Below are positions 1-64,000 of a DNA stretch of 64,000 bases, one piece after another (within the stretch, counting starts at the first letter, position 1; each line of letters begins with the position of its first letter). A program made the position numbers and the translations under genes. The notes beneath the pieces were generated by a model. It saw only the letters and a program-made list of their open reading frames with translations. It searched no databases and was not told where the DNA came from. Source of the DNA: Argopecten irradians (Eukaryota; Mollusca; Bivalvia; Pectinida; Pectinidae); assembly GCF_041381155.1 (NCBI RefSeq), contig NC_091134.1, positions 67,808,469 to 67,872,468 on the forward strand. Direction: 5' to 3'.

Positions 1-1050
1 TCATAGCAACCACAACTAAAATTGTCAAACATATAATGAACGTTTTTAGGACATGTTGAATTACTAAACCTGCTCAAAACATGATAAGCATTATGATATG
101 CATTTTGGTATCCCTAATGTGGAGTTGGTGTCTGGGAACATTTGTTATAATCTGTATGTGTTGTCAATGAAGGTGTACTCATTGTTTAAGACAATCATGT
201 GATGATGGGTTTACTGTTATAAGGATCTTTTTTAACCTATCATTATTTATAATACTGAGTTTGATTAGCTCCTGTTATGTCATGTGATTATAAGAAAATG
301 CACATTGGTTGTCAACATGATGTTAGCTTTCTACAATCCTGCAATGTCAAGCTGAGTATTTTACATGTGTACATATTAGTGAATGTTCAGATGCCAAGTT
401 GGCCTGTTAATTGCTGCATCACTTTCATCCTTGTATATGTGAATGGATGTGGCACTTTTATCTTGGAACTATAGGATATTTTAAAAATTCACCATTTGCA
501 TTTATTTCTGGTAATAAAACCGAAAACAACTTTATCACTTACTAAAAATTATGCTGTTATTTGTGTATGTGTATCTTGGTATACTGAATGTGTTATTGGC
601 TAGCTATACACTATCATACCCACAACGCAGTTGAAGGCCATTTTGTAGAAATTCAATGCTTTACGTTAAATTTAAGTGAGAACTCCTGCCATGCCCCTAT
701 TATACAGAAAACATTTGTATGCTAATACCTTTTTGATCTGAAGGTTACCGATTTACTTTGCGAGGCTTGTAGAATGCTGTTAGAACTATTGTACGCCTCT
801 TTATCTGGAGCTAATTCATTGACATCTTGTTAAAATGACTTGTGTCTATCTCAAGGCATCTGAACAAAATAAAAATTATGGCAGTACAAGATTCTGTTTT
901 TTATTCATTCATTGTTTTGTCTGTAACCAATTTCCTTCTAACAAAGTAAATGTCAAAAAAGGCTTGGCACAAACGTTTTGTTTGAATCCACATGGTTACA
1001 TGATTAAGTGGACTCCGCTATGATTATTATTATAATCAACACTTTCGTGG
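1..1050. other. No gene recognised
   Basis: AT-rich sequence with stop codons in all frames and no recognisable protein segment. It could be intergenic, or the 3' UTR or an intron of a gene to the left. An AATAAA-like run near 515 is too weak to call. Confidence 0.5.
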
Positions 1051-1054
1051 CACT

Positions 1055-1982
1055 TTTTTTTAGCTTGTCCGTCGTCTGTCGGTAAATAATGCTTGTTACC
1101 GCTATTTCTTGAGAAGTACTCCACAGATATGTCTCAAATTTTACATGCATGGTTCCCTTGATTTTCAGACTGATCGGAAAAACAATTTGGCCACCAGGCA
1201 GCCATCTAGGATTTTGGCAGTTGATGTTTGTTACCGCTATTTCTCAGAAAGCACTGAAGGGATCGGTCTCAAATTTAATATGTAGGTTCCCCTAGGCCGA
1301 ATGACCGCTATCTTGGATTTTCGATGTTTGAAGTTTATTACCACTATTGTTCATAGTGTACTGAAGGGATCTGTCTCAAATTCAATGTAGTGCAGGTTCC
1401 CCTTGGGCCCTAGTTGTGCATATTGCATTTTGGGACTGATTGGTCAACAATATGACCGACCCGCCGCCATCTTGGATTTTAGTATTTGTTTTAGAGTTTG
1501 TTCCCGCTATTTCTGAGAATTACTGAATGCATTTGTCTGAAATTTCATATGTAGGTTCCCCTAGTACCCTTATAGTGCATATTGCATTTTGGGACCAATT
1601 GTGCACAAGATGATGGCCGACAGGCCGCCATCTTGGAATTTACTATTTGAAGTTTGTTACCTCTATTCTCAGAAAGTACAAAAGGGATCTGTCTCAAAGT
1701 TCTTATGCAGGTTCTACTTAGGCCCATGTTGTGCATATTGCATTTGCTATATGAAGTTTGTTACCGCCATTTCTCAGAAAGTACAGAAGGGATCTGTCTC
1801 AAATTTCTGAGAAATTACAGAATGAATCTGTCTGTAGGGAGACATCGGTCTTCAATATGGCTGACTGACCACCATCTTTGATTTTATAGTAAATTTTGAA
1901 ATGCAGAGAAAAGATAAATCTTTCGGATATCAGACAGATCTTTTTTTGGTGGGCGCCAAGATCCCTTTGGGATCTCTTGGTT
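1055..1982 (+). repeat. Family D tandem-repeat element, left end degraded
   Basis: Tandem units of about 155 bp carry the family D signature: TGTTACCGCTATTTCTCAGA, GCAGGTTCCCCTAGG and a palindrome around GGCCGCCATCTTGG. The right end is intact in form, with GGTGGGCG, a hairpin AGATCCC/GGGATCT and then CTCTTGGTT. At the left only a short TTTTTTTAG and GTCCGTCGTC remain, and the hairpin is lost. Same orientation as the full copy at 17671. Confidence 0.85.
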
Positions 1983-2025
1983 ATAGCCCTTGAAAGTAAA
2001 GGGGATATTTTCATATTTCTCCAAT

Positions 2026-3215
2026 ATGTGGGCTAGAATGTCTATGTTGTCTTACATACAATGGTGGAGTAGATTTGGCGGGCTAGGATGTAAATGTCTC
2101 AGCCATACATTGGTGGAGTAGATTTGGCGGGCTAGGATGTAAATGTCTCAGCCATACAATGGTGGAGTAGATTTGGCGGGCTAGGATGTAAATGTCTCAG
2201 CCATACATTGGTGGAGTAGATTTGGCGGGCTAGGATGTAAATGTCTCAGCCATACATTGGTGGAGTAGATTTGGCGGGCTAGGATGTAAATGTCTCAGCC
2301 ATACATTGGTGGAGTAGATTTGGCGGGCTAGGATGTAAATGTCTCAGCCATACATTGGTGGAGTAGATTTGGCGGTCTAGGATGTAAATGTCTCAGCCAT
2401 ACATTGGTGGAGTAGATTTGGCGGGCTAGGATGTAAATGTCTCAGCCATACATTGGTGGAGAAGATTTGGCGGGCTAGGATGTAAATGTCTCAGCCATAC
2501 ATTGGTGGAGTAGATTTGGCGGGCTAGGATGTAAATGTCTCAGCCATACAGTGGTGGAGTAGATTTGGCGGGCTAGGATGTAAATGTCTCAGCCATACAG
2601 TGGTGGAGTAGATTTGGCGGGCTAGGATGTAAATGTCTCAGCCATACATTGGTGGAGTAGATTTGGCGGGCTAGGATGTAAATGTCTCAGCCATACATTG
2701 GTGGAGAAGATTTGGCGGGCTAGGATGTAAATGCCTCAGTCATACATTGGTGGAGTAGATTTGGCGGGCTAGGATGTAAATGCCTCAGCCATACATTGGT
2801 GGAGTAGATTTGGCGGGCTAGGATGTAAATGTCTCAGCCATACAATGGTGGAGTAGATTTGGCGGGCTAGGATGTAAATGTCTCAGCCATACATTGGTGG
2901 AGTAGATTTGGCGGGCTAGGATGTAAATGTCTCAGCCATACATTGGTGGAGTAGATTTGGCGGGCTAGGATGTAAATGTCTCAGCCATACAGTGGTGGAG
3001 TAGATTTGGCGGGCTAGGATGTAAATGTCTCAGCCATACATTGGTGGAGTAGATTTGGCGGGCTAGGATGTAAATGTCTCAGCCATACATTGGTGGAGTA
3101 GATATGGCGGGCTAGGATGTCTATGTTGTTTCAGGCATACATTGGTGAGGTGGATTTGGAGCGCTAGATGTAGGATGTCTATGTTGTCTCGGCCATACAT
3201 TGGGGTGGGGTGGAT
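2026..3215. repeat. 49-bp minisatellite, about 24 units
   Basis: The unit starts around GGTGGAGTAGATTTGGCGGG and ends CTCAGCCATACATT. Its period is 49 bp, read from successive AGCCATACA positions. Inner units are almost identical, differing at single bases (ACATT, ACAAT or ACAGT at the junction). The first unit and the last two or three (after about 3100) are diverged, as expected for an array that grows from its interior. No coding potential. Confidence 0.95.
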
Positions 3216-3269
3216 TTGGTGGTCTTTGATGCCAATATTGTCTTTATTTGTCTGGTAAAATGCAGTGTG

Positions 3270-3395
3270 TATGTCAAGATCAAGTTCAAAGATCGCGGCC
3301 ACGAAAACGCGACGACCAATCAGAGAGAGTAAAAAATCATCACTATAGCTAGAAGCGATCTCATTAGCATATCGTCACGTTCCTAAAAACATGGT
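3270..3395 (+). promoter_or_regulatory. Promoter-like module, upstream copy
   Basis: This stretch aligns with 4412-4525 just upstream of the cryptochrome start. Shared pieces, in the same order, are ATGTCAAGATCAAG, an ACCAATCAGA CCAAT box (3315-3320), an octamer-like ATTAGCAT (3363-3370) and GTCACGTT (CACGTT at 3376-3381). The sequence between them is diverged. Promoter activity is inferred from motif content and position, not shown. Confidence 0.5.
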
Positions 3396-3837
3396 CTAAA
3401 TCGGGGAAAGTACAGCAAATTATGGGGTGTTGTATCAAAGCAGTGTGATTGGAGACTGCTGCTAAAGTAGCATTGAAATATTGGAAATACTATATAGCAA
3501 GAAGTATATAGGATTGGGAACAAATCTATTTTGTAGCCTGTGGTCTACCTAATAGTATACTTTTTTCGTTGTAACTGGGCGGAAACTGGAACAAGTTAAT
3601 TTTTCCTTAGATTACTATTGAAAACCCTCAGGTTTGATGAATTAGATAAGCCGTGGAAGCCACTTAATTGGACAAACATTTATGACGCCTTACATTTAGA
3701 TGGCTTCAAGATGTTTGTCATAATGGGGCTTGTAAATCGTCTTAATGACGGCACATTGTATAGATGTATAGGATGATTTTGAAAGGAAAATTATGCTCTT
3801 TCCAACGGTAGTAACCGTTTTTTTATAGCCGCTAAAG

Positions 3838-4130
3838 GTCATCCTCGATATTCCAGGGGTTCCAACCACTTACGATCTCTACACCCCTGGACTACATAAT
3901 GGTAAAACTTGAGGCAACAGAACAGAACAGGAATTCAGTCGTTTGGTGTACATCAAAAGAGCCGTATAACGGTACACTGTGGTTGACTGTGTTGCTTTGT
4001 ATTAGGCGTCGCTCTCTCTGTTGTCTTCAAAGGAAATCTTTGCTGCCCTGTGATTGGTCAAATGTTTTCCGCTGAGCTGCCTTCAATTTCACTATGAGAT
4101 AGTCCAGGGGTGTAGAGATCTTAAGTCTGT
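3838..4130. repeat. Short dispersed repeat with CCAGGGGTT / CACCCCTGGACTA motifs
   Basis: TCATCCTCGATATTCCAGGG and CACCCCTGGACTA (3840-3900), plus the inverted ATGAGATAGTCCAGGGGTG (near 4092), recur in inverted or direct form at 5370-5460, 6545-6635, 59160-59230 and 60395-60610. It is a common short interspersed sequence in this locus. No coding potential was seen and its class is unknown. Confidence 0.5.
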
Positions 4131-4411
4131 ATCTGTTTAGGCGGACTAATATAAACCTACATTTGTACAAATAGATATTATCAGGTTGGGGAAAACCACT
4201 AACTTGAGATGGATTTGTTACTAAAAATAGATAAAAATACTTTAAAATGAACGTTTCCCAAATATTTTCACAAATCGCATTTATTTAACCAAGAAACAGT
4301 ACACAAATGCTAAAATTAGAGTCATCTGCATGTCGGAAAATATTATCAAGTGCATACGGCTTCCGATGGTAATATTAATGTAGATAAAGGTGTTCCGAAA
4401 AGTATCAAAAG

Positions 4412-4525
4412 TATGTCAAGATCAAGATCAGAAACGTGACCTGTCGACCAATCAGAATCACGGAAACAACAACGTTACATTCGGTTAACTCATTTGCATA
4501 CAGTCACGTTTCCCAAAGCATGGTT
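4412..4525 (+). promoter_or_regulatory. Candidate cryptochrome promoter module with E'-box-like sites
   Basis: About 120-230 bp upstream of the chosen start codon lie AACGTG (4433-4438, the reverse complement of CACGTT), an ACCAAT CCAAT box (4447-4452), a perfect octamer ATTTGCAT (4492-4499) and CACGTT (4505-4510). CACGTT is the non-canonical E-box used by CLOCK:BMAL1 in some vertebrate clock genes. Circadian control of this gene is therefore a reasonable inference, but only an inference. The module is present a second time at 3270-3395. Confidence 0.5.
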
Positions 4526-4640
4526 GTGTAGTCTTCGTCAACAAAACATATATACATACGTATATTGTCATTGCGATCAATTGGCCGAACGGAAATGTGG
4601 CATTTTGGTGGATAATGTGAAATATCAACATTTTGTTGTA

Positions 4641-4819
4641 ATGTCTAATAAGCCCAGGAGTCAACGGAAACAAATATTGCACTGGTTTCGTAAAGGGTTA
4701 CGCTTACACGACAACCCTGCTTTGAGGGATGCGCTGAAAGGAAGCTCAACTTACCGCTGTGTTTATATTCTGGATCCCTGGTTTGCCGGTTCCTCGCAAG
4801 TCGGCATCAATAAATGGAG
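4641..4819 (+). CDS. CRY1: Cryptochrome exon 1
   Basis: Residues 1-59 plus two bases of codon 60. Contains [15 protein letters not shown] and the [13 protein letters not shown] strand-turn of the alpha/beta domain. The donor is GAG|GTAACA, and the split codon gives Arg with exon 2. Confidence 0.92.
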
Positions 4820-7800
4820 GTAACACGTTTTAGAAAGAGTCATGGATACAAATCTCCTTACTCGTTAATCACTAGATTACTTTCTCACCTGCGGGTTGCC
4901 CGTTGATATTTACGTAACCATAAAAATGAGTAGGAGACAGGTGCGCGGGGAGTATTGTTTTGGGGATTTGACAGAACGTAAACTAACTAGTTATACACTG
5001 TACGGTTCGTGCCATCAGTCATGGTCTCTTTATAAATTTAGGAATAAAAAAGTTTTTTTTTGTCAATCACATTTTTCAGAGTAATAAATTTTGAAGTTGC
5101 CGTTCCACCATTGGTTAAGAATAAATACTCATGTATACTCACAGGTTTACGACTCGCGCGCAAAAAAAACAACTAAAAATCAGTATTTTTTTTGTTTTGC
5201 GCGCGTCGTAAACCTGTGGTACACTGTAGGCCTACTTATATGTACCCTACTGGGTCGATCATCGTTGACCAGTTAACTCAGCTGTAGAGCATTCGATCAG
5301 CAAGTGTTCGGCGGTCCCGGGTTAGAATACTGTGATTTGCCAGTTTTTTTTCTCCTTTTCTCCTTTTCTCCTGAACTGCATCCAGTTTTACTATGAGATA
5401 GTCTAGGGGTGGATATTATGTCAGTGATAGGAACCCCTGGAGTATCAAGGATGTGTCATTGTGACTTTACCCCAAATCATGCTGGAAAAAAAGTCCTCAA
5501 ATATATTACATGTGAGGGTAATATTAAAACCCTCACCATGCCATCAGGGACATAAATTGTATAATATGCTGAAAACATGCATTACATTATTTATTATTTT
5601 TGAAAATGATATTTTATTTGGTGATGCAGTCATATGCCATCTAAATTGATGTCAAATATCAAATGTTTAATTAAAAAATCTGTTGATCCATGCATCATGT
5701 ATACAATTTATTTGAAGGGGAGACAACTCCTAATATACTATGAAAGTTTTGGTTACCATGGTAACCAGGTCACTATATACTTAGGGTTTTGTATGAAAAA
5801 ATTGTCCTTATATAATTAGATCCCCTCCTAAACTACTATTGGCTAACTATTAGCCATTGGCTTACAGGTGTTACTATGTAGGGAGTTAGAATTGTACCTG
5901 CTGCCCCTATTGCATGATCGTAAAAGGCGACTAAATTTAGGATCTTATCTTTTCTCTTCTTCCTAACTGACTTCGTCAACAAAACTTTCTCTTTCCTAAT
6001 GCCACTCTTGGCACTGACTTTTTTAGCCTCACCTCACGTTAATCACTAGATTACTTTCTCACCTGCGGGTTGCCCGTTGATATTTACGTAACCATAAAAA
6101 TGAGTAGGAGACAGGTGCGCGGGGAGTATTGTTTTGGGGATTTGACAGAACGTAAACTAACTAGTTATACACTGTACGGTTCGTGCCATCAGTCATGGTC
6201 TCTTTATAAATTTAGGAATAAAAAAGTTTTTTTTTGTCAATCACATTTTTCAGAGTAATAAATTTTGAAGTTGCCGTTCCACCATTGGTTAAGAATAAAA
6301 TACTCATGTATACTCACAGGTTTACGACTCGCGCGCAAAAAAAACAACTAAAAATCAGTATTTTTTTTGTTTTGCGCGCGTCGTAAACCTGTGGTACACT
6401 GTAGGCCTACTTATATGTACCCTACTGGGTCGATCATCGTTGACCAGTTAACTCAGCTGTAGAGCATTCGATCAGCAAGTGTTCGGCGGTCCCGGGTTAG
6501 AATACTGTGATTTGCCAGTTTTTTTTCTCCTTTTCTCCTTTTCTCCTGAACTGCATCCAGTTTTACTATGAGATAGTCTAGGGGTGGATATTATGTCAGT
6601 GATAGGAACCCCTGGAGTATCAAGGATGTGTCATTGTGACTTTACCCCAAATCATGCTGGAAAAAAAGTCCTCAAATATATTACATGTGAGGGTAATATT
6701 AAAACCCTCACCATGCCATCAGGGACATAAATTGTATAATATGCTGAAAACATGCATTACATTATTTATTATTTTTGAAAATGATATTTTATTTGGTGAT
6801 GCAGTCATATGCCATCTAAATTGATGTCAAATATCAAATGTTTAATTAAAAAATCTGTTGATCCATGCATCATGTATACAATTTATTTGAAGGGGAGACA
6901 ACTCCTAATATACTATGAAAGTTTTGGTTACCATGGTAACCAGGTCACTATATACTTAGGGTTTTGTATGAAAAAATTGTCCTTATATAATTAGATCCCC
7001 TCCTAAACTACTATTGGCTAACTATTAGCCATTGGCTTACAGGTGTTACTATGTAGGGAGTTAGAATTGTACCTGCTGCCCCTATTGCATGATCGTAAAA
7101 GGCGACTAAATTTAGGATCTTATCTTTTCTCTTCTTCCTAACTGACTTTCTCTTTCCTAATGCCACTCTTGGCACCGCCTCACTTTTGGCCTTGAGTTGA
7201 GCGTTCGCCCCTGTGAGGAAGGCTCTGGGTTCTGTCCCCTGGCCGAGACACACCAAAGTCTATAAAAGTGGTAGTTTCTGCTCCTGCTTAGCGTTCAGCA
7301 TACAGGGAGTGGGACGACTGGTTCGCCCGTTGTCAGTATAATGTGACCGGGTGGGGTGTGTTGCTTGGTGTCTTCGGCGGCATGCTTCAGTGATATAGCA
7401 CTATAAAAAGGGCAACAGTTCCACTATACATGAAGACACAACACGAACGTACCGCAGTCTCCCAAAACACGCACCTCGCACAACATACACGCAACACTAC
7501 GCATACATGGGAGGCCGTCCTTACATGACCATAGCTGTTAATAGGACGTTAATAAATCAAACAAACAAACAAACAAACTATGTAGAGCTCTGCATATTGG
7601 ACTGAGTCGATCATCTGTGATCGGCTACATTTTCTCCTCTCTTGTTACAAAATTGGTCAGTTTAATACTTTAATTTGCCAACCCTTGTTTCAAGCATTGG
7701 GAATATGCTTACAACAGGGAATGTGTAAACATGGGTTGTTCAACGGTGACCAGATGACATTTGATATAGCATTCAGCTATATATCTGATGAGGTCCTGGA

Positions 7801-10800
7801 TTTGAATCCCTATCTGGTAGCTTCATTGCCCCCTTTCCTGTTACAAACTTGGCACCTAACTAAAATAATACCCACTTTGGTGGTATAATTAAGAGTCTCT
7901 CATGTCTTTGAGGGCAAAGACTTTGAAAAGGGAAGGAGGATTGTAGCTGGATTGGACTAGCTCCATCATTGGTGACCAGATAGGTCAATCGATAGAGCAT
8001 CTGGTCTGTATTCGGAGGTCCTAGGTTCAAATCATGGTCTGACTACTACATTTTCTCCTCTCCTATAGTGAGTAAATTTATTTAGATTGACCATACATTA
8101 TCATGCAAATCAATCTCTTGCTAGATCTTTGATCATGATATTTGTATAAAATAATCGAAGCAGGTCACAATCTGTGTGGCTGCAGATCCATTTTGATATT
8201 GCTCCTTAAAAATTGTTCTAAAGTTGTATGCCTTATAAGCAGTTATTACAACAAATATGTCTTGGATTTTTAAGTCCAATTGTCGTCAAATAAGAAAAAA
8301 AAAACATAATTTTGGAGGGATATGTCATAATAGATAACTGAAAAGTTGTAAACATTACATTTTCCAGTTACAGTAGGACTTGTCAAGTTATTTTACAACA
8401 TATCCAGGGTATTGATGAAAGATTCACCTATAGAGCCTTAGTGTTTGTACCTTAGATTTGCTAAATTATGTTTTTTTCTTTATTTCAGATTCTTGCTTCA
8501 GTGTTTAGAAGATTTGGATTGTTCACTGAGAAAGCTAAATTCTCGGCTGTTTGTTGTTCGTGGCCAACCAACAAATGTCTTTCCACACTTATTTAAGGTA
8601 CAACATTAATTAGAAAATTAGAATGCCAAATACCTTTTACACAGGTTCTGTGTGCTTGAAAACTTAAAAGCATGTAAAAATATGGTATATCCTTGGGGAA
8701 CGGGAATAGAGTATGTATTAATTTTGGCTTTAACCCACGGGGGCAGGAGGGGCGGGCCCAATAGGGGGAAAAGAGGTAAATCCTTTAAATCGCTACTAGT
8801 CATAGAGTTCTGCATGGAATGTAACCAAATTTGGCCAGAAACATCCTTTGGGAAAGGGAACAGAGTGTGTATAAATTTTGGCTCTGGCCCCCTGGGGGCA
8901 GGAGTGGTAGGTTAAGAGGTAAATCTTTAAATTTCTTCAGAAAAGAAACAATGATCCTGTATTCAGAAGGTTACTTGGCATTACAATAACCAGGTGAGCG
9001 ATACAGGCCCTCTGGGCCTCTTGTCTTTTACTCTAATCATAATGTTCCTTTAGTATTAAGGGTCCCATATATATATACCTGTAACCATGGTACTGTACAG
9101 AAATCTAATTACAATGATCATTATAAAGATACAAATGGTAAAATTTATATCTGTTGCAATGGTTTATATAAATTTATTTCATTTTGAAGTAGCTATACAC
9201 TGTGTATAGGGTAGTTTTCGTATCAAAATGCTTATTGTTAATACATGTAGTTATTTTATATCATTTTATTTGCATGTAATCTTGAATTTTAAAATTCATA
9301 TGATGTCTTTGAGACCCACATTGTTTAATCTTAAGAGTCCATATAGTTTAGGTTCAGAGATTTGTATCGGAGGAACCCCATATCAGAAAAATTTCACCCT
9401 TTGTTATCATTTGTGTTTAGGAATGGAATATCACAACATTGTCGTTTGAGGAAGACTCTGAACCATTCGGGAAGGAGAGGGATGCTGCTATCAAGGCCTT
9501 GGCCTCAGAAGCTGGTGTTGAGACCATTGTCCGCATCTCACATACCCTTTACGATTTACAAAAGTAAGTTACGCATACTTATTACAATTGCAACATGTGC
9601 TTGACTCATTCAAATATCCTGTGCAGCTCCAGTGTTAGTGATAATGTGTTGGTATGGTGAGGAATTGATGGTCTACATTACATATATATCAGGCTATTCA
9701 AATGGTGTAAACGAATTATGCTAGTGTAAATAGTGTTTCCATTATTAAGATATATCTTACATATATATATGAACATAAGGTACAGTCAAACCTGTTTAAA
9801 GTGACCTTCCAATGGATGTTCAAAATAAGGTCGCATAAGAAAGGTGGTCACTTAAGACAGGGTCAATAATGAAAATAATTACGTACCAGATGCATGGTTA
9901 ATAGTAAAATGCTCCATTGGGACGCATAATTACATCGTGATTTACATTGTACATGTCAAAATTGAATGTTTTACTCGTCGATGTATCAAAGTTATACATT
10001 AGAATAATCTATGTAAAAGTGTCTAAAAGAAATAATATCAACTGGAAATATGATAAAGATGGATATAATTACGTACCAGAAGTATGATCAATCGCAAAAT
10101 GCTTTAATTCACGGAAATTTTGCCAACTGAAGCGTACACTGTAGCTGTTTACAATGACAATTATCAAGAAAAAAAAAGTCAAAAATTATGAAATATCAAT
10201 ACACAAGTTATTTGTATTATTTAAATCATGTACGTTTGATAAATGGTAGTGCACGATATTGGTGACATCGTCTCAAAATACACATAACCTTTACTTAAAG
10301 CATTGTTCTTTTCTTTTCATATACCTACATCATATTTTATATCATTGAAAATGTTTTTTATTAGGTTACCTGAGACGAAGTCTCATAGTGACCTATTCCA
10401 ATCTCATTTTGTCCGTCGTCATCCGTCGTACGTGTGCGACGATAAAACTTCATTTTCGACTTCTTCTCCAAAACTGCAGAAGCAATTTCAATGAAATTTT
10501 GTACAAACCTTCAAAGGCATAAGACCAATCAAAATTGTGAATTATATGGTCCCCACCTCTCAGAGGGGAGAGGCCAAAAGGGGTAAAATTAACTAAAATT
10601 TCAAAAATGTTCTTCTCTACTCACAGATGTGGTAGAATCAAATACTCTTCATAGATAGAAAGCTTTAAGGTCCTTTACAAAAATTGTGAATTATGTGACC
10701 CTGGGGTCATTCGTTTCCCCATGGGGAGGGGGTTAAGTTTACCATAGTTATATAGGGAAAACATATTTTTGAGCATTATTCGGTCATTTGTGATAGGAAA

Positions 10801-13800
10801 TAATTCAAATGTTGTCAGAATTATCAGTATGAGATGGCCATTGAATCCTATTAACAAATTTTCCATGACTGACCTCCAGGGGCCTTATATATATGGGTGG
10901 GGTCAAATAGGCTAAAACTTAAAAAATCGCCTTCTGAAATTCTAGAAATGGTAGAATCAAATACTTTTCATAGATGGAAAGGTCTTAAGGTCCTTAAAGT
11001 GAATAGTCGGGCAAAGAAAACCAGTCTAAATGCGTTCATTGGCCTTCCAAAAGTTCTCGCATATTAATACGACGGCCAAGTTCTGTTTACGTTTCCCAGT
11101 TCTGACCATTAAAGTAAAGGAAAGTTGAAAGCATTGAAAGCGAGGCTGCGTGTAACCACGGACATAGTCAGCCGGGAGGACGTTTTAGGATTCCTATGCT
11201 TTAAATTAATTTCTTCTTACGCAGACAGATTTTGGCGAGAGATTTTATTTTTCTATTTCATAAGAAATTATACTGGATACATTCACACCATTTTTACCGA
11301 CTTTAGCCATCCTTGCCCGACTGTTCACTTTAACGAAAATTGTGAATTATATGACCCTTGGGTCTTGTGTTTCCCCGTGGGGAGGGGGTTAAGTTTCGCG
11401 TTTCCTCGTAGGGAGGGGGTTAAGTTTACTATAGTTTATATAGGGAAAACACATTTTTGAGCATTTTTTGGTCATTTGTAATAGGAAATAATTCAGATGT
11501 TGTCAGGGGTCAAAAGGGGTCAAATAGGCTAAAACTTCCAAAATCGTCTTCTAAAACTTTGAAATTGGTTGAATCAAATACTCTTTGTAGATGGAAAGGT
11601 CTAAAGGTGTTTTATAAAATTGTGAATTATATCACTCTGGGTCTCATTTTTCCCCCTCAGTGAGGAGGGGTCAAGTTTTTTATAGTTTATTTAGGAAGAA
11701 CACATTTATGAACATTTTTTGCTCAATTTTCATAGGAAATGAGTCAAACTTGGTTAGAGTTAATTATTTGCCTGAGATATAGAAGTTTCATATCCATATC
11801 AGTCCTCGCTGACTCCCTGGGTGACCAGAGGGGCGGGACAAAACAGGGTCAAAATTACTAAAACATTTCTGAGTTCACAGGATTGATGGAAACAAATTCT
11901 CTTCATAGATTAAAAAGTCAAGTTTGTAAAATCACTGACCAACATCAAATGCCAGTATATAGTGTTTATGTGTCTTTCTTTTATTCTATATCTGTAGTCA
12001 GGTGACCGTTAAGGCCCATGGGCCTCTTGTTAGCTCACTTGCCATCAATTGATTGAGTTGAGAGGCAAACAATCCCAATATACTGATTGTCTGATGTATG
12101 GTTATTACATCCTTAGCCTCCAACTAAAGTTCATTCAAAAGTTACACTAGGATGATATCATTGGTCCTTTACCAAAGGGAGACTTCTCAAATTTTCATTT
12201 ACAAAAACAAATCTGTATAAATCTGATGACGGACTCCGGTTGTTTTCCCCAGAATCATAAACCTAAACTATGGAGTATCACCTCTTACGTACAAGCGGTT
12301 CCAGATGTTCATCTCTAAGATGGACCCACCTAAACAGCCAGTGGACACCATCACCGCTACTTATCTAGGAAAATGTCGCACACCGCTGAGTGAAGACCAT
12401 GATGAACACTATGGAGTCCCCACGCTGGAGGAGCTGGGATTCGAAACAGAAGGTCTCAAACCTGCGGAATTTCGTGGAGGAGAGATGGAGGCACTGTCAC
12501 GTCTTGAACGTCACTTAGAGAGAAAGGTACCACATACTCTGATTTTTCGTTTTGCTTTTCTGATCTTTTATGCTTGAGTTTGATTGTTGTATTGGTGAAA
12601 TTCTTCAAGAAGGATTAACATATATTTTGTATGTTATGGAGGTGTAACATTTAAAATGGGAATATTCTTGAAATAAGCTTTGTTTATGACAAGAAAATAA
12701 AAATCCTTATTTTTGTGTTTTAGTTTTATAGCATAGTTAATCCTAATAAGCTTTGATCCTTTTGAAAATATATGATTTTAAGTTTGTGGACTTGTACAGT
12801 GATTGGTGTGTATCATGTGTGGACTTTGATAGGAGTTTTCACTGTAAAAGTGATACTTTGTCTTAAAAGCTTTAAGTACCTAGTGCATTGCTACAGACAG
12901 TCTTCATTCAGCTTCATGTTCACATCAATTAGATCATTACTGGGTAGTAATAGTAAATGTTTTACAAGATACACATGAAACTGGCCAATTTAACACCTTG
13001 TAACAAATGTGAAAAGGATACTTAGGTTATTAGAATGCTTGCTCCTGTCCTGCTAGTTCTTATGAAGGATACTTCGGTCATTAGAATGCATGTTCCTGTC
13101 CTGTCTTGTACTTATCATATGAAATAATTGTAGGTGCCTTCTTTTCTGAAGAATTTTGTTTAAAAATTAGAAATTGAATTCTATTAACAGGTATTTTCAT
13201 GATCAAGTCATACTTATCATGTTCAAGAGATGGTTTTTGTGTCGCCTGTAATGCAAATACCAGTACGCCTGGGAAAAGGTTTCCATGCACGATAACTTAA
13301 ATATTTATAGTCCAATTTCAACCAAATTTGGTATATTGCTTGGATGATTTCGATACTGTTCAAAATCTGTCAATATTTCCAAGAGTTACGGGACTTTAAA
13401 ATCGTCAAAACAGATAAATCCATGGTCTGCTCGATAACTTTAGTATTTATTGCCCGATTTCAACCAAATTTGGTTTATTGCTTTATATCAATGAGATCTC
13501 CAATGGGTTTAATACTGGTCAAAATTCGTCAATATTTTCGAGAGTTATGGGACTTTAAAATCTTCAAAATAGATAAATCCATGGTTTCCGCTCGATGACT
13601 TTAGTATTTATTGTCTGATTTCAACCGGTTTATTGCTTTATATTAATGATATCTCGGATTAGTTTGATACTTGCCAAAATATGTTAATACTTGCAAGAGT
13701 TACAGGACTTTAAAATCGTCAAAACAAAGAATTTCTTAGTTTCAGCTCAATGTCTTTTGTATTTATTATCCAATTTCAACCAAATTATATATATCGCTTT

Positions 13801-16800
13801 ATATCAATGAGATCTAAGATTGATTTGATACTGGTGAATATCCGTCAAAATTTGCAAGAGTTACGTGACTTGATAACTTCACCTAATTATTAACAATATT
13901 TTCAACTGTAAATTTGAACTATTTTTTGTGATGTTTTAAACTGCTGTGCAAGCGACACATCCACTTCCGTGGAATTCTTGTTATTGCTTAATTTTCATGG
14001 TCTATATTTGAAACATTTGTATTCAGTTTTGAAGTTGCATTTTAATATAAAACTAGTGATTTTTCAGGCTAAAGCTGCCTTTGGTTTTATGATAATAATG
14101 ATACAGCTCCAGTTAATATTTATAACAGTGACTGTTGCTGGGATGCTGATCTCTCACTTGTTAACTTCCAAGCATGTACTGACATACTGCTGACTGGAGT
14201 GCTATGGTAATCTGTGTCTAAAGTGGAATCATGCTGTTGTCATGGATTCAACGCTTAAATTTTGTGTCCTTCACTTCATAATACAAGGAAGGTCAAAGAG
14301 ATGCTATGATCTTCCTTGCATTATGACCTGCCATTGGATGAAATAATGTTCTCTTATAGTTGTTTACTCAATCTTTGATAAACTTAATAATTACTTGTTT
14401 CATAGAAATTTTGTAATTTTACTTTATCAATGAAACAAGTTTTTTTTTTTTAATTTCAATAACATGATCACTATTTATGCACTGTTGTATTAAGTTTATA
14501 TTGTTATTTATATTTGATAAATAAAATTGTACACCACTTTTATTGTTTTTGTTTCAGGCATAGAAGCATTGTGGTACTTTGAGCTAGATTAGGATATATT
14601 TGTGTGTTATTTATTGTAGGCCTGGGTAGCCAGCTTTGAGAAACCAAAGATGACCGCACAATCATTATTCCCCAGCCAAACTGCTCTTAGTCCCTACCTG
14701 AGGTTCGGTTGTTTGGCACCACGTCTGTTCTATTGGAAACTAGCAGAACTGTACAGAAAGGTAACCATGCTCACATCGAATTTCACTACAAAACATTCCG
14801 AAAGAAAGTGACTTTAGTTTCAAAATTACATAATTACATACATTGAACTTTGTGTCCTGCCATGAAATGTGGAGCAAATAGAGTTACATGTCATGTTTAT
14901 ATACGTATGTTTATATTGAAACTTCATTCATGTAAAAGATTTTAATGAGATTCATGCTAAAATGAAATGGTTTTATCCCACAGGTGAAAAAGCAATCAGA
15001 TCCCCCGCTATCTCTCCATGGTCAACTGTTATGGAGGGAATTTTTCTATACAGCTGCTACCAATAATCCCAACTTTGATCAGATGAAAGATAACCCTATC
15101 TGTGTGAAAGTACCGTGGGATCACAACCCTGAGGCTCTAGCTAAGTGGGCAGAGGTGAGTGTAAGCTGTAATTGACCACACAAAGTACGCTTTCCATTAC
15201 ATTATGTATTTCTAGTTTCCTTTCTGGTAATATATCATCTTGACTTTCAACATCATTATCAAAAGTGGTTTCAGATTTGCATTTTTAGGTCATCTGACCC
15301 AAAGGGTCAGGATGACCTATTGTCATCATGCACCGTCCGTCGTCGTGCGCCGTCCGCCGTCCGCCGTCCGTAAACTTTTCATTCAAACGACTTCTTCTCA
15401 ATAACCGGAAGGCCCAGGGTACTCATATTTGGCCTGTAGGTTGCTGGGATGGAGGGCTACCAAGTTTGTTCAAATAAATGACCTTGACCTTCATTCAAGG
15501 TCACAGGGGTCAAAAAGGCTAAAATCTTTAAACGACTTCTTCTCAAGAACCAGAAGGCCCAGGGTACTGATATTGGGCCTGTGACATGCTGGGATGAAGG
15601 GCTACCAAGTTTGTTCAAATAAATGACCTTGACCTTCATTCAAGGTCACAGGGGTCAAATAGGCTAAAATCCTTTAAAAAACTTCTTGTGAATAACTAAG
15701 AGGCCTGGAGACCTGATATTAGGCCTGTGGCATGCTGGGATGAAGGGCTACCAAGTTTGTTCAAATAGATGACCTTGACCTTCATTCAAGGTCACGAGGG
15801 TCAAATAGGCTAAAATCTTTAAACAACTTCTTCTCAAGAACCAGAAGGCCCAGGGTACTGATATTAGGCCTGTGACATGCTGGGATGAATGGCTACCAAG
15901 TTTGTTCAAATAAATGACCTTGACCTTCATTCAAGGTCACAGGGGTCGAATAGGCTAAAATCCTTTAAAAAACTTCTTGTGAATAACTAAGAGGCCTGGA
16001 GACCTGATATTAGGCCTGTGGCATGCTGGGATGAAGGGCTACCAAGTTTGTTCAAATAGATGACCTTGACCTTCATTCAAGGTCACGAGGGTCAAATAGG
16101 CTAAAATCTTTAAACGACTTCTTTTCAAGAACCAGAAGGCCCAGGGTACTCATATTGGGCCTGTAGCATGCTGGGATGAAGGGCTACCAAGTTTGTTCAA
16201 ATAAATGACCTTGACCTTCATTCAAGGTCACAGGGGTCAAATAGGCTAAAATCCTTTAAAAATCTTCTTGTGAATAACTAAGAGGCCTGGAGACCTGATA
16301 TTAGGCCTGTGGCATGCTGGGATGAAGGGCTACCAAGTTTGTTCAAATAAATGACCTTGACCTTCATTCAAGGTCACGGGGGTCAAATAGGCTAAAATCT
16401 TTAAACGACTTCTTTTCAAGAACCAGAAGGCCCAGGGTACTGATATTGGGCCTGTGACATGCTGGGATGAATGGCTACCAAGTTTGTTCAAATGAATGAC
16501 CTTGATCTTCATTCAAGGTACCGGGGTCAAATAGGCTAAAGTCTTTAAATGACTTCTTCTCAAGAACCAGAAGGCCCAGGGTACTGATATTGGGCATGTA
16601 GCATGCTGGGATGAAGGGCTACCAAGTTTGTTCAAATGAATTACCTTGACCTTCAATCAAGGTCACGGGTCAAATAGGCTAAAATCTTTAAACGACTATG
16701 TTGTATTGTACTAATAGTCAGATGACCGTTAAGGCCCATGGGCCTCTTGTTAGTGTATATATACTATTGTCTCCGTTACAGGGTATGACAGGTTATCCAT

Positions 16801-19800
16801 GGATTGATGCTATCATGCGTCAGTTAAAACAGACAGGCTGGATACATCACTTAGCCAGGCATTCCGTAGCTTGTTTCCTCACTCGAGGTGACTTGTGGAT
16901 CTCATGGGAGGAGGGCATGAAGGTAAATATACTAACTAGCCATGCCATGTCGATATGCCTCAAGGAAATTTCAAAATTGAAATACGTTGAAATAATGTTC
17001 TATGAAAGATTCCTTGAGGCTTCAAATTCTGTGCCAAATCAGTTTAGAACTTGAACAATGATTAATTCTTACATTCACCATGGTCAACATGTCATTTTTG
17101 ATTGTGTATTATTGTACCTGTACTTGATGAATGTCTGTAATATTTCTTCGTGCTACCTGTAGTTCCAGGTATTTGATGATATTGTATAATTTTACGTGTG
17201 TTACCTGTATTATTTCATCTGTGTTACCCGTATTCCCAGGTATTTGATGATATTGTATAATTTTAATGTATTACCTGTATTTTCAGGTGTTTTGATGAAC
17301 TAGTATAATTTCATCTGTGTTACCTGTATTCCCAGGTATTTGATGAAATAGTATTATAATTTTACGTGTGTTACCTGTATTTCCAGGTGTTTGATGATAT
17401 TGTATAATTTTACCTGTGTTACCAATATTTCCAGGTGTTTGATGAACTATTACTGGATGCTGACTGGAGTGTGAATGCTGGCATGTGGATGTGGCTTTCC
17501 TGTAGTTCATTTTTCCAGCAGTTTTTCCACTGCTACTGTCCAGTGGGATTCGGGAAGAGGGCTGATCCTACTGGTGATTTTATCAGGTAACTAACCATTA
17601 TCATTATATTGTATGTCTTTTGCTAAGATTGATATCTACCAGTGAATGGAACTTCTGTTTATCTGAGCATTTTTAGCCCACCATCATCAGATGGTGGGCT
17701 ATTCAAATCGCCTTTCGTCCGTGGTCCGTGGTCCGTGGTCCGTTCCGTCCGTCCGTCCGTTAACAATTCTTGTTACCGCTATTTCTCAGAAAGTACTGAA
17801 GGGGTCTTTCTTAAATTTCATATGCAGGTTCCCCTAGGACCGTAGTTGTGCATATTGCATTTTGGGACCGATCAGTCAACAAGATGGCCGACAGGCGGCC
17901 ATCTTGGATTTTGATAGTTAAAGTTTGTTACCGCTATTTCTCAAAACGTACTGAACGGATCTTTCTTAAATTTCATATGCAGGTTCCCCTAGGACCCTAG
18001 TTGTGCATAATGCAATTTGGGACCGATCGGTCAACAAGATGGTCGACAGGCGGCCATCTTGGATTTTGATAGTTAAAGTTTGTTACCGCTATTTTTCGGA
18101 AAGTACTAAAGGGATCTTTCTCAAATTTCATATGCAGGTTCCCCTAGAACCCTAGTTGTGCATAATGCAATTTCGGACCGATCGGTTAACAGGATGGCCG
18201 ACAGGCGGCCATCTTTGATTTTGATAGTTAAAAGTTTGTTACCGCTATTTCTCAGAAAGAACTGAAGGGATCTTACTCAAATTTCATATGCAGGTTCCCC
18301 TTGGACCCTAGTTGTGCATATAGCATTTTGGGACCAATCGGTCAACAAGATGGTTGCCAGGCGACCATCTTGGATTTTGATAGTTAAAGTTTGTTACTGC
18401 TATTTCTCAAAAAGTACTAAAGGGATCTTTTTCAAATTTCATATATAGGTTCCCCTAGGGCCCTAGTTGTGCATATTGCATTTTGGGACCGATCGGTCAA
18501 CAAGATGGCTACCAGGTGGCCATCTTGGATTTTGGTAGTGGAAGTTTGTTACCACTATTTCTCAGAAAGTATTGAAGGGAACTCAAGCAAATTCCATACA
18601 CAGGTTCCTCTAGGGCCCTAGTTATGCATAATGCGTTTTGGGACCAATCGGTCAACAAGATGGCCGCCTGGCAGCCATCTTGGATTTTGATAGTTAAAGT
18701 TTGTTATTGCTATTTCTTAAAAAGTACTAAAGGGATCTCTCTCAAATTTTATATGTAGGTTCCCTTAGGACCTTAGTGGTGCATATTGCATTTTGTAACT
18801 GATAGGTCAACAAGGTGGCTGCACGGCCGCCAGCTTGGATTTCATTGTTGAAGTTTGTTACCACTATTTCTTAGAAAGTACAATAGCGATCTGTCTCAAA
18901 TTTTATATGTAGTCGTGTTTGAAAAAGTTTGAAAAGCAGGGAAAAGATCCCTCTTTCCATTGTCAGACATAGATCATTCTTTGGTGGGCGCCAAGATCCC
19001 TCTGGGATCTCTTGTTTAAAATCTTAGATATCTGTCTTCAGGATTTGACAAATCTCTTTGAGAAACTTGTATTTATAGGTGTTGATAATCATCTGTGAAA
19101 AAGCAGATTAACCTTGGTTAATCAGGAGATGAAACTGTAGAGTATCGAGTTGGGGATTCTGGTTTTGTTATACTAAAGAAATGTTTTTATCTGTTTGGTG
19201 ATTCAATAGCAGCAGGATAGGAAAATTGTAATAAACAGGCGAATAATTCCAGGATGTAGGCTTGGCATTATGCATAAAGCAAAGTCCAGTTTTATTTCAG
19301 TTGATTATGACAAAATTAGTGATGAAATCATTTTTATCAATTACATTATTTTGAAAATTATATCTTGCTCACCTGGCCCGAAGGGCCGGTGAGCTTTGTC
19401 ATGGCGCGGCGTCCGTCGTCCGTCGTCCGTCCGTCGTCCGTCCGTCCGTCCGTCCGTCCGTCAACATTTCCTTTAAATTGCTACTAGTCATAGAGTTCTG
19501 GATGGATTGTAACCAAATTTGGCCACAAACATCCTTGGGGGAAGGAGAACAGAACTTGTATAAATTTTGGCTCTGACCCCCCGGGGGCAGGAGGGGCGGG
19601 GCCCAATAGGGGAAATAGAGGTAAATTCTATAAATCGCTACTTGTCCTAGAGTTCTGCATGGATTGTAACCAAATTTGGCCAGGCACATCCTTGGGGGAA
19701 GGGGAACAGAACTTGTATAAAATTTTGGCTCTGACCCCCCGGAGGCAGGAGGGGCGGGGCCCAGTAGGGAAATAGAGGTAAATTCTATAAATCGCTACTT

Positions 19801-22800
19801 GTCCTAGAGTTCTGCATGGATTGTAACCAAATTTGGCCAGAAACATCCTTGGGGGAAGGGGAACAGAACTTGTATAAATTTTGGCTCTGACCCCAAGGGG
19901 GCAGGAGGGGCGGGGCCCAATAGGGGAAATAGAGGTAAATCCTATAAATCGCTACTTGTCCTAGAGTTCTGCATGGATTGTAACCAAATTTGGCCAGAAA
20001 CATCCTTGGGGGAAGGGGACCAGACTTGTATAAATTTTGGCTCTGACCCTCGGGGGGCAGGAGGGGCGGGGCCCAATAGGGGAAATAGAGGTAAATCCTA
20101 TAAATCGCTACTTGTCCTAGAGTTCTGCATGGATTGTAACCAAATTTGGCCAGAAACATCCTTGGGGGAAGGGGAACAGAACTTGTATAAATTTTGGCTC
20201 TGACCCCTCGGGGGCAGGAGGGGCGGGGCCCAATAGGGGAAATAGAGGTAAATCCTATAAATCGCTACTTGTCCTAGAGTTCTGCATGGATTGTAACCAA
20301 ATTTGGCCAGAAACATCCTTGGGGGAAGGGGAACAGAACTTGTATAAATTTTGGCTCTGACCCCTCGGGGGCAGGAGGGGCGGGGCCCAATAGGGGAAAT
20401 GGAGGTAAATCCTATAAATCGCTACTTGTCCTAGAGTTCTGCATGGATTGTAACCAAATTTGGCCAGGCGACATCCTTGGGGGAAGGGGAACAGAACTTG
20501 TATAAATTTTGGCTCTGACCCCCCGGGGGCAGGAGGGGCGGGGCCCAATAGGGAAATAAGAGGTAAATCCTATAAATCACTACTTGTCCTAGAGTTCTGC
20601 ATGGATTGTAACCAAATTTGGCCAGAAACAACCTTTGGGGAAGGGGAACAGAACTTGTATAAATTTTGGCTCTGACCCCCCGGGGGCAGGAGGGGCGGGG
20701 CCCAATAGGGGAAATAGAGGTAAATCCTATAAATCGCTACTTGTCCTAGAGTTCTGCATGGATTGTAACCAAATTTTAGCCAGAAACATCCTTGGGGGGA
20801 AGGGGAACAGAACTTGTATAAATTTTGGCTCTGACCCCAAGGGGGCAGGAGGGGCGGGGCCCAATAGGGGAAATAGAGGTAAATCCTATAAATCGCTACT
20901 TGTCCTAGAGTTCTGCATGGATTGTAACCAAATTTGGCCAGAAACATCCTTGGGGGAAGGGGACCAGACTTGTATAAATTTTGGCTCTGACCCTCGGGGG
21001 GCAGGAGGGGCGGGGCCCAATAGGGGATATAGAGGTAATTCCTATAAATCGCTACTTGTCCTAGAGTTCTGCATGGATTGTAACCAAATTTGGCCAGAAA
21101 CATCCTTGGGGGAAGGGGAACAGAACTTGTATAAATTTTGGCTCTGACCCCCCGGAGGCAGGAGGGGCGGGGCCCAATAGGGGAAATAGAGGTAAATTCT
21201 ATAAATCGCTACTTGTCCTAGAGTTCTGCATGGATTGTAACCAAATTTGGCCAGAAACATCCTTGGGGGAAGGGGAACAGAACTTGTATAAATTTTGGCT
21301 CTGACCCCCCGGGGGCAGGAGGGGCGGGGCCCAATAGGGGAAATAGAGGTAAATCCTATAAATCGTTGATTCCTAGACAAAATTAGTGATGAAAGGGGAC
21401 CAGAACTTGTATAATTTTTATCAATTACATTATTTTGAAATTTTATCGTATAAATTTTGGCTTTGACCCCCTTGAGCAGAAAAAGTTGGGCCCAATAGGG
21501 AATTAGAGGGTTAATATTCAAATTCCTTCAGAAAATAAACAATGAACTTGTATTCAGAATCTTGTTTTTTGATACTTCAGATCGTACATACCTGAACTAA
21601 AGAACTATCCATCAAAGTACATCTTTGAGCCATGGAATGCGCCACAGTCGGTCCAGAAGGCAGCCAAGTGTGTCATTGGGAAGGATTATCCAGTGCCCAT
21701 CATCCGTCATAGTGATGTCAGCAAGGTTAACATGGAGAGAATGAAGCAAGTCTACCAACTCTTAGCTCAGCGAGCATCTGCAGGTATGAAGCTTTAGGAG
21801 ATATCAGTTAATATTTCAATAGCGACAAATATCAAGTGACTGTGCATTAAAAGGATGAAAAAATTCCACTTGTTACAAAGTCATTATCAAAATTTAATTC
21901 ATTTAAACCAAAGATACGTGTAATGAAAATACTATTGGTTAATAAAGAGAGTAAATAATTAAGTTATATTAGAGTAAATATTGTACATGTACTTAAATAT
22001 GTTATAATGTATATTCTGGTGTTTTTTAGTGTCTTCTATACCAAAGCACACAGAGGACCTGACAAACAAGACCACTATGGCACTTACAGGTAAATATATA
22101 AATGAAACTTCCAGATAAATATAACAATGACACTTACAGGTAAATATAATAATGACACTTATAGGTAAATATAACAATGGCACTTACAGGTAAATATAAT
22201 AATGATACTTGCAGGTAAAATATAATAATGATACTTACAGGTAAATATAACAATGACACTTACAGGTAAATATAATAATGATACTTACAGGTAAATATAA
22301 CAATGGCACTTACAGGTAAATATAATAATGATACTTGCAGGTAAATATAATAATGATACTTACAGGTAAATATAACAATGACACTTACAGGTAAATATAA
22401 TAAAGATACTTACAGGTAAATATAACAATGGCACTTACAGGTAAATATAATAATGATACTTGCAGGTAAATATAATAATGATACTTACAGGTAAATATAA
22501 CAATGGCACTTACAGGTAAATATAATAATGATACTTGCAGGTAAATATAATAATGATACTTACAGGTAAATATAACAATGACACTTACAGGTAAATATAA
22601 TAATGATACTTACAGGTAAATATAACAATGGCACTTACAGGTAAATATAATAATGATACTTGCAGGTAAATATAATAATGATACTTACAGGTAAATATAA
22701 CAATGACACTTACAGGTAAATATAATAAAGATACTTACAGGTAAATATAACAATGGCACTTACAGGTAAATATAATAATGATACTTGCAGGTAAATATAA

Positions 22801-25800
22801 TAATGGTACTTACAGGTAAATATAACAATGACACTTACAGGTAAATATAATAATGATACTTACAGGTAAATATAACAATGACACTTACAGGTAAATATAA
22901 TAATGATACTTACAGGTAAATATAACAATGGCACTTACAGGTACATATAATAATGATACTTGCAGGTAAATATAATAATGATACTTACAGGTAAATATAA
23001 CAATGACACTTACAGGTAAATATAATAATGATACTTACAGGTAAATATAACAATGACACTTACAGGTAAATATAATAATGATACTTGCAGGTAAATATAA
23101 TAATGGTACTTACAGGTAAATATAACAATGACACTTACAGGCAAATATAACAATGGCACTTACAGGTAAATATAACTATGGCACTTACAGGTAAATGTAA
23201 TAATGACACTTGCAGGTAAATATAACAATGACACTTACAGGTAAAAATAACAATGACACTTACAGGTTAATGAAATAATGACACTTACAGGTAAATATAA
23301 CAATGACACTTACAGATAAATATAATAATGACACTTACAGGTAAATATAACAATGACACTTACAGGTAAATTTAATAATGACACTTACAGGTAAATATGA
23401 TAATGACACTTGCAGGTAAATATTACAATGACACTTACAGGTAAAAATAACAATGACACTTACAGGTTAATGAAATAATGACACTTACAGGTAAATATAA
23501 CAATGACACTTACAGATAAATATAATAATTACACTTACAGGTAAATATAATAATGATACTTACAGGTAAATGCAATAATGACACAGATAAATATAACAGT
23601 GACACTTACAGGTAAATGAAATAATGACACTTACAGGTAAATATAACAATGGCACTTACAGCTAAATATTATATTAAATGATAAATATTATATTAAATGA
23701 TATTTACAGATAAAAAATAATAATTACACTTACAGGTCAATATAATAATGATACTTACAGATAAATGCAATAATGACACTTACAGGTAAATATAATAATG
23801 GCACTTACAGGTAAATATTATAATTATACTTACAGGTAAATATAAGAGTGGAGTGTCATTATCAAAATCATTCTGTACTTAATATTTCACTGTCATCAAT
23901 CTGAAAACAGATAAGGTTTATAATGCACATTAAGGAGTATTACAACCATTTGATGGGGTGAGATACAGAATATACTGTAAGAAACCACTGTCACAGGGTT
24001 CTTTTCTATGTATGCTTGGCTTCTCTTTCTTGCAGTCTGTTACATGAAATTCTGAGGGGACATATATATGAAAAAATCTCATACAGTGTCTATGCTTGTA
24101 ACGCTTTGAGATTGCTGGGAGATGAGCAAGAGGCATCATTATTACAGCGTCAACCTGAGACGAAGTCTCAAAGTGACCTATTATAAATCGACCCTTTTGT
24201 CCTCTCGCTCGTCGTACCGCACGTCCCGTCAGTCAGTGCGAGGCGTGCGTATGTCCGATAACACCAAGTTTACATTTACGACTTCTCTTCTACAAATAAA
24301 CCGCTGAATGCAACACTTCCATTGAAATTCATGCACAAAACCATCTAAGGCCACTAAGGCACAATCAAATAAATGGGTTGAACTATATGGTCCTCTCACC
24401 CCCCAGGGAGTTCTATTTGGGGGAGTGGGGCCGACAAGAGGGGTAAAATTTGACTAAAATTTACAAAAATATTTCTCCCTACCACTCCTCCTAGTATGCG
24501 TGAGGCGAACTTAAAATACTTCTTCATGAGTATAGAAAAGGTCCTAAGGTCCTTTAGCAAAAATTAGTGAATTATACAAAACCTGGGGTCTCAGAGTTTC
24601 CTCCCACCTGGGAAAAAACGGAGGGGTTAATAGTTTTACTATAGTTTATATAGGGGGAAAACACTATTTTTTGAGAATTATTTTGATCATATTGTATAGA
24701 TAAAAAAAATGCGTCAAAATATTGTCAGAATTATACAGTATGAGATGGCCATTGAATCCTAGATTAAACTGATAATTTTTCCATGTCTCTGAATCCCCAG
24801 GGGGCCTTAGGGGGCGGGGTCAAAAGGGTCCAAAATAGGCTATAAGGATTGCAAAAATCCTCTTCTTCTGAAATTCTATTCTGGCAATCTCCCTGATAGA
24901 ATCACGTACCTCTTCAATAGATGGAAAGGTCTTAAGGTGTTTTATGAAAATTGTGAATTATATGACCCTGGGGTCTCAACGTTTCCCCCTGGGGAGGGGG
25001 TCAAGTTTACTATAGCTTATATAGAGAAAACACATTTATGAGCATTTTTTGCTCAATTTTCATAGGAAATGAGTCAAACTTGTTTAGAATTATTAGCCTG
25101 AGATAACATTTTAATATTATATCTATGTTGGTCCTGGTCAACCCCCTCGGGGCAGAAGTGTGGGGCCAAAAGGGGCAAATAGGCTAAAACTTTAAAGATC
25201 TTCTTCTTAAATACTGGAAATGGTAGAATCAAATACTCTTCATAGATGGACAGGTCTTAAGGTGTTTTATGAAAATTGTGAATATTACATCACCCTTGGG
25301 TCTCAGGTTTCCCCTGGGGGGGGGTTAAGTTTACTGTAGTTTATGTAGGGGAAAACACATTTTTGAGCATTACTTAGTCATTATAATAGGAAATTTATAG
25401 TCAATTGTTGTCAGAATTATCCCTATGTGATGGCCATTGAATCTTATTACCAAATTTTCCATGACTGATCCCCAGGGGCCTTAGGGGGCGGGGCCAAAAC
25501 GGGTCAAATAGGCTAAAACTTCAAAAATCTTCTTCTGAAATTCTGGAACTGGTAGAATCAAATACTCTGCATAGATGGAAAGGTCTTAAAGTCCTTTACA
25601 AAAATTGTGAATAATATTACCCTGGGGTCTCATCTTTCCCTTCTGGGGAGGGGGTCAAGTTATTACTATAGTTTATATTGCAAAAAAACTCACTCATTAG
25701 GAACTGATTATTTTGCTTAGTTTTCATTAGGAAATTAGGTCAACTCTGGGTATAGTAATAATTAGCCCTGACGTTTGCATTGTAACATCATAACCAAATT

Positions 25801-26347
25801 TGGTCATCGGCTAGAAAAACCCCCCAGGGCCAGTGGGGAGGAGCCAAAAATGGGTCAAAATGGATATCATTTCAAATATCTCTTACTTCAGAATTCAACA
25901 GATCTTGATGTAACTATCAAATAATCTTTATAGATTTTAAAAGTCACAAATTTATAAAATAACGTCAATGAATATTCAATGGGGATGAGTGGGCCAGATA
26001 AATAGTGTATTATATGCTTCACGTCTTCTTGTTCTCATTCATTCTGTATGCTGATATCAGGCTGACCGAAAGGGCCCATGGGCCTCTTGTTTTGCTTCTA
26101 GTTTTCTTTAAACTAATAGTCATTTTCACCTATTATTATAAGAATTATACCAGTAAAAAACATGGTTTTATCTTCGTCAGGAATGTCTGTACTGCTGTTG
26201 CTATTATGTTCTTGCTTTTGTCTGATAGGTGCCCACTCTGGAAATCACCCGACCCGAGTCCTGGTCTGTTGTAACGCTGCAGATCAGAATGACAATAATG
26301 ACCAGGGAATTGGCACGACGTTTGCGGTGTACTCCAGTGCATCATAG
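4641..26347 (+). CDS. CRY1: Cryptochrome, vertebrate-type (clock repressor class), 11 coding exons
   Basis: Exons 4641-4819, 8489-8597, 9421-9563, 12253-12526, 14620-14760, 14984-15154, 16782-16922, 17435-17586, 21581-21783, 22030-22089 and 26229-26347 all have AG/GT borders. They join in frame to 563 residues plus TAG. The N-terminal photolyase-like alpha/beta domain opens with [15 protein letters not shown] (residues 14-28); the FAD-binding domain spans about 220-495. The tryptophan triad is present at W327, W381 and W404, with W406 nearby. [12 protein letters not shown] (about 488-500) matches the C-terminal helix that binds clock partners in vertebrate CRYs. The short tail (about 60 residues) is diverged. 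[14 protein letters not shown] and [14 protein letters not shown] place it with vertebrate CRY1/2 and insect CRY2 rather than 6-4 photolyase or Drosophila-type CRY. Known role of this class: light-independent repression of CLOCK:BMAL1 in the nucleus. The start was chosen because family members have only a few residues before HWFRKG; an upstream in-frame ATG at 4494 would add 49 unrelated residues. One oddity is NAGMWMW where NAGSWMW is usual. Confidence 0.96.
5141..5217. repeat. Foldback hairpin (copy 1)
   Basis: Left arm ACAGGTTTACGAC then CGCGCGCAAAA; right arm TTTTGCGCGCG then TCGTAAACCTGT. The arms are complementary except for one extra base, and an A/T-rich loop separates them. It sits inside the duplicated 1.17-kb block. 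It is most likely a miniature foldback transposon; a hairpin RNA is possible but there is no evidence for one. Confidence 0.8.
5255..5350 (+). repeat. tRNA-derived SINE head (copy 1)
   Basis: TTAACTCAGCTGTAGAGCAT resembles a polymerase III A box and GGTCCCGGGTTAGAATAC a B box, at tRNA-like spacing. No cloverleaf acceptor stem is evident, so this is a SINE relic and not a tRNA gene. It is followed by the TTTTCTCC-type body seen in other SINE copies of this window. Confidence 0.55.
6316..6392. repeat. Foldback hairpin (copy 2)
   Basis: Duplicate of the hairpin at 5141-5217, carried by the tandem duplication, with the same arms and loop. Confidence 0.8.
6430..6525 (+). repeat. tRNA-derived SINE head (copy 2)
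   Basis: Duplicate of 5255-5350 with the same A-box-like and B-box-like segments. Confidence 0.55.
7190..7578 (+). mobile_element. SINE, molluscan Meta-domain type
   Basis: A box-like GAGTTGAGCGTTCGCC and B box-like GGGTTCTGTCCCC form the tRNA-derived head. The middle contains CGCCCGTTGTCAGTATAATG and TCTTCGGCGGCATGC, which I recognise from the conserved central domain of widespread invertebrate SINEs. The tail reads GCTGTTAATAGGACGTTAAT followed by an (AAAC)n run ending at 7578. Full-length or nearly so, in intron 1 of the cryptochrome gene and in sense orientation. The family name is from memory and unchecked. Confidence 0.75.
7960..8080 (+). repeat. tRNA-derived SINE, short copy
   Basis: ATAGGTCAATCGATAGAGCA (A box-like) and CCTAGGTTCAAATCATGG (B box-like), followed by ACATTTTCTCCTCTCC. 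That tail also appears near 7628 and, degraded, near 27980, so it is a repeated SINE body. Confidence 0.6.
8489..8597 (+). CDS. CRY1: Cryptochrome exon 2
   Basis: Residues 60-96. [10 protein letters not shown] and [12 protein letters not shown] are hallmark segments of animal CRYs. Acceptor TTTCAG|A; donor AAG|GTACAA, phase 0. Confidence 0.93.
8640..9024 (+). repeat. Family A element, left-truncated
   Basis: About two and a half degenerate 157-bp family A units (AACCAAATTTGGCCAGAAAC, GGCAGGAGGGGCGGG). An intact right end follows: CCAGGTGAGCGATACA, hairpin AGGCCC/GGGCCT and CTCTTGT. The left hairpin and CCGTCC stretch are missing. Located in cryptochrome intron 2, sense orientation. Confidence 0.85.
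9421..9563 (+). CDS. CRY1: Cryptochrome exon 3
   Basis: Residues 97-143 plus two bases. [20 protein letters not shown] and [11 protein letters not shown] are diagnostic. Acceptor TTTAG|GAATGG; donor AAA|GTAAGT, phase 2. Confidence 0.93.
10362..12031 (+). repeat. Family B element, full length, with a nested MITE
   Basis: The left end TTAGGTTACCTGAGAC GAA GTCTCATAGTGACC forms a hairpin, followed by GTCCGTCGTCATCCGTCG. The body repeats segments such as GGTAGAATCAAATACT and TTGTGAATTATATGACCC at roughly 300-330 bp spacing. The right end is AGGTGACCGTTAAGGCCCAT with the palindrome GGCCCATGGGCC and CTCTTGTT. A 340-bp MITE (10994-11333) has split one unit. Located in cryptochrome intron 3, sense orientation. 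Confidence 0.9.
10994..11333. mobile_element. MITE with 21-bp terminal inverted repeats
   Basis: The ends start TTAAAGTGAA and finish TTCACTTTAA. The two 21-base ends are inverse complements with a single mismatch. The 340-bp interior has no recognisable transposase. It interrupts a family B unit between GGTCC and the ACGAAAATTGTGAAT continuation. A TTA/TAA-type target is possible, but I could not define the duplication. Confidence 0.8.
12253..12526 (+). CDS. CRY1: Cryptochrome exon 4
   Basis: Residues 144-235. Contains [29 protein letters not shown] and [10 protein letters not shown], the linker from the alpha/beta domain to the FAD domain, and ends RLERHLERK. Acceptor CCCCAG|A; donor AAG|GTACCA, phase 0. 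Confidence 0.94.
13234..13982 (+). repeat. Family F element
   Basis: The left end reads TTTTTGTGTCGCC. At least four tandem units of about 140-160 bp carry CGATAACTTTAGTATTTATT, TTTCAACCAAATTTGG and GAGTTACGGGACTTTAAAAT. The right end reads AAGCGACACAT, a small hairpin CCAC-TTC-CGTGG and ATTCTTGTT. It lacks the CCGTCC stretch. GTGTCGC at the left is the exact inverse complement of GCGACAC at the right. Located in cryptochrome intron 4. Confidence 0.75.
14620..14760 (+). CDS. CRY1: Cryptochrome exon 5
   Basis: Residues 236-282. [11 protein letters not shown] and [19 protein letters not shown] belong to the FAD-binding domain. Both borders are phase 0 (TTGTAG|GCC, AAG|GTAACC). Confidence 0.94.
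14984..15154 (+). CDS. CRY1: Cryptochrome exon 6
   Basis: Residues 283-339. [20 protein letters not shown] is the FAD-pocket core. W327 in VPWDHNP is the distal member of the tryptophan triad. Acceptor CCACAG|GTG; donor GAG|GTGAGT, phase 0. Confidence 0.95.
15284..16751 (+). repeat. Family C element, full length
   Basis: Left end TTTTTAGGTCATCTGACCC AAA GGGTCAGGATGACC (hairpin), then CACCGTCCGTCGTCG and a CCGCCGTCCG run. The body holds about nine units of 135-146 bp with AAACGACTTCTTCTCAAGAA, CTACCAAGTTTGTTCAAAT and GACCTTGACCTTCATTCAAG. The right end is TCAGATGACCGTTAAGG with palindrome GGCCCATGGGCC and CTCTTGTT. It lies in cryptochrome intron 6, ending 30 bp before exon 7. Confidence 0.92.
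16782..16922 (+). CDS. CRY1: Cryptochrome exon 7
   Basis: Residues 340-386. [20 protein letters not shown] and [13 protein letters not shown] are FAD-binding segments; W381 is the middle residue of the tryptophan triad. Acceptor GTTACAG|GGT; donor AAG|GTAAAT. The acceptor lies only 30 bp after the end of a family C element. Confidence 0.95.
17161..17434 (+). repeat. Tandem copies of the exon 8 splice-acceptor region
   Basis: Five near-copies of CCAG|GTATTTGATGA precede the real acceptor. Their AG positions are 17168, 17239, 17286, 17335 and 17386; the real one is 17434. Steps are 47-51 bp, with one of 71 bp. Each unit carries intron sequence (TACCTGTATTCCCAG) fused to a diverged copy of the first 10-15 bases of exon 8. 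The copies run into TAA, TAG or TGA soon after the junction. Confidence 0.85.
17435..17586 (+). CDS. CRY1: Cryptochrome exon 8
   Basis: Residues 387-436 plus two bases. [16 protein letters not shown] leads to the flavin-proximal W404 and then [20 protein letters not shown]. Residue 403 is Met where relatives usually have Ser. Acceptor TTTCCAG|GTG; donor CAG|GTAACT, phase 2. Confidence 0.94.
17671..19016 (+). repeat. Family D element, full length
   Basis: Left end TTTTAG then a near-perfect hairpin CCCACCATC-ATCA-GATGGTGGG (17675-17700), then CGCCTTTCGTCCGTGGTCCG and a (TCCG)n run. About eight units of roughly 155 bp carry GTTACCGCTATTTCTCAGA and the inverted pair AAGATGGCCG/CGGCCATCTT. The right end is TTGGTGGGCGCC, hairpin AGATCCC/GGGATCT and CTCTTGTT. 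Cryptochrome intron 8, sense orientation. Confidence 0.93.
19364..21567 (+). repeat. Family A element with about 12 units and a collapsed right end
   Basis: The left hairpin GCTCACC-T-GGCCC GAA GGGCC-GGTGAGC is followed by GGCGCGGCGTCCGTCGTCCG and (CCGT)n. The 157-bp units contain GCATGGATTGTAACCAAATT and GAGGGGCGGGGCC. The last units are patchy. After TGTATTCAGAA the usual right-end segment (ACATTACTTGG through GGGCC) is absent, and only TCTTGTT remains, 14 bp before exon 9. Cryptochrome intron 8, sense orientation. Confidence 0.92.
21581..21783 (+). CDS. CRY1: Cryptochrome exon 9
   Basis: Residues 437-504 plus one base. [20 protein letters not shown] finishes the FAD domain. [15 protein letters not shown] is the C-terminal helix that in vertebrate CRYs contacts PER and FBXL3. 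Acceptor ATACTTCAG|A; donor CAG|GTATGA, phase 1. Confidence 0.94.
22030..22089 (+). CDS. CRY1: Cryptochrome exon 10 (tail exon)
   Basis: Residues 505-524, [20 protein letters not shown], entering and leaving in phase 1. VSSIP loosely matches the ASVPS start of vertebrate CRY tails. Its last 13 bases plus donor (TGGCACTTACAG|GTAAATA) are the unit of the 25-bp array that follows, so the precise 3' border is the least certain splice site in the gene. Any later unit's GT would add in-frame or frameshifting residues. Confidence 0.75.
22073..23852 (+). repeat. 25-bp array of exon 10 donor sites, about 70 copies
   Basis: The unit ATGACACTTACAG|GTAAATATAA repeats every 25 bp for about 1.8 kb. Common variants are ATGGC, ATACT and TTGCAG. 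It begins inside exon 10 and keeps the AG|GT junction in nearly every copy. Higher-order blocks of several units recur between 22250 and 23100, and copies after about 23150 are more diverged. Confidence 0.95.
24148..26091 (+). repeat. Family B element, full length
   Basis: The left end AACCTGAGACGAAGTCTCAAAG (hairpin CTGAGAC-GAA-GTCTCA) is followed by GTCCTCTCGCTCGTCG. Several units of about 330 bp carry GGTAGAATCAAATACTC and GTGAATTATATGACCC. The right end is CAGGCTGACCGAAAGGGCCC, palindrome GGGCCCATGGGCC, CTCTTGTT. It lies in the last intron of the cryptochrome gene, ending 137 bp before exon 11. Confidence 0.9.
26229..26347 (+). CDS. CRY1: Cryptochrome exon 11 and stop
   Basis: Residues 525-563, then TAG at 26345-26347. 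The tail is polar ([12 protein letters not shown]) and ends FAVYSSAS. I do not recognise it from other CRYs, which fits the known rapid divergence of CRY tails. Acceptor CTGATAG|GTG. Joining exon 9 directly to exon 11 (skipping exon 10) would also keep the frame. Confidence 0.85.
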
Positions 26348-28100
26348 TTCCTGGCATCATTACTCCAGTGCATGCGAAGTCCCAGGCATCTTACTCCTGT
26401 GTATTTGAGTCCCAGACATTGTTGTCACTGGTGTTACACCTTGTGGTTCACGTCAGTATAAAAATCTGTAAACTTTTTGAGCTGGTTTAATCAATGCAAA
26501 TTACAGACAAGATTTCATAATACGTTCAGTAATTTGTGAGAATACAAAGTATTTTTTTCACAAAAAACGTACGATATAAAAAGGGGAGGTAACTGTGTGT
26601 ATGACGGACAGATGGAAATGCTGCAAATGCACTTCTTTTCAAAAGGGCCGTAACTCTGGACTAGGCACCAAAAGATGCAGCTACAAATTAAGACAATTTT
26701 AAAATGGTGGTTAGCATAAAACTACAGGATAATGTCATTCATCTGAATGTGTTTTTGTCACTTGAAAGTGATTCCGTATATTCAGCATCAGTGGTGTTGA
26801 TGGTGGTAACTAGCACTAACTGTAAAATGCTGTTTACATGTTCAGCTGTTGGTGGTTTATTTAAAACCATCAATGTTAACACAACATGCCTATTATCTGA
26901 TGATTACAGAGAAGTAAATTACAACATGGATGTTTTTCAAATAATATGTGATAAAAGGTTTTCTTTTGATACATTCTAGTTTCAATCACGTAGTGGAAAG
27001 CATCCTCATTTCAAATTCATTACCTTATAATGTATGTTCATTATTTAGTTGCTCTACTATAAGCTAGTGAATCTTGTGTTCAGAACATGTATGATGACCT
27101 ATTTACATGTTCTAGCATCAACTACACACCATACAAAATTAGTGTTTTAATTGCAACTTATTTCATAATTTCTTTCAAAATTTGGCTGTGTCCTTTGGTA
27201 ACTCAAACATTTAGGGTTACAATTAATATTTCTCTGGCTGACATTACTTACAAGTAACCTTTTAAGTTAGATTGTTCATGAGAAAGGTTCACATATGTAT
27301 AGATTACACTTGAGAGTTATGGCACCTAGAACATTCACACACGTCATTTGCTTGCATACAGATAAGGCTATGTAATTACACATTGTTTACCATGAAATAA
27401 TTCATATTCACTGTTTAAAATTGATAACATTAAAAATTTGACTGGTAAAAATAAATTATGTAAAGAAATTTGTAATTATCAAGTTTATATACTAAGTATA
27501 TTATAATTGCTGATATTTTATATGTTTAAATTATTCTGTAGTTTGTGAATTGTTATGATTATGATGTATTCATCATGTGTAAATAATGTGTTCATACAAG
27601 ACAGAATTGCCATATTATATTTGTTTTATGAAATATGTTGTCTTTTTAGTGTTGTGTCCGTCCGTTTGTCCTGCCATACATTATCTTTTGCAGGCTCTAT
27701 TGTCTAGAGAACCAAATAACTTGTATATGGGTTAGATAATTATACCAGCTGGTAGGTCCTCGGTAAGTAGTGTTAGGAGGTTAGGGTTGGAACACTGGGC
27801 GCGATTTCATCAACATTCATTAACTTAAAATTCTTCATAGGAAAACATAAGAGGTTAAGATGTTAAAACATATTAAAAAGTTAATAAACTTTCTTTAACA
27901 ACTCTTATGCTTTTAATGTCAGTTAATGAATTCTTATTGTTATGAAATGTTGACGAAACATTGGCGAGGTTGGACCATTACATTTTATCCTCTCCTGTTG
28001 CAAAATTGGTGAGTTTGCCCACCAATGCTTCCCGAGTTAGCAATTCTAAAACATTGTCCAAACAAAAGAGCCATATTTCCTAATTGTTAACGTTGTAAGT
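26348..28100 (+). other. Downstream of cryptochrome stop, probable 3' UTR
   Basis: No further open frame of interest. AT-rich sequence with a weak SINE-like relic around 27700-28060 (a degraded ATTACATTTTATCCTCTCC tail). I cannot fix the polyadenylation site. Confidence 0.4.
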
Positions 28101-28101
28101 T

Positions 28102-28578
28102 ATTAGGTTACCTGAGAAGAAGTTTCAGGTGACCTATTCTAATCGCCTTTTGTCCGTCGTCATCCGTCATCCGTCGTATGGCGATAAACAATTTACTTTA
28201 TTGACTTCTTCTCCGAAACTACTATACCAAATTTGTTGAAATTATGCAGAAACCTTCCATAGCCAAAGGTCAACCGAAATTGTGAATTATATGGTTCCAG
28301 TCCCCAGGGGCCTGAGGGGTGGGTCCAAAAGGGGTCAAATAGGCTAAAACTTCAAAAATCTTCTGAAATTCCAGAAATGGTAGAATCAAATACTCTTCAT
28401 AGATTACAAGGTCTTAAGGTCCTTTACAAAAATTGTGCATTATATGACCCTGGGGTCTCATGTTTTCCCTCACTGACTGATTTCAAGGGCCTGATGGGCC
28501 AATAAATAGTGTTTATATGTCTTTGTTTCATTCTGTATCCGAACTCTGGTGACCGCTAAGGCCCATGGGCCTCTTGTT
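28102..28578 (+). repeat. Family B element, short internally deleted copy
   Basis: The left hairpin GGTTACCTGAGA/TTTCAGGTGACC is followed by GCCTTTTGTCCGTCGTCATC. Little more than one unit is present, with GGTAGAATCAAATACTC. The right end is CTCTGGTGACCGCTAAGGCC, the palindrome GGCCCATGGGCC and CTCTTGTT. Both termini are present on a 477-bp copy. Confidence 0.9.
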
Positions 28579-29700
28579 AATTTCGAGATATTTATAAATG
28601 ATTTATTCAAGTCATATTTCATATAAAGTTATTCATGATATTGTCTGCACATACACATAATTTTTTACACAATACTTATTACCAACTATGATCAATGATA
28701 TGCCCTACCCTGTATGAAGGAGTTGTATATTATACTAATTGTTATTTCTGTGTTGTAATAAACTTCTGAGATTGCTGGCTGTAACCTAACTCCTGTTACT
28801 GAGTTATGTTGAGAGCTGTTATTTTTTTATAAACAACAGTTTACATGTATTTTGAACTAGGTACTTTGTACTATTTTGAATCAAACGACTGGTACCACTT
28901 TACCTGTTGATTAAGAAAATAAAGAATGTTGCTCTAACCAATGTTGTTATTGATGTTGTGAAACAACATTCCTAGGTACGCTCGGCGAGCCGGAGCACAT
29001 CGAAACATAAAACCACTCTCTGATGAAAAGTAAATTTTGTTTTGTTCATGGCACATATTACTTGATGGTATGAATAAATCAAACCTCAATATTAAAAAAT
29101 ATAAACAATGAATTGGTACATACATATGCACCATGGACGGTGTGTTTTAAGTGTTCAGTTGGGACTCTATGATTTTTGTATTACTCCACCATATGTGTAT
29201 TCCCAAAAATCACAAGCAATGCTTTCTTCAATGTCTTCCTCCTTAAAGTCATATAGTAATTAGACCTAATGGGATTTACAACGCATTAGAATTTGAAAAG
29301 TATTATATATGTACAGTACCTCTACTGTACTTCTAGCTGTAGATAAATTATATACGACTTTAAATGTGTAATTAAGAAAGTAGCACAGAACACATACTCG
29401 ACTGATGAATTACATGTACATGTACCTTGAAGATATTATAAATATTGATATGAACTTTCATAATTTTCAAACATCCCATATACTAGTACATGATCAGAAA
29501 CATATATTAGATGTTTATACATTTGGACTAGGCCAAAGACAGGTACTTGACACATTATAGTATCATCTTCGATACTACAATACACACACACATATATATA
29601 CACCAACTCTATTATAAATTGAACGTTGGTTGGAAATCCCTGTGGCCTAATACTACGTACAGTGTACAATGTATTGTCTGCTTGACTGGGGCCACTATAA
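28579..29700. other. No gene recognised
   Basis: AT-rich unique sequence. A few AATAAA-like strings (28758, 28918) could serve the + strand as polyadenylation signals; nothing stronger was seen. Confidence 0.4.
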
Positions 29701-29701
29701 T

Positions 29702-30510
29702 GATATAATGACTGCTCCTAAACAACTTTATATGATAATGACTATATGTATGAATGTTGTTACTGCTCCTAAACAACTTTATATGATAATGACTATATGT
29801 ATGAACGTTGTTACTGCTCCTAAACAACTTTATATGATAATGACTATATGTATGAATGTTGTTACTGCTCCTAAACAACTTTATATGATAATGACTATAT
29901 GTATGAACGTTGTTACTGCTCCTAAACAACTTTATATGATAATGACTATATGTATGAATGTTGTTACTGCTCCTAAACAACTTTTATATGATAATGACTA
30001 TATGTATGAATGTTGTTACTGCTCCTAAACAACTTTATATGATAATGACTATATGTATGAACGTTGTTACTGCTCCTAAACAACTTTATATGATAATGAC
30101 TATATATATGAACGTTGTTACTGCTCCTAAACAACTTTATATGATAATGACTATATGTATGAACGTTGTTACTGCTCCTAAACAACTTTATATGATAATG
30201 ACTATATGTATGAACGTTGTTACTGCTCCTAAACAACTTTATATGATAATGACTATATGTATGAACGTTGTTACTGCTCCTAAACAACTTTATATGATAA
30301 TGACTATATGTATGAACGTTGTTACTGCTCCTAAACAACTTTATATGATAATGACTATATGTATGAACGTTGTTACTGCTCCTAAACAACTTTATATGAT
30401 AATGACTATATGTATGAACGTTGTTACTGCTCCTAAACAACTTTATATGATAATGACTATATGTATGAACGTTGTTACTGCTCCTAAACAACTTTATATG
30501 ATAATGACTA
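29702..30510. repeat. 51-bp minisatellite, about 16 units
   Basis: The unit opens CTGCTCCTAAACAACTTTAT and closes GAACGTTGTTA. The period of 51 is a multiple of three, so both strands stay open as long repetitive frames (17 residues per unit). One extra T near 29992 shifts the + frame. Nothing suggests that these are proteins. The right edge breaks directly into a family C element. Confidence 0.95.
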
Positions 30511-30519
30511 CCGGTCGGG

Positions 30520-32206
30520 CTATATAGGCTAAAATCTTCAAACGACTTCTTCTCAAGAACCAGAAGGCCCAGAGTACTGATATTTGGCTGTAGGATGCTG
30601 GGATGAAGGGCTACCAAGTTTGTTCAAATAAATGACCTTGACAGTCATTCAAGGTCACCGGGGTCAAATAGGCTAAAATCAATTAAACAACGTCTTGTGA
30701 ATAACTAAGAGGCCTAGAGACCTGATATTAGGCCTGTGGCATGCTGGGATGAAGGGCTACCAAGTTTGTTCAAATAAATGACCTTGATCTTCATTCAAGG
30801 TCACGGGGGTCAAATAGGCTAAAATCTTTAAACGACTTCTTCTCAAGAACCAGAAGGCCCAGGGTATTGATATTGGGCCTGTGACATGCTGGGATGAAGG
30901 GCTACAAAGATTGTTCAAATGAATGACCTTAACCTTCATTCAAGGTCACAGGGGTCAAAAAGGCTTAAACAATTTAAACGACTTCTTCTCAAGAACCAGA
31001 CGGCCTAGGGTACTGATATTTGGCCCGTAGGATGCTGGGATGAAAGGCTACCACGCTTGTTCAAATAAATGACCTTGACCTTTATTCAAGGTCACAGGGG
31101 TCAAATAGGCTATAATCATTTAAACAACATCTTGTGAATAATGAAGAGGTTTAGAGACCTGATATTAGGCCTGTAGCATGCTGGGATGAAGGGCTGCCAA
31201 GTTTGTTTAAATGAATGACCTTAACCTTCATTCAAGGTCACAGGGGTCAAAAAGGCAAAAATCTTTAAAGGACTTCTTCTCAAGAACCAGACGGCCCAAG
31301 GTATTGATATTTGGCCCGTAGGATGCTGGGATGAAAGGCTACCCCGCTTGTTCAAATAAATGACCTTGACCTTTATTCAAGGTCACAGGGGTCAAATAGG
31401 CTATAATCATTTAAACAACATCTTGTGAATAATGAAGAGGTTTAGAGACCTGATATTAGGCCTGTAGCATGCTGGGATGAAGGGCTGCCAAGTTTGTTTA
31501 AATGAATGACCTTAACCTTCATTCAAGGTCACAGGGGTCAAAAAGGCAAAAATCTTTAAAGGACTTCTTCTCAAGAACCAGACGGCCCAAGGTATTGATA
31601 TTGGGCCCGTAGGATGCTGGGATGAAAGGCTACCAAGTTTGTTCAAATAAATGACCTTGACCTTCATTCAAGGTCACAGGGGTCAAATAGGCTATAATGA
31701 TTTAAACAACATCTTGTGAATAATGAAGAGGTTTAGAGACCTGATATTAGGCCTGTGGCATGCTGGGATGAAGGGCTACCAAGTTTGTTCAAATGAATGA
31801 CCTTGATCTTCATTCAAGATCACGGGAATCAAATAGGCTAAAATCTTTAAATGACTTCTTTTCAAGAACCAGAAGGCCAAGGTTACTGGTATTGGGCATG
31901 TAGCATGCTTAGATGAAGGTCTACCAAGTTTATTCAAATGGATGACCTTGATCTTCATTTAAGGTCACGGGCGGCAAATAGGCTAAAATCTTTAAATGAC
32001 TTCTTCTCAAGAACCAGAAGGCCCTGAAAGGGTACTGATATTGGCCATGTAGCATGCTGGGATGAAGGGCTTCTAAGTTTGTTCAAATTAATTACCTTGA
32101 CCTTCAATCAAGGTCACAGGGGTCAAATAGGCTAAAATCTTTAAATGATTAAATGTCGTATTGTACTAATAGTCAGATGACCGTTAAGGCCCATGGGCCT
32201 CTTGTT
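30520..32206 (+). repeat. Family C element, left end replaced by minisatellite
   Basis: The first recognisable base of a family C unit follows CTACCGGTCGGGC at 30510-30525. About eleven units of 135-150 bp continue with AAACGACTTCTTCTCAAGAA and CAAGTTTGTTCAAAT. The right end is AGTCAGATGACCGTTAAGG, GGCCCATGGGCC and CTCTTGTT. The left hairpin and CCGTCC stretch are absent. Confidence 0.9.
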
Positions 32207-32329
32207 AATCGCTTAAAGTGAAGTGGGATTCCGTAGGGCACGTGACTGAGTTGCCAGCCGTGACTTTGTATATTACTACTAAGACATCTGTAAGAAAATC
32301 TTTAGACTAAGATTTAGACTGATGCCTAG

Positions 32330-33900
32330 GAGTGTCCAAAGATGATTGAGATCAAAGATCCAAGATGACTGGTACAACAATATTACCTAAATACAGCTGT
32401 ATGTGTTGCTGCTTAACCGTCATTGTCATCAGCCAGGTCCATCCATCTTCGAGGGTTTCAACCTGGAACTCTCTCCGGATGATGGGTCAGTTACTCTCGC
32501 CTCTGCGTATCCACAGCCATTGGGACGCTCTCTCTGCCTCTTCCCCATCTCTTAAATGGCAGTCTTCCTCAACTTCCCCGTGACGCTGAAGGCACCTAAC
32601 ATCCTCCAGCATGACTGGCTGGGGAAGCCTACCTCCACAGGGTCCACACGCATCTCCCTGTCTCCTGCACATTCTAGGCTAGGTTTGCCTTGCTAGTTGA
32701 TTTCGTTGATGTTTGCCCCTCCTTTTAAAACTGGATGAATGTTAGTCCTTTCTGTATTCCCTTTGCCTTCTTCTCTCTCTTTCCAAGGTGTCTGCAAGCT
32801 TTCTTAGCACCTGGTTGTGCCTCCATGTGTATCGCCCTTGAGCCAATGCCACTTCACACGAAGAGATGATGTGCTCTAGGCTTCCAGTCCTGTCACACTG
32901 CTGAAGATTGGTAGGTGGTGGAAGTACACGGTATACTGCTCTTGAGATGAACTGGAGCTGCCATGGCGTGTATTTTCATATCTCTGCCCAGGACAATTTC
33001 TTCTCTTCTGTTTCCGACCAGGTCCATGCCCCCTGACTATCCATTTCTACTGCTTTCACTCTCCTTGCCTCTCTTCTTCTTGCAATTGTTGCCTGATCTC
33101 TCTCTGTACTTGCTGTCTTCTCTCGGTTACATTGGCTTCTTTCAATCTAGTTGTCTGACCTCTTCCCAACCCCTGTCTTCCTATGCAGACTGTCCCAACA
33201 ATATCCTTTTGGCGAAGTCTGCTCTATGCCTCAGATACAGCTTTGTGTCATGACAAGTCTTGCTTGCCCTGTCTTAAACTTCTCCACTAATGATGTTAAT
33301 AGGCTGTAGTTTTGATGTCCGGCTGTATAGTCCTGTTGATGAGAAGCACTGAGGAACCTCTAACCATCTCTGGAGATGTTTACTTATTCCTCTCATGTCC
33401 CTCGACTGTTGATACAGAGATCTCGTATAACATCAATGGACAGGATAGTCGTGGCAGTAGGCCTTGTTCGGATATCCATGCCTTGAAATTTCCTGGTAGA
33501 CCTGTCTTGTCGATATTCCACAGTCCTTCACAAATTTGCTGCTCTACCTTGCTGTTGTTGTTGGAGTCTTTCAAACTGTCATGGTACCATTTCCCATAAC
33601 ACTTGATAGGATTACCCACTATGTATGGAATTTCCTCTCCCTGAATAAAAAGACGAAATTGTCTAGTCACTCAGCCTTTCTTCAGGATCAGACATATAGA
33701 TTTGGCTGGCTTAAATTCCATCCTGGTCCAGGATACTGTATCCTCCAATGCTGTTAGGATCCACCTTGCTTGGACATGCGTTGTTGTCCTGATTGTTAGA
33801 TCATCCATGAATCCCCTGCTCTGCTCGGTGGTTGTCTGCTATCTTGAAAAACATTTTATTATTATCTCCTTCATTTTCAGAATAAAGCTTCAGCTCAGTG
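32330..33900 (-). pseudogene. LINE reverse transcriptase fragment, inactivated
   Basis: Read on the minus strand, broken frames give recognisable LINE ORF2 pieces in the right order. These are a palm motif FMDD with DLTI (near 33800), EFKPAKS, LFIQGEEIPYIVGNPIKC, WYHDSLKD, LLPRLSCPL and, further on, a C-terminal zinc-knuckle-type segment SLEHIISSCEVALAQGRYTW plus ERASQWLWIRRGES. Stops and frameshifts separate them, so no full protein is encoded. It is in the right position and orientation to be a 5'-truncated retrotransposon. The exact clade cannot be named by eye. Confidence 0.82.
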
Positions 33901-34071
33901 TTTAGTATAATTCAGACTAATTGCTCTTCCCAAAAGTCTTTATAGAGTCAATATCATTTCTTGTACATATTGCAAAGTAGTCACATGAGCCATTGAGCCT
34001 CTTGTTGTATTGTTTAGAAGATAACTTACAATCACATTGAGCATGGGCTTTAAAGTAATATGTATAGGAGA

Positions 34072-34681
34072 AACAAGAGGCCAAGAGGGCCTGTATCGCT
34101 CACCTGGTTTGTAATGCCAAGTAATGTTCTGAATACAGGTTCGTTTCCCTTCGAAAGGAATTTAAATATTTACCTCTATTTCCCCAATCAGGCCCGATCC
34201 CTCCTGCCCCAGGGGGTCAGAGCCAAAATTTATACAAACTCCACTTTCACCAAGGATGTTTCTGGCCAAGTTTGGTTACAATCCATGTAGAACTTAATGA
34301 ATAGTAGGGATTTAAAGGATTTACCTCTATTTCCCCTATTGGGCCCCGACCCTCGTACCCCTGGGGGGGTCAGAGCCAATATTTATACAAGCTCTGTTCC
34401 CCTTCCCCCAAGGATGTTTCTGGCCAACTTTGGTTATAATTTATGCAGAACTTGATGACTAGTTCTGATTTAAAGGATTTAACTCTATTTCCCCTATTGG
34501 GCCTGCCCCCGAGGGTCAGAGCCAAAATTTATACAAACTCTATTTCCCTTCCCCAAAGGATGTTTCTGGCCAAATTTGGAGAACTCTATGACAAGTAGCG
34601 ATTTAAAGGAAATGTTGATGGACAGACGGACGGATGACGTACGCCGTGCATATGGCATAAGCTCACCAGGTGAGCTAAAAA
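34072..34681 (-). repeat. Family A element with stem-deleted left hairpin
   Basis: Written on the minus strand the element ends GGTGAGCGATACAGGCCCTC then CTCTTGTT (at 34072). About three diverged 157-bp units precede it. Its left end is TTTTTAGCTCACCTGGTGAGCTTA: the outer arms AGCTCACC and GGTGAGCT remain, but the GGCCC-GAA-GGGCC inner stem is gone. Confidence 0.88.
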
Positions 34682-34682
34682 C

Positions 34683-35690
34683 AAGAACAAACTCAAAAAG
34701 TTAATTTGTGAGATGGTTTATTTATCAGTATGAGAATAAACAATACAATTCACAACACAGGATGTTAACAAACACACTGGAGTTTTAGTATTAATTCACA
34801 CATTTTACCCCAGGAGAAAAGGATTATAAAACCATTATGTTTTTGGTTTTTTTATTTTAATATGATTTTAAACACACCTTAATTTTAAAATCCAATATTT
34901 GGTTAAAACATCTCATGACTGAACCAGTCAAGATATTTTTTTTTATCTTTTAGCCTTGTGACAAACCTTTCAAAAATGTTATTTTACAACTAGAAATATA
35001 ATGTTCTCTCTTATAGATGATGGTGCTATACAAAATAGCACAGGAGCAGGCTATCAAGTTAACACATACATTGCTAAAATGAGTGTTTTGATGCACATTA
35101 CAATGGATCAGTAGTACAACATAACCTATATACATGTAGATTTATCATATATACAAGCTGTAGAGAGCTGCAAGCTTATTAGGTAGTGTTTAAAGTTTGA
35201 CATTCTGGCATACTAACAGAATTTTTTATTTGAACTTGATTTATTCTTTACAAAAAAATATTATTTGTAGGCATGAATTATTAATAAATAGAATTTTGTG
35301 GTAGTAAATCTGAATGCAGAAAGCAGACAATATAAAATTAATATTTACAAATAAAGATTTCCCAAGGAAAAGGTTTTCTTAAAGGGTAACCTGTTGATGT
35401 ATTCAAGCTCGATATCACAAAAAGATTGACTTCAATCAGCTATACAAGTATTGAATAACCAGTTTTATAGTCTCTCTTTTGTTGTTCAAATATTTCTATG
35501 ATCACCAGCATGCCATATTACCACAGCAATCAAATAGGGGGAATAACTCTGCCATATTACGGTGGCAATCAAATAGGGGGAATAACTCTGCCATATTACG
35601 ACGGCAATCAAATAGGGGGAATAACTCTCCCTATTATTAGCATATTCCTGTAATGCTGAGTTCCCTTACAAACAGGCTCTTGCTAATAAT
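34683..35690. other. No gene recognised; includes 39-bp triplicate
   Basis: AT-rich sequence. At 35516-35635 a 39-bp unit with CAATCAAATAGGGGGAATAA occurs three times. No coding frame. Confidence 0.5.
35516..35635. repeat. 39-bp tandem repeat, three units
   Basis: CAATCAAATAGGGGGAATAA starts at 35527, 35566 and 35605, with small changes (CACAG, GGTGG, GACGG) before each. Confidence 0.9.
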
Positions 35691-35694
35691 AGAG

Positions 35695-36281
35695 AACAAA
35701 AGGCCCTGATGGGCCTTAACGGTCACCTGAGTTCGGATACAGAATGAAACCAAGACATATAAACACTATCTATAGGCTCATTAGGCCCTTGAAGTTAGCC
35801 AGTGATTTTACAAATTTGTCTTTTGACCTTAACATCTTTTCACCTATCAAGATATTTGATACTACCATTTCCAGAATTTCAGAAGAAGATTTTTTACCCT
35901 TTTGGCCCTGCCCCTAAGACCCCAAATATATGTTTCCCCTATATAAACTACATTGTACAGTAAACTTAACCCCCTCCCCAGGGGGACCTTGCGACCTTAC
36001 TATCTACGAAGAGTGTTTGATTCTACTACATCTGTAAGTGGAGAAGAAGATTTTTGAAATTTTAGTCAATTTTACCGAATTTGGCCCCTTCCACAGCCCC
36101 CTTGGGGATGGGGACCATATTATTCACAAAAATTGGTTGGCCTTATGCCTTAGAAGTTTTGTGCAAAATTATGGCCGCACGACGGACGACCACAAACAAA
36201 ATGCGATTAGAATAGGTCACTTGAGACTTTTAAAGGCGATTAGAATAGGTCACTTGAGACTTCGTCTCAGGTGTCCTAAAA
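35695..36281 (-). repeat. Family B element, short copy with duplicated left end
   Basis: On the minus strand the right end reads AGGTGACCGTTAAGGCCCAT then CTTTTGTT. The left end reads TTTTTAGGACACCTGAGACG AAGTCTCAAGTGACC. A partial second copy of ATTAGAATAGGTCACTTGAG lies next to the first (36202-36232), a small tandem duplication of the left end. Confidence 0.88.
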
Positions 36282-36650
36282 ATGTCATGGTTAAAACCTT
36301 GACTCTTTGGCAATTGAATGTATCCTAGGATTTAGTTTCGAGGTTGTTCCAGGTCCATTACAAATATAGATTAGTCTACATAAAATAACAGTGGCAAGCT
36401 CTAGATCTGTTGTCTGCTTACTCTTAGAAAGCAAGCATTCAGCATACAGTTGTTTACCTTATTACCTAACTGCTGAATCACCAACCATTACAACCTAAGG
36501 TCACAATAGTCATAGCAGCTAGTTTGTTACTATTTTAAAAATATATAATATGGAAATACATGAACACATACAAATAAAAATACAGGGAAAACAGACACAA
36601 AATCATTCTTAAAAAATATTTATGAATAAAAAAAATCACATTACATACAG

Positions 36651-38116
36651 AACAAGAGGCCCAGAGGGCCTGTATCGCTCACCTGGTTTGTAATGCCAAG
36701 TAATGATCTGAATACAGGTTCATTGTTTCTTTTCTGAAGGAATTTTAATATTAACCTCTAAATCCCCTATTAGGCCCCACCCCTCCTGCCCCCAGGGGGT
36801 CAGAGCCAAAATTTATACAAGTTCTGTTCCCCTTCCCCCATGGATGTTTGTGGCCAAATTTGGTCACAATCCAAACAAAACTCTAGGACAAGTAGCGATT
36901 TATAGGATTTACCTCTATTTCCCCTATTGGGCCCCACCCGTCCTGCCCCTGGGGGGCCAGAGCCAAAACTTATACAAGTTCTGTTCCCCTTCCCCCAAGG
37001 ATGTTTGTGGCCAAATTTGGTTACAATCCATACAGAACTCTATGACTAGTAGCAATTTATAGGATTTACCTCTATTTCCCCTATTGGGCCCCGCCCCTCC
37101 TGCCCCCCTAGACCAGAGCCAAAATTTATACAAACTCAGTTCTTATTCTCCCAAGGATATTTCTGGCCAAATTTGGTTACATTCCATGCGGAACTCTGTG
37201 ACAAGTAGCGATTTAAAGGATTTACCTCTATTTCCCCTATTGGGCCCCGCCCCTCCTGCCCCCGGGGGGGTCAGAGCCACAATTTATACAAGTTCTGTTC
37301 CCCTTCCCCCAAGGATGTTTGTGGCAAAATTTGGTTCCAATCCATGCAGAACTCTATGACTAGTAGCGATTTAAAGGATTTACCTCTATTTCCCCTATTG
37401 GGCCCCGCCCCTCCTGCCCCCGGGGGGTCAGAGCCAAAATTTATACAAGTTCTGTTTCCCTTCCCCCAAGGATGTTTGTGGCCAAATTTGGTTACATTTC
37501 ATGCAGAACTCTATGACTAGTAGCGATTTAAAGGATTTACCTCTATTTCCCCTATTGGGCCCCGCCCCTCCTGCCCCCAGGGGGCCAGAGCCAAAATTTA
37601 TACAAGATCTGTTTCCCTTCCCCCAAGGATGTTTGTAGCCAAATTTGGTTCCAATCCATGCAGAACTCTATGACTAGTAGCGATTTAAAGGATTTACCTC
37701 TATTTCCCCTATTGGGCCCCGCCCCTCCTGCCCCTGGGGGATCAGAGCCAAAATTTATACAAGTTCTGTTCCCCTTCACCCAAGGATGTTTGTGGCTGAT
37801 TTTGGTTACAATCCATGCCAAACTCTAGGACAAGTAGCGATTTAAAGGATTTACCTCTATTTCCCCTATTGGGCCCCGCCCCTCATGCCCCCGGGGGGTC
37901 AGAGCCAAAATTTATACAAGTTCTGTTCCCCCTCCCCAAAGGATGTTTGTGGCCAAATTTGGTTACAATCCATGCAGAACTCTAGGACAAGTAGCGATTT
38001 ATAGGAAATGTTGACGGACGGACGGACGGACGGACGGACGACGGACGACGGACGACGGACGACGGACGCCGCGCCATGACATAAGCTCACCGGCCCTTCG
38101 GGCCAGGTGAGCTAAA
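36651..38116 (-). repeat. Family A element, full length, about 8 units
   Basis: The + strand starts AACAAGAGGCCCAGAGGGCC and CGCTCACCTGG, which is the right end inverted. It continues with 157-bp units (GGCCCCGCCCCTCCTGCCCC, CAAGGATGTTTGTGGCC) and a (GGAC)n/(GACG)n stretch. It ends GCTCACC-GGCCC-TTC-GGGCC-AGGTGAGC then TAAAAA. Confidence 0.94.
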
Positions 38117-38117
38117 A

Positions 38118-40046
38118 AAAAAATAACATGAGAAATGTTACAACCGTTTTCGTACCAAATACGGCACATTGTATACAGCAGTGTCTATCACAACTCACCA
38201 TTTCTATCACGTAACATAACAACCATTGCAATCATCACAATTCAAGTCGGGATATTGGTGGAGGGAGCAGGATCAAATCATGGATTCAAGGTATAAAATT
38301 GTTGTAGAGGGTTCAAATAACTCCCATATATTATCCAGTCATATATAATTATCCCAGTCGTATATTTTCAAGTTTATGATGTATTTATGGAGTTCAGGCA
38401 CTGTGGCTACACATACAGTGACTGTATTGTCTTATCATCATATCAACTTTTTATACATATTGCTATTCAATTCCTGCTATCAACATATCTACAACATGTA
38501 TTTCTAATTAGCTGAACACATTAACCTCAAAATTTTACTTTGATCATTTTTATCTATAAACAGGTTGACCACTTACCCCTACAAATCATTGATGATTATG
38601 TGAATAACATTAATGTATATATTTACCATAATCCTCACAGTATCCAGCGATTACCTCCACTGGTCCATTTGGAACAATACTTGGGAGCATTTTACAGGTA
38701 AATGCATTATAAACTTAACATATTGGCAGGCTGCATAAAATGAGTATATTTTTATTACTGATCTAAATCTGTCTAATGAGCATCAAATAAAGAAGCTATT
38801 ATATAAAATGAAATGGCCTGTCACATTTTTCAGGTCCAGTTTCTCATGGAGTGAAGTCATTTTCATCAAACCCAACACAAATTTAATGTAATAACCAATT
38901 TCTCCATAAATCTTAAAAAAAAATATAATGGGCAGAAAAATAAATCTTTAGAAAGCAATAATACATGCATAAGTATATTATTGTCTCATAATATATGACA
39001 AATTGCATTGACATTGCTCAGGTAATCATACGCCATTTTCAATATGTCCTGTGAACAAGCACTATAGGCTCATAGTATTGATACATGTATATATATAATA
39101 TGAAGCAATATCAAGATTTTATTCATTTTTATCTAGTTCTAAATAAAGCCTTTCTTTATAGTATTGACATGTTTAATAACTAGGTCGTTATGAATATTAA
39201 GTTTTACATATATATATAGATTTAAAAAAAAGAAAGATATATGTATAGACTTTTACTAGTATTTTTTCTACCTTTGACAGGGAAAAAATCTGTTAAAAAC
39301 ATTTTGTTTCTCAGAAAATGAAAAAAAAAAAACTTTTACACAATAGAGTATGCAATTCTACTGGAGATAATCTAATTATCTCCGCTTTTCACACACAAAA
39401 CCATAAAAAATGCATGGGTTAGTAGCTATAGGCATACATAATTTCAAGATTTTGACAATTTTCAAGGGACCATCAATTATCTTTGGTTTGTTTTGTTTGA
39501 TGTCCCAATTATCAGTCAGTTCCATTAAGAGCTATTAGGAGGTAGAGGAAAGCCAGAGTACTCGGAGAAAAACCTCCGATAAAAAGTCAGTGCCTTAGCT
39601 GGCAACTGTCCTGCTTGGGATTCAAACTCTAAACCAAGAGGCGGAGGGCTTGTAGTAACATGTCACAGTCCATTTGTTAAAAAGAAATATAAAGAAATAT
39701 CTTGAATCATAGATTTGTTTTTAAAACTGAGGCTGTTAGACAAAGGCCTCACTTCAAAACCATTTCTGCATGCAAACTTTAAAACATAATATTTCTATGG
39801 AATGTCACATGTTAGTTTCTCTGTTCTAACCCCACTTTGATCAAAGCTAATTCAAAGCCATCAGGAAACTGACTAAGAGTCTTATGGACATATTGTTATA
39901 TTAGTTTTTTCATTTTTGTTGAATATCCATGTAACAGTCATAAAATTTAAAACACAACTGTTAAGATTTTACATTGAGACAGTGGGCATAGACCTTGGTT
40001 ATACTAAGTTTGAAGTCTGCAAAAACGTATATTGTTCTAGAGTTAT
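38118..40046. other. No gene recognised; contains one old SINE
   Basis: AT-rich sequence with no coding frame. A SINE relic lies at 39481-39680. Given the FRS2-like gene on the minus strand to the right, this could be its far 3' UTR or plain intergenic DNA. Confidence 0.4.
39481..39680 (-). mobile_element. Degraded molluscan SINE
   Basis: The + strand carries GGTTTGTTTTGTTTGATGTC, AGGAAAGCCAGAGTACTCGG, AGAAAAACCTCCG and GGGATTCAAACTC. These are diverged forms of a common molluscan SINE read from its tail toward its tRNA-derived head. The tail matches the (AAAC)n and GGACGTTAAT end of the SINE at 7190. Confidence 0.6.
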
Positions 40047-40695
40047 AACAAGAGGCCCAGAGGGCCTGTATCGCTCACCTGGTTTGTAATGTCAAGTCAT
40101 GTTCTGAAGACAGGTTCATTGTTTCTTTTCTGAAGGAATTTGAATATTTACCTCTTATTTCCCTATTAGGCCCCGCCACTCCTGCCCCCGGGGGGTCAGA
40201 GCCAAAATTTATACAAGTTCTGTTCCCCTTCCCCCAAGGGTATTTGTGGCCAAATTTGGTTACAATCCATGCAGAACTCTAAGACAAGTAGCGATTTATA
40301 GGATTTACCTCTATTTTCCCTATTGGGCCCCGCCCCTCCTGCCCCCTACGGGTCAGAGCCAAAATTTATACAAGTTCTGTTCCCCTTCCCCCAAGGATGT
40401 TTGTGGCCAAATTTAGTTACAATCCATGCAGAACTCTAAGACAAGAAGCGATTTATAGGATTTACCTCAAATTCCCCTATTGGGCCCCACCCCTCCTGCC
40501 CCCGGGGGGGTCAGAGCCAAAATTTATACAAGTTCTGTTCCCCTTCCCCCAAGGATGTTTGTGGCCAAATTTGGTTACAATCCATGCAGAACTCTATGAC
40601 AAGTAGCGATTTAAAGGAAATGTTGATGGACAGACAGACACCGGACGCCGCGCCATGACATAAGCTCACCGGCCCTTCGGGCCAGGTGAGCTAAA
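40047..40695 (-). repeat. Family A element, about 3 units
   Basis: Both termini are present: AACAAGAGGCCCAGAGGGCC at 40047, and the hairpin AGCTCACC-GGCCC-TTC-GGGCC-AGGTGAGCT followed by AAAAA. The CCGTCC-type stretch is reduced to a short CAGACAGACACCGGACGCCG. Confidence 0.94.
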
Positions 40696-41203
40696 AATAC
40701 AATAAAGTAAGCAACATTGTCCTCTTGTGCTCCGACATAGAGTTACAAAATACTAAGTAAACATGATACTGAGTAGAAGTAATTTGATGGATTTAAGGAA
40801 ATCTAAAAAACAGTTATTAGAGGATATTAGAACTGATTGGATAAGATCCTACAGAACCAATACAATATACCTATAAACATAAACCACAAGTCAGATTAGC
40901 TCGACTCTTTGCCACATTAACTGGCATCAATCACGTCTGTGGATATATTTACCATTAAGTACATTTTCTAGATACATTTTTTCAAATTGCTCCAACACCA
41001 TATTCTGCTTTCATTCTTGTTTATACAAATAGCTTGCAAAATGTATCTTATTCTAAACTAGAATTTCTTTCATGTTCTTCATCAAATATAAAGGTACATG
41101 ATTGAATATAAAGAAAAATCATGTATACATATCTCTAAAAGAATCGCATAATTAACCAATACTGAAATCTTTCAAATTTTCATCATTTTGAAAAACAAAA
41201 ACA

Positions 41204-42970
41204 AACAAGAGGCCCAGAGGGCCTGTATCGCTCACCTGGTTTGTAATAACAAGTAATGTTCTAAATACAGGTTCATTGCTTCTTTTCTGAAGGAATTCGA
41301 ATATTTACCTCAAATTCCCCTACTGGGCCCTACCCATCCTGCCCCCGGGGGGTCAGAGCCAACATTTATACAAGTTCTGTTCCCCTTTCCCCATGGATGT
41401 TTGTGGCCAAATTTGGCCACAATCTATGCAGAACGCTAGGACAAGTAGCAATTTATAAGATTTACCTCTATTTCCCCTATTGGGCCCCGCCCCTCCTGCC
41501 CCCGGGGGGTCAAAGCCAAACTTTGTACAAGTTCTGTTCCCCTTCCCCCAAGGATGTTTGTGGCCAAATTTGGTTACAATTCATGAAGAACTCTAGGACA
41601 AGTAGCAATTTATAGGATTTACCTCTATTTTCCCTATTGGGCCCCGCCCCTCCTGCTCCCGGGGGGTCAGAGCCAAACTTTATACAAGTTCTGTTCCCCT
41701 TCCCCCAAGGATGTTTGTGGCCAAATTTGGTTACAATCCATGCAGAACTCTAGAACAAGTAGCGATTTATAGGATTTACCTCTATTTCCCCTATTGGGCC
41801 CCGCCCCTCCTGCCCCCGAGGGGTCAAAGCCAAACTTTGTACAAGTTCTGTTCCCCTTCCCCCAAGGATGATTGTGGCCAAATTTGGTTACAATCCATGC
41901 AGAACTCTAGGACAAGTAGCGATTTATAGGATTTACCTCTATTTCCCCTATTGGGCCCCGCCCCTCCTGCCCCCGAGGGGTCAAAGCCAAACTTTGTACA
42001 AGTTCTGTTCCCCTTCCCCCAAGGATGATTGTGGCCAAATTTGGTTACAATCCATGCAGAACTCTAGGACAAGTAGCGATTTATAGGATTTACCTCTATT
42101 TCCCCTATTGGGCCCCGCCCCTCCTGCCCCCGGGGGGTCAGAGCCAAACTTTATACAAGTTCTCTTCCCCTTCCCCCAAGGATGTTTGTGGCCAAATTTG
42201 GTTACAATCCATGCAGAACTCTAGGACAAGTAGCAATTTATAGGATTTACCTCTATTTCCCCTATTGGGCCCCACCCCTCCTGCCCCCGGGGGGTCAGAG
42301 CCAAACTTTATACAAGTTCTGTTCCCCTTCCCCCAAGGATGTTTGTGGCCAAATTTGGTTACAATCCATGCAGAACTCTAGGACAAGTAGCGATTTATAG
42401 GATTTACCTCTATTTCCCCTATTGGGCCCCGCCCCTCCTGCCCCGGGGGGGGTCAGAGCCAAACTTTATACAAGTTCTGTTCCCCTTCCCCCAAGGATGT
42501 TTGTGGCTAAATTTGGTTACAATCCATGCAGAACTCTAGGACAAGTAGCGATTTATAGGATTTACCTCTATTTCCCCTATTGGGCCCCGCCCCTCCTGCC
42601 CCCGGGGGGTCAGAGCCAAACTTTATACAAGTTCTGTTCCCCTTCCCCCAAGGATGTTTGTAGCTAAATTTGGTTAAAATCCATGCAGAACTCTAGGACA
42701 AGTAGCAATTTATAGGATTTACCTCTATTTCCCCTATTGGGCCCCGCCCCTCCTGCCCCCGGGGGATCAGAGCCAAACTTTATACAAGTTCTGTTCCCCT
42801 TCCCCCAAGGATGTTTGTGGCCAAATTTGGTTACAATCCATGCAGAACTCTATGACTAGTAGCGATTTAAAGGAAATGTTGACGGACAGACGGACGACGG
42901 ACGACGGACGGACGACGGACGCCGCGCCATGACATAAGCTCACCGGCCCTTCGGGCCAGGTGAGCTAAAA
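41204..42970 (-). repeat. Family A element, about 10 units
   Basis: The cleanest family A array. Units repeat at exactly 157 bp (ATGTTTGTGGCC starts at 41397, 41711, then every 157 bp to 42496), nearly identical in the middle. Both termini are present. The open frames seen in it have no protein character and follow only from low stop density. Confidence 0.95.
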
Positions 42971-43901
42971 ATAAACCCATCAAAATGCAGCAGGTTCATG
43001 ATTGTTTTACTATTTTAAGGATAACCAGTCTGTCTAGGTTTTAAATATTACCATATTACGACAGACTTGAATTCCATTTACATAATTTTTGCATATGTTT
43101 TGTCTACATTTCTGGAATATTTTATATACATTAACCTGTAAAGTTTTAAAATAAAACCTCCTCTACATACAGTTTTCCAATGTATCAAGATACTTTACTT
43201 GCATAATCGATGCATGTTTTAATACATACACAGTAAATGGCGTTATCATTGAAGAAACTCCAAGTTAATGTTTGGTCTATTCTTTTTTTGTTAAATACAT
43301 TCATTAGTAAACATTCCAAACCACAGACCAGTGTCTATACCTGGCTAAAATATCAGTCTTCATTTGTATGTCAACATTATCATATTTCATCTCTTCTAAG
43401 AAATAAAGACATTACAAAATATGTGGCATCCACAACAAATTAAAGCTTTCACTGAATGTCCCAGATTTTACCTCACTGAGATTAGAAACATCTTATAGTA
43501 TGGACATGTTTCTAACCCTGGATTATAAGAAGTACACTGCTTCATTGGGGAATAAAAAAGTACAAATGAGTAAAGAAGATCAAGGACACATAGACAATAC
43601 TGAAATTGTAATAGGGCACCTGTTAGGATTTCATTGTTTTGTACCAGACATATTAATGTTTTAAGACATACACAATATACCATTTTTATTATTTGTCAAT
43701 ATCGGTAAAACTTTACTTAATTCTCATAGTCTTTCAAAGTTTTCTTATGCTTATATACAAATATATTTATGAGTGGAAGAAAACTTAAAAAATTGCACAA
43801 AATGTATCAACACATTTTTTTCCAGAAGAAAATCAAATATACATATATATATATTTCTTACACAATTTTTATAGCTATATATACAAACACTGTGTTTAAA
43901 A
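42971..43901. other. No gene recognised
   Basis: AT-rich unique sequence between a family A and a family D element. No recognisable motif. Confidence 0.4.
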
Positions 43902-45340
43902 AACAAGAGATCCCAGAGGGATCTTGGCGCCCACCAAAGATTGATCTATGTCTGACAAATGAAAGAGGGATCTTTTCTCTGCTTTTCAAACTTACACTTC
44001 TTTTTTCTGCTTTTCAAACTTTAAACTATCAAAATCCAAGATGGTGGTCGCAAAATGCAATAGGCAGAACTAGGGTCCTAGAGGAACCTACATATGATAT
44101 TTGAGAACAATCCCTTCAATACTTTCTGAGAAATAGCGGTAACAAACTTTAACTATCAAAATCCAAGATGGCTACCGGTCGGCCATTTTGTTGACCGATC
44201 AGTCCCAAAATGCAATATGCACAACTGGGGTCCTAGGGGAACCTACATATGAAATTTGAGAAAGATCCCTTCAGTGCTTTCTGAGAAATAGCGGTAACAA
44301 ACTTTAACTATCAAAATCCAAGATGGCTACCTGGCGGCCATCTTGTTGACTGATCAGTCCCAAAATGCAATATGCACAACTGGGGTCCTAGGGGAACCTA
44401 CATATGAAATTTGAGAAAGATCCCTTCAGTACTTTCTGAGAATTAGCAGTAACAAACTTTAACTATCAAAATCCAAGATGGCGGCTGGTCGGCCATCTTG
44501 TTGACCGATCAGTCCCAAAATGCAATATGCACAACTAGGGTCCTATGGGAACCTACATATGAAATTTGAGAAAGATCCCTTCAATACTTTTTGAGAAATA
44601 GCGGTAACAAACTTTAACTATCAAAATCCAAGATGGCTGCCTGGCGGCCATCTTGTTGACAGATCAGTCCCAAAATACAATATGCACAACTAGGGTCCTA
44701 GGGGAACCTACATATGAAATTTGAGAAAGATCCCTTCAGTGCTTTCTGAGAAATAGCTGTAACAAACTTTAACTATCAAAATCCAAGATGGCTACCTGGC
44801 GGCCATCTTGTTGACCGATCAGTCCCAAAATGCAATATGCACTACTAGGGTCCTAGGGGAACCTACATATGAAATTTGAGAAAGATCCCTTCAGTACTTT
44901 CTGAGAATTAGCCGTAACAAACTTTAACTATCAAAATCCAAGATGGCGGCTGGTCGGCCATCTTGTTGACCCGATCAGTCCCAAAATGCAATATGCACAA
45001 CGAGGGTCCTAGGGGAACCTACATATGAAATTTGAGAAAGATCCCTTCAGTACTTTCTGAGAAATAGCGGTAACAAACTTTAACTATCAAAATCCAAGAT
45101 GGCTACCTGGCGGCCATCTTGTTGACCGATCAGTCCCAAAATACAATATGCACATCTAGGGTCCTAGGGGAACCTACATATGAAATTTGAGAAAGATCCC
45201 TTCAGTACTTTTAGAGAAATAGCGGTAACAAGAATTGTTAACGGACGGACGGACGGACCGGACGGAAGGACGGACGGACGACGGACCACGGACGAAAGGC
45301 GATTTGAATAGCCCACCATCTGATGATGGTGGGCTAAAAA
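43902..45340 (-). repeat. Family D element, full length, about 8 units
   Basis: The + strand opens AACAAGAGATCCCAGAGGGA, CTTGGCGCCCACC (right end inverted). Units of about 155 bp follow, with TAGCGGTAACAAACTTTAAC and the AAGATGGC/GCCATCTT pair. A (GGAC)n stretch and the hairpin AGCCCACCATC-TGAT-GATGGTGGGCT then TAAAAA close it. Confidence 0.94.
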
Positions 45341-47505
45341 ACAAATATATGTAAACAATATAGACAACATTAAACATATACCTTATTTGACCCAATAAAT
45401 TTAGAAACAACAGCCCAAAATATCTTTAACCTCATCGTTTATATTTGACCTATTGAAATTAATTATATTGGAAACAATAACCTACAGAAGAACATGCATC
45501 TATCATTTGATGACTGTGGCCTATCAGTATACTGACATACGTTTGTACCGGTATATATGTAACCTAATCAATTTGGAAAAAAACCCAAATAAAGACAGAA
45601 CAATTTGCATTTACCATAGAAAGGACCAAATTAAATAAATGAAAATAACAACTTAGTACAATGTATTATTTGAGCAAAATAATTTGAAAACCATGACAAA
45701 GAAAAGATGTTACTTTATACTCAACTCTTTTATTAGATTACAATAGCAAGCTGATGACCTAAAAAACAATCTGAAAAAAATCACTGAACAAGTATACTTA
45801 TTGACTGATTCCTAATATGAAGATTTTTCAATAGTGTGTTTTCTGAACCTTTTGAAAACTACTTTTGTCATATTAGTTGTAAGCAGCAAATCAGTTGTAC
45901 ATGAGAGATCCTCACATCATCTCTAACAGCAGGTATACTGTTATTACATAACTGTGGCTGATAGTCCATAAAAAGCTTAAATATAGCTAGCTGATTTAAT
46001 GTGCTGGCACACATTTTTATTTTATACAGCTACCATAAACATTAAACAGCAGTCGCTGATAATATGGATATATATGGAAAGAATGTAAAACAGACAATGT
46101 CAAAATGTCAAAATATTTCTGTCAGAGAATAATAAATGTCGAGCTGGTTCTTTATAGTCTGATTACTAGCCATTTCAAAATTGTACCTGCTATAAAATGT
46201 CAACATTATTATGTATAACAAATGTATCTGGCAACTTTGATCTCATCCAGTACTGACTATAAACAATTTCCTGATTTAAGTTGGAGAGATTGTTTCAGCT
46301 GTGAATTACATACATGATAGACAAGTTATATGCAAATGTACTTAAATAACAGAATGACACAAATTTATATCTGTTGTACATTTGTTTGTTTATGTCCTTT
46401 AACAGTCAGCTGGATAGTAAAATTTATAAGGACACAACAGGTTTATATATACAGGATGTGAAAGAAAGTTGATCATGAATTACCAGAGAAAGGCCAGCTG
46501 TCTATGGTCTGTACCTTCAGCAAATTGCTCTATATTCCATTCTAACTTCAAACTTTTTTGCTATCTATTTATTTTCAGTTTTATTTTTTCCAAAAAAATA
46601 ATATTACATGTATACTAAAATAATATCCATCAATGAAGTTTATAACCAGTTCCTGTTTTTAAATAGCCAGCCGAGTAAATAATCATTTAGAGTAAAATGC
46701 TAATTACAGTGGTATTAGATAAAGCCATATGCATGTGAATATTAAAAACAGGAATTGTTCGAATTCATCTTATAAAATGACTACAAAACTAAAATATCTA
46801 AAAAATACCATATATATCATTTCATTTCAATATTTCTGTTGTGCATAATTTAAAACGTATAGCAAAATGTTTATTTCATATAATACATAATTAGTTCAGA
46901 AACAAGAATAAAACAAAGTTACATTGAATATTAAATTTAAAAAACTTTTAGCTCTGGACAGAAGATTTTGAGGAAAAACAAGCAGAATTGAACAGATGAT
47001 ATAGATCCAACTGAAACGATTAACTAATTGCAAAGTTTTGATTGTTCACAGAAACCACGTAACTAATTAAAGCCATGTGACACTGCTTCAGATCATCGCT
47101 GTAGGTACATATTGGATCAAGGACCTGGTGGACATATGCCCTCTTCTATTCGACAACAAATGGAAATTTAATTGTGGTCATATAATGGATGGATGTTTAT
47201 AAACATGTTTCAATTACATGGTACCAACACTCTTGTGGTATATACTTTAAAATATTGCTGACATTGTTAATACCTGTACATACAAATATATTCAATGTTT
47301 TTGACAAAAATTATATTGGGCCTTAATTATCCTCCCTTAACATATATATATACCTCCATGTATTTATAATACTTATATAGCAATGACAACATGAATGCAA
47401 CATATATATATATTACACAATCTGTATACAGTCATATGTAAGTTTCACAAACATATCTATATATGATACAAATCCATAAATACTTTGTGATTTTGACTTA
47501 ACCCA
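45341..47505 (-). other. Probable 3' UTR or downstream region of the FRS2-like gene
   Basis: AT-rich, no coding frames on either strand. A short SINE-tail-like string (GTTTGTTTATGTCCTTTAAC, 46384) is present. The transcript end cannot be placed. Confidence 0.4.
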
Positions 47506-48789
47506 TTAGCTGGTAATCGTACTGTTGTGGCGTGTCTTACGAATTCCCTCCCCTGCAGCGTCGCTCATCACACGTGACGAGTTGGACAGTGCCTGAGTTT
47601 TGGCAAAGTCAATGACTGTGTAACTGTCTGTTCTTTTGCTGGGCGATTCTGCAGGATACGGGTTATAGGATACAGGGGATGTAGGCGTGGTCGACCCTGT
47701 ACCATTGGTTAGGTTGACCACCTCTATGTAGTTCAGACGGCCAGGACCCTGGACAGGAGGTGGGGCACAAGACGGTGCACTGCTACCACTAGATGTTGAA
47801 ATTGGATGTGAAATATTCAGATAATTATGATCTACATTTTTTGGCGGACGAAGTGGGACAGGATTTCCATTACTAACTCTGGCAGCAGCTCCTTCTGGCA
47901 CAGTGACGTTCATGTAATCAGGTTGATTACCGCCATCATAAGGAGGGTCATCAAACACATCACCATTTATTGTCTCATCTAATTCAATGTTTGGCAGACC
48001 ATGATCGTCACCTCCGTCCACATCAGGCTCTGACTGAATCCTTGGGCGATTACCATTTTGACTAGACATGACTTCCTCACATTCGTCTTCTGCACTCTCG
48101 GGTAAATCGAGACGAATATACTGTAAACCTGCTGAATTTCTGTTATAGTCACTATCCTGCTGGAGCTTAGGATTGTGTAAGAAGTCAATGAGTACTGATT
48201 CAGCATTCACACTATCCATACCACCATTTTGCAAACTGCGATGCCGAGAGCCATTGGCACCGTTAGTGTTAACGTTGACATACTGGTGATCAGCATCAAC
48301 ATTTGTGTCAACATTAATGTAGTTGATGTCTCTTGTCAAAGCATTTGTTTGCACAGTTCCTGGCTGTACCACAAATCCATTCACTTGCTGCATTTCTATG
48401 TTAACAGAGGATGGGCGACTGTTGTGAATGCTGTGGTCAAATGCTTGGTTTGCCCCGAGCTCGTCCTGCTGTCCAGCCCTTTGTATACACTCCTGGACTG
48501 CAGCAAACAGGGACTCGGCCCTGCGGCATTTAAATGCATATATACCTGGACCTGTTGGGCAGCGTCTACCACTTTCAAACGAAAACAACTCTTGATCACA
48601 TCCATATCTTCTTAAACAGCGTAATGGCCAATGAATGGGATCTTTTCCTTTCTGGTGTAAAATCAAATCTACATCTGTCACTTCAATTTTTCCAGAATTC
48701 AATTCGTCTCCATTTTCATCCACATTGTACACACGGAATGTCCTAGAATTTCGATCAGACCGATCGGCAGTAGAATACATACATCCCAT
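47506..48789 (-). CDS. FRS2: FRS2/FRS3-like FGF-receptor substrate, docking adaptor
   Basis: 427 residues in one exon. MGCMYS fits N-myristoylation at Gly2, with Cys3 available for palmitoylation, so the protein should sit on the inner plasma membrane. Residues about 15-115 form an IRS-type PTB domain; LRCLRRYGCDQELFSFESGR and GIYAFKCRRAESLF match FRS2/3 closely. The rest is a disordered tail with tyrosine motifs: YINV (157), YVNV (170), YMNV (292) and YLNI (323) fit the YxN rule for GRB2 SH2 binding. YIRL (224) and YIEV (354) are further candidate sites. YTVIDFAKTQAL (390) resembles the SHP2-type motif near the C-terminus of related docking proteins. Known family role: linking activated FGF (and Trk-type) receptors to RAS-MAPK signalling. 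The ATG at 48789 is supported by the myristoylation motif and by an in-frame TAA upstream. A splice acceptor 34 bp upstream of the ATG implies a separate 5' UTR exon. Confidence 0.93.
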   Translation of the reverse strand: MGCMYSTADRSDRNSRTFRVYNVDENGDELNSGKIEVTDVDLILHQKGKDPIHWPLRCLRRYGCDQELFSFESGRRCPTGPGIYAFKCRRAESLFAAVQECIQRAGQQDELGANQAFDHSIHNSRPSSVNIEMQQVNGFVVQPGTVQTNALTRDINYINVDTNVDADHQYVNVNTNGANGSRHRSLQNGGMDSVNAESVLIDFLHNPKLQQDSDYNRNSAGLQYIRLDLPESAEDECEEVMSSQNGNRPRIQSEPDVDGGDDHGLPNIELDETINGDVFDDPPYDGGNQPDYMNVTVPEGAAARVSNGNPVPLRPPKNVDHNYLNISHPISTSSGSSAPSCAPPPVQGPGRLNYIEVVNLTNGTGSTTPTSPVSYNPYPAESPSKRTDSYTVIDFAKTQALSNSSRVMSDAAGEGIRKTRHNSTITS

Positions 48790-48823
48790 GGTGATACATG
48801 TATCTGTTAATTGAAGGTTTTAC
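48790..48823 (-). other. 5' UTR part of the FRS2-like coding exon, with acceptor
   Basis: On the minus strand, TTTGCAG precedes GTAAAACCTTC at 48823, followed 34 bases later by the ATG. An in-frame TAA lies at 48820-48822. A non-coding first exon should therefore lie further right; 56116-56368 is one candidate region. Confidence 0.55.
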
Positions 48824-49371
48824 CTGCAAATATAATTAATAACATATAGAGTAAAGAGAATACATGTCTATTATAATTAAAGTTTTTGCGAAATATTAAC
48901 ATGAACATTAATTTGCCCCTTATATATAATTATACTGTTACTACTTAAAAATTAAAAGTGTATGTGACTCACTGCACATATATACAGTAAATACCTTGGT
49001 ATACATGTAGGCCTACATATGATATATACCGTTGTACATGCATGTAGAAAATTCAAAAGAGACAACAAAGTTATAAGTTATACTATACAAATATGTCTGT
49101 ATATTTATTCCTGTATGCATATACAAGGCCATCCAGGAATTCAGATAATCAAATTGACAATTTCCAGTGATCATGTCAGCATATATACCAAGTTACCAAC
49201 CAACTATCACTTCGTCATTGAAACATCCTTTTTTGGGGATGTGGATGTGGCGCGGTGGCAGAAGGCGCAGGTATGTTTGGCAAGGCGATTGGGTGCCATA
49301 TAAGGCACAAGTCAAAAATCAATTAATTGTCATTCTGTGTTAAATTGTGTTTCTTTGATATGTATATTTAT

Positions 49372-50565
49372 CAGGGTTGGGGTCAATTACATTGCAATGT
49401 AATTAATTACAATTACAATTACTTGGTCTAAAGTCAATTACAATTACAATTACAATTACTCAGTTTTGTAAATGTAATTAATTACAATTACAATTACTCA
49501 TTCAAATTAATTACAATTACAATTACATTCAAAAAGTAATTAATTACAATTACACATTACATTTTCCTAATATGTTTATTTTTGATAACGTCATACAATT
49601 TAGCATTGATACAGATATATAAGTCAATATCAGTAAATTCTGACAGAACACATGTTCACTTCACATAAACCGCAAGTTACAATTGAGTACTGGTAGGGTG
49701 TATTAGTTTTACATGTACATTTTTATTGGACCTAGCAGTAACATTGGCAAATGTGTCAACTTTAGGTACCAGGTATTCATGTTTTTGAATTGCATTTTAT
49801 CATCATCAGCTTGAAAATTATCATCAGACAGTCTGATTATGTGTGATTGGAATACTTTGGCAGCAGCACTAAACAATCTCTCTACTGGAGCAGAAGTGGC
49901 TGGTATAGCTATAAATGCTTGCTAGCTAAAATAGACGAATTTGGATATCAGCAAGGATTATCTTTCCAGAACTTTAATGGGTCACAACATCTCTCATTAA
50001 AGCATTGAATTTAAGACCTGAGTTGTGTCTCTTTCGTGGGGGTGTAATGGGAAGAAAACTGAAAAAGACTTCTGTTTTAATTTTCTTGGCAGGGGGCGGT
50101 GAAGACTAATATGAGCTATCATCTATACTTTTGCCTTCATTAGATATGCTAATTAGTGATCAACAGATGTTATATAAGCAAGACCTTTGTGAGTTGTAAT
50201 CACAGGCTATATGTGTTCACACCTCACACCTGTATAGTGCCTGAGGGGTAAACTACAGGTAAAAAGAGGTACAAGTGTAGTGTATACTATGGTCACTGCC
50301 TCACATATGTTACCTGTTTAAATTTCTATATAGCCAAATATATGTCATTAATTAATCTTGGTATTAGACATTAGTAAATATGTATTATGTAATTGAAAAG
50401 TAATTGAAATGTAATTGTTAATTACACATTTTTAGAATGTAATGAATTACAATTACAATTACATGTAATTGAAATATTTCTTAATTACAAATTACTTTCA
50501 ATTACTTGAAAAAATGTAATTAATTGCAATTAATTACAATTACATTTTTAATTACCCCAACCCTG
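49372..50565. mobile_element. Non-autonomous hAT-type transposon
   Basis: The ends are CAGGGTTGGGGT and ACCCCAACCCTG. A perfect 8-bp target duplication ATATTTAT flanks them (49364-49371 and 50566-50573). Subterminal regions are rich in (AATTAC)n. The roughly 0.8-kb centre has no transposase-like frame. An 8-bp duplication with CAGGG ends is typical of the hAT superfamily. Confidence 0.92.
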
Positions 50566-51250
50566 ATATTTATACCGCATTGCAGTTCCTACAATTGTTA
50601 ATATAAAATTCAATATTATGTTGTATCATTTATGGTTCTATGGTTATATCCATTACTTTTAATTAGTACATGTTAAGATCTAATTACATAAACTAATGAT
50701 TAAACTAGCAAATTAGTGTACAAAGATAGGTAAATGCATACAGACATAATAGGTACCAGTAAACCTTATATTTTATATAGCTAGGATAAGACGCTGTGTG
50801 GTGCATGTACAAATGTCAGGTGATTATTTCCTTGGTAATTAATTACCACTAGATCATTCAGATACTTAAAATTTCACTTTCAATTAATTATCAATAAATC
50901 AAACTATGAAATATTAAATGTTTACCTGTTTAGGCTACAAGTAAAGAATTCTCTCAGCAATACAAATATCGCTTTACATATAGGTGACATACCATGTATG
51001 TTCTCAATGAATTGGAAAAGATCCAAAAAATAAAATGTTAAAGTACATTATACTGAACTGAAGTAATTATTTGTCAGAGAAACGTTTCGCATATTTAGAG
51101 ACTTTGCAATGCGGCGAGGCCATGTGGTACATATGTAGAGTATGTTTTTAACAAAATAAAACAATATATAAGGCATGATTATTTAAATACATGTATATGT
51201 GAGATGTTACATATTGGCAATAAAGTTTGGATATATCTTTTGGGTTGTAT
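50566..51250. other. No gene recognised
   Basis: AT-rich sequence with no frame or repeat of note, between a hAT element and a MITE. Confidence 0.4.
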
Positions 51251-51253
51251 ATA

Positions 51254-51600
51254 CAGTCAAACCTATGTATAAAGGACACCCAGGGGACAAGGCTAAAGTG
51301 TCCTTTATAGACAGGTGTCCTTTATATAGAGGTCAGTGTTTCGGCGAGTTATGTCCCCAGAGCGGTTCAACCTAAGCAATCTTTCCATACACTAGTATGT
51401 TAGTCTAATTTCTACTGAAAGCTTGTTTTTATTCGTGTGAAAGTTGCAGACAATCGTCTATGTCCGCTATGTAGGAATATTACCAACGTTCCGCTATATA
51501 CATTACATTTATATAGTGATTTTCGTTGGGGATTCCTAGCACTGTCCATTATGGACAGGTGTCCCCTATATAGAGGTGTCCGCTATTGAAGGTTTGACAG
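51254..51600. mobile_element. MITE with CAGTCAAACCT ends and TA target
   Basis: Left CAGTCAAACCT and right AGGTTTGACAG are exact inverse complements, flanked on both sides by TA. The interior repeats GTGTCC and TATAGAGG motifs. TA duplication suggests a Tc1/mariner-type mobiliser. A related left end occurs near 9784. Confidence 0.8.
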
Positions 51601-51708
51601 TATAAGGTAATCACTTTAATCTCATTGTCTGACTGAAATTACTATCAAATTTTAAGTTTTTATCAAATATGGAAGGTTATGTTGTTTGTGCATGTTCGGA
51701 AGGCCTAC

Positions 51709-51984
51709 TCACACTTGGTTTATCACTGTTGTGGTGTCGTTGTAAATGTGTGTTGTTAGGTTGGTTGTATTTCCGGAATATTTTAGCTTTTGCTTACACT
51801 CATTACAAGCGAAGAGAGTTTTATCCATTTCCCATGTTTCATTACTAGATTTAGTAGACAGAAACTTAAAATAAGACCAGCAAGCGGCTTTATAGGCCAC
51901 AGGTGCGGACACAAGTTTAGTGTTTTGCTCCCTGTGGGATTTCGCCAATCGTTCGGATGACGCTGACAAAGGGAGATAATCCAA
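51709..51984 (-). pseudogene. BED-type zinc finger fragment, frameshifted
   Basis: 91 residues read SYFKFLSTKS ... ACNECKQKLKYSGNTTNLTT. This is the front of a BED finger as found in hAT transposases and ZBED proteins, with the CxxC pair intact. After NLTTH the frame is wrong: the expected HxxxH pair can be read only in another frame of the same DNA (around CATTTACAACGACACCAC). It is therefore probably a decayed transposase start. A short exon with a nearby splice is possible but less likely. Confidence 0.65.
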
Positions 51985-52436
51985 TGTTCAATTTTTATTT
52001 TTAGGTATCACAATACTAAAATAAATTGAACACGGTGCATCAATGCACCACCATGCGATGCAATACATCAATGAATCACACCTCTACTATATATATTGCT
52101 ATAATAGCAATAAATAAACATGTGCCCAACCTGTATGTTGGTACAAGCTGGAAACCTCAGTGCGTAAGCGTGTACAAGATGGTAAAAACTGTCGACAGGC
52201 CATGGCCAGTGCCTGTTTGTAGTAATATACCGTACCAGCACTCGGCATGCCCTTCTACAGAAGTCAACTCGACCACTCATTAGAGCATGCCGAATGAATT
52301 GTCTACACGGCTACACTTTAATACCTGATCGTAGATGTGTGAAAGCTTCTATGGGCCCCCTCATCCCTATCTATAATGTGCCTATTAAATAATTCAATAA
52401 CAGTATTAAATAGGATTTTATGATATTGGAAATAAA
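51985..52436. other. No gene recognised
   Basis: Short frames on both strands show no family resemblance. No repeat was recognised. Confidence 0.35.
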
Positions 52437-53892
52437 ACAAGAGATCCCAGAGGGAATCCAAGGTGGCGGCCTATCAGCCATCTTGTTAATCTATCGGCCC
52501 AAAAATCCAATATGTACATCTAGGGCCCTAGAGTAACCTACAGATGATATTTGAGACAGATCCCTTAAGCATTTTCTGAGAAATTGCGGTAACAAACTTC
52601 AATTACCAAAATCAAAGACAGCGGCAGGTCGGCCATCTTGTTGACTGATCAGTCCCAAAATGCAATATGCACAACGAGGGTCCTAAGGGAACCTACATAT
52701 GGAATTATGAGACAGATCCCTTCAGTATTTTCTGAGAAATAGCGATAACAAACTTTAACTATCACAATCCAAGATGGCGGCCGGTCGGCCATCTTGTTGA
52801 CCGTTCTGTCCTAAAATGCAATACATGTATACACAACTAGGGCACTAGAGGAACCTACATATAAAATTTGATACAGATCCCTTCAGTACTTTCTGAGAAA
52901 TAGCGGTAAAAACTACTGAAATCCAAGATGGCGGTCTGTCGGCCATCTTGTTGCCCGATCTGTCCTAAAATGCAATATGCACAACTACGGCCCTTGTGGA
53001 ACCTATAGATGAAATTTAAGAAAAATAACTTCAGTATTTTTAATACATAGCTGTAACAAACCTCATGCAACTATCAAAATCCAAGACGGCGGCCTGTCGG
53101 CCATCTTGTTGACCGTTCTGTCCTAAAATGCAATATGCACGAGAGCCCTAGTGGAATCTACAGATGAAATTTGAGACAGATCCCTTCAGTACTTTCTGAA
53201 AAATAACGATAACAAACTTTAACTATCAAAATCCAAGATGGCGGCTTGTCGGCTATCTTGTAGACCAATCAGTCCCCAAATGTGATATGCACAACTAGGG
53301 GCCTAGGGGAACCTACATATATGGAATTTGCAGACATCGCGAAATTTGATGGTCTGACGGACATGTCCAGCAAAATTTTACTTGGACCGCCTATTTTAAA
53401 ATGCGGTCCGGACTGATCGTTCGACAATTATTAAGTACTGGAAGTCGGTAGAAATGGCGTCTCTGAAGTATTACGCAGGTGCCGAACCTGGCAAAAACGT
53501 AAACTGCATAAGATAATCATGAAAACAGCTGCCTGGATACTAATTGCAGGAAGCTATGTTTACTTCAAAACTTCACATTAATGTTCTTTAGTACTTTCTG
53601 AGAAATAGCGGTAACAAACTTTCAAAATCCAAGATGGCTGCCTGGCGACCATCTCGTTGACCGATCGGTCCTAAAATACAATATGGACAACATTAACTAG
53701 GGCCCTGTGGGAACCTACATATCAAATTTGAAAAAAAGATCCTTGTAGTACTTTCTGAGAAATAGCGGTAACAAGAATTGTTAACGGATTGACAGACGGA
53801 CAAAGGACAGACAGATGGGAGGACGGATGGATAACGGACCACGAATGAAAGGCGATTTGAATACAGCCCACAATATAACGATAGGCTGAAAA
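52437..53892 (-). repeat. Family D element, old copy with an insertion
   Basis: The right end inverted, AACAAGAGATCCCAGAGGGA, opens the element. Diverged 155-bp units with AAGATGGCGGC/GCCATCTTG follow, then a CGGACAAAGGACAGACAG stretch and a degraded left hairpin (CAGCCCACAATATAACGATAGGCTG). From about 53327 to 53585 the sequence is unrelated to the family and looks like an insertion. Confidence 0.85.
53327..53585. other. Unrecognised insertion inside a family D element
   Basis: Unit sequence stops after GGAACCTACATATATGGAAT and resumes at AGTACTTTCTGAGAAATAGC. Between them lie about 250 bp containing an inverted pair GGACCGC/GCGGTCC (near 53395). No target duplication could be defined. Confidence 0.5.
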
Positions 53893-54139
53893 CTTATATT
53901 TGAGGGTCATCTTGCCCATCACACATTACTTATCAATTTACCTGTTGTCAACAGACTGCTGTACCATTATGTAAGGCGTTACTGCTACATAAGAACTTTG
54001 CTAACCATAACTTTTTTCACATTACGTTATATTAAAACAAATAAACCAGCTACTGATACACTGTATGTGCCAACATCATTACAGAATCATAATTGGACAT
54101 GGCCTCAAGGTTTACAAAACACTCAAAATTAAACGAAAA

Positions 54140-54281
54140 TACTCATTTACTCAGAGAACGACGGTCAACGACCAAAACTGGAATACATGTTTTCCGTAAT
54201 GTATGGGACCGCTATCATGCCAATCAGATCACACAAATCGAAAAAATACAGCGCAGAGCAGCACGATATATGTATATCCAC
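54140..54281 (+). pseudogene. LINE ORF2 C-terminal fragment, left part
   Basis: The frame gives VWDRYHANQITQIEKIQRRA followed by ARYM. This is a diverged version of the VWDPYT...IEKVQRRAARFV segment after the reverse transcriptase domain of jockey/CR1/RTE-like LINEs. It is cut by a family E element. Confidence 0.7.
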
Positions 54282-55041
54282 AAGAGGCCCAAGGGCCTTA
54301 ACGGTCATCTGACTACCTTGGCAATAATCATATAGGAAATTAATTAGATATCGTGTCATGGTAGCCATCATCGATTTGGGATCAACCAGAGATGTAACAG
54401 CACTTTGTCAGGACCATGTCAGGATCATTTCATGCAAGTTTCAGCCAAATCACACCAGTAGATCTTGAGAAGAAGTCCCTCAAAATGTGTTATCAAGATG
54501 GTGGCTGTGGTGGCCATCTTGGATTTCAAATCAACCCGAAAAATAACAACACTTTGTCGGGACCTTGTCAGGATCATTTCATGCAAGTTTCAGCCAAATC
54601 ACAGCGTTAGAACTTGATAAGAAGTTCAAAATGTGTTTTCAAGATGGCGGCCATCTTGGATTTGGGATCAACCCAAAAAATAACAACACTTTGTCGAGAC
54701 CAATATGTCAGGATCATTTTATGCAAGTTTCAGCCAAATCGCACTGTTAGAACTTGAGAAGAAGTTCAAAATGTGTTTTCAAGATGGCGGCTGTGGCGGC
54801 CATCTTGTATTTCAGATCAACCCAAAAAATAACAATACTTTATACTTTGTCAGGACCATGTCAGGATCATTTCATGCAAGTTTCAGTCAAATCGCAATTG
54901 TAGAACTTGAGAAGAAGTTCAAGATCATTTCATGCAACTTCAAGTTTCAGCCAAAATTTCACTAGTAGAACTTGAGAAGAAGTTCAATATGTGAAGAGTT
55001 AACGCGGACGACGGACGAAACATGACGACTATAGGTCACTA
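54282..55041 (-). repeat. Family E element
   Basis: The + strand begins CAAGAGGCCCAAGGGCCTTA ACGGTCATCTGAC, a family C-like right end inverted. Four to five units of about 140-152 bp carry TCAGGATCATTTCATGCAAG, TTGAGAAGAAGTTCAAAATG and an AAGATGGCGGC/GCCATCTTG inverted pair. It ends GCGGACGACGGACG, then ATAGGTCACTAAAAA. The left hairpin is reduced to one arm. The units are unlike families A-D and F. Confidence 0.82.
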
Positions 55042-55044
55042 AAA

Positions 55045-55700
55045 ATAGAATTAGATAACATGAAACAAGCTCAGTTACAGACATGATACATTAACTCAAA
55101 CTACTCTCACAACACACGCAGATTACAGCCAAGACTAACACTTTTCTTCAAAATCATACACAAACAAGTCATAATCTGATTGTCAGCACACCATTCCTCA
55201 TCAAAACAGATTTCAGAATTAGACACACACACACCCACACACATATTGTTATATATTAGCTACCAATCATGGCAATGACACATACAAATACTGCTTATTC
55301 CCACACACAATCACACAATAAAACCTTTAACCGGTAGCAGCAGTTCAAAGCACAACACTCGAAGACTTCAAGGCAAACATCCCATATACAGTCCTTGAAG
55401 CCTGCACAACTAACTAAACTTTACGCCTTTTTATCCTATTTTTATCTTAAAGCTCTACAAAAATTAAGAAAAAAAATCCTTCATCTTCACTTTCAGTCAC
55501 TGTACATAACACTTCACACGTCACTGCGCCAACCCCCATAGACCACAATTCACCAACATTGACAGCCTGATCTAACAATAAGAAGAACTGTCAATGTATG
55601 GAACACTCTTCCGTCCCATATAGTGTCAAGTGTCAAGGAATTCGAATATGAATTAGATGAACACTGGAATAACCAACAACAAAAATACTGCTTTAAGAAA
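55045..55700 (+). pseudogene. LINE ORF2 C-terminal fragment, right part
   Basis: Broken frames give HNTRRLQPRLTLFFKIIHKQ (near 55110-55170) and, further on, VNVWNTLPSHIVSSVKEFEY (near 55595-55650). Both match, in order, the closing part of the same LINE type as 54140-54281. A (CA)n-rich, unrelated stretch lies between them. The family E element therefore landed inside an old LINE. Confidence 0.65.
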
Positions 55701-56115
55701 AATCAGACTGTGAATGTTACAATTTTATTTCATTTCAGCAGAAACACATAAATTAGATATATGTTTCTGATTCCATAAAAACGTAGCATGGTATATTACA
55801 CAGTGCTGACTGTCAAAGGAATACAGATTCCTACTTCGTCAGAAAAAAATCTATGTTTCTATCTATGTAAAATTGAAACCAAACTAACGACAACTATTAC
55901 ATTTTAGCATCTTTAGTTTTAAAACATGTGTCATGAATCGTGCCAGGTAAACATTGTGGCATTGTATTATATATTGTCTTGAAAGCCGACTTTCATAAAA
56001 CGAAGTGGACCAAGAAAACGATATCTAACGCAACATTGACACTAATTTTACGTGTGATATATTTGAATTTCCCTCACAAACATCGGTGGCCGCATGTAAA
56101 TACTCATCTACTTAC

Positions 56116-56368
56116 CAGCTTCATCTAACCGTGTTCTAATTCGTAATTCTATGTCGTAATATTTAAACGAGGATAGAATTTTAAAGTTCTCCTGCCCGAC
56201 TTCCGCCATATCGATGACCTCGACCTTTAATCTGCCTCCCAGTAGAGGGCGCTGATAAGATGTCTTATCGTGGGGCTCCCTGTGGGGAGTCATGCAACAG
56301 GTGGCCATATCCAGACGGATCTGCAGATTTTCATGGTTCGTATCAGAAACAAGTATTAGCAGAGACAT
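56116..56368 (-). CDS. Possible first exon of an unrecognised protein
   Basis: An open frame from the ATG at 56368 runs about 84 residues (MSLLILVSDTNHENLQIRLD at the start, SFKYYDIELRIRTRLDEAG at the end). It stops at a strong donor, CTG|GTAAGTAG (junction at 56116). The composition is protein-like and the region is less AT-rich than its surroundings. I do not recognise a family, and no downstream exon was identified. It could instead be a non-coding first exon of the FRS2-like gene on the same strand, 7.3 kb downstream. Confidence 0.35.
56239..56252 (+). promoter_or_regulatory. Perfect match to the CTCF core motif
   Basis: CCAGTAGAGGGCGC fits the bilaterian CTCF consensus CCASYAGRKGGCRS at every position. 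It lies inside the exon-like, less AT-rich segment between the two minus-strand genes. Occupancy is not shown. Confidence 0.5.
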
Positions 56369-56399
56369 AGATAATTTAATTACTATCTAAATCTCTGGT

Positions 56400-57294
56400 G
56401 TTAGTATGTATATTTCTGTTCATATGAAAAACAACACAAAATTATCGGTTTCTTTATTATTTTATAATTGAAGAAGACCAAATAAAACGTCTTGACACAA
56501 GTTGCTATATATCTTACCAGAGATTTACATTTAAACGCGTAGTTTATAAGATTGTACGTACTACATGTACGTATATCTAAATATCTTATCTAATCAATCA
56601 TATGATTTCATACGCAAATATAAATGAAAAATACTATAAATTATATAAATGATATAAAAGCATATTTCAATTATTAAAAAATGACAAATTAAAAAAATAC
56701 AATGGTTTCCTACTCGTTCAAAACTCGAAAAAGAAGAAGTTTATACATACAACGAACTTTATAATACAATTTCAGTCACTTTTCTTTTTAGCACATTTCA
56801 TCTTAAAGACATAGCAGATCATTTAGATAAGCTATTAAATCTCTGTTTTTATATAACAGTGTGTATTACAATGCTGTTCAGCAGTATACCTGTATATATA
56901 CATGCGATTTCATTTTTTGTTCATATTGTAGGCCTAGTTGATTTTATTAAAATCAAATTGCATAAGTTTGTGTTATAATTTCCTGTTCAATCGGTCAAAT
57001 GATGGGTATTTGCAGACTAAAAAAATAATCTGACAGCATGTTTTAGTATTACATATTACTCCAGAGAATATTACCAGGACATCTATAATAAAATCTTTAT
57101 CAAAATAAAAATGCGTGCGCCTGTGGCCTAGCTAGCTATAGGATATATTAAATGTACGCAATGCCTATTTTCTATTTGTATTTCTAGGTTTTGTCAAAGC
57201 TATTCTTCAAAATGCATAAATTTAATCTATTTTTATGTTTAGCTTTTTAGCTTATAGCTACCTTTTCCTAACTAAGTGAAAAAATACAAAAAAA

Positions 57295-57325
<31 letters not shown>

Positions 57326-58300
57326 CCTAAACAATTAACTTTGTTTTAAAATATTTTTCAACAATACATATAAGCTAATCGGAGTTGTCTCCCTTCATGC
57401 ATTCACTTTCTGAAGAGTCAAGTTCTAAATTACAGTTTGAAAAAAATGTTATCGGAATCGCGTTGTAATTAGATCCACGGACCTATAATTAGAGGCTTGA
57501 TGTACATCAATTTTAAATCAATAGATCTCATGTAACGATTCGTTCAATTCATGGCGATAAAGCCCGCATCACTTGGTTCACGTTCAATGAATACATAAAT
57601 AACAACATAAAGGAAAGTAAGGATACAGAAAAGAAGCTGGGCATATCAAGACCATAATATAAATTACCATTAATTAAAAAATAACATGTTTAAACTAATG
57701 CACTTTAAAGTAGTTAGCCATGTTTCACTACCAGTACACTTCTGTTAGAGTAGTAGCTTGATGTTCATAAAATGTTAAGTCACTAGTGCACTTTGCCTCT
57801 GAAGAAAGTTTTTACGCAGCCTACTGTATAGGCGAAAACTGGAAATGCTTAATAAAAGACCAGATTTTACCGAAATTGATCCTATATCACATTGGAGCCT
57901 TTTTAACCATGCTTAATCATTCAGATAGAGCGTAAACTCGACTTAAAGATGCTCCGCCGGCGACAGAGCATAAATGATATTCATCATTTGAACAATAATT
58001 AGTGTTTAATCGTGTATACACACAAAAAATAATATAAAATAATTTATTTTGCCTTTGGGCCATGCGCAATTAGTACTTCATTCCATATAGGATATAGCGC
58101 CACGGAATTTTTTCGGAATGCAGTTAATTATTTTTTTTAATTTTCAACTTGAAGTAAAATTAGAAGCTCAAACTTTTCAACGGCGGTAATGGTGTAAAGT
58201 AAGTAACTTTTGTAACTGAAGAAAAATACTAAATCGTCTGCTGCTGTTTTTGATAGTGAAAAAATACCATTGGTCAGCGGTGGAGCATTTTTAATGTGAG
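56400..58300. other. No gene recognised
   Basis: Very AT-rich. Contains a poly-A run with (CA)n at 57288-57327. Nothing else supportable. Confidence 0.4.
57288..57327. repeat. Poly-A and (CA)n microsatellite
   Basis: A run of more than 20 A is followed by about nine CA units. Confidence 0.9.
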
Positions 58301-58497
58301 GTCAATGGTGGCTGATCGGCGGGTTTTCTACGCGAAACCCGAAAAGGCGAGAAAATCAACAGAAAAGGCGCCGTTTAAGACTTTCTTTTTTTGTTAATCT
58401 CGCATTTTCGCGATTTTTTTTTCGCCTTTTCGTGTTAAAAATTACGCGACAATCCGCCGAGCGGAGGATTTTCTATGGTGGCTGATTTCTGCCGTAT

Positions 58498-59105
58498 AGT
58501 ATGGTGGCTGATTTCTGCCATTTCGCCTTTTCGCCGTTTCGCGTTGTTTCTTGTGCAACCCGACGTTCGGTGGATTGTCGCCTTCAATTTTCTACGCGAA
58601 AACCCGAAAAGGCGAGAAAATTAACTCGAAAAGGCGCCGTTTTAGACATTAAAAATTTCGACTTTTCGTGTAACTTTTTTCGCCTTTTCGTGTTGTAATT
58701 TACTAAAATTACGTAACAACCCGCCGAACGGCAGGTTTTCGCCTTGTAAACTTACGCGAAATGAATTAGACGACAACCCACCGAACGGCGCCTTTTCGCC
58801 TTCCGGAATGACATGCGTATATAAAACGAAAGTCAAGGCTACACTTTCAATGATTGGTGAAGTTCCATACTGTGCAGAAATAAAACAACACGTTTATAAG
58901 CTGAAATATGGAAGTATTTTGCAATTTCTTATCGAACGGTGAGTTGTCGCATAATTTTACAAGGCGAAAACCCGCCTCTGAAACCCACCGAACGGCGGGT
59001 TGTCGCATAAATTTACAAGGTGAAAAGCCATCGCCGAACGACGGGTTGTTGCGAATGTAAGAAACAGCGCGAAAAGGCGAAATGGCAGAAATCAGCCATC
59101 ATACT
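58498..59105. mobile_element. CpG-rich palindromic element with long inverted ends
   Basis: The left end reads ATGGTGGCTGATTTCTGCCA TTTCGCCTTTTCG. The right end carries its inverse complement (CGAAAAGGCGAAATGGCAGA AATCAGCCATCAT) with few mismatches; the similarity extends about 60 bp inward. The interior repeats CCGCCGAACGGCGGGTT and CGAAAAGGCG many times in both orientations. Related pieces lie just outside, at 58305-58480. No transposase frame was seen. Confidence 0.7.
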
Positions 59106-59367
59106 TTTGGCTTTGAGCTGACTGTTCGCCACTGGTCCAAAGACTGGATTTTGTCCCCTGGCCACATCCTCGATACTGCAGGGGTTACTATCACTGTCAT
59201 CATATGCACCCCTGGACTTTGCCATAGCAAATATGAAAGCTTTGTGTACGACAACAAATGGAACAGGTCTTTTGGTCCTGTGACGTACATCAAAAGAATC
59301 GAATGGCTTTGAAGTTGGGCGTCGTTCCCCACTTATCGGCATAGGCTGACTGTATAAGCCTGATACA

Positions 59368-60377
59368 AACAAGAGGCCCAGAGGACCTGTATCGCTCACC
59401 TGGTTTGAAATGCCAAGTAATGTTCTGAATACAGGTTCATTGTTTCTTTTGTAAAGTAATTTTAATATTAACCTCTAAATCCCCTATTGGGCCCCACACC
59501 TCCTGCCCCCAGGGGGTCAGAGCCAAAATTTATACAAGTTCTGTTCCCCTTCCCCCAAGAATGTTTATGGCCAAATTTGGTCACATTCCAAGCAAAACTC
59601 TAGGACAAGTAGCGATTTATAGGAGTTACCTCTATTTCCCCTATTGGGCCCCACCCGTCCTGCCCACGGGGGCCAGAGCCAAAATTTATACAAGTTCTGT
59701 TCCCCTTCCCCAAGGATGTTTGTGGCAAAATTTGATTACAATTCATGTAGAACTCTATGACTAGTAGCGATTTAAAGAATTTACCTCTATTTCCCCTATT
59801 GGGCCCCGCCCCTCCTGCCCCCGGGGGACCAGAGCCAAAATGTATACAAGTTCTGTTCCCCTTCCCCCCAAGGATGTTTGTGGCCAAATTTGGTTACATT
59901 CCATTCAGAACTCTATGACTAGTAGCGATTTAAAGGATTTACCTCTATTTCCCCTATTGGGCCCCGCCCCTCCTGTCCCTGGGCGATCAGAGCCAAAATT
60001 TATACAAGTTCTGTTCCCCTTCCCCCAAGCATGTTTGTTGCTAATTTTGGTTACAATCCATGCAACACTCTAGGACAAGTAGCGATTTAAAGGATTGACC
60101 TCTATTTCCCCTATTGGGCCCTGCCCCTCCTGCCCCCGGGGGGGGGGGGGGGGGGGGGGGGGGGGTCAGAGCCATAATTTATACAAGTTCTGTTCCCCCT
60201 CCCCCAAGGATGTTTGTGGCCAAATTTGGTTACAATCCATGCAGAACTCTATGACTAGTAGCGATTTAAAGGAAATGTTGACGGACAGACGGACGGACGG
60301 ACGACGGACGGACGGACGGACGACGGACGCCGCGCCATGACATAAGCTCACCGGCCCTTCAGGCCAGGTGAGCTAAA
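59368..60377 (-). repeat. Family A element, about 5 units, with expanded G tract
   Basis: Both termini are present (AACAAGAGGCCCAGAGGACC; hairpin GCTCACC-GGCCC-TTC-AGGCC-AGGTGAGC then TAAAAA). In the last unit the usual CCCCCGGGGGG core has grown to C5 followed by 28 G (60138-60165). Followed by (GGAC)n. Confidence 0.94.
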
Positions 60378-60445
60378 AATGTAGGTAAGGATGTTTTTCC
60401 TGAAATGCCTTCAGTTTTACTACGACATAGTCCAGGGGGGATTAG

Positions 60446-60565
60446 TCCGCTAAACCTGCCTATATTATTAGGTTTTTTAAAAATATGTTTTTGCCTAATA
60501 TATATATTAGGCAAAAAATAAATATACAATAAAAATAACCTAATAATATAGGCAGGTTTAGCGGA
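60446..60565. mobile_element. Perfect 120-bp foldback element
   Basis: The arms of 29 bp (60446-60474 and 60537-60565) are exact inverse complements: they start TCCGCTAAACCTGCC and end GGCAGGTTTAGCGGA. A second palindrome, TTTTTGCCTAATA/TATTAGGCAAAAA, fills the loop. It interrupts a copy of the short CCAGGGG repeat (60395-60620). Confidence 0.85.
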
Positions 60566-60619
60566 GTAGAGGTGGATATAACGACAGTGACAGTAACCCC
60601 TGGAGTATCGACGATGCCT

Positions 60620-61847
60620 GGCCGACATAGTATAGTATCTGATCCTACTTAACATTCAGATTTGAGGGAGTGGGACGACTGGTTTGCCCGTTGGTAGGTA
60701 GTATAATGCTGAATGGAGGCTCAAATCCTAGACTGCATGCTAAATCCTTTGTTATTGGTATTTTGCTTTTTATTGTTAAGATCTTAGCTAATATTAAGTA
60801 ATACAGGAAGTTAAGCAATATCATTTGTATTTGTTACTCGGACAGGAACTACAAGGGTTTAGTTCGAGGGGAATACAATTTCACACAGATGTTGAAACTC
60901 GTTTACAGAAACAAGAATACGAATTTCAGGTAGCTGCGTCACGGAGAACTGATTAAATGCCTTGGCTCACAACAGTAGAAAATAAGCAAAATACCAATAA
61001 AGGTAATTCAACATACAGGAATTTGAGCCTTAGGAATGTTTATTTTTCAGCAGAACTTCTCCAGTTTTACATGATACAGTATGCCACCACAAACAGTACT
61101 GTGACGCCAGACCCGGTTTTGTAACAATAAAGACGATGCTTTCGTTAAACATTTCTTCAATTTCACAAATAACTATTCGAACACAAACAAAAGCGAAATA
61201 TATCAATTGGAACTTTTATTTATGTTGGTGTACAATAAACAATTATAAAAAAGGTAAATCGTCATGTAGCTATCGCTAACAGTACCTCAGGGAGAGTACT
61301 GACTACCCTTGGCTAGCGAAGTTGGCAGCCATGGCTGTTATGCCAATCAGATACCAAAATACATCAAATGTATATATATTCAGCCGAATGAGAAAAGAAA
61401 CAATACAGCATATGGAAACGAATACATTCTTCACGTATTACTATCCAATGACGTTTAGGGGATTCCGAGAAATCACCGATATTCTTTTTATGAAAAAGAT
61501 TACATTGTACGGGTGCTCAAACTCTCATACATCTCAAACTTCCAGCTGGAAATCACTTGAAGTGATCAAGGACAGCCTTTTCTACGTAGACTGGACACAA
61601 AACTTACTATTCTCTTACTAGCCGAACAGATCTGGCATTGTGGCGGTCTTTATTCAACTTTGTATATTGCTTACATAATCACAAACAATGAATTAATTGT
61701 TACACTTTAAAAGACTTTGTAAAATGAAGCTCATATCACTGGAAGTTATTTGGATTGATATGTCGTACACATAATGTTTAAGTAAATAGATAAATAAGAT
61801 AGATAAATAAATAATAAAGAAATTTCAAAAAGGTTCGAATCCTTCAT
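60620..61847. other. SINE relic and probable 3' UTR of the membrane-protein gene
   Basis: 60660-60740 has GGGAGTGGGACGACTGGTTT GCCCGTT, a piece of the SINE central domain seen at 7290-7340. The rest is AT-rich without coding frames. TTTATT strings near 61212 and 61632 could be polyadenylation signals on the minus strand. Confidence 0.45.
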
Positions 61848-63248
61848 TCATAGGTTAATCTCAGGTTTCGTATATCTCAAATGGCCCACTTCCTTTGACT
61901 TGGATACTATTCCCGTGAAAAGACCGGAATCACCCATGGATAAGGAACTTCTTCTATCCTTTCCGGATTTTCCAGCCTCCACATCAAATGAGCCCCCGAT
62001 CCCTGTATGACTAAGTGAACCGCGGCGAGCACCACTTGCATTCTCGGCTCCTTTGATTCGAGTTACAGACGAACGACGCTCTGACCAATGTCCCACTGTA
62101 TTGTTCTTGTCTTCATGCACCAACGATTTACGACGTTCACCAGAGATATGAGATGGTCCACTGACACTAGACTTTCTAAGTCTTGTAGATGTAAGAAAAG
62201 ACAGCATGTGTTGATCCACGCTGGATTTTCGCCGGCCTCGTCTCTGGAACTCTGGGATGGTAGATTTGATATCCTTATGGGACCAGCCATCAGGTAATCT
62301 TGGTATCCCAATGACAGATCTCTCCTTACCTGGCGCGCGAGGTTCACGACTGTCACTAGCATTGCCAGAATCAATGTCATCACATTCTTTCCTTTCAGAC
62401 GACTGAACCCCGCGTTTCTTCTCACCAGCGGCTGTGTGACGATTTGAAATATTAGATGTGGGATTTCTATGATCATTTTCGTTCGATGTGGCGTTGTTTA
62501 CAAAAGCTGTTGCAATTCCATGACTTGAAACGTTTTTACTTAGTTCTGCATATTCTGTGCGGTCCCTCGAAGCGGTGAATTTAGATACTGCAGGAGCATG
62601 TTCATTCGAAAACTGATTTGGAGTAGGATCACCTGTGTTTGCAAGTTCTCCGCAATTATGACCTTCTGATATGAGTTTGTTATTTTCACCACAATCATGG
62701 TCATTGTCTTCTATGCGACCACCAGCAGGTGAAGACGGACGTTGGCCAGAGGTGTACCCATTACCATTTTCAGTGCTACTGTTTGCAGTCATGTTGCTAT
62801 CCTTGGTAAAAGTATCGACCGTACAAGAATGTTCTCCCAGACCATTTACTTGTGCTGTTTCTAAATTTTCGTCAACGTTTTCTAAGTTTTCTTTGCGTTT
62901 CTTCCGTTTTCTCTTCTTCCGTTTCTCTGCTGTGTTTGATGCGCCATCAAACATCGTCGTTGTAGTCGCTACCAATGGCGGTAGTTTAGCTGGCGCTTTG
63001 TTCGAGTCAACAGACACTTGCATTGGTACCGGCACCATATTAGGAAGGAATGCCTCTCTGACAGCCGCACGTGGTTTGAGCAGCAGAAGATTGCCACCAT
63101 GGACATCAGACTCGATGGCACCGATTCTGTTCTGACCGAATGGGTGTTTGTTGGTTCCATGGTCGTAGTTTTCTGGGTCTTCCTCGGAACGCCTTTCACT
63201 TTCATCGTTAGAAGATAGACCACTCTTTTCACCGTCTTTTGATTTTAC
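61848..63248 (-). CDS. Membrane protein last coding exon (cytoplasmic tail)
   Basis: Starts after acceptor TTAAG|GTA at 63248 in phase 0 and ends at TAA (61848). The first 70 residues (VKSKDGEKSG ... REAFLPN) precede the internal Met at 63038, so that Met is not the start. Confidence 0.82.
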   Translation of the reverse strand, partial: VKSKDGEKSGLSSNDESERRSEEDPENYDHGTNKHPFGQNRIGAIESDVHGGNLLLLKPRAAVREAFLPNMVPVPMQVSVDSNKAPAKLPPLVATTTTMFDGASNTAEKRKKRKRKKRKENLENVDENLETAQVNGLGEHSCTVDTFTKDSNMTANSSTENGNGYTSGQRPSSPAGGRIEDNDHDCGENNKLISEGHNCGELANTGDPTPNQFSNEHAPAVSKFTASRDRTEYAELSKNVSSHGIATAFVNNATSNENDHRNPTSNISNRHTAAGEKKRGVQSSERKECDDIDSGNASDSREPRAPGKERSVIGIPRLPDGWSHKDIKSTIPEFQRRGRRKSSVDQHMLSFLTSTRLRKSSVSGPSHISGERRKSLVHEDKNNTVGHWSERRSSVTRIKGAENASGARRGSLSHTGIGGSFDVEAGKSGKDRRSSLSMGDSGLFTGIVSKSKEVGHLRYTKPEINL

Positions 63249-64000
63249 CTTAATGGAAAAATCACTTTTATTACTTTATGTTCCTATAATTAAAAGATGA
63301 GATAAAATGTAGTCCCGTGAAATCCTCACTTGTATGTTGGCTAAATTTTGCTTTAGACTCCGAAGGAAGTAAATAAATTGCAAGATTGAGAAAACGGTTT
63401 TATATATCACACATCGTTGTGTGGTTTTATAAAATGTGTAAATGTAGAAAATAAAACAATATGAAGTTTGGTCAATCTTACATACAGCTTTTGTAAATTA
63501 CCTGTTGCTTTTTCTTCCAGCGTGCGAAAATAATGATACACCCGGCAGCTACAATGAGGACGGCGATGATGATATACCACCAAGGAACTAGAAGGAAGAA
63601 AGTAATCAGATCACAACAAATATCTACAGAATAACAATATTGACTATGATGACAAATTAACCATTCGACGACACTAAAAGTAGACAATCCAGAACTTAAG
63701 AAAAATCATTACGATACAATACAAGTTTGAAGATAGTAAACAATTAGAACTATCATTGTAATGGTTCTGGATCGCAGGTGGTTTTATTGTTAGAGCACCC
63801 CAGCTAGTGTTTGGGGGGGGGGGTGTGTGTCTTGGATTCGAATCCTGGTCTGGCTGTACTACTGTATCATCAAAAAACTATAGACTTGTTTGGTAGGATA
63901 CATGTGTGTTTTTTTGTCATTTACTTACATGATGCCGATGCTAGGTCACTCTCCCGTGACGATGGCTGAGATGATTCGAGCGTGGCGGTGGTAGCGGTAG
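61848..64000 (-). CDS. Unrecognised single-pass membrane protein, partial (3' three exons)
   Basis: Exons >64000-63929, 63587-63502 and 63248-61848 join in frame. The first visible exon encodes a Ser/Thr-rich stretch (ATLESSQPSSRESDLASAS), presumably extracellular. The second encodes PWWYIIIAVLIVAAGCIIIF, one membrane helix, followed by ARWKKKQQ as a stop-transfer signal, so a type I topology is likely. The third (466 residues) is a disordered, hydrophilic cytoplasmic tail. A polybasic tract KRKKRKRKKRK lies about 100 residues in, followed by long Asn/Ser-rich stretches. The C-terminal 160 residues carry six Arg-rich Ser sites (RRKSS, LRKSS, RRKSL, RRSSV, RRGSL, RRSSL) of the kind used by PKA and related kinases. 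I recognise no enzymatic or adhesion domain; the N-terminal part lies outside the window. The polybasic tract could bind acidic lipids or act as a nuclear signal after cleavage; neither is shown. Confidence 0.8.
63502..63587 (-). CDS. Membrane protein transmembrane exon
   Basis: 86 bases. Acceptor CTTCTAG|TTC and donor CAG|GTAATT. Encodes the whole membrane helix plus the KKK stop-transfer segment. Confidence 0.82.
63757..63880 (+). repeat. tRNA-derived SINE head
   Basis: GGTTTTATTGTTAGAGCACC (A box-like) and GGATTCGAATCCTGG (a strong B box) lie either side of a G-run near 63811-63821. No acceptor stem was recognised, so this is a SINE relic in an intron of the membrane-protein gene and not a tRNA gene. 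Confidence 0.6.
63929..64000 (-). CDS. Membrane protein upstream exon, cut by the window edge
   Basis: Open in frame to the edge, with donor T|GTAAGT at 63929. Thr/Ser-rich, consistent with a juxtamembrane stalk. Confidence 0.7.

Follow-up and report, generated by a model that had tools for sequence, protein, structure and literature searches.

Several families of tandem-array elements lie within 64,000 nucleotides of Argopecten irradians DNA (contig NC_091134.1, positions 67,808,469 to 67,872,468; this whole stretch is the window), and their end motifs differ between families and match within them. What are these elements, and why do their two ends match? Our best explanation, which we regard as highly probable, is that they are HINEs (non-autonomous Helentron-type rolling-circle elements with satellite-like arrays) and that the matched ends are kept through one protein that reads both. 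The copies in the window are as follows.

41204..42966, minus strand: family A, complete; AGCTCACCTGG hairpin, GTCC stretch, 157-bp array, CCAGGTGAGC + hairpin + CTCTTGTT
36651..38113, minus strand: family A, complete
40047..40692, minus strand: family A, both ends
59368..60374, minus strand: family A, both ends; one mismatch in the right hairpin
34072..34676, minus strand: family A, both ends; shortened left hairpin
19366..21566, plus strand: family A, left end and array; 3′ subTIR/hairpin deleted, TCTTGTT kept
8970..9025, plus strand: family A, right end only (CTCTTGTC)
10363..12031, plus strand: family B; left GGTTACCTGA, right TCAGGTGACC
28105..28578, plus strand: family B, short; left GGTTACCTGA, right TCTGGTGACC
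35695..36277, minus strand: family B; left GGACACCTGA, right TCAGGTGACC
24148..26091, plus strand: diverged B (family E of the preliminary description); left CGTCAACCTGA, right TCAGGCTGACC; array 81% to B over 439 nt
15287..16751, plus strand: family C, complete; GGTCATCTGA/TCAGATGACC, 145-bp array
30524..32206, plus strand: family C, array and right end, left end missing
54279..54340, minus strand: family C, right end (CTCTTGTG)
17675..19016, plus strand: family D; GCCCACCATC hairpin, 155-bp array, right TTTGGTGGGC
43902..45335, minus strand: family D, complete
1054..1981, plus strand: family D; left hairpin lost (T-run, AGCTTGTCCGTCG), diverged array, terminus CTCTTGGT
52436..53700 (upper border approximate), minus strand: family D, truncated; imperfect right hairpin, 3′ subTIR deleted; left end looked for, none found
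13239..13982, plus strand: family F; left GTGTCGCCTG (hairpin lost), 155-bp array, right CAAGCGACAC + hairpin + TTCTTGTT

The family A copy at 19366..21566 has left-flank DNA copied into its tail, and the family C copy at 30524..32206 adjoins a 51-bp tandem array (29711–30510).

Anatomy and class of the elements

By sequence, the left ends run from a T-rich stretch through an A to an imperfect hairpin and a CCGTCC/GTCC stretch. The left arm represents the 5′ subterminal inverted repeat (subTIR), and the second, inner arm of its hairpin the IR; the right motif is the 3′ subTIR, and the termination palindrome is the small hairpin (AGGCCC..GGGCCT, AGATCCC..GGGATCT, or TCCAC..GTGGA) that precedes CTTG and then TT. 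The inverted subTIR pair spans 10 nt in families A, B, C, and F (the right side of F being inferred) and 8 nt in D. An IR beside the 5′ subTIR and a GTCY-type microsatellite are present in A, A2 (a second array type, see below), B, C, and D; family F has lost the IR from its window copy and kept it in the copy of locus L014. The terminal plan said to be common to all families stands as a general architecture, from which some copies depart through lost hairpins or changed termini.

The terminus CTCTTGTT occurs 15 times in the window (2.33 expected; 0/100 shuffles reach 15), directly preceded by a hairpin in 11 of the 15 occurrences as scored by script. At 59375(−) and 52443(−) the hairpin is mismatched (by eye), and the subTIR is deleted at the latter; 7639 and 33999 were dropped as right ends, being without an adjoining hairpin plus subTIR. 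At five further right ends the terminus is altered (1974, 9018, 13975, 35702(−), and 54286(−)). HINEs are expected to insert at T-rich/TT sites with no duplication of the target; here T follows CTTG at +1 in 39/41 right ends and at +2 in 37/41; base counts for the left flank are left out because they included opposite-strand readings of the same hairpins. Genome-wide, exact AGGCCC-N2/3-GGGCCTCTTGTT cores numbered 5154 + 5286, a total of 10,440 exact A/B/C-type right-end cores, and the reversed pattern gave 0.

The assignment to HINE/Helentron elements made in the preliminary description is supported, the order of parts being that of both Cg_HINE and DINE-1. As described for Cg_HINE of Crassostrea gigas (PMC7492417), this order is 5′ subTIR, complementary IR, GTCY/GTCC-type microsatellite, 3′ subTIR, palindrome, and T-rich/TT site; the array units there are mostly 140–180 bp, as here, and a single genome contains 11 element types, among which related ends can go with unrelated arrays. 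The sequences are different ones, and the subTIRs are at most 10 nt here vs. 11–12 in the oyster, shorter also than the 12–15 bp published for mite HINEs. In DINE-1 of Drosophila, subTIRs vary with the species and with the element type (D. willistoni has three) and still pair (Table 1 in PMC2374699), and, as here, the IR is partial or interrupted and is accompanied by a GTCY microsatellite and unrelated central repeats; its 3′ stem-loop is thought there to be kept by compensatory change (PMC2374699). DINE-1 is described with 13-bp subTIRs and a conserved core of >90 bp (PMC2374699), and no similar core happened to come to notice here. The subTIR pair, 3′ palindrome, and variable number of terminal Ts are likewise described for Helentrons and HINEs of mites, Culex, and Drosophila (PMC4067079), and a modular build with short arrays of ∼160-bp units for the bivalve pearl elements, DTC84, and MgE (PMC7492417, PMC5139131).

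Eight frames of at least 120 aa in or running into the elements returned 0 Pfam families. A ninth such frame (16692–17054) is a photolyase exon that overlaps the end of a C element. Canonical Helitrons begin with 5′ TC, end with 3′ CTAG (CTRR), and insert between A and T (PMC7992393); such ends are absent here, where the ends are a T-stretch/AG and CTTG followed by TT. Conventional cut-and-paste elements with inverted repeats (MITEs) also carry short inverted repeats near their ends, and pearl elements and DINE-1 were formerly described as MITE-type, but the 3′ repeat is clearly internal here, a hairpin with CTTG, then TT, is found at one end only, and a Rep/helicase/endonuclease element finishes in the A-type end (see below), which leaves this class very improbable indeed.

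Pairing of the two subTIRs

The two ends were first described as exact inverse complements within each family. They are so in A (GCTCACCTGG/CCAGGTGAGC), B (GGTCACCTGA/TCAGGTGACC), and C (GGTCATCTGA/TCAGATGACC); in D, 8/10 positions pair (7 in L023), and F has GTGTCGCCTG on the left and a right side that was reconstructed from two copies, each of which carries a single mismatch. The six families of that description become five subTIR types seen, since the array of E is common to B (aligning at 81% over 439 nt); the ends of E are faulty B ends, and we dropped it as a family of its own. “Unrelated” was too strong a term for the tandem units: patches of 40–71 nt are common to the B/C, A2/A, and A2/B(E) arrays, and among the ends, those of A, B, and C are related. 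The array type A2 (L017 and L033, outside the window) has the same end pair as A, so array units and ends are not locked together. The sequence of the inner left-hairpin arm recurs in the right motif, which makes part of the 5′/3′ match a local one.

An automatic scan of the window and other loci gave 24 left ends, 42 right ends, and 17 left–right pairs, one of them (17675–17906) false; summed complementarity over the 17 was 154 (shuffle mean 112.2, maximum 146; 10,000 shuffles). We also compiled by hand 24 two-ended copies (16 good pairs and 8 by eye; 13 from the window and 11 from loci), in which 225/240 positions were complementary (shuffle mean 168.9, maximum 201; 20,000 shuffles). The left ends of 24148, 13239, and L014 are circular because they were located via the complement of the right motif, and the table without these three had 199/210 complementary positions (shuffle maximum 188). 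Partnerless ends were left out of the table, both in the window (among others, 8970–9025, 19366, 30524–32206, 54279–54340, 1054–1981, and 52436) and in the loci (e.g., L023:2364, L021:1780, and L017:9196), as were the 3-kb loci L004–L009 and L011, where the automatic scan gave no pair. With family consensus motifs, the true pairing was the single best of 120 orders (48/50; runner-up 46), and for A–D alone it reached 38/40 among 24 orders (runner-up 36).

Differences between left ends are mirrored on the right in 2/2 positions for A–B, 3/3 for A–C, and 1/1 for B–C, and, with the reconstructed right side of F, in 7/7, 8/8, and 8/8 for F vs. A, B, and C; the counts are 2/4, 3/5, and 4/6 for D vs. 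A, B, and C, and 6/7 for D–F. For A, A2, B, C, and D (A and A2 have common ends), the left arm is calculated to form a duplex of −12.4 to −16.0 kcal/mol with the right end of its own family and one of −4.0 to −10.7 kcal/mol with that of another family. Shared ancestry alone, with one perfect-inverted-repeat master per family and no selection, is an unlikely source of these matches. The 10-nt motifs are identical in 10/10 family A rows, so that the A copies are not independent, and only five subTIR types were seen, both of which suit this reading; against it, the related A, B, and C ends differ at 1–3 positions with each change mirrored, which requires both ends to have changed, and the IR and arrays did change (A vs. 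A2).

A second alternative is that the ends pair as nucleic acid, the 10-nt 5′ subTIR binding the 3′ subTIR in the displaced strand or circle and setting the geometry of cleavage or joining, with the local left hairpin as an alternative fold. For the left arm, the calculated duplex with the own right end is stronger than that with the own IR in 5/5 cases (A, A2, B, C, and D), by 0.3–4.6 kcal/mol, and ungapped 5′–3′ complementarity beats 5′–IR complementarity in 18/22 scorable copies, since a bulge or mismatch in the left hairpin is absent from the right motif. Three points weigh on the other side. The pattern would look no different if a protein bound one kind of site at both ends; when the junction is modelled as right end + TTT + left end, the local left hairpin persists in 5/5 cases and no end-to-end stem forms; and D goes the opposite way (3/3 copies), as does B at 28105. 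The D left arm thus matches its own IR more closely than the D right end, which counts against our best explanation too. We consider pairing between the ends quite unlikely. Of the earlier proposal that the two ends recognize each other, or are recognized together, the pairing itself is supported; mutual recognition is one reading, and a single protein binding the same site at both ends, as in inverted-repeat elements generally, fits equally well.

The covariation itself is what is expected of paired ends. It had been thought possibly new, which it is not: DINE-1 and HINE families with differing yet inverted-paired subTIRs are published (PMC2374699, PMC4067079, PMC7492417), Helentron families being defined by subTIR (PMC4067079) and oyster HINEs having element-specific subTIR changes (PMC7492417).

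A Helentron family with the A-type 3′ end

The Rep domain PF14214 gave 104 matches in this genome, a count that includes pieces of one and the same element, and none in 14 control genomes. One locus (L038, of the C11 family) carries PF14214 (1.6e-25), PIF1 (1.1e-21), and Exo_endo_phos (5.7e-7) in a single frame of 2364 aa as fetched, and a second Helentron (L037) has GSPH, a Helentron-type residue (PMC4067079). The 3′ end of L037 was sought and no end was obtained. The C11-family Helentron shows a 3′ subTIR and palindrome, and position 575 of a 701-nt query from its tail is the last T of CTCTTGTT. We scored 40 of 344 candidate copies of this tail; among these, 15 other tail copies were found, of which 8 stop exactly at 575 and 11 within 571–577, the remainder stopping at 580–581 (two) or earlier (553 and 491). 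Eleven of the 15 lie 7.5–8.5 kb from a Rep match on the same strand. The terminus of this Helentron family, which encodes Rep, PIF1 helicase, and endonuclease, is the A-type 3′ end.

The search for an autonomous Rep-helicase element bearing a terminal pair has succeeded in part, for the A-type 3′ end; the pair is incomplete, the native 5′ end lying beyond the reach of our alignments, since 12 other places still align up to 1–6 bases from the upstream edge of L041. A D left end at L039:906 was rejected as the native 5′ end (the 12 other places have different upstream sequence), as was L039:1577 (a gapped 10-nt match only, equalled in 107–135/2000 shuffles). One chimera, at C11:11363409, joins a D left end and D array to a Helentron body; in its other copies this body follows a different 5′ region and finishes in the A-type 3′ end. 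The array–body junction recurs at C1:21272272–21273548 (95–99% identical). If such a chimera is mobile, strict matching of ends is not required. Pattern scans gave 0 and 1 matches in viral contigs and 2 in genome contigs, with a narrow left-end pattern that matched 3 family A copies of the window. By appearance, L001 is a terminator-type hairpin, without a matching left end upstream, and L002 and L003 are chance matches.

Over its last 60 nt, the Helentron agrees with family A at 41 and 43 positions, including a terminal run of 35; this falls below the 80% subfamily rule for Helentron families (PMC4067079). HINEs of mites, Culex, and Drosophila are described as having ends in common with Rep/helicase/endonuclease elements, those of mites being deletion derivatives with 84–99.9% identity to their partners (PMC4067079), compared with the last 35 nt here. 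Oyster HINEs could not be linked to an autonomous Helentron in the study that described them (PMC7492417); here, one such Helentron stops at the A-type 3′ end. Flies, mites, and oysters had already shown this end plan; what is usefully added here is a gene-carrying Helentron family, in the same genome, that closes with one of the tags.

Mechanism and meaning

Helentron transposition has, to our knowledge, not yet been worked out stepwise. With one protein reading both ends, the Helentron protein would act at the T-rich/TT site of the 5′ end, a single strand would be displaced, the 3′ subTIR with its hairpin would bring replication to a halt, and the displaced strand would join to a new TT. Multiplication would be limited to copies whose two ends the same protein reads, so that a matched pair would be kept in each family, and array and IR would be free to change while that pair stays. 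A bolder version, which we rate as quite unlikely, takes the 10-nt end pair to be a physical lock between the ends. At a set step of rolling-circle transposition, the 3′ subTIR would have to base-pair, or be bound jointly, with the 5′ subTIR of its own element, competing with a local hairpin that is flawed by design; subTIR type would then decide which HINEs a given Helentron can move, with several types per genome.

If the C11-family Helentron has matched ends, its 5′ end would carry a T-stretch and a GCTCACCTGC-type subTIR. This genome, which combines at least five subTIR types, >10,000 A/B/C-type right ends, and Helentrons with long open frames that finish in one of these types, may reveal which parts of the ends a Helentron reads, and it lets one ask whether subTIR type sets the choice of partner, a link left unsettled by the oyster study.

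Complementarity of the two ends

The window lies on contig C1 of the 846-Mb genome and contains parts of a photolyase/cryptochrome gene and of a PTB-domain gene. CTCTTGTT occurs 15 times in it, against 2.33 expected; the preliminary description had placed this motif after a hairpin, as a script found for 11 of the 15, and two more follow an imperfect hairpin recognized by eye. Between two photolyase exons, a 1112-base stretch is doubled (4863-5973 and 6037-7148, gap 64 bases, identity 99.9%), either by recent duplication or as an assembly artefact.

We compared the left arm (5′ subTIR) with the right motif (3′ subTIR) in a hand-made table of 24 copies, from the window and from loci elsewhere in the genome, with both ends read. 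The two were inverse complements within families, as originally proposed, at 225 of 240 positions (20,000 shuffles: at most 201), and perfectly so over 10 positions in 15 of the 24 copies. Three rows owed their left end to a search for the complement; with these excluded, the count was 199/210 vs. at most 188 in shuffles. Because copies are not independent, a family-level test carries the weight: the true pairing scored 48/50, the sole best among 120 orders (runner-up 46), and families A-D alone gave 38/40, the sole best among 24 (runner-up 36). Among A, B, and C, differences between families were mirrored in full at the other end (2/2, 3/3, and 1/1). Family D was weaker, with 8/10 positions complementary and 2/4, 3/5, and 4/6 differences mirrored vs. 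A, B, and C. With ungapped scoring, the 5′ subTIR matched the 3′ subTIR better than the IR (the inner arm of the left hairpin) in 18 of 22 copies, the reverse holding in four (three D, one B). Of the B copies in the window, three have an altered left arm (GGTTACC twice, GGACACC once) without a matching change at the right end, as decayed copies would.

Ends and arrays as separate modules

The left end reads T-rich stretch (commonly ATTTTT or TTATT), A, 5′ subTIR, inner stem, IR, GTCC/CCGTC stretch, and array; its hairpin is imperfect near one common place in most non-D copies (A one base short in the IR, A2 and C one extra, B a mismatch; F pairs over 7). The right end reads 3′ subTIR, short spacer, hairpin, and CTTG, followed in most by TT.

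Right-end spacers and hairpins by family
Family A: spacer CGATAC; hairpin AGGCCC-TCT-GGGCCT
Families B and C: spacer CGTTA; hairpin AGGCCC-AT-GGGCCT
Family D: spacer CGCCA; hairpin AGATCCC-TCT-GGGATCT
Family F: hairpin TCCAC-TTCC-GTGGA

The array of E is common to B (81% over 439 nt), and E is no longer a separate family. The tandem units had been described as unrelated; those of D and F gave no cross-family match at E 1e-3, whereas B/C, A2/A, and A2/B(E) have patches of 40-71 nt in common. A2, a second array type (L017, L033), differs from A in its array, one such patch excepted, and in its IR; its subTIR pair is identical. Different arrays with one subTIR pair indicate that ends and array are distinct modules, as likewise reported for Cg_HINE group 2 (PMC7492417).

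Several arrangements accompany these families. Long tandem arrays occupy 2055-3180, 22077-23845, and 29711-30510 of the window (units 49, 25, and 51 bp, respectively), the last adjoining a family C array that has no left end. L017:1880-9740 holds three complete A/A2 elements plus one more left and one more right end, in the same orientation within 10 kb. At two closely similar loci (L004:1521, L007:1500), an A2 left end starts immediately after another element's CTCTTGTT (CTCTTGTTAGCTCACC), which looks like insertion at the TT that closes an older element. The left flank of a family A copy (window 19300-19364) recurs in its right part at 21365-21447 (35/38 and 27/30 nt, order kept), interspersed with element sequence, a pattern that template switching would leave.

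An autonomous Helentron with the A-type 3′ end

The search for an autonomous element succeeded in part, at the 3′ side, where the A-type end terminates a Rep/PIF1/endonuclease Helentron family. The Rep profile PF14214 has 104 matches in this genome and none in 14 control genomes. One frame at L038, on contig C11, contains Rep, PIF1, and endonuclease. CAGGTGAGCGATACAGGCCCTCTGGGCCTCTTGTT, the 3′ end of family A but with neither that family's array nor its tail, ends 8.3 kb after the start of the Rep match. The surrounding 701 bases were searched against the genome, and 40 of 344 candidates were scored. Among these were 15 other tail copies, of which eight end exactly at base 575 (the final T of CTCTTGTT), 11 within 571-577, two at 580-581, and two earlier, with a Rep match on the same strand 7.5-8.5 kb from 11 of the 15; the other matches were short pieces, lone right ends, or a repeat flanking the L038 copy. 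These shared endpoints and Rep distances show that a Helentron family terminates here on its 3′ side; its final 35 nt are the same as those of family A. A tandem array (units ~76 bases, by eye) follows the reading frame at L038:7480-8840, so the autonomous element also bears an array. In a second Helentron (L037:2-4093), the frame matches Pfam Herpes_teg_N, an OTU-like protease region, upstream of Rep (E 2e-11).

Upstream of L038, the Helentron body is fused to a left end of the D type that is followed by some four D units (L039:906-1577; C11:11363409). Among the 40 of 3426 candidates that were scored, alignment starts exactly at this junction in 11 other copies, and at 12, 15, and 81 in others. 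Three of those copies and contig C376 have a common native sequence directly upstream. With 500 bases of that sequence as query, alignments at 12 other places run up to 1-6 bases short of its upstream limit, without coming to the Helentron's own 5′ end. The D end is therefore a secondary replacement. The junction recurs at C1:21272272-21273548, where identity is 95% when the array is included and 99% over 831 bases that consist almost wholly of body, again joining a D array to a body whose other copies have another 5′ region; the chimera may have moved or been duplicated.

Published systems and end recognition

DINE-1 subTIRs vary by species and type, with a partial or interrupted IR, a GTCY microsatellite, unrelated central repeats, insertion at TT, and a 3′ stem-loop thought to be maintained through compensatory change (PMC2374699). 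Helentron families are set by subTIR, and HINEs (nonautonomous Helentrons) have ends in common with Rep/helicase/endonuclease elements (PMC4067079). Oyster Cg_HINE has a module set equal to that seen here, and its relation to an autonomous partner could not be made (PMC7492417). Compensation between the two ends was not found named in the literature searched, which excluded supplementary tables and most subscription papers: "compensat" and "covari" are absent from the text of PMC7492417; "covar" is absent from PMC4067079, where "compensat" occurs twice (the displayed passage concerns dosage compensation), and from PMC2374699, where "compensat" occurs once, on the stem-loop.

Matched ends might pair directly with each other; a folded junction model did not favor this. 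On our best reading, the Helentron protein, provided in trans, would recognize subTIR plus hairpin, and copies would spread when one protein can read both their ends. We propose that a matched pair is kept in each family because only such copies would spread.
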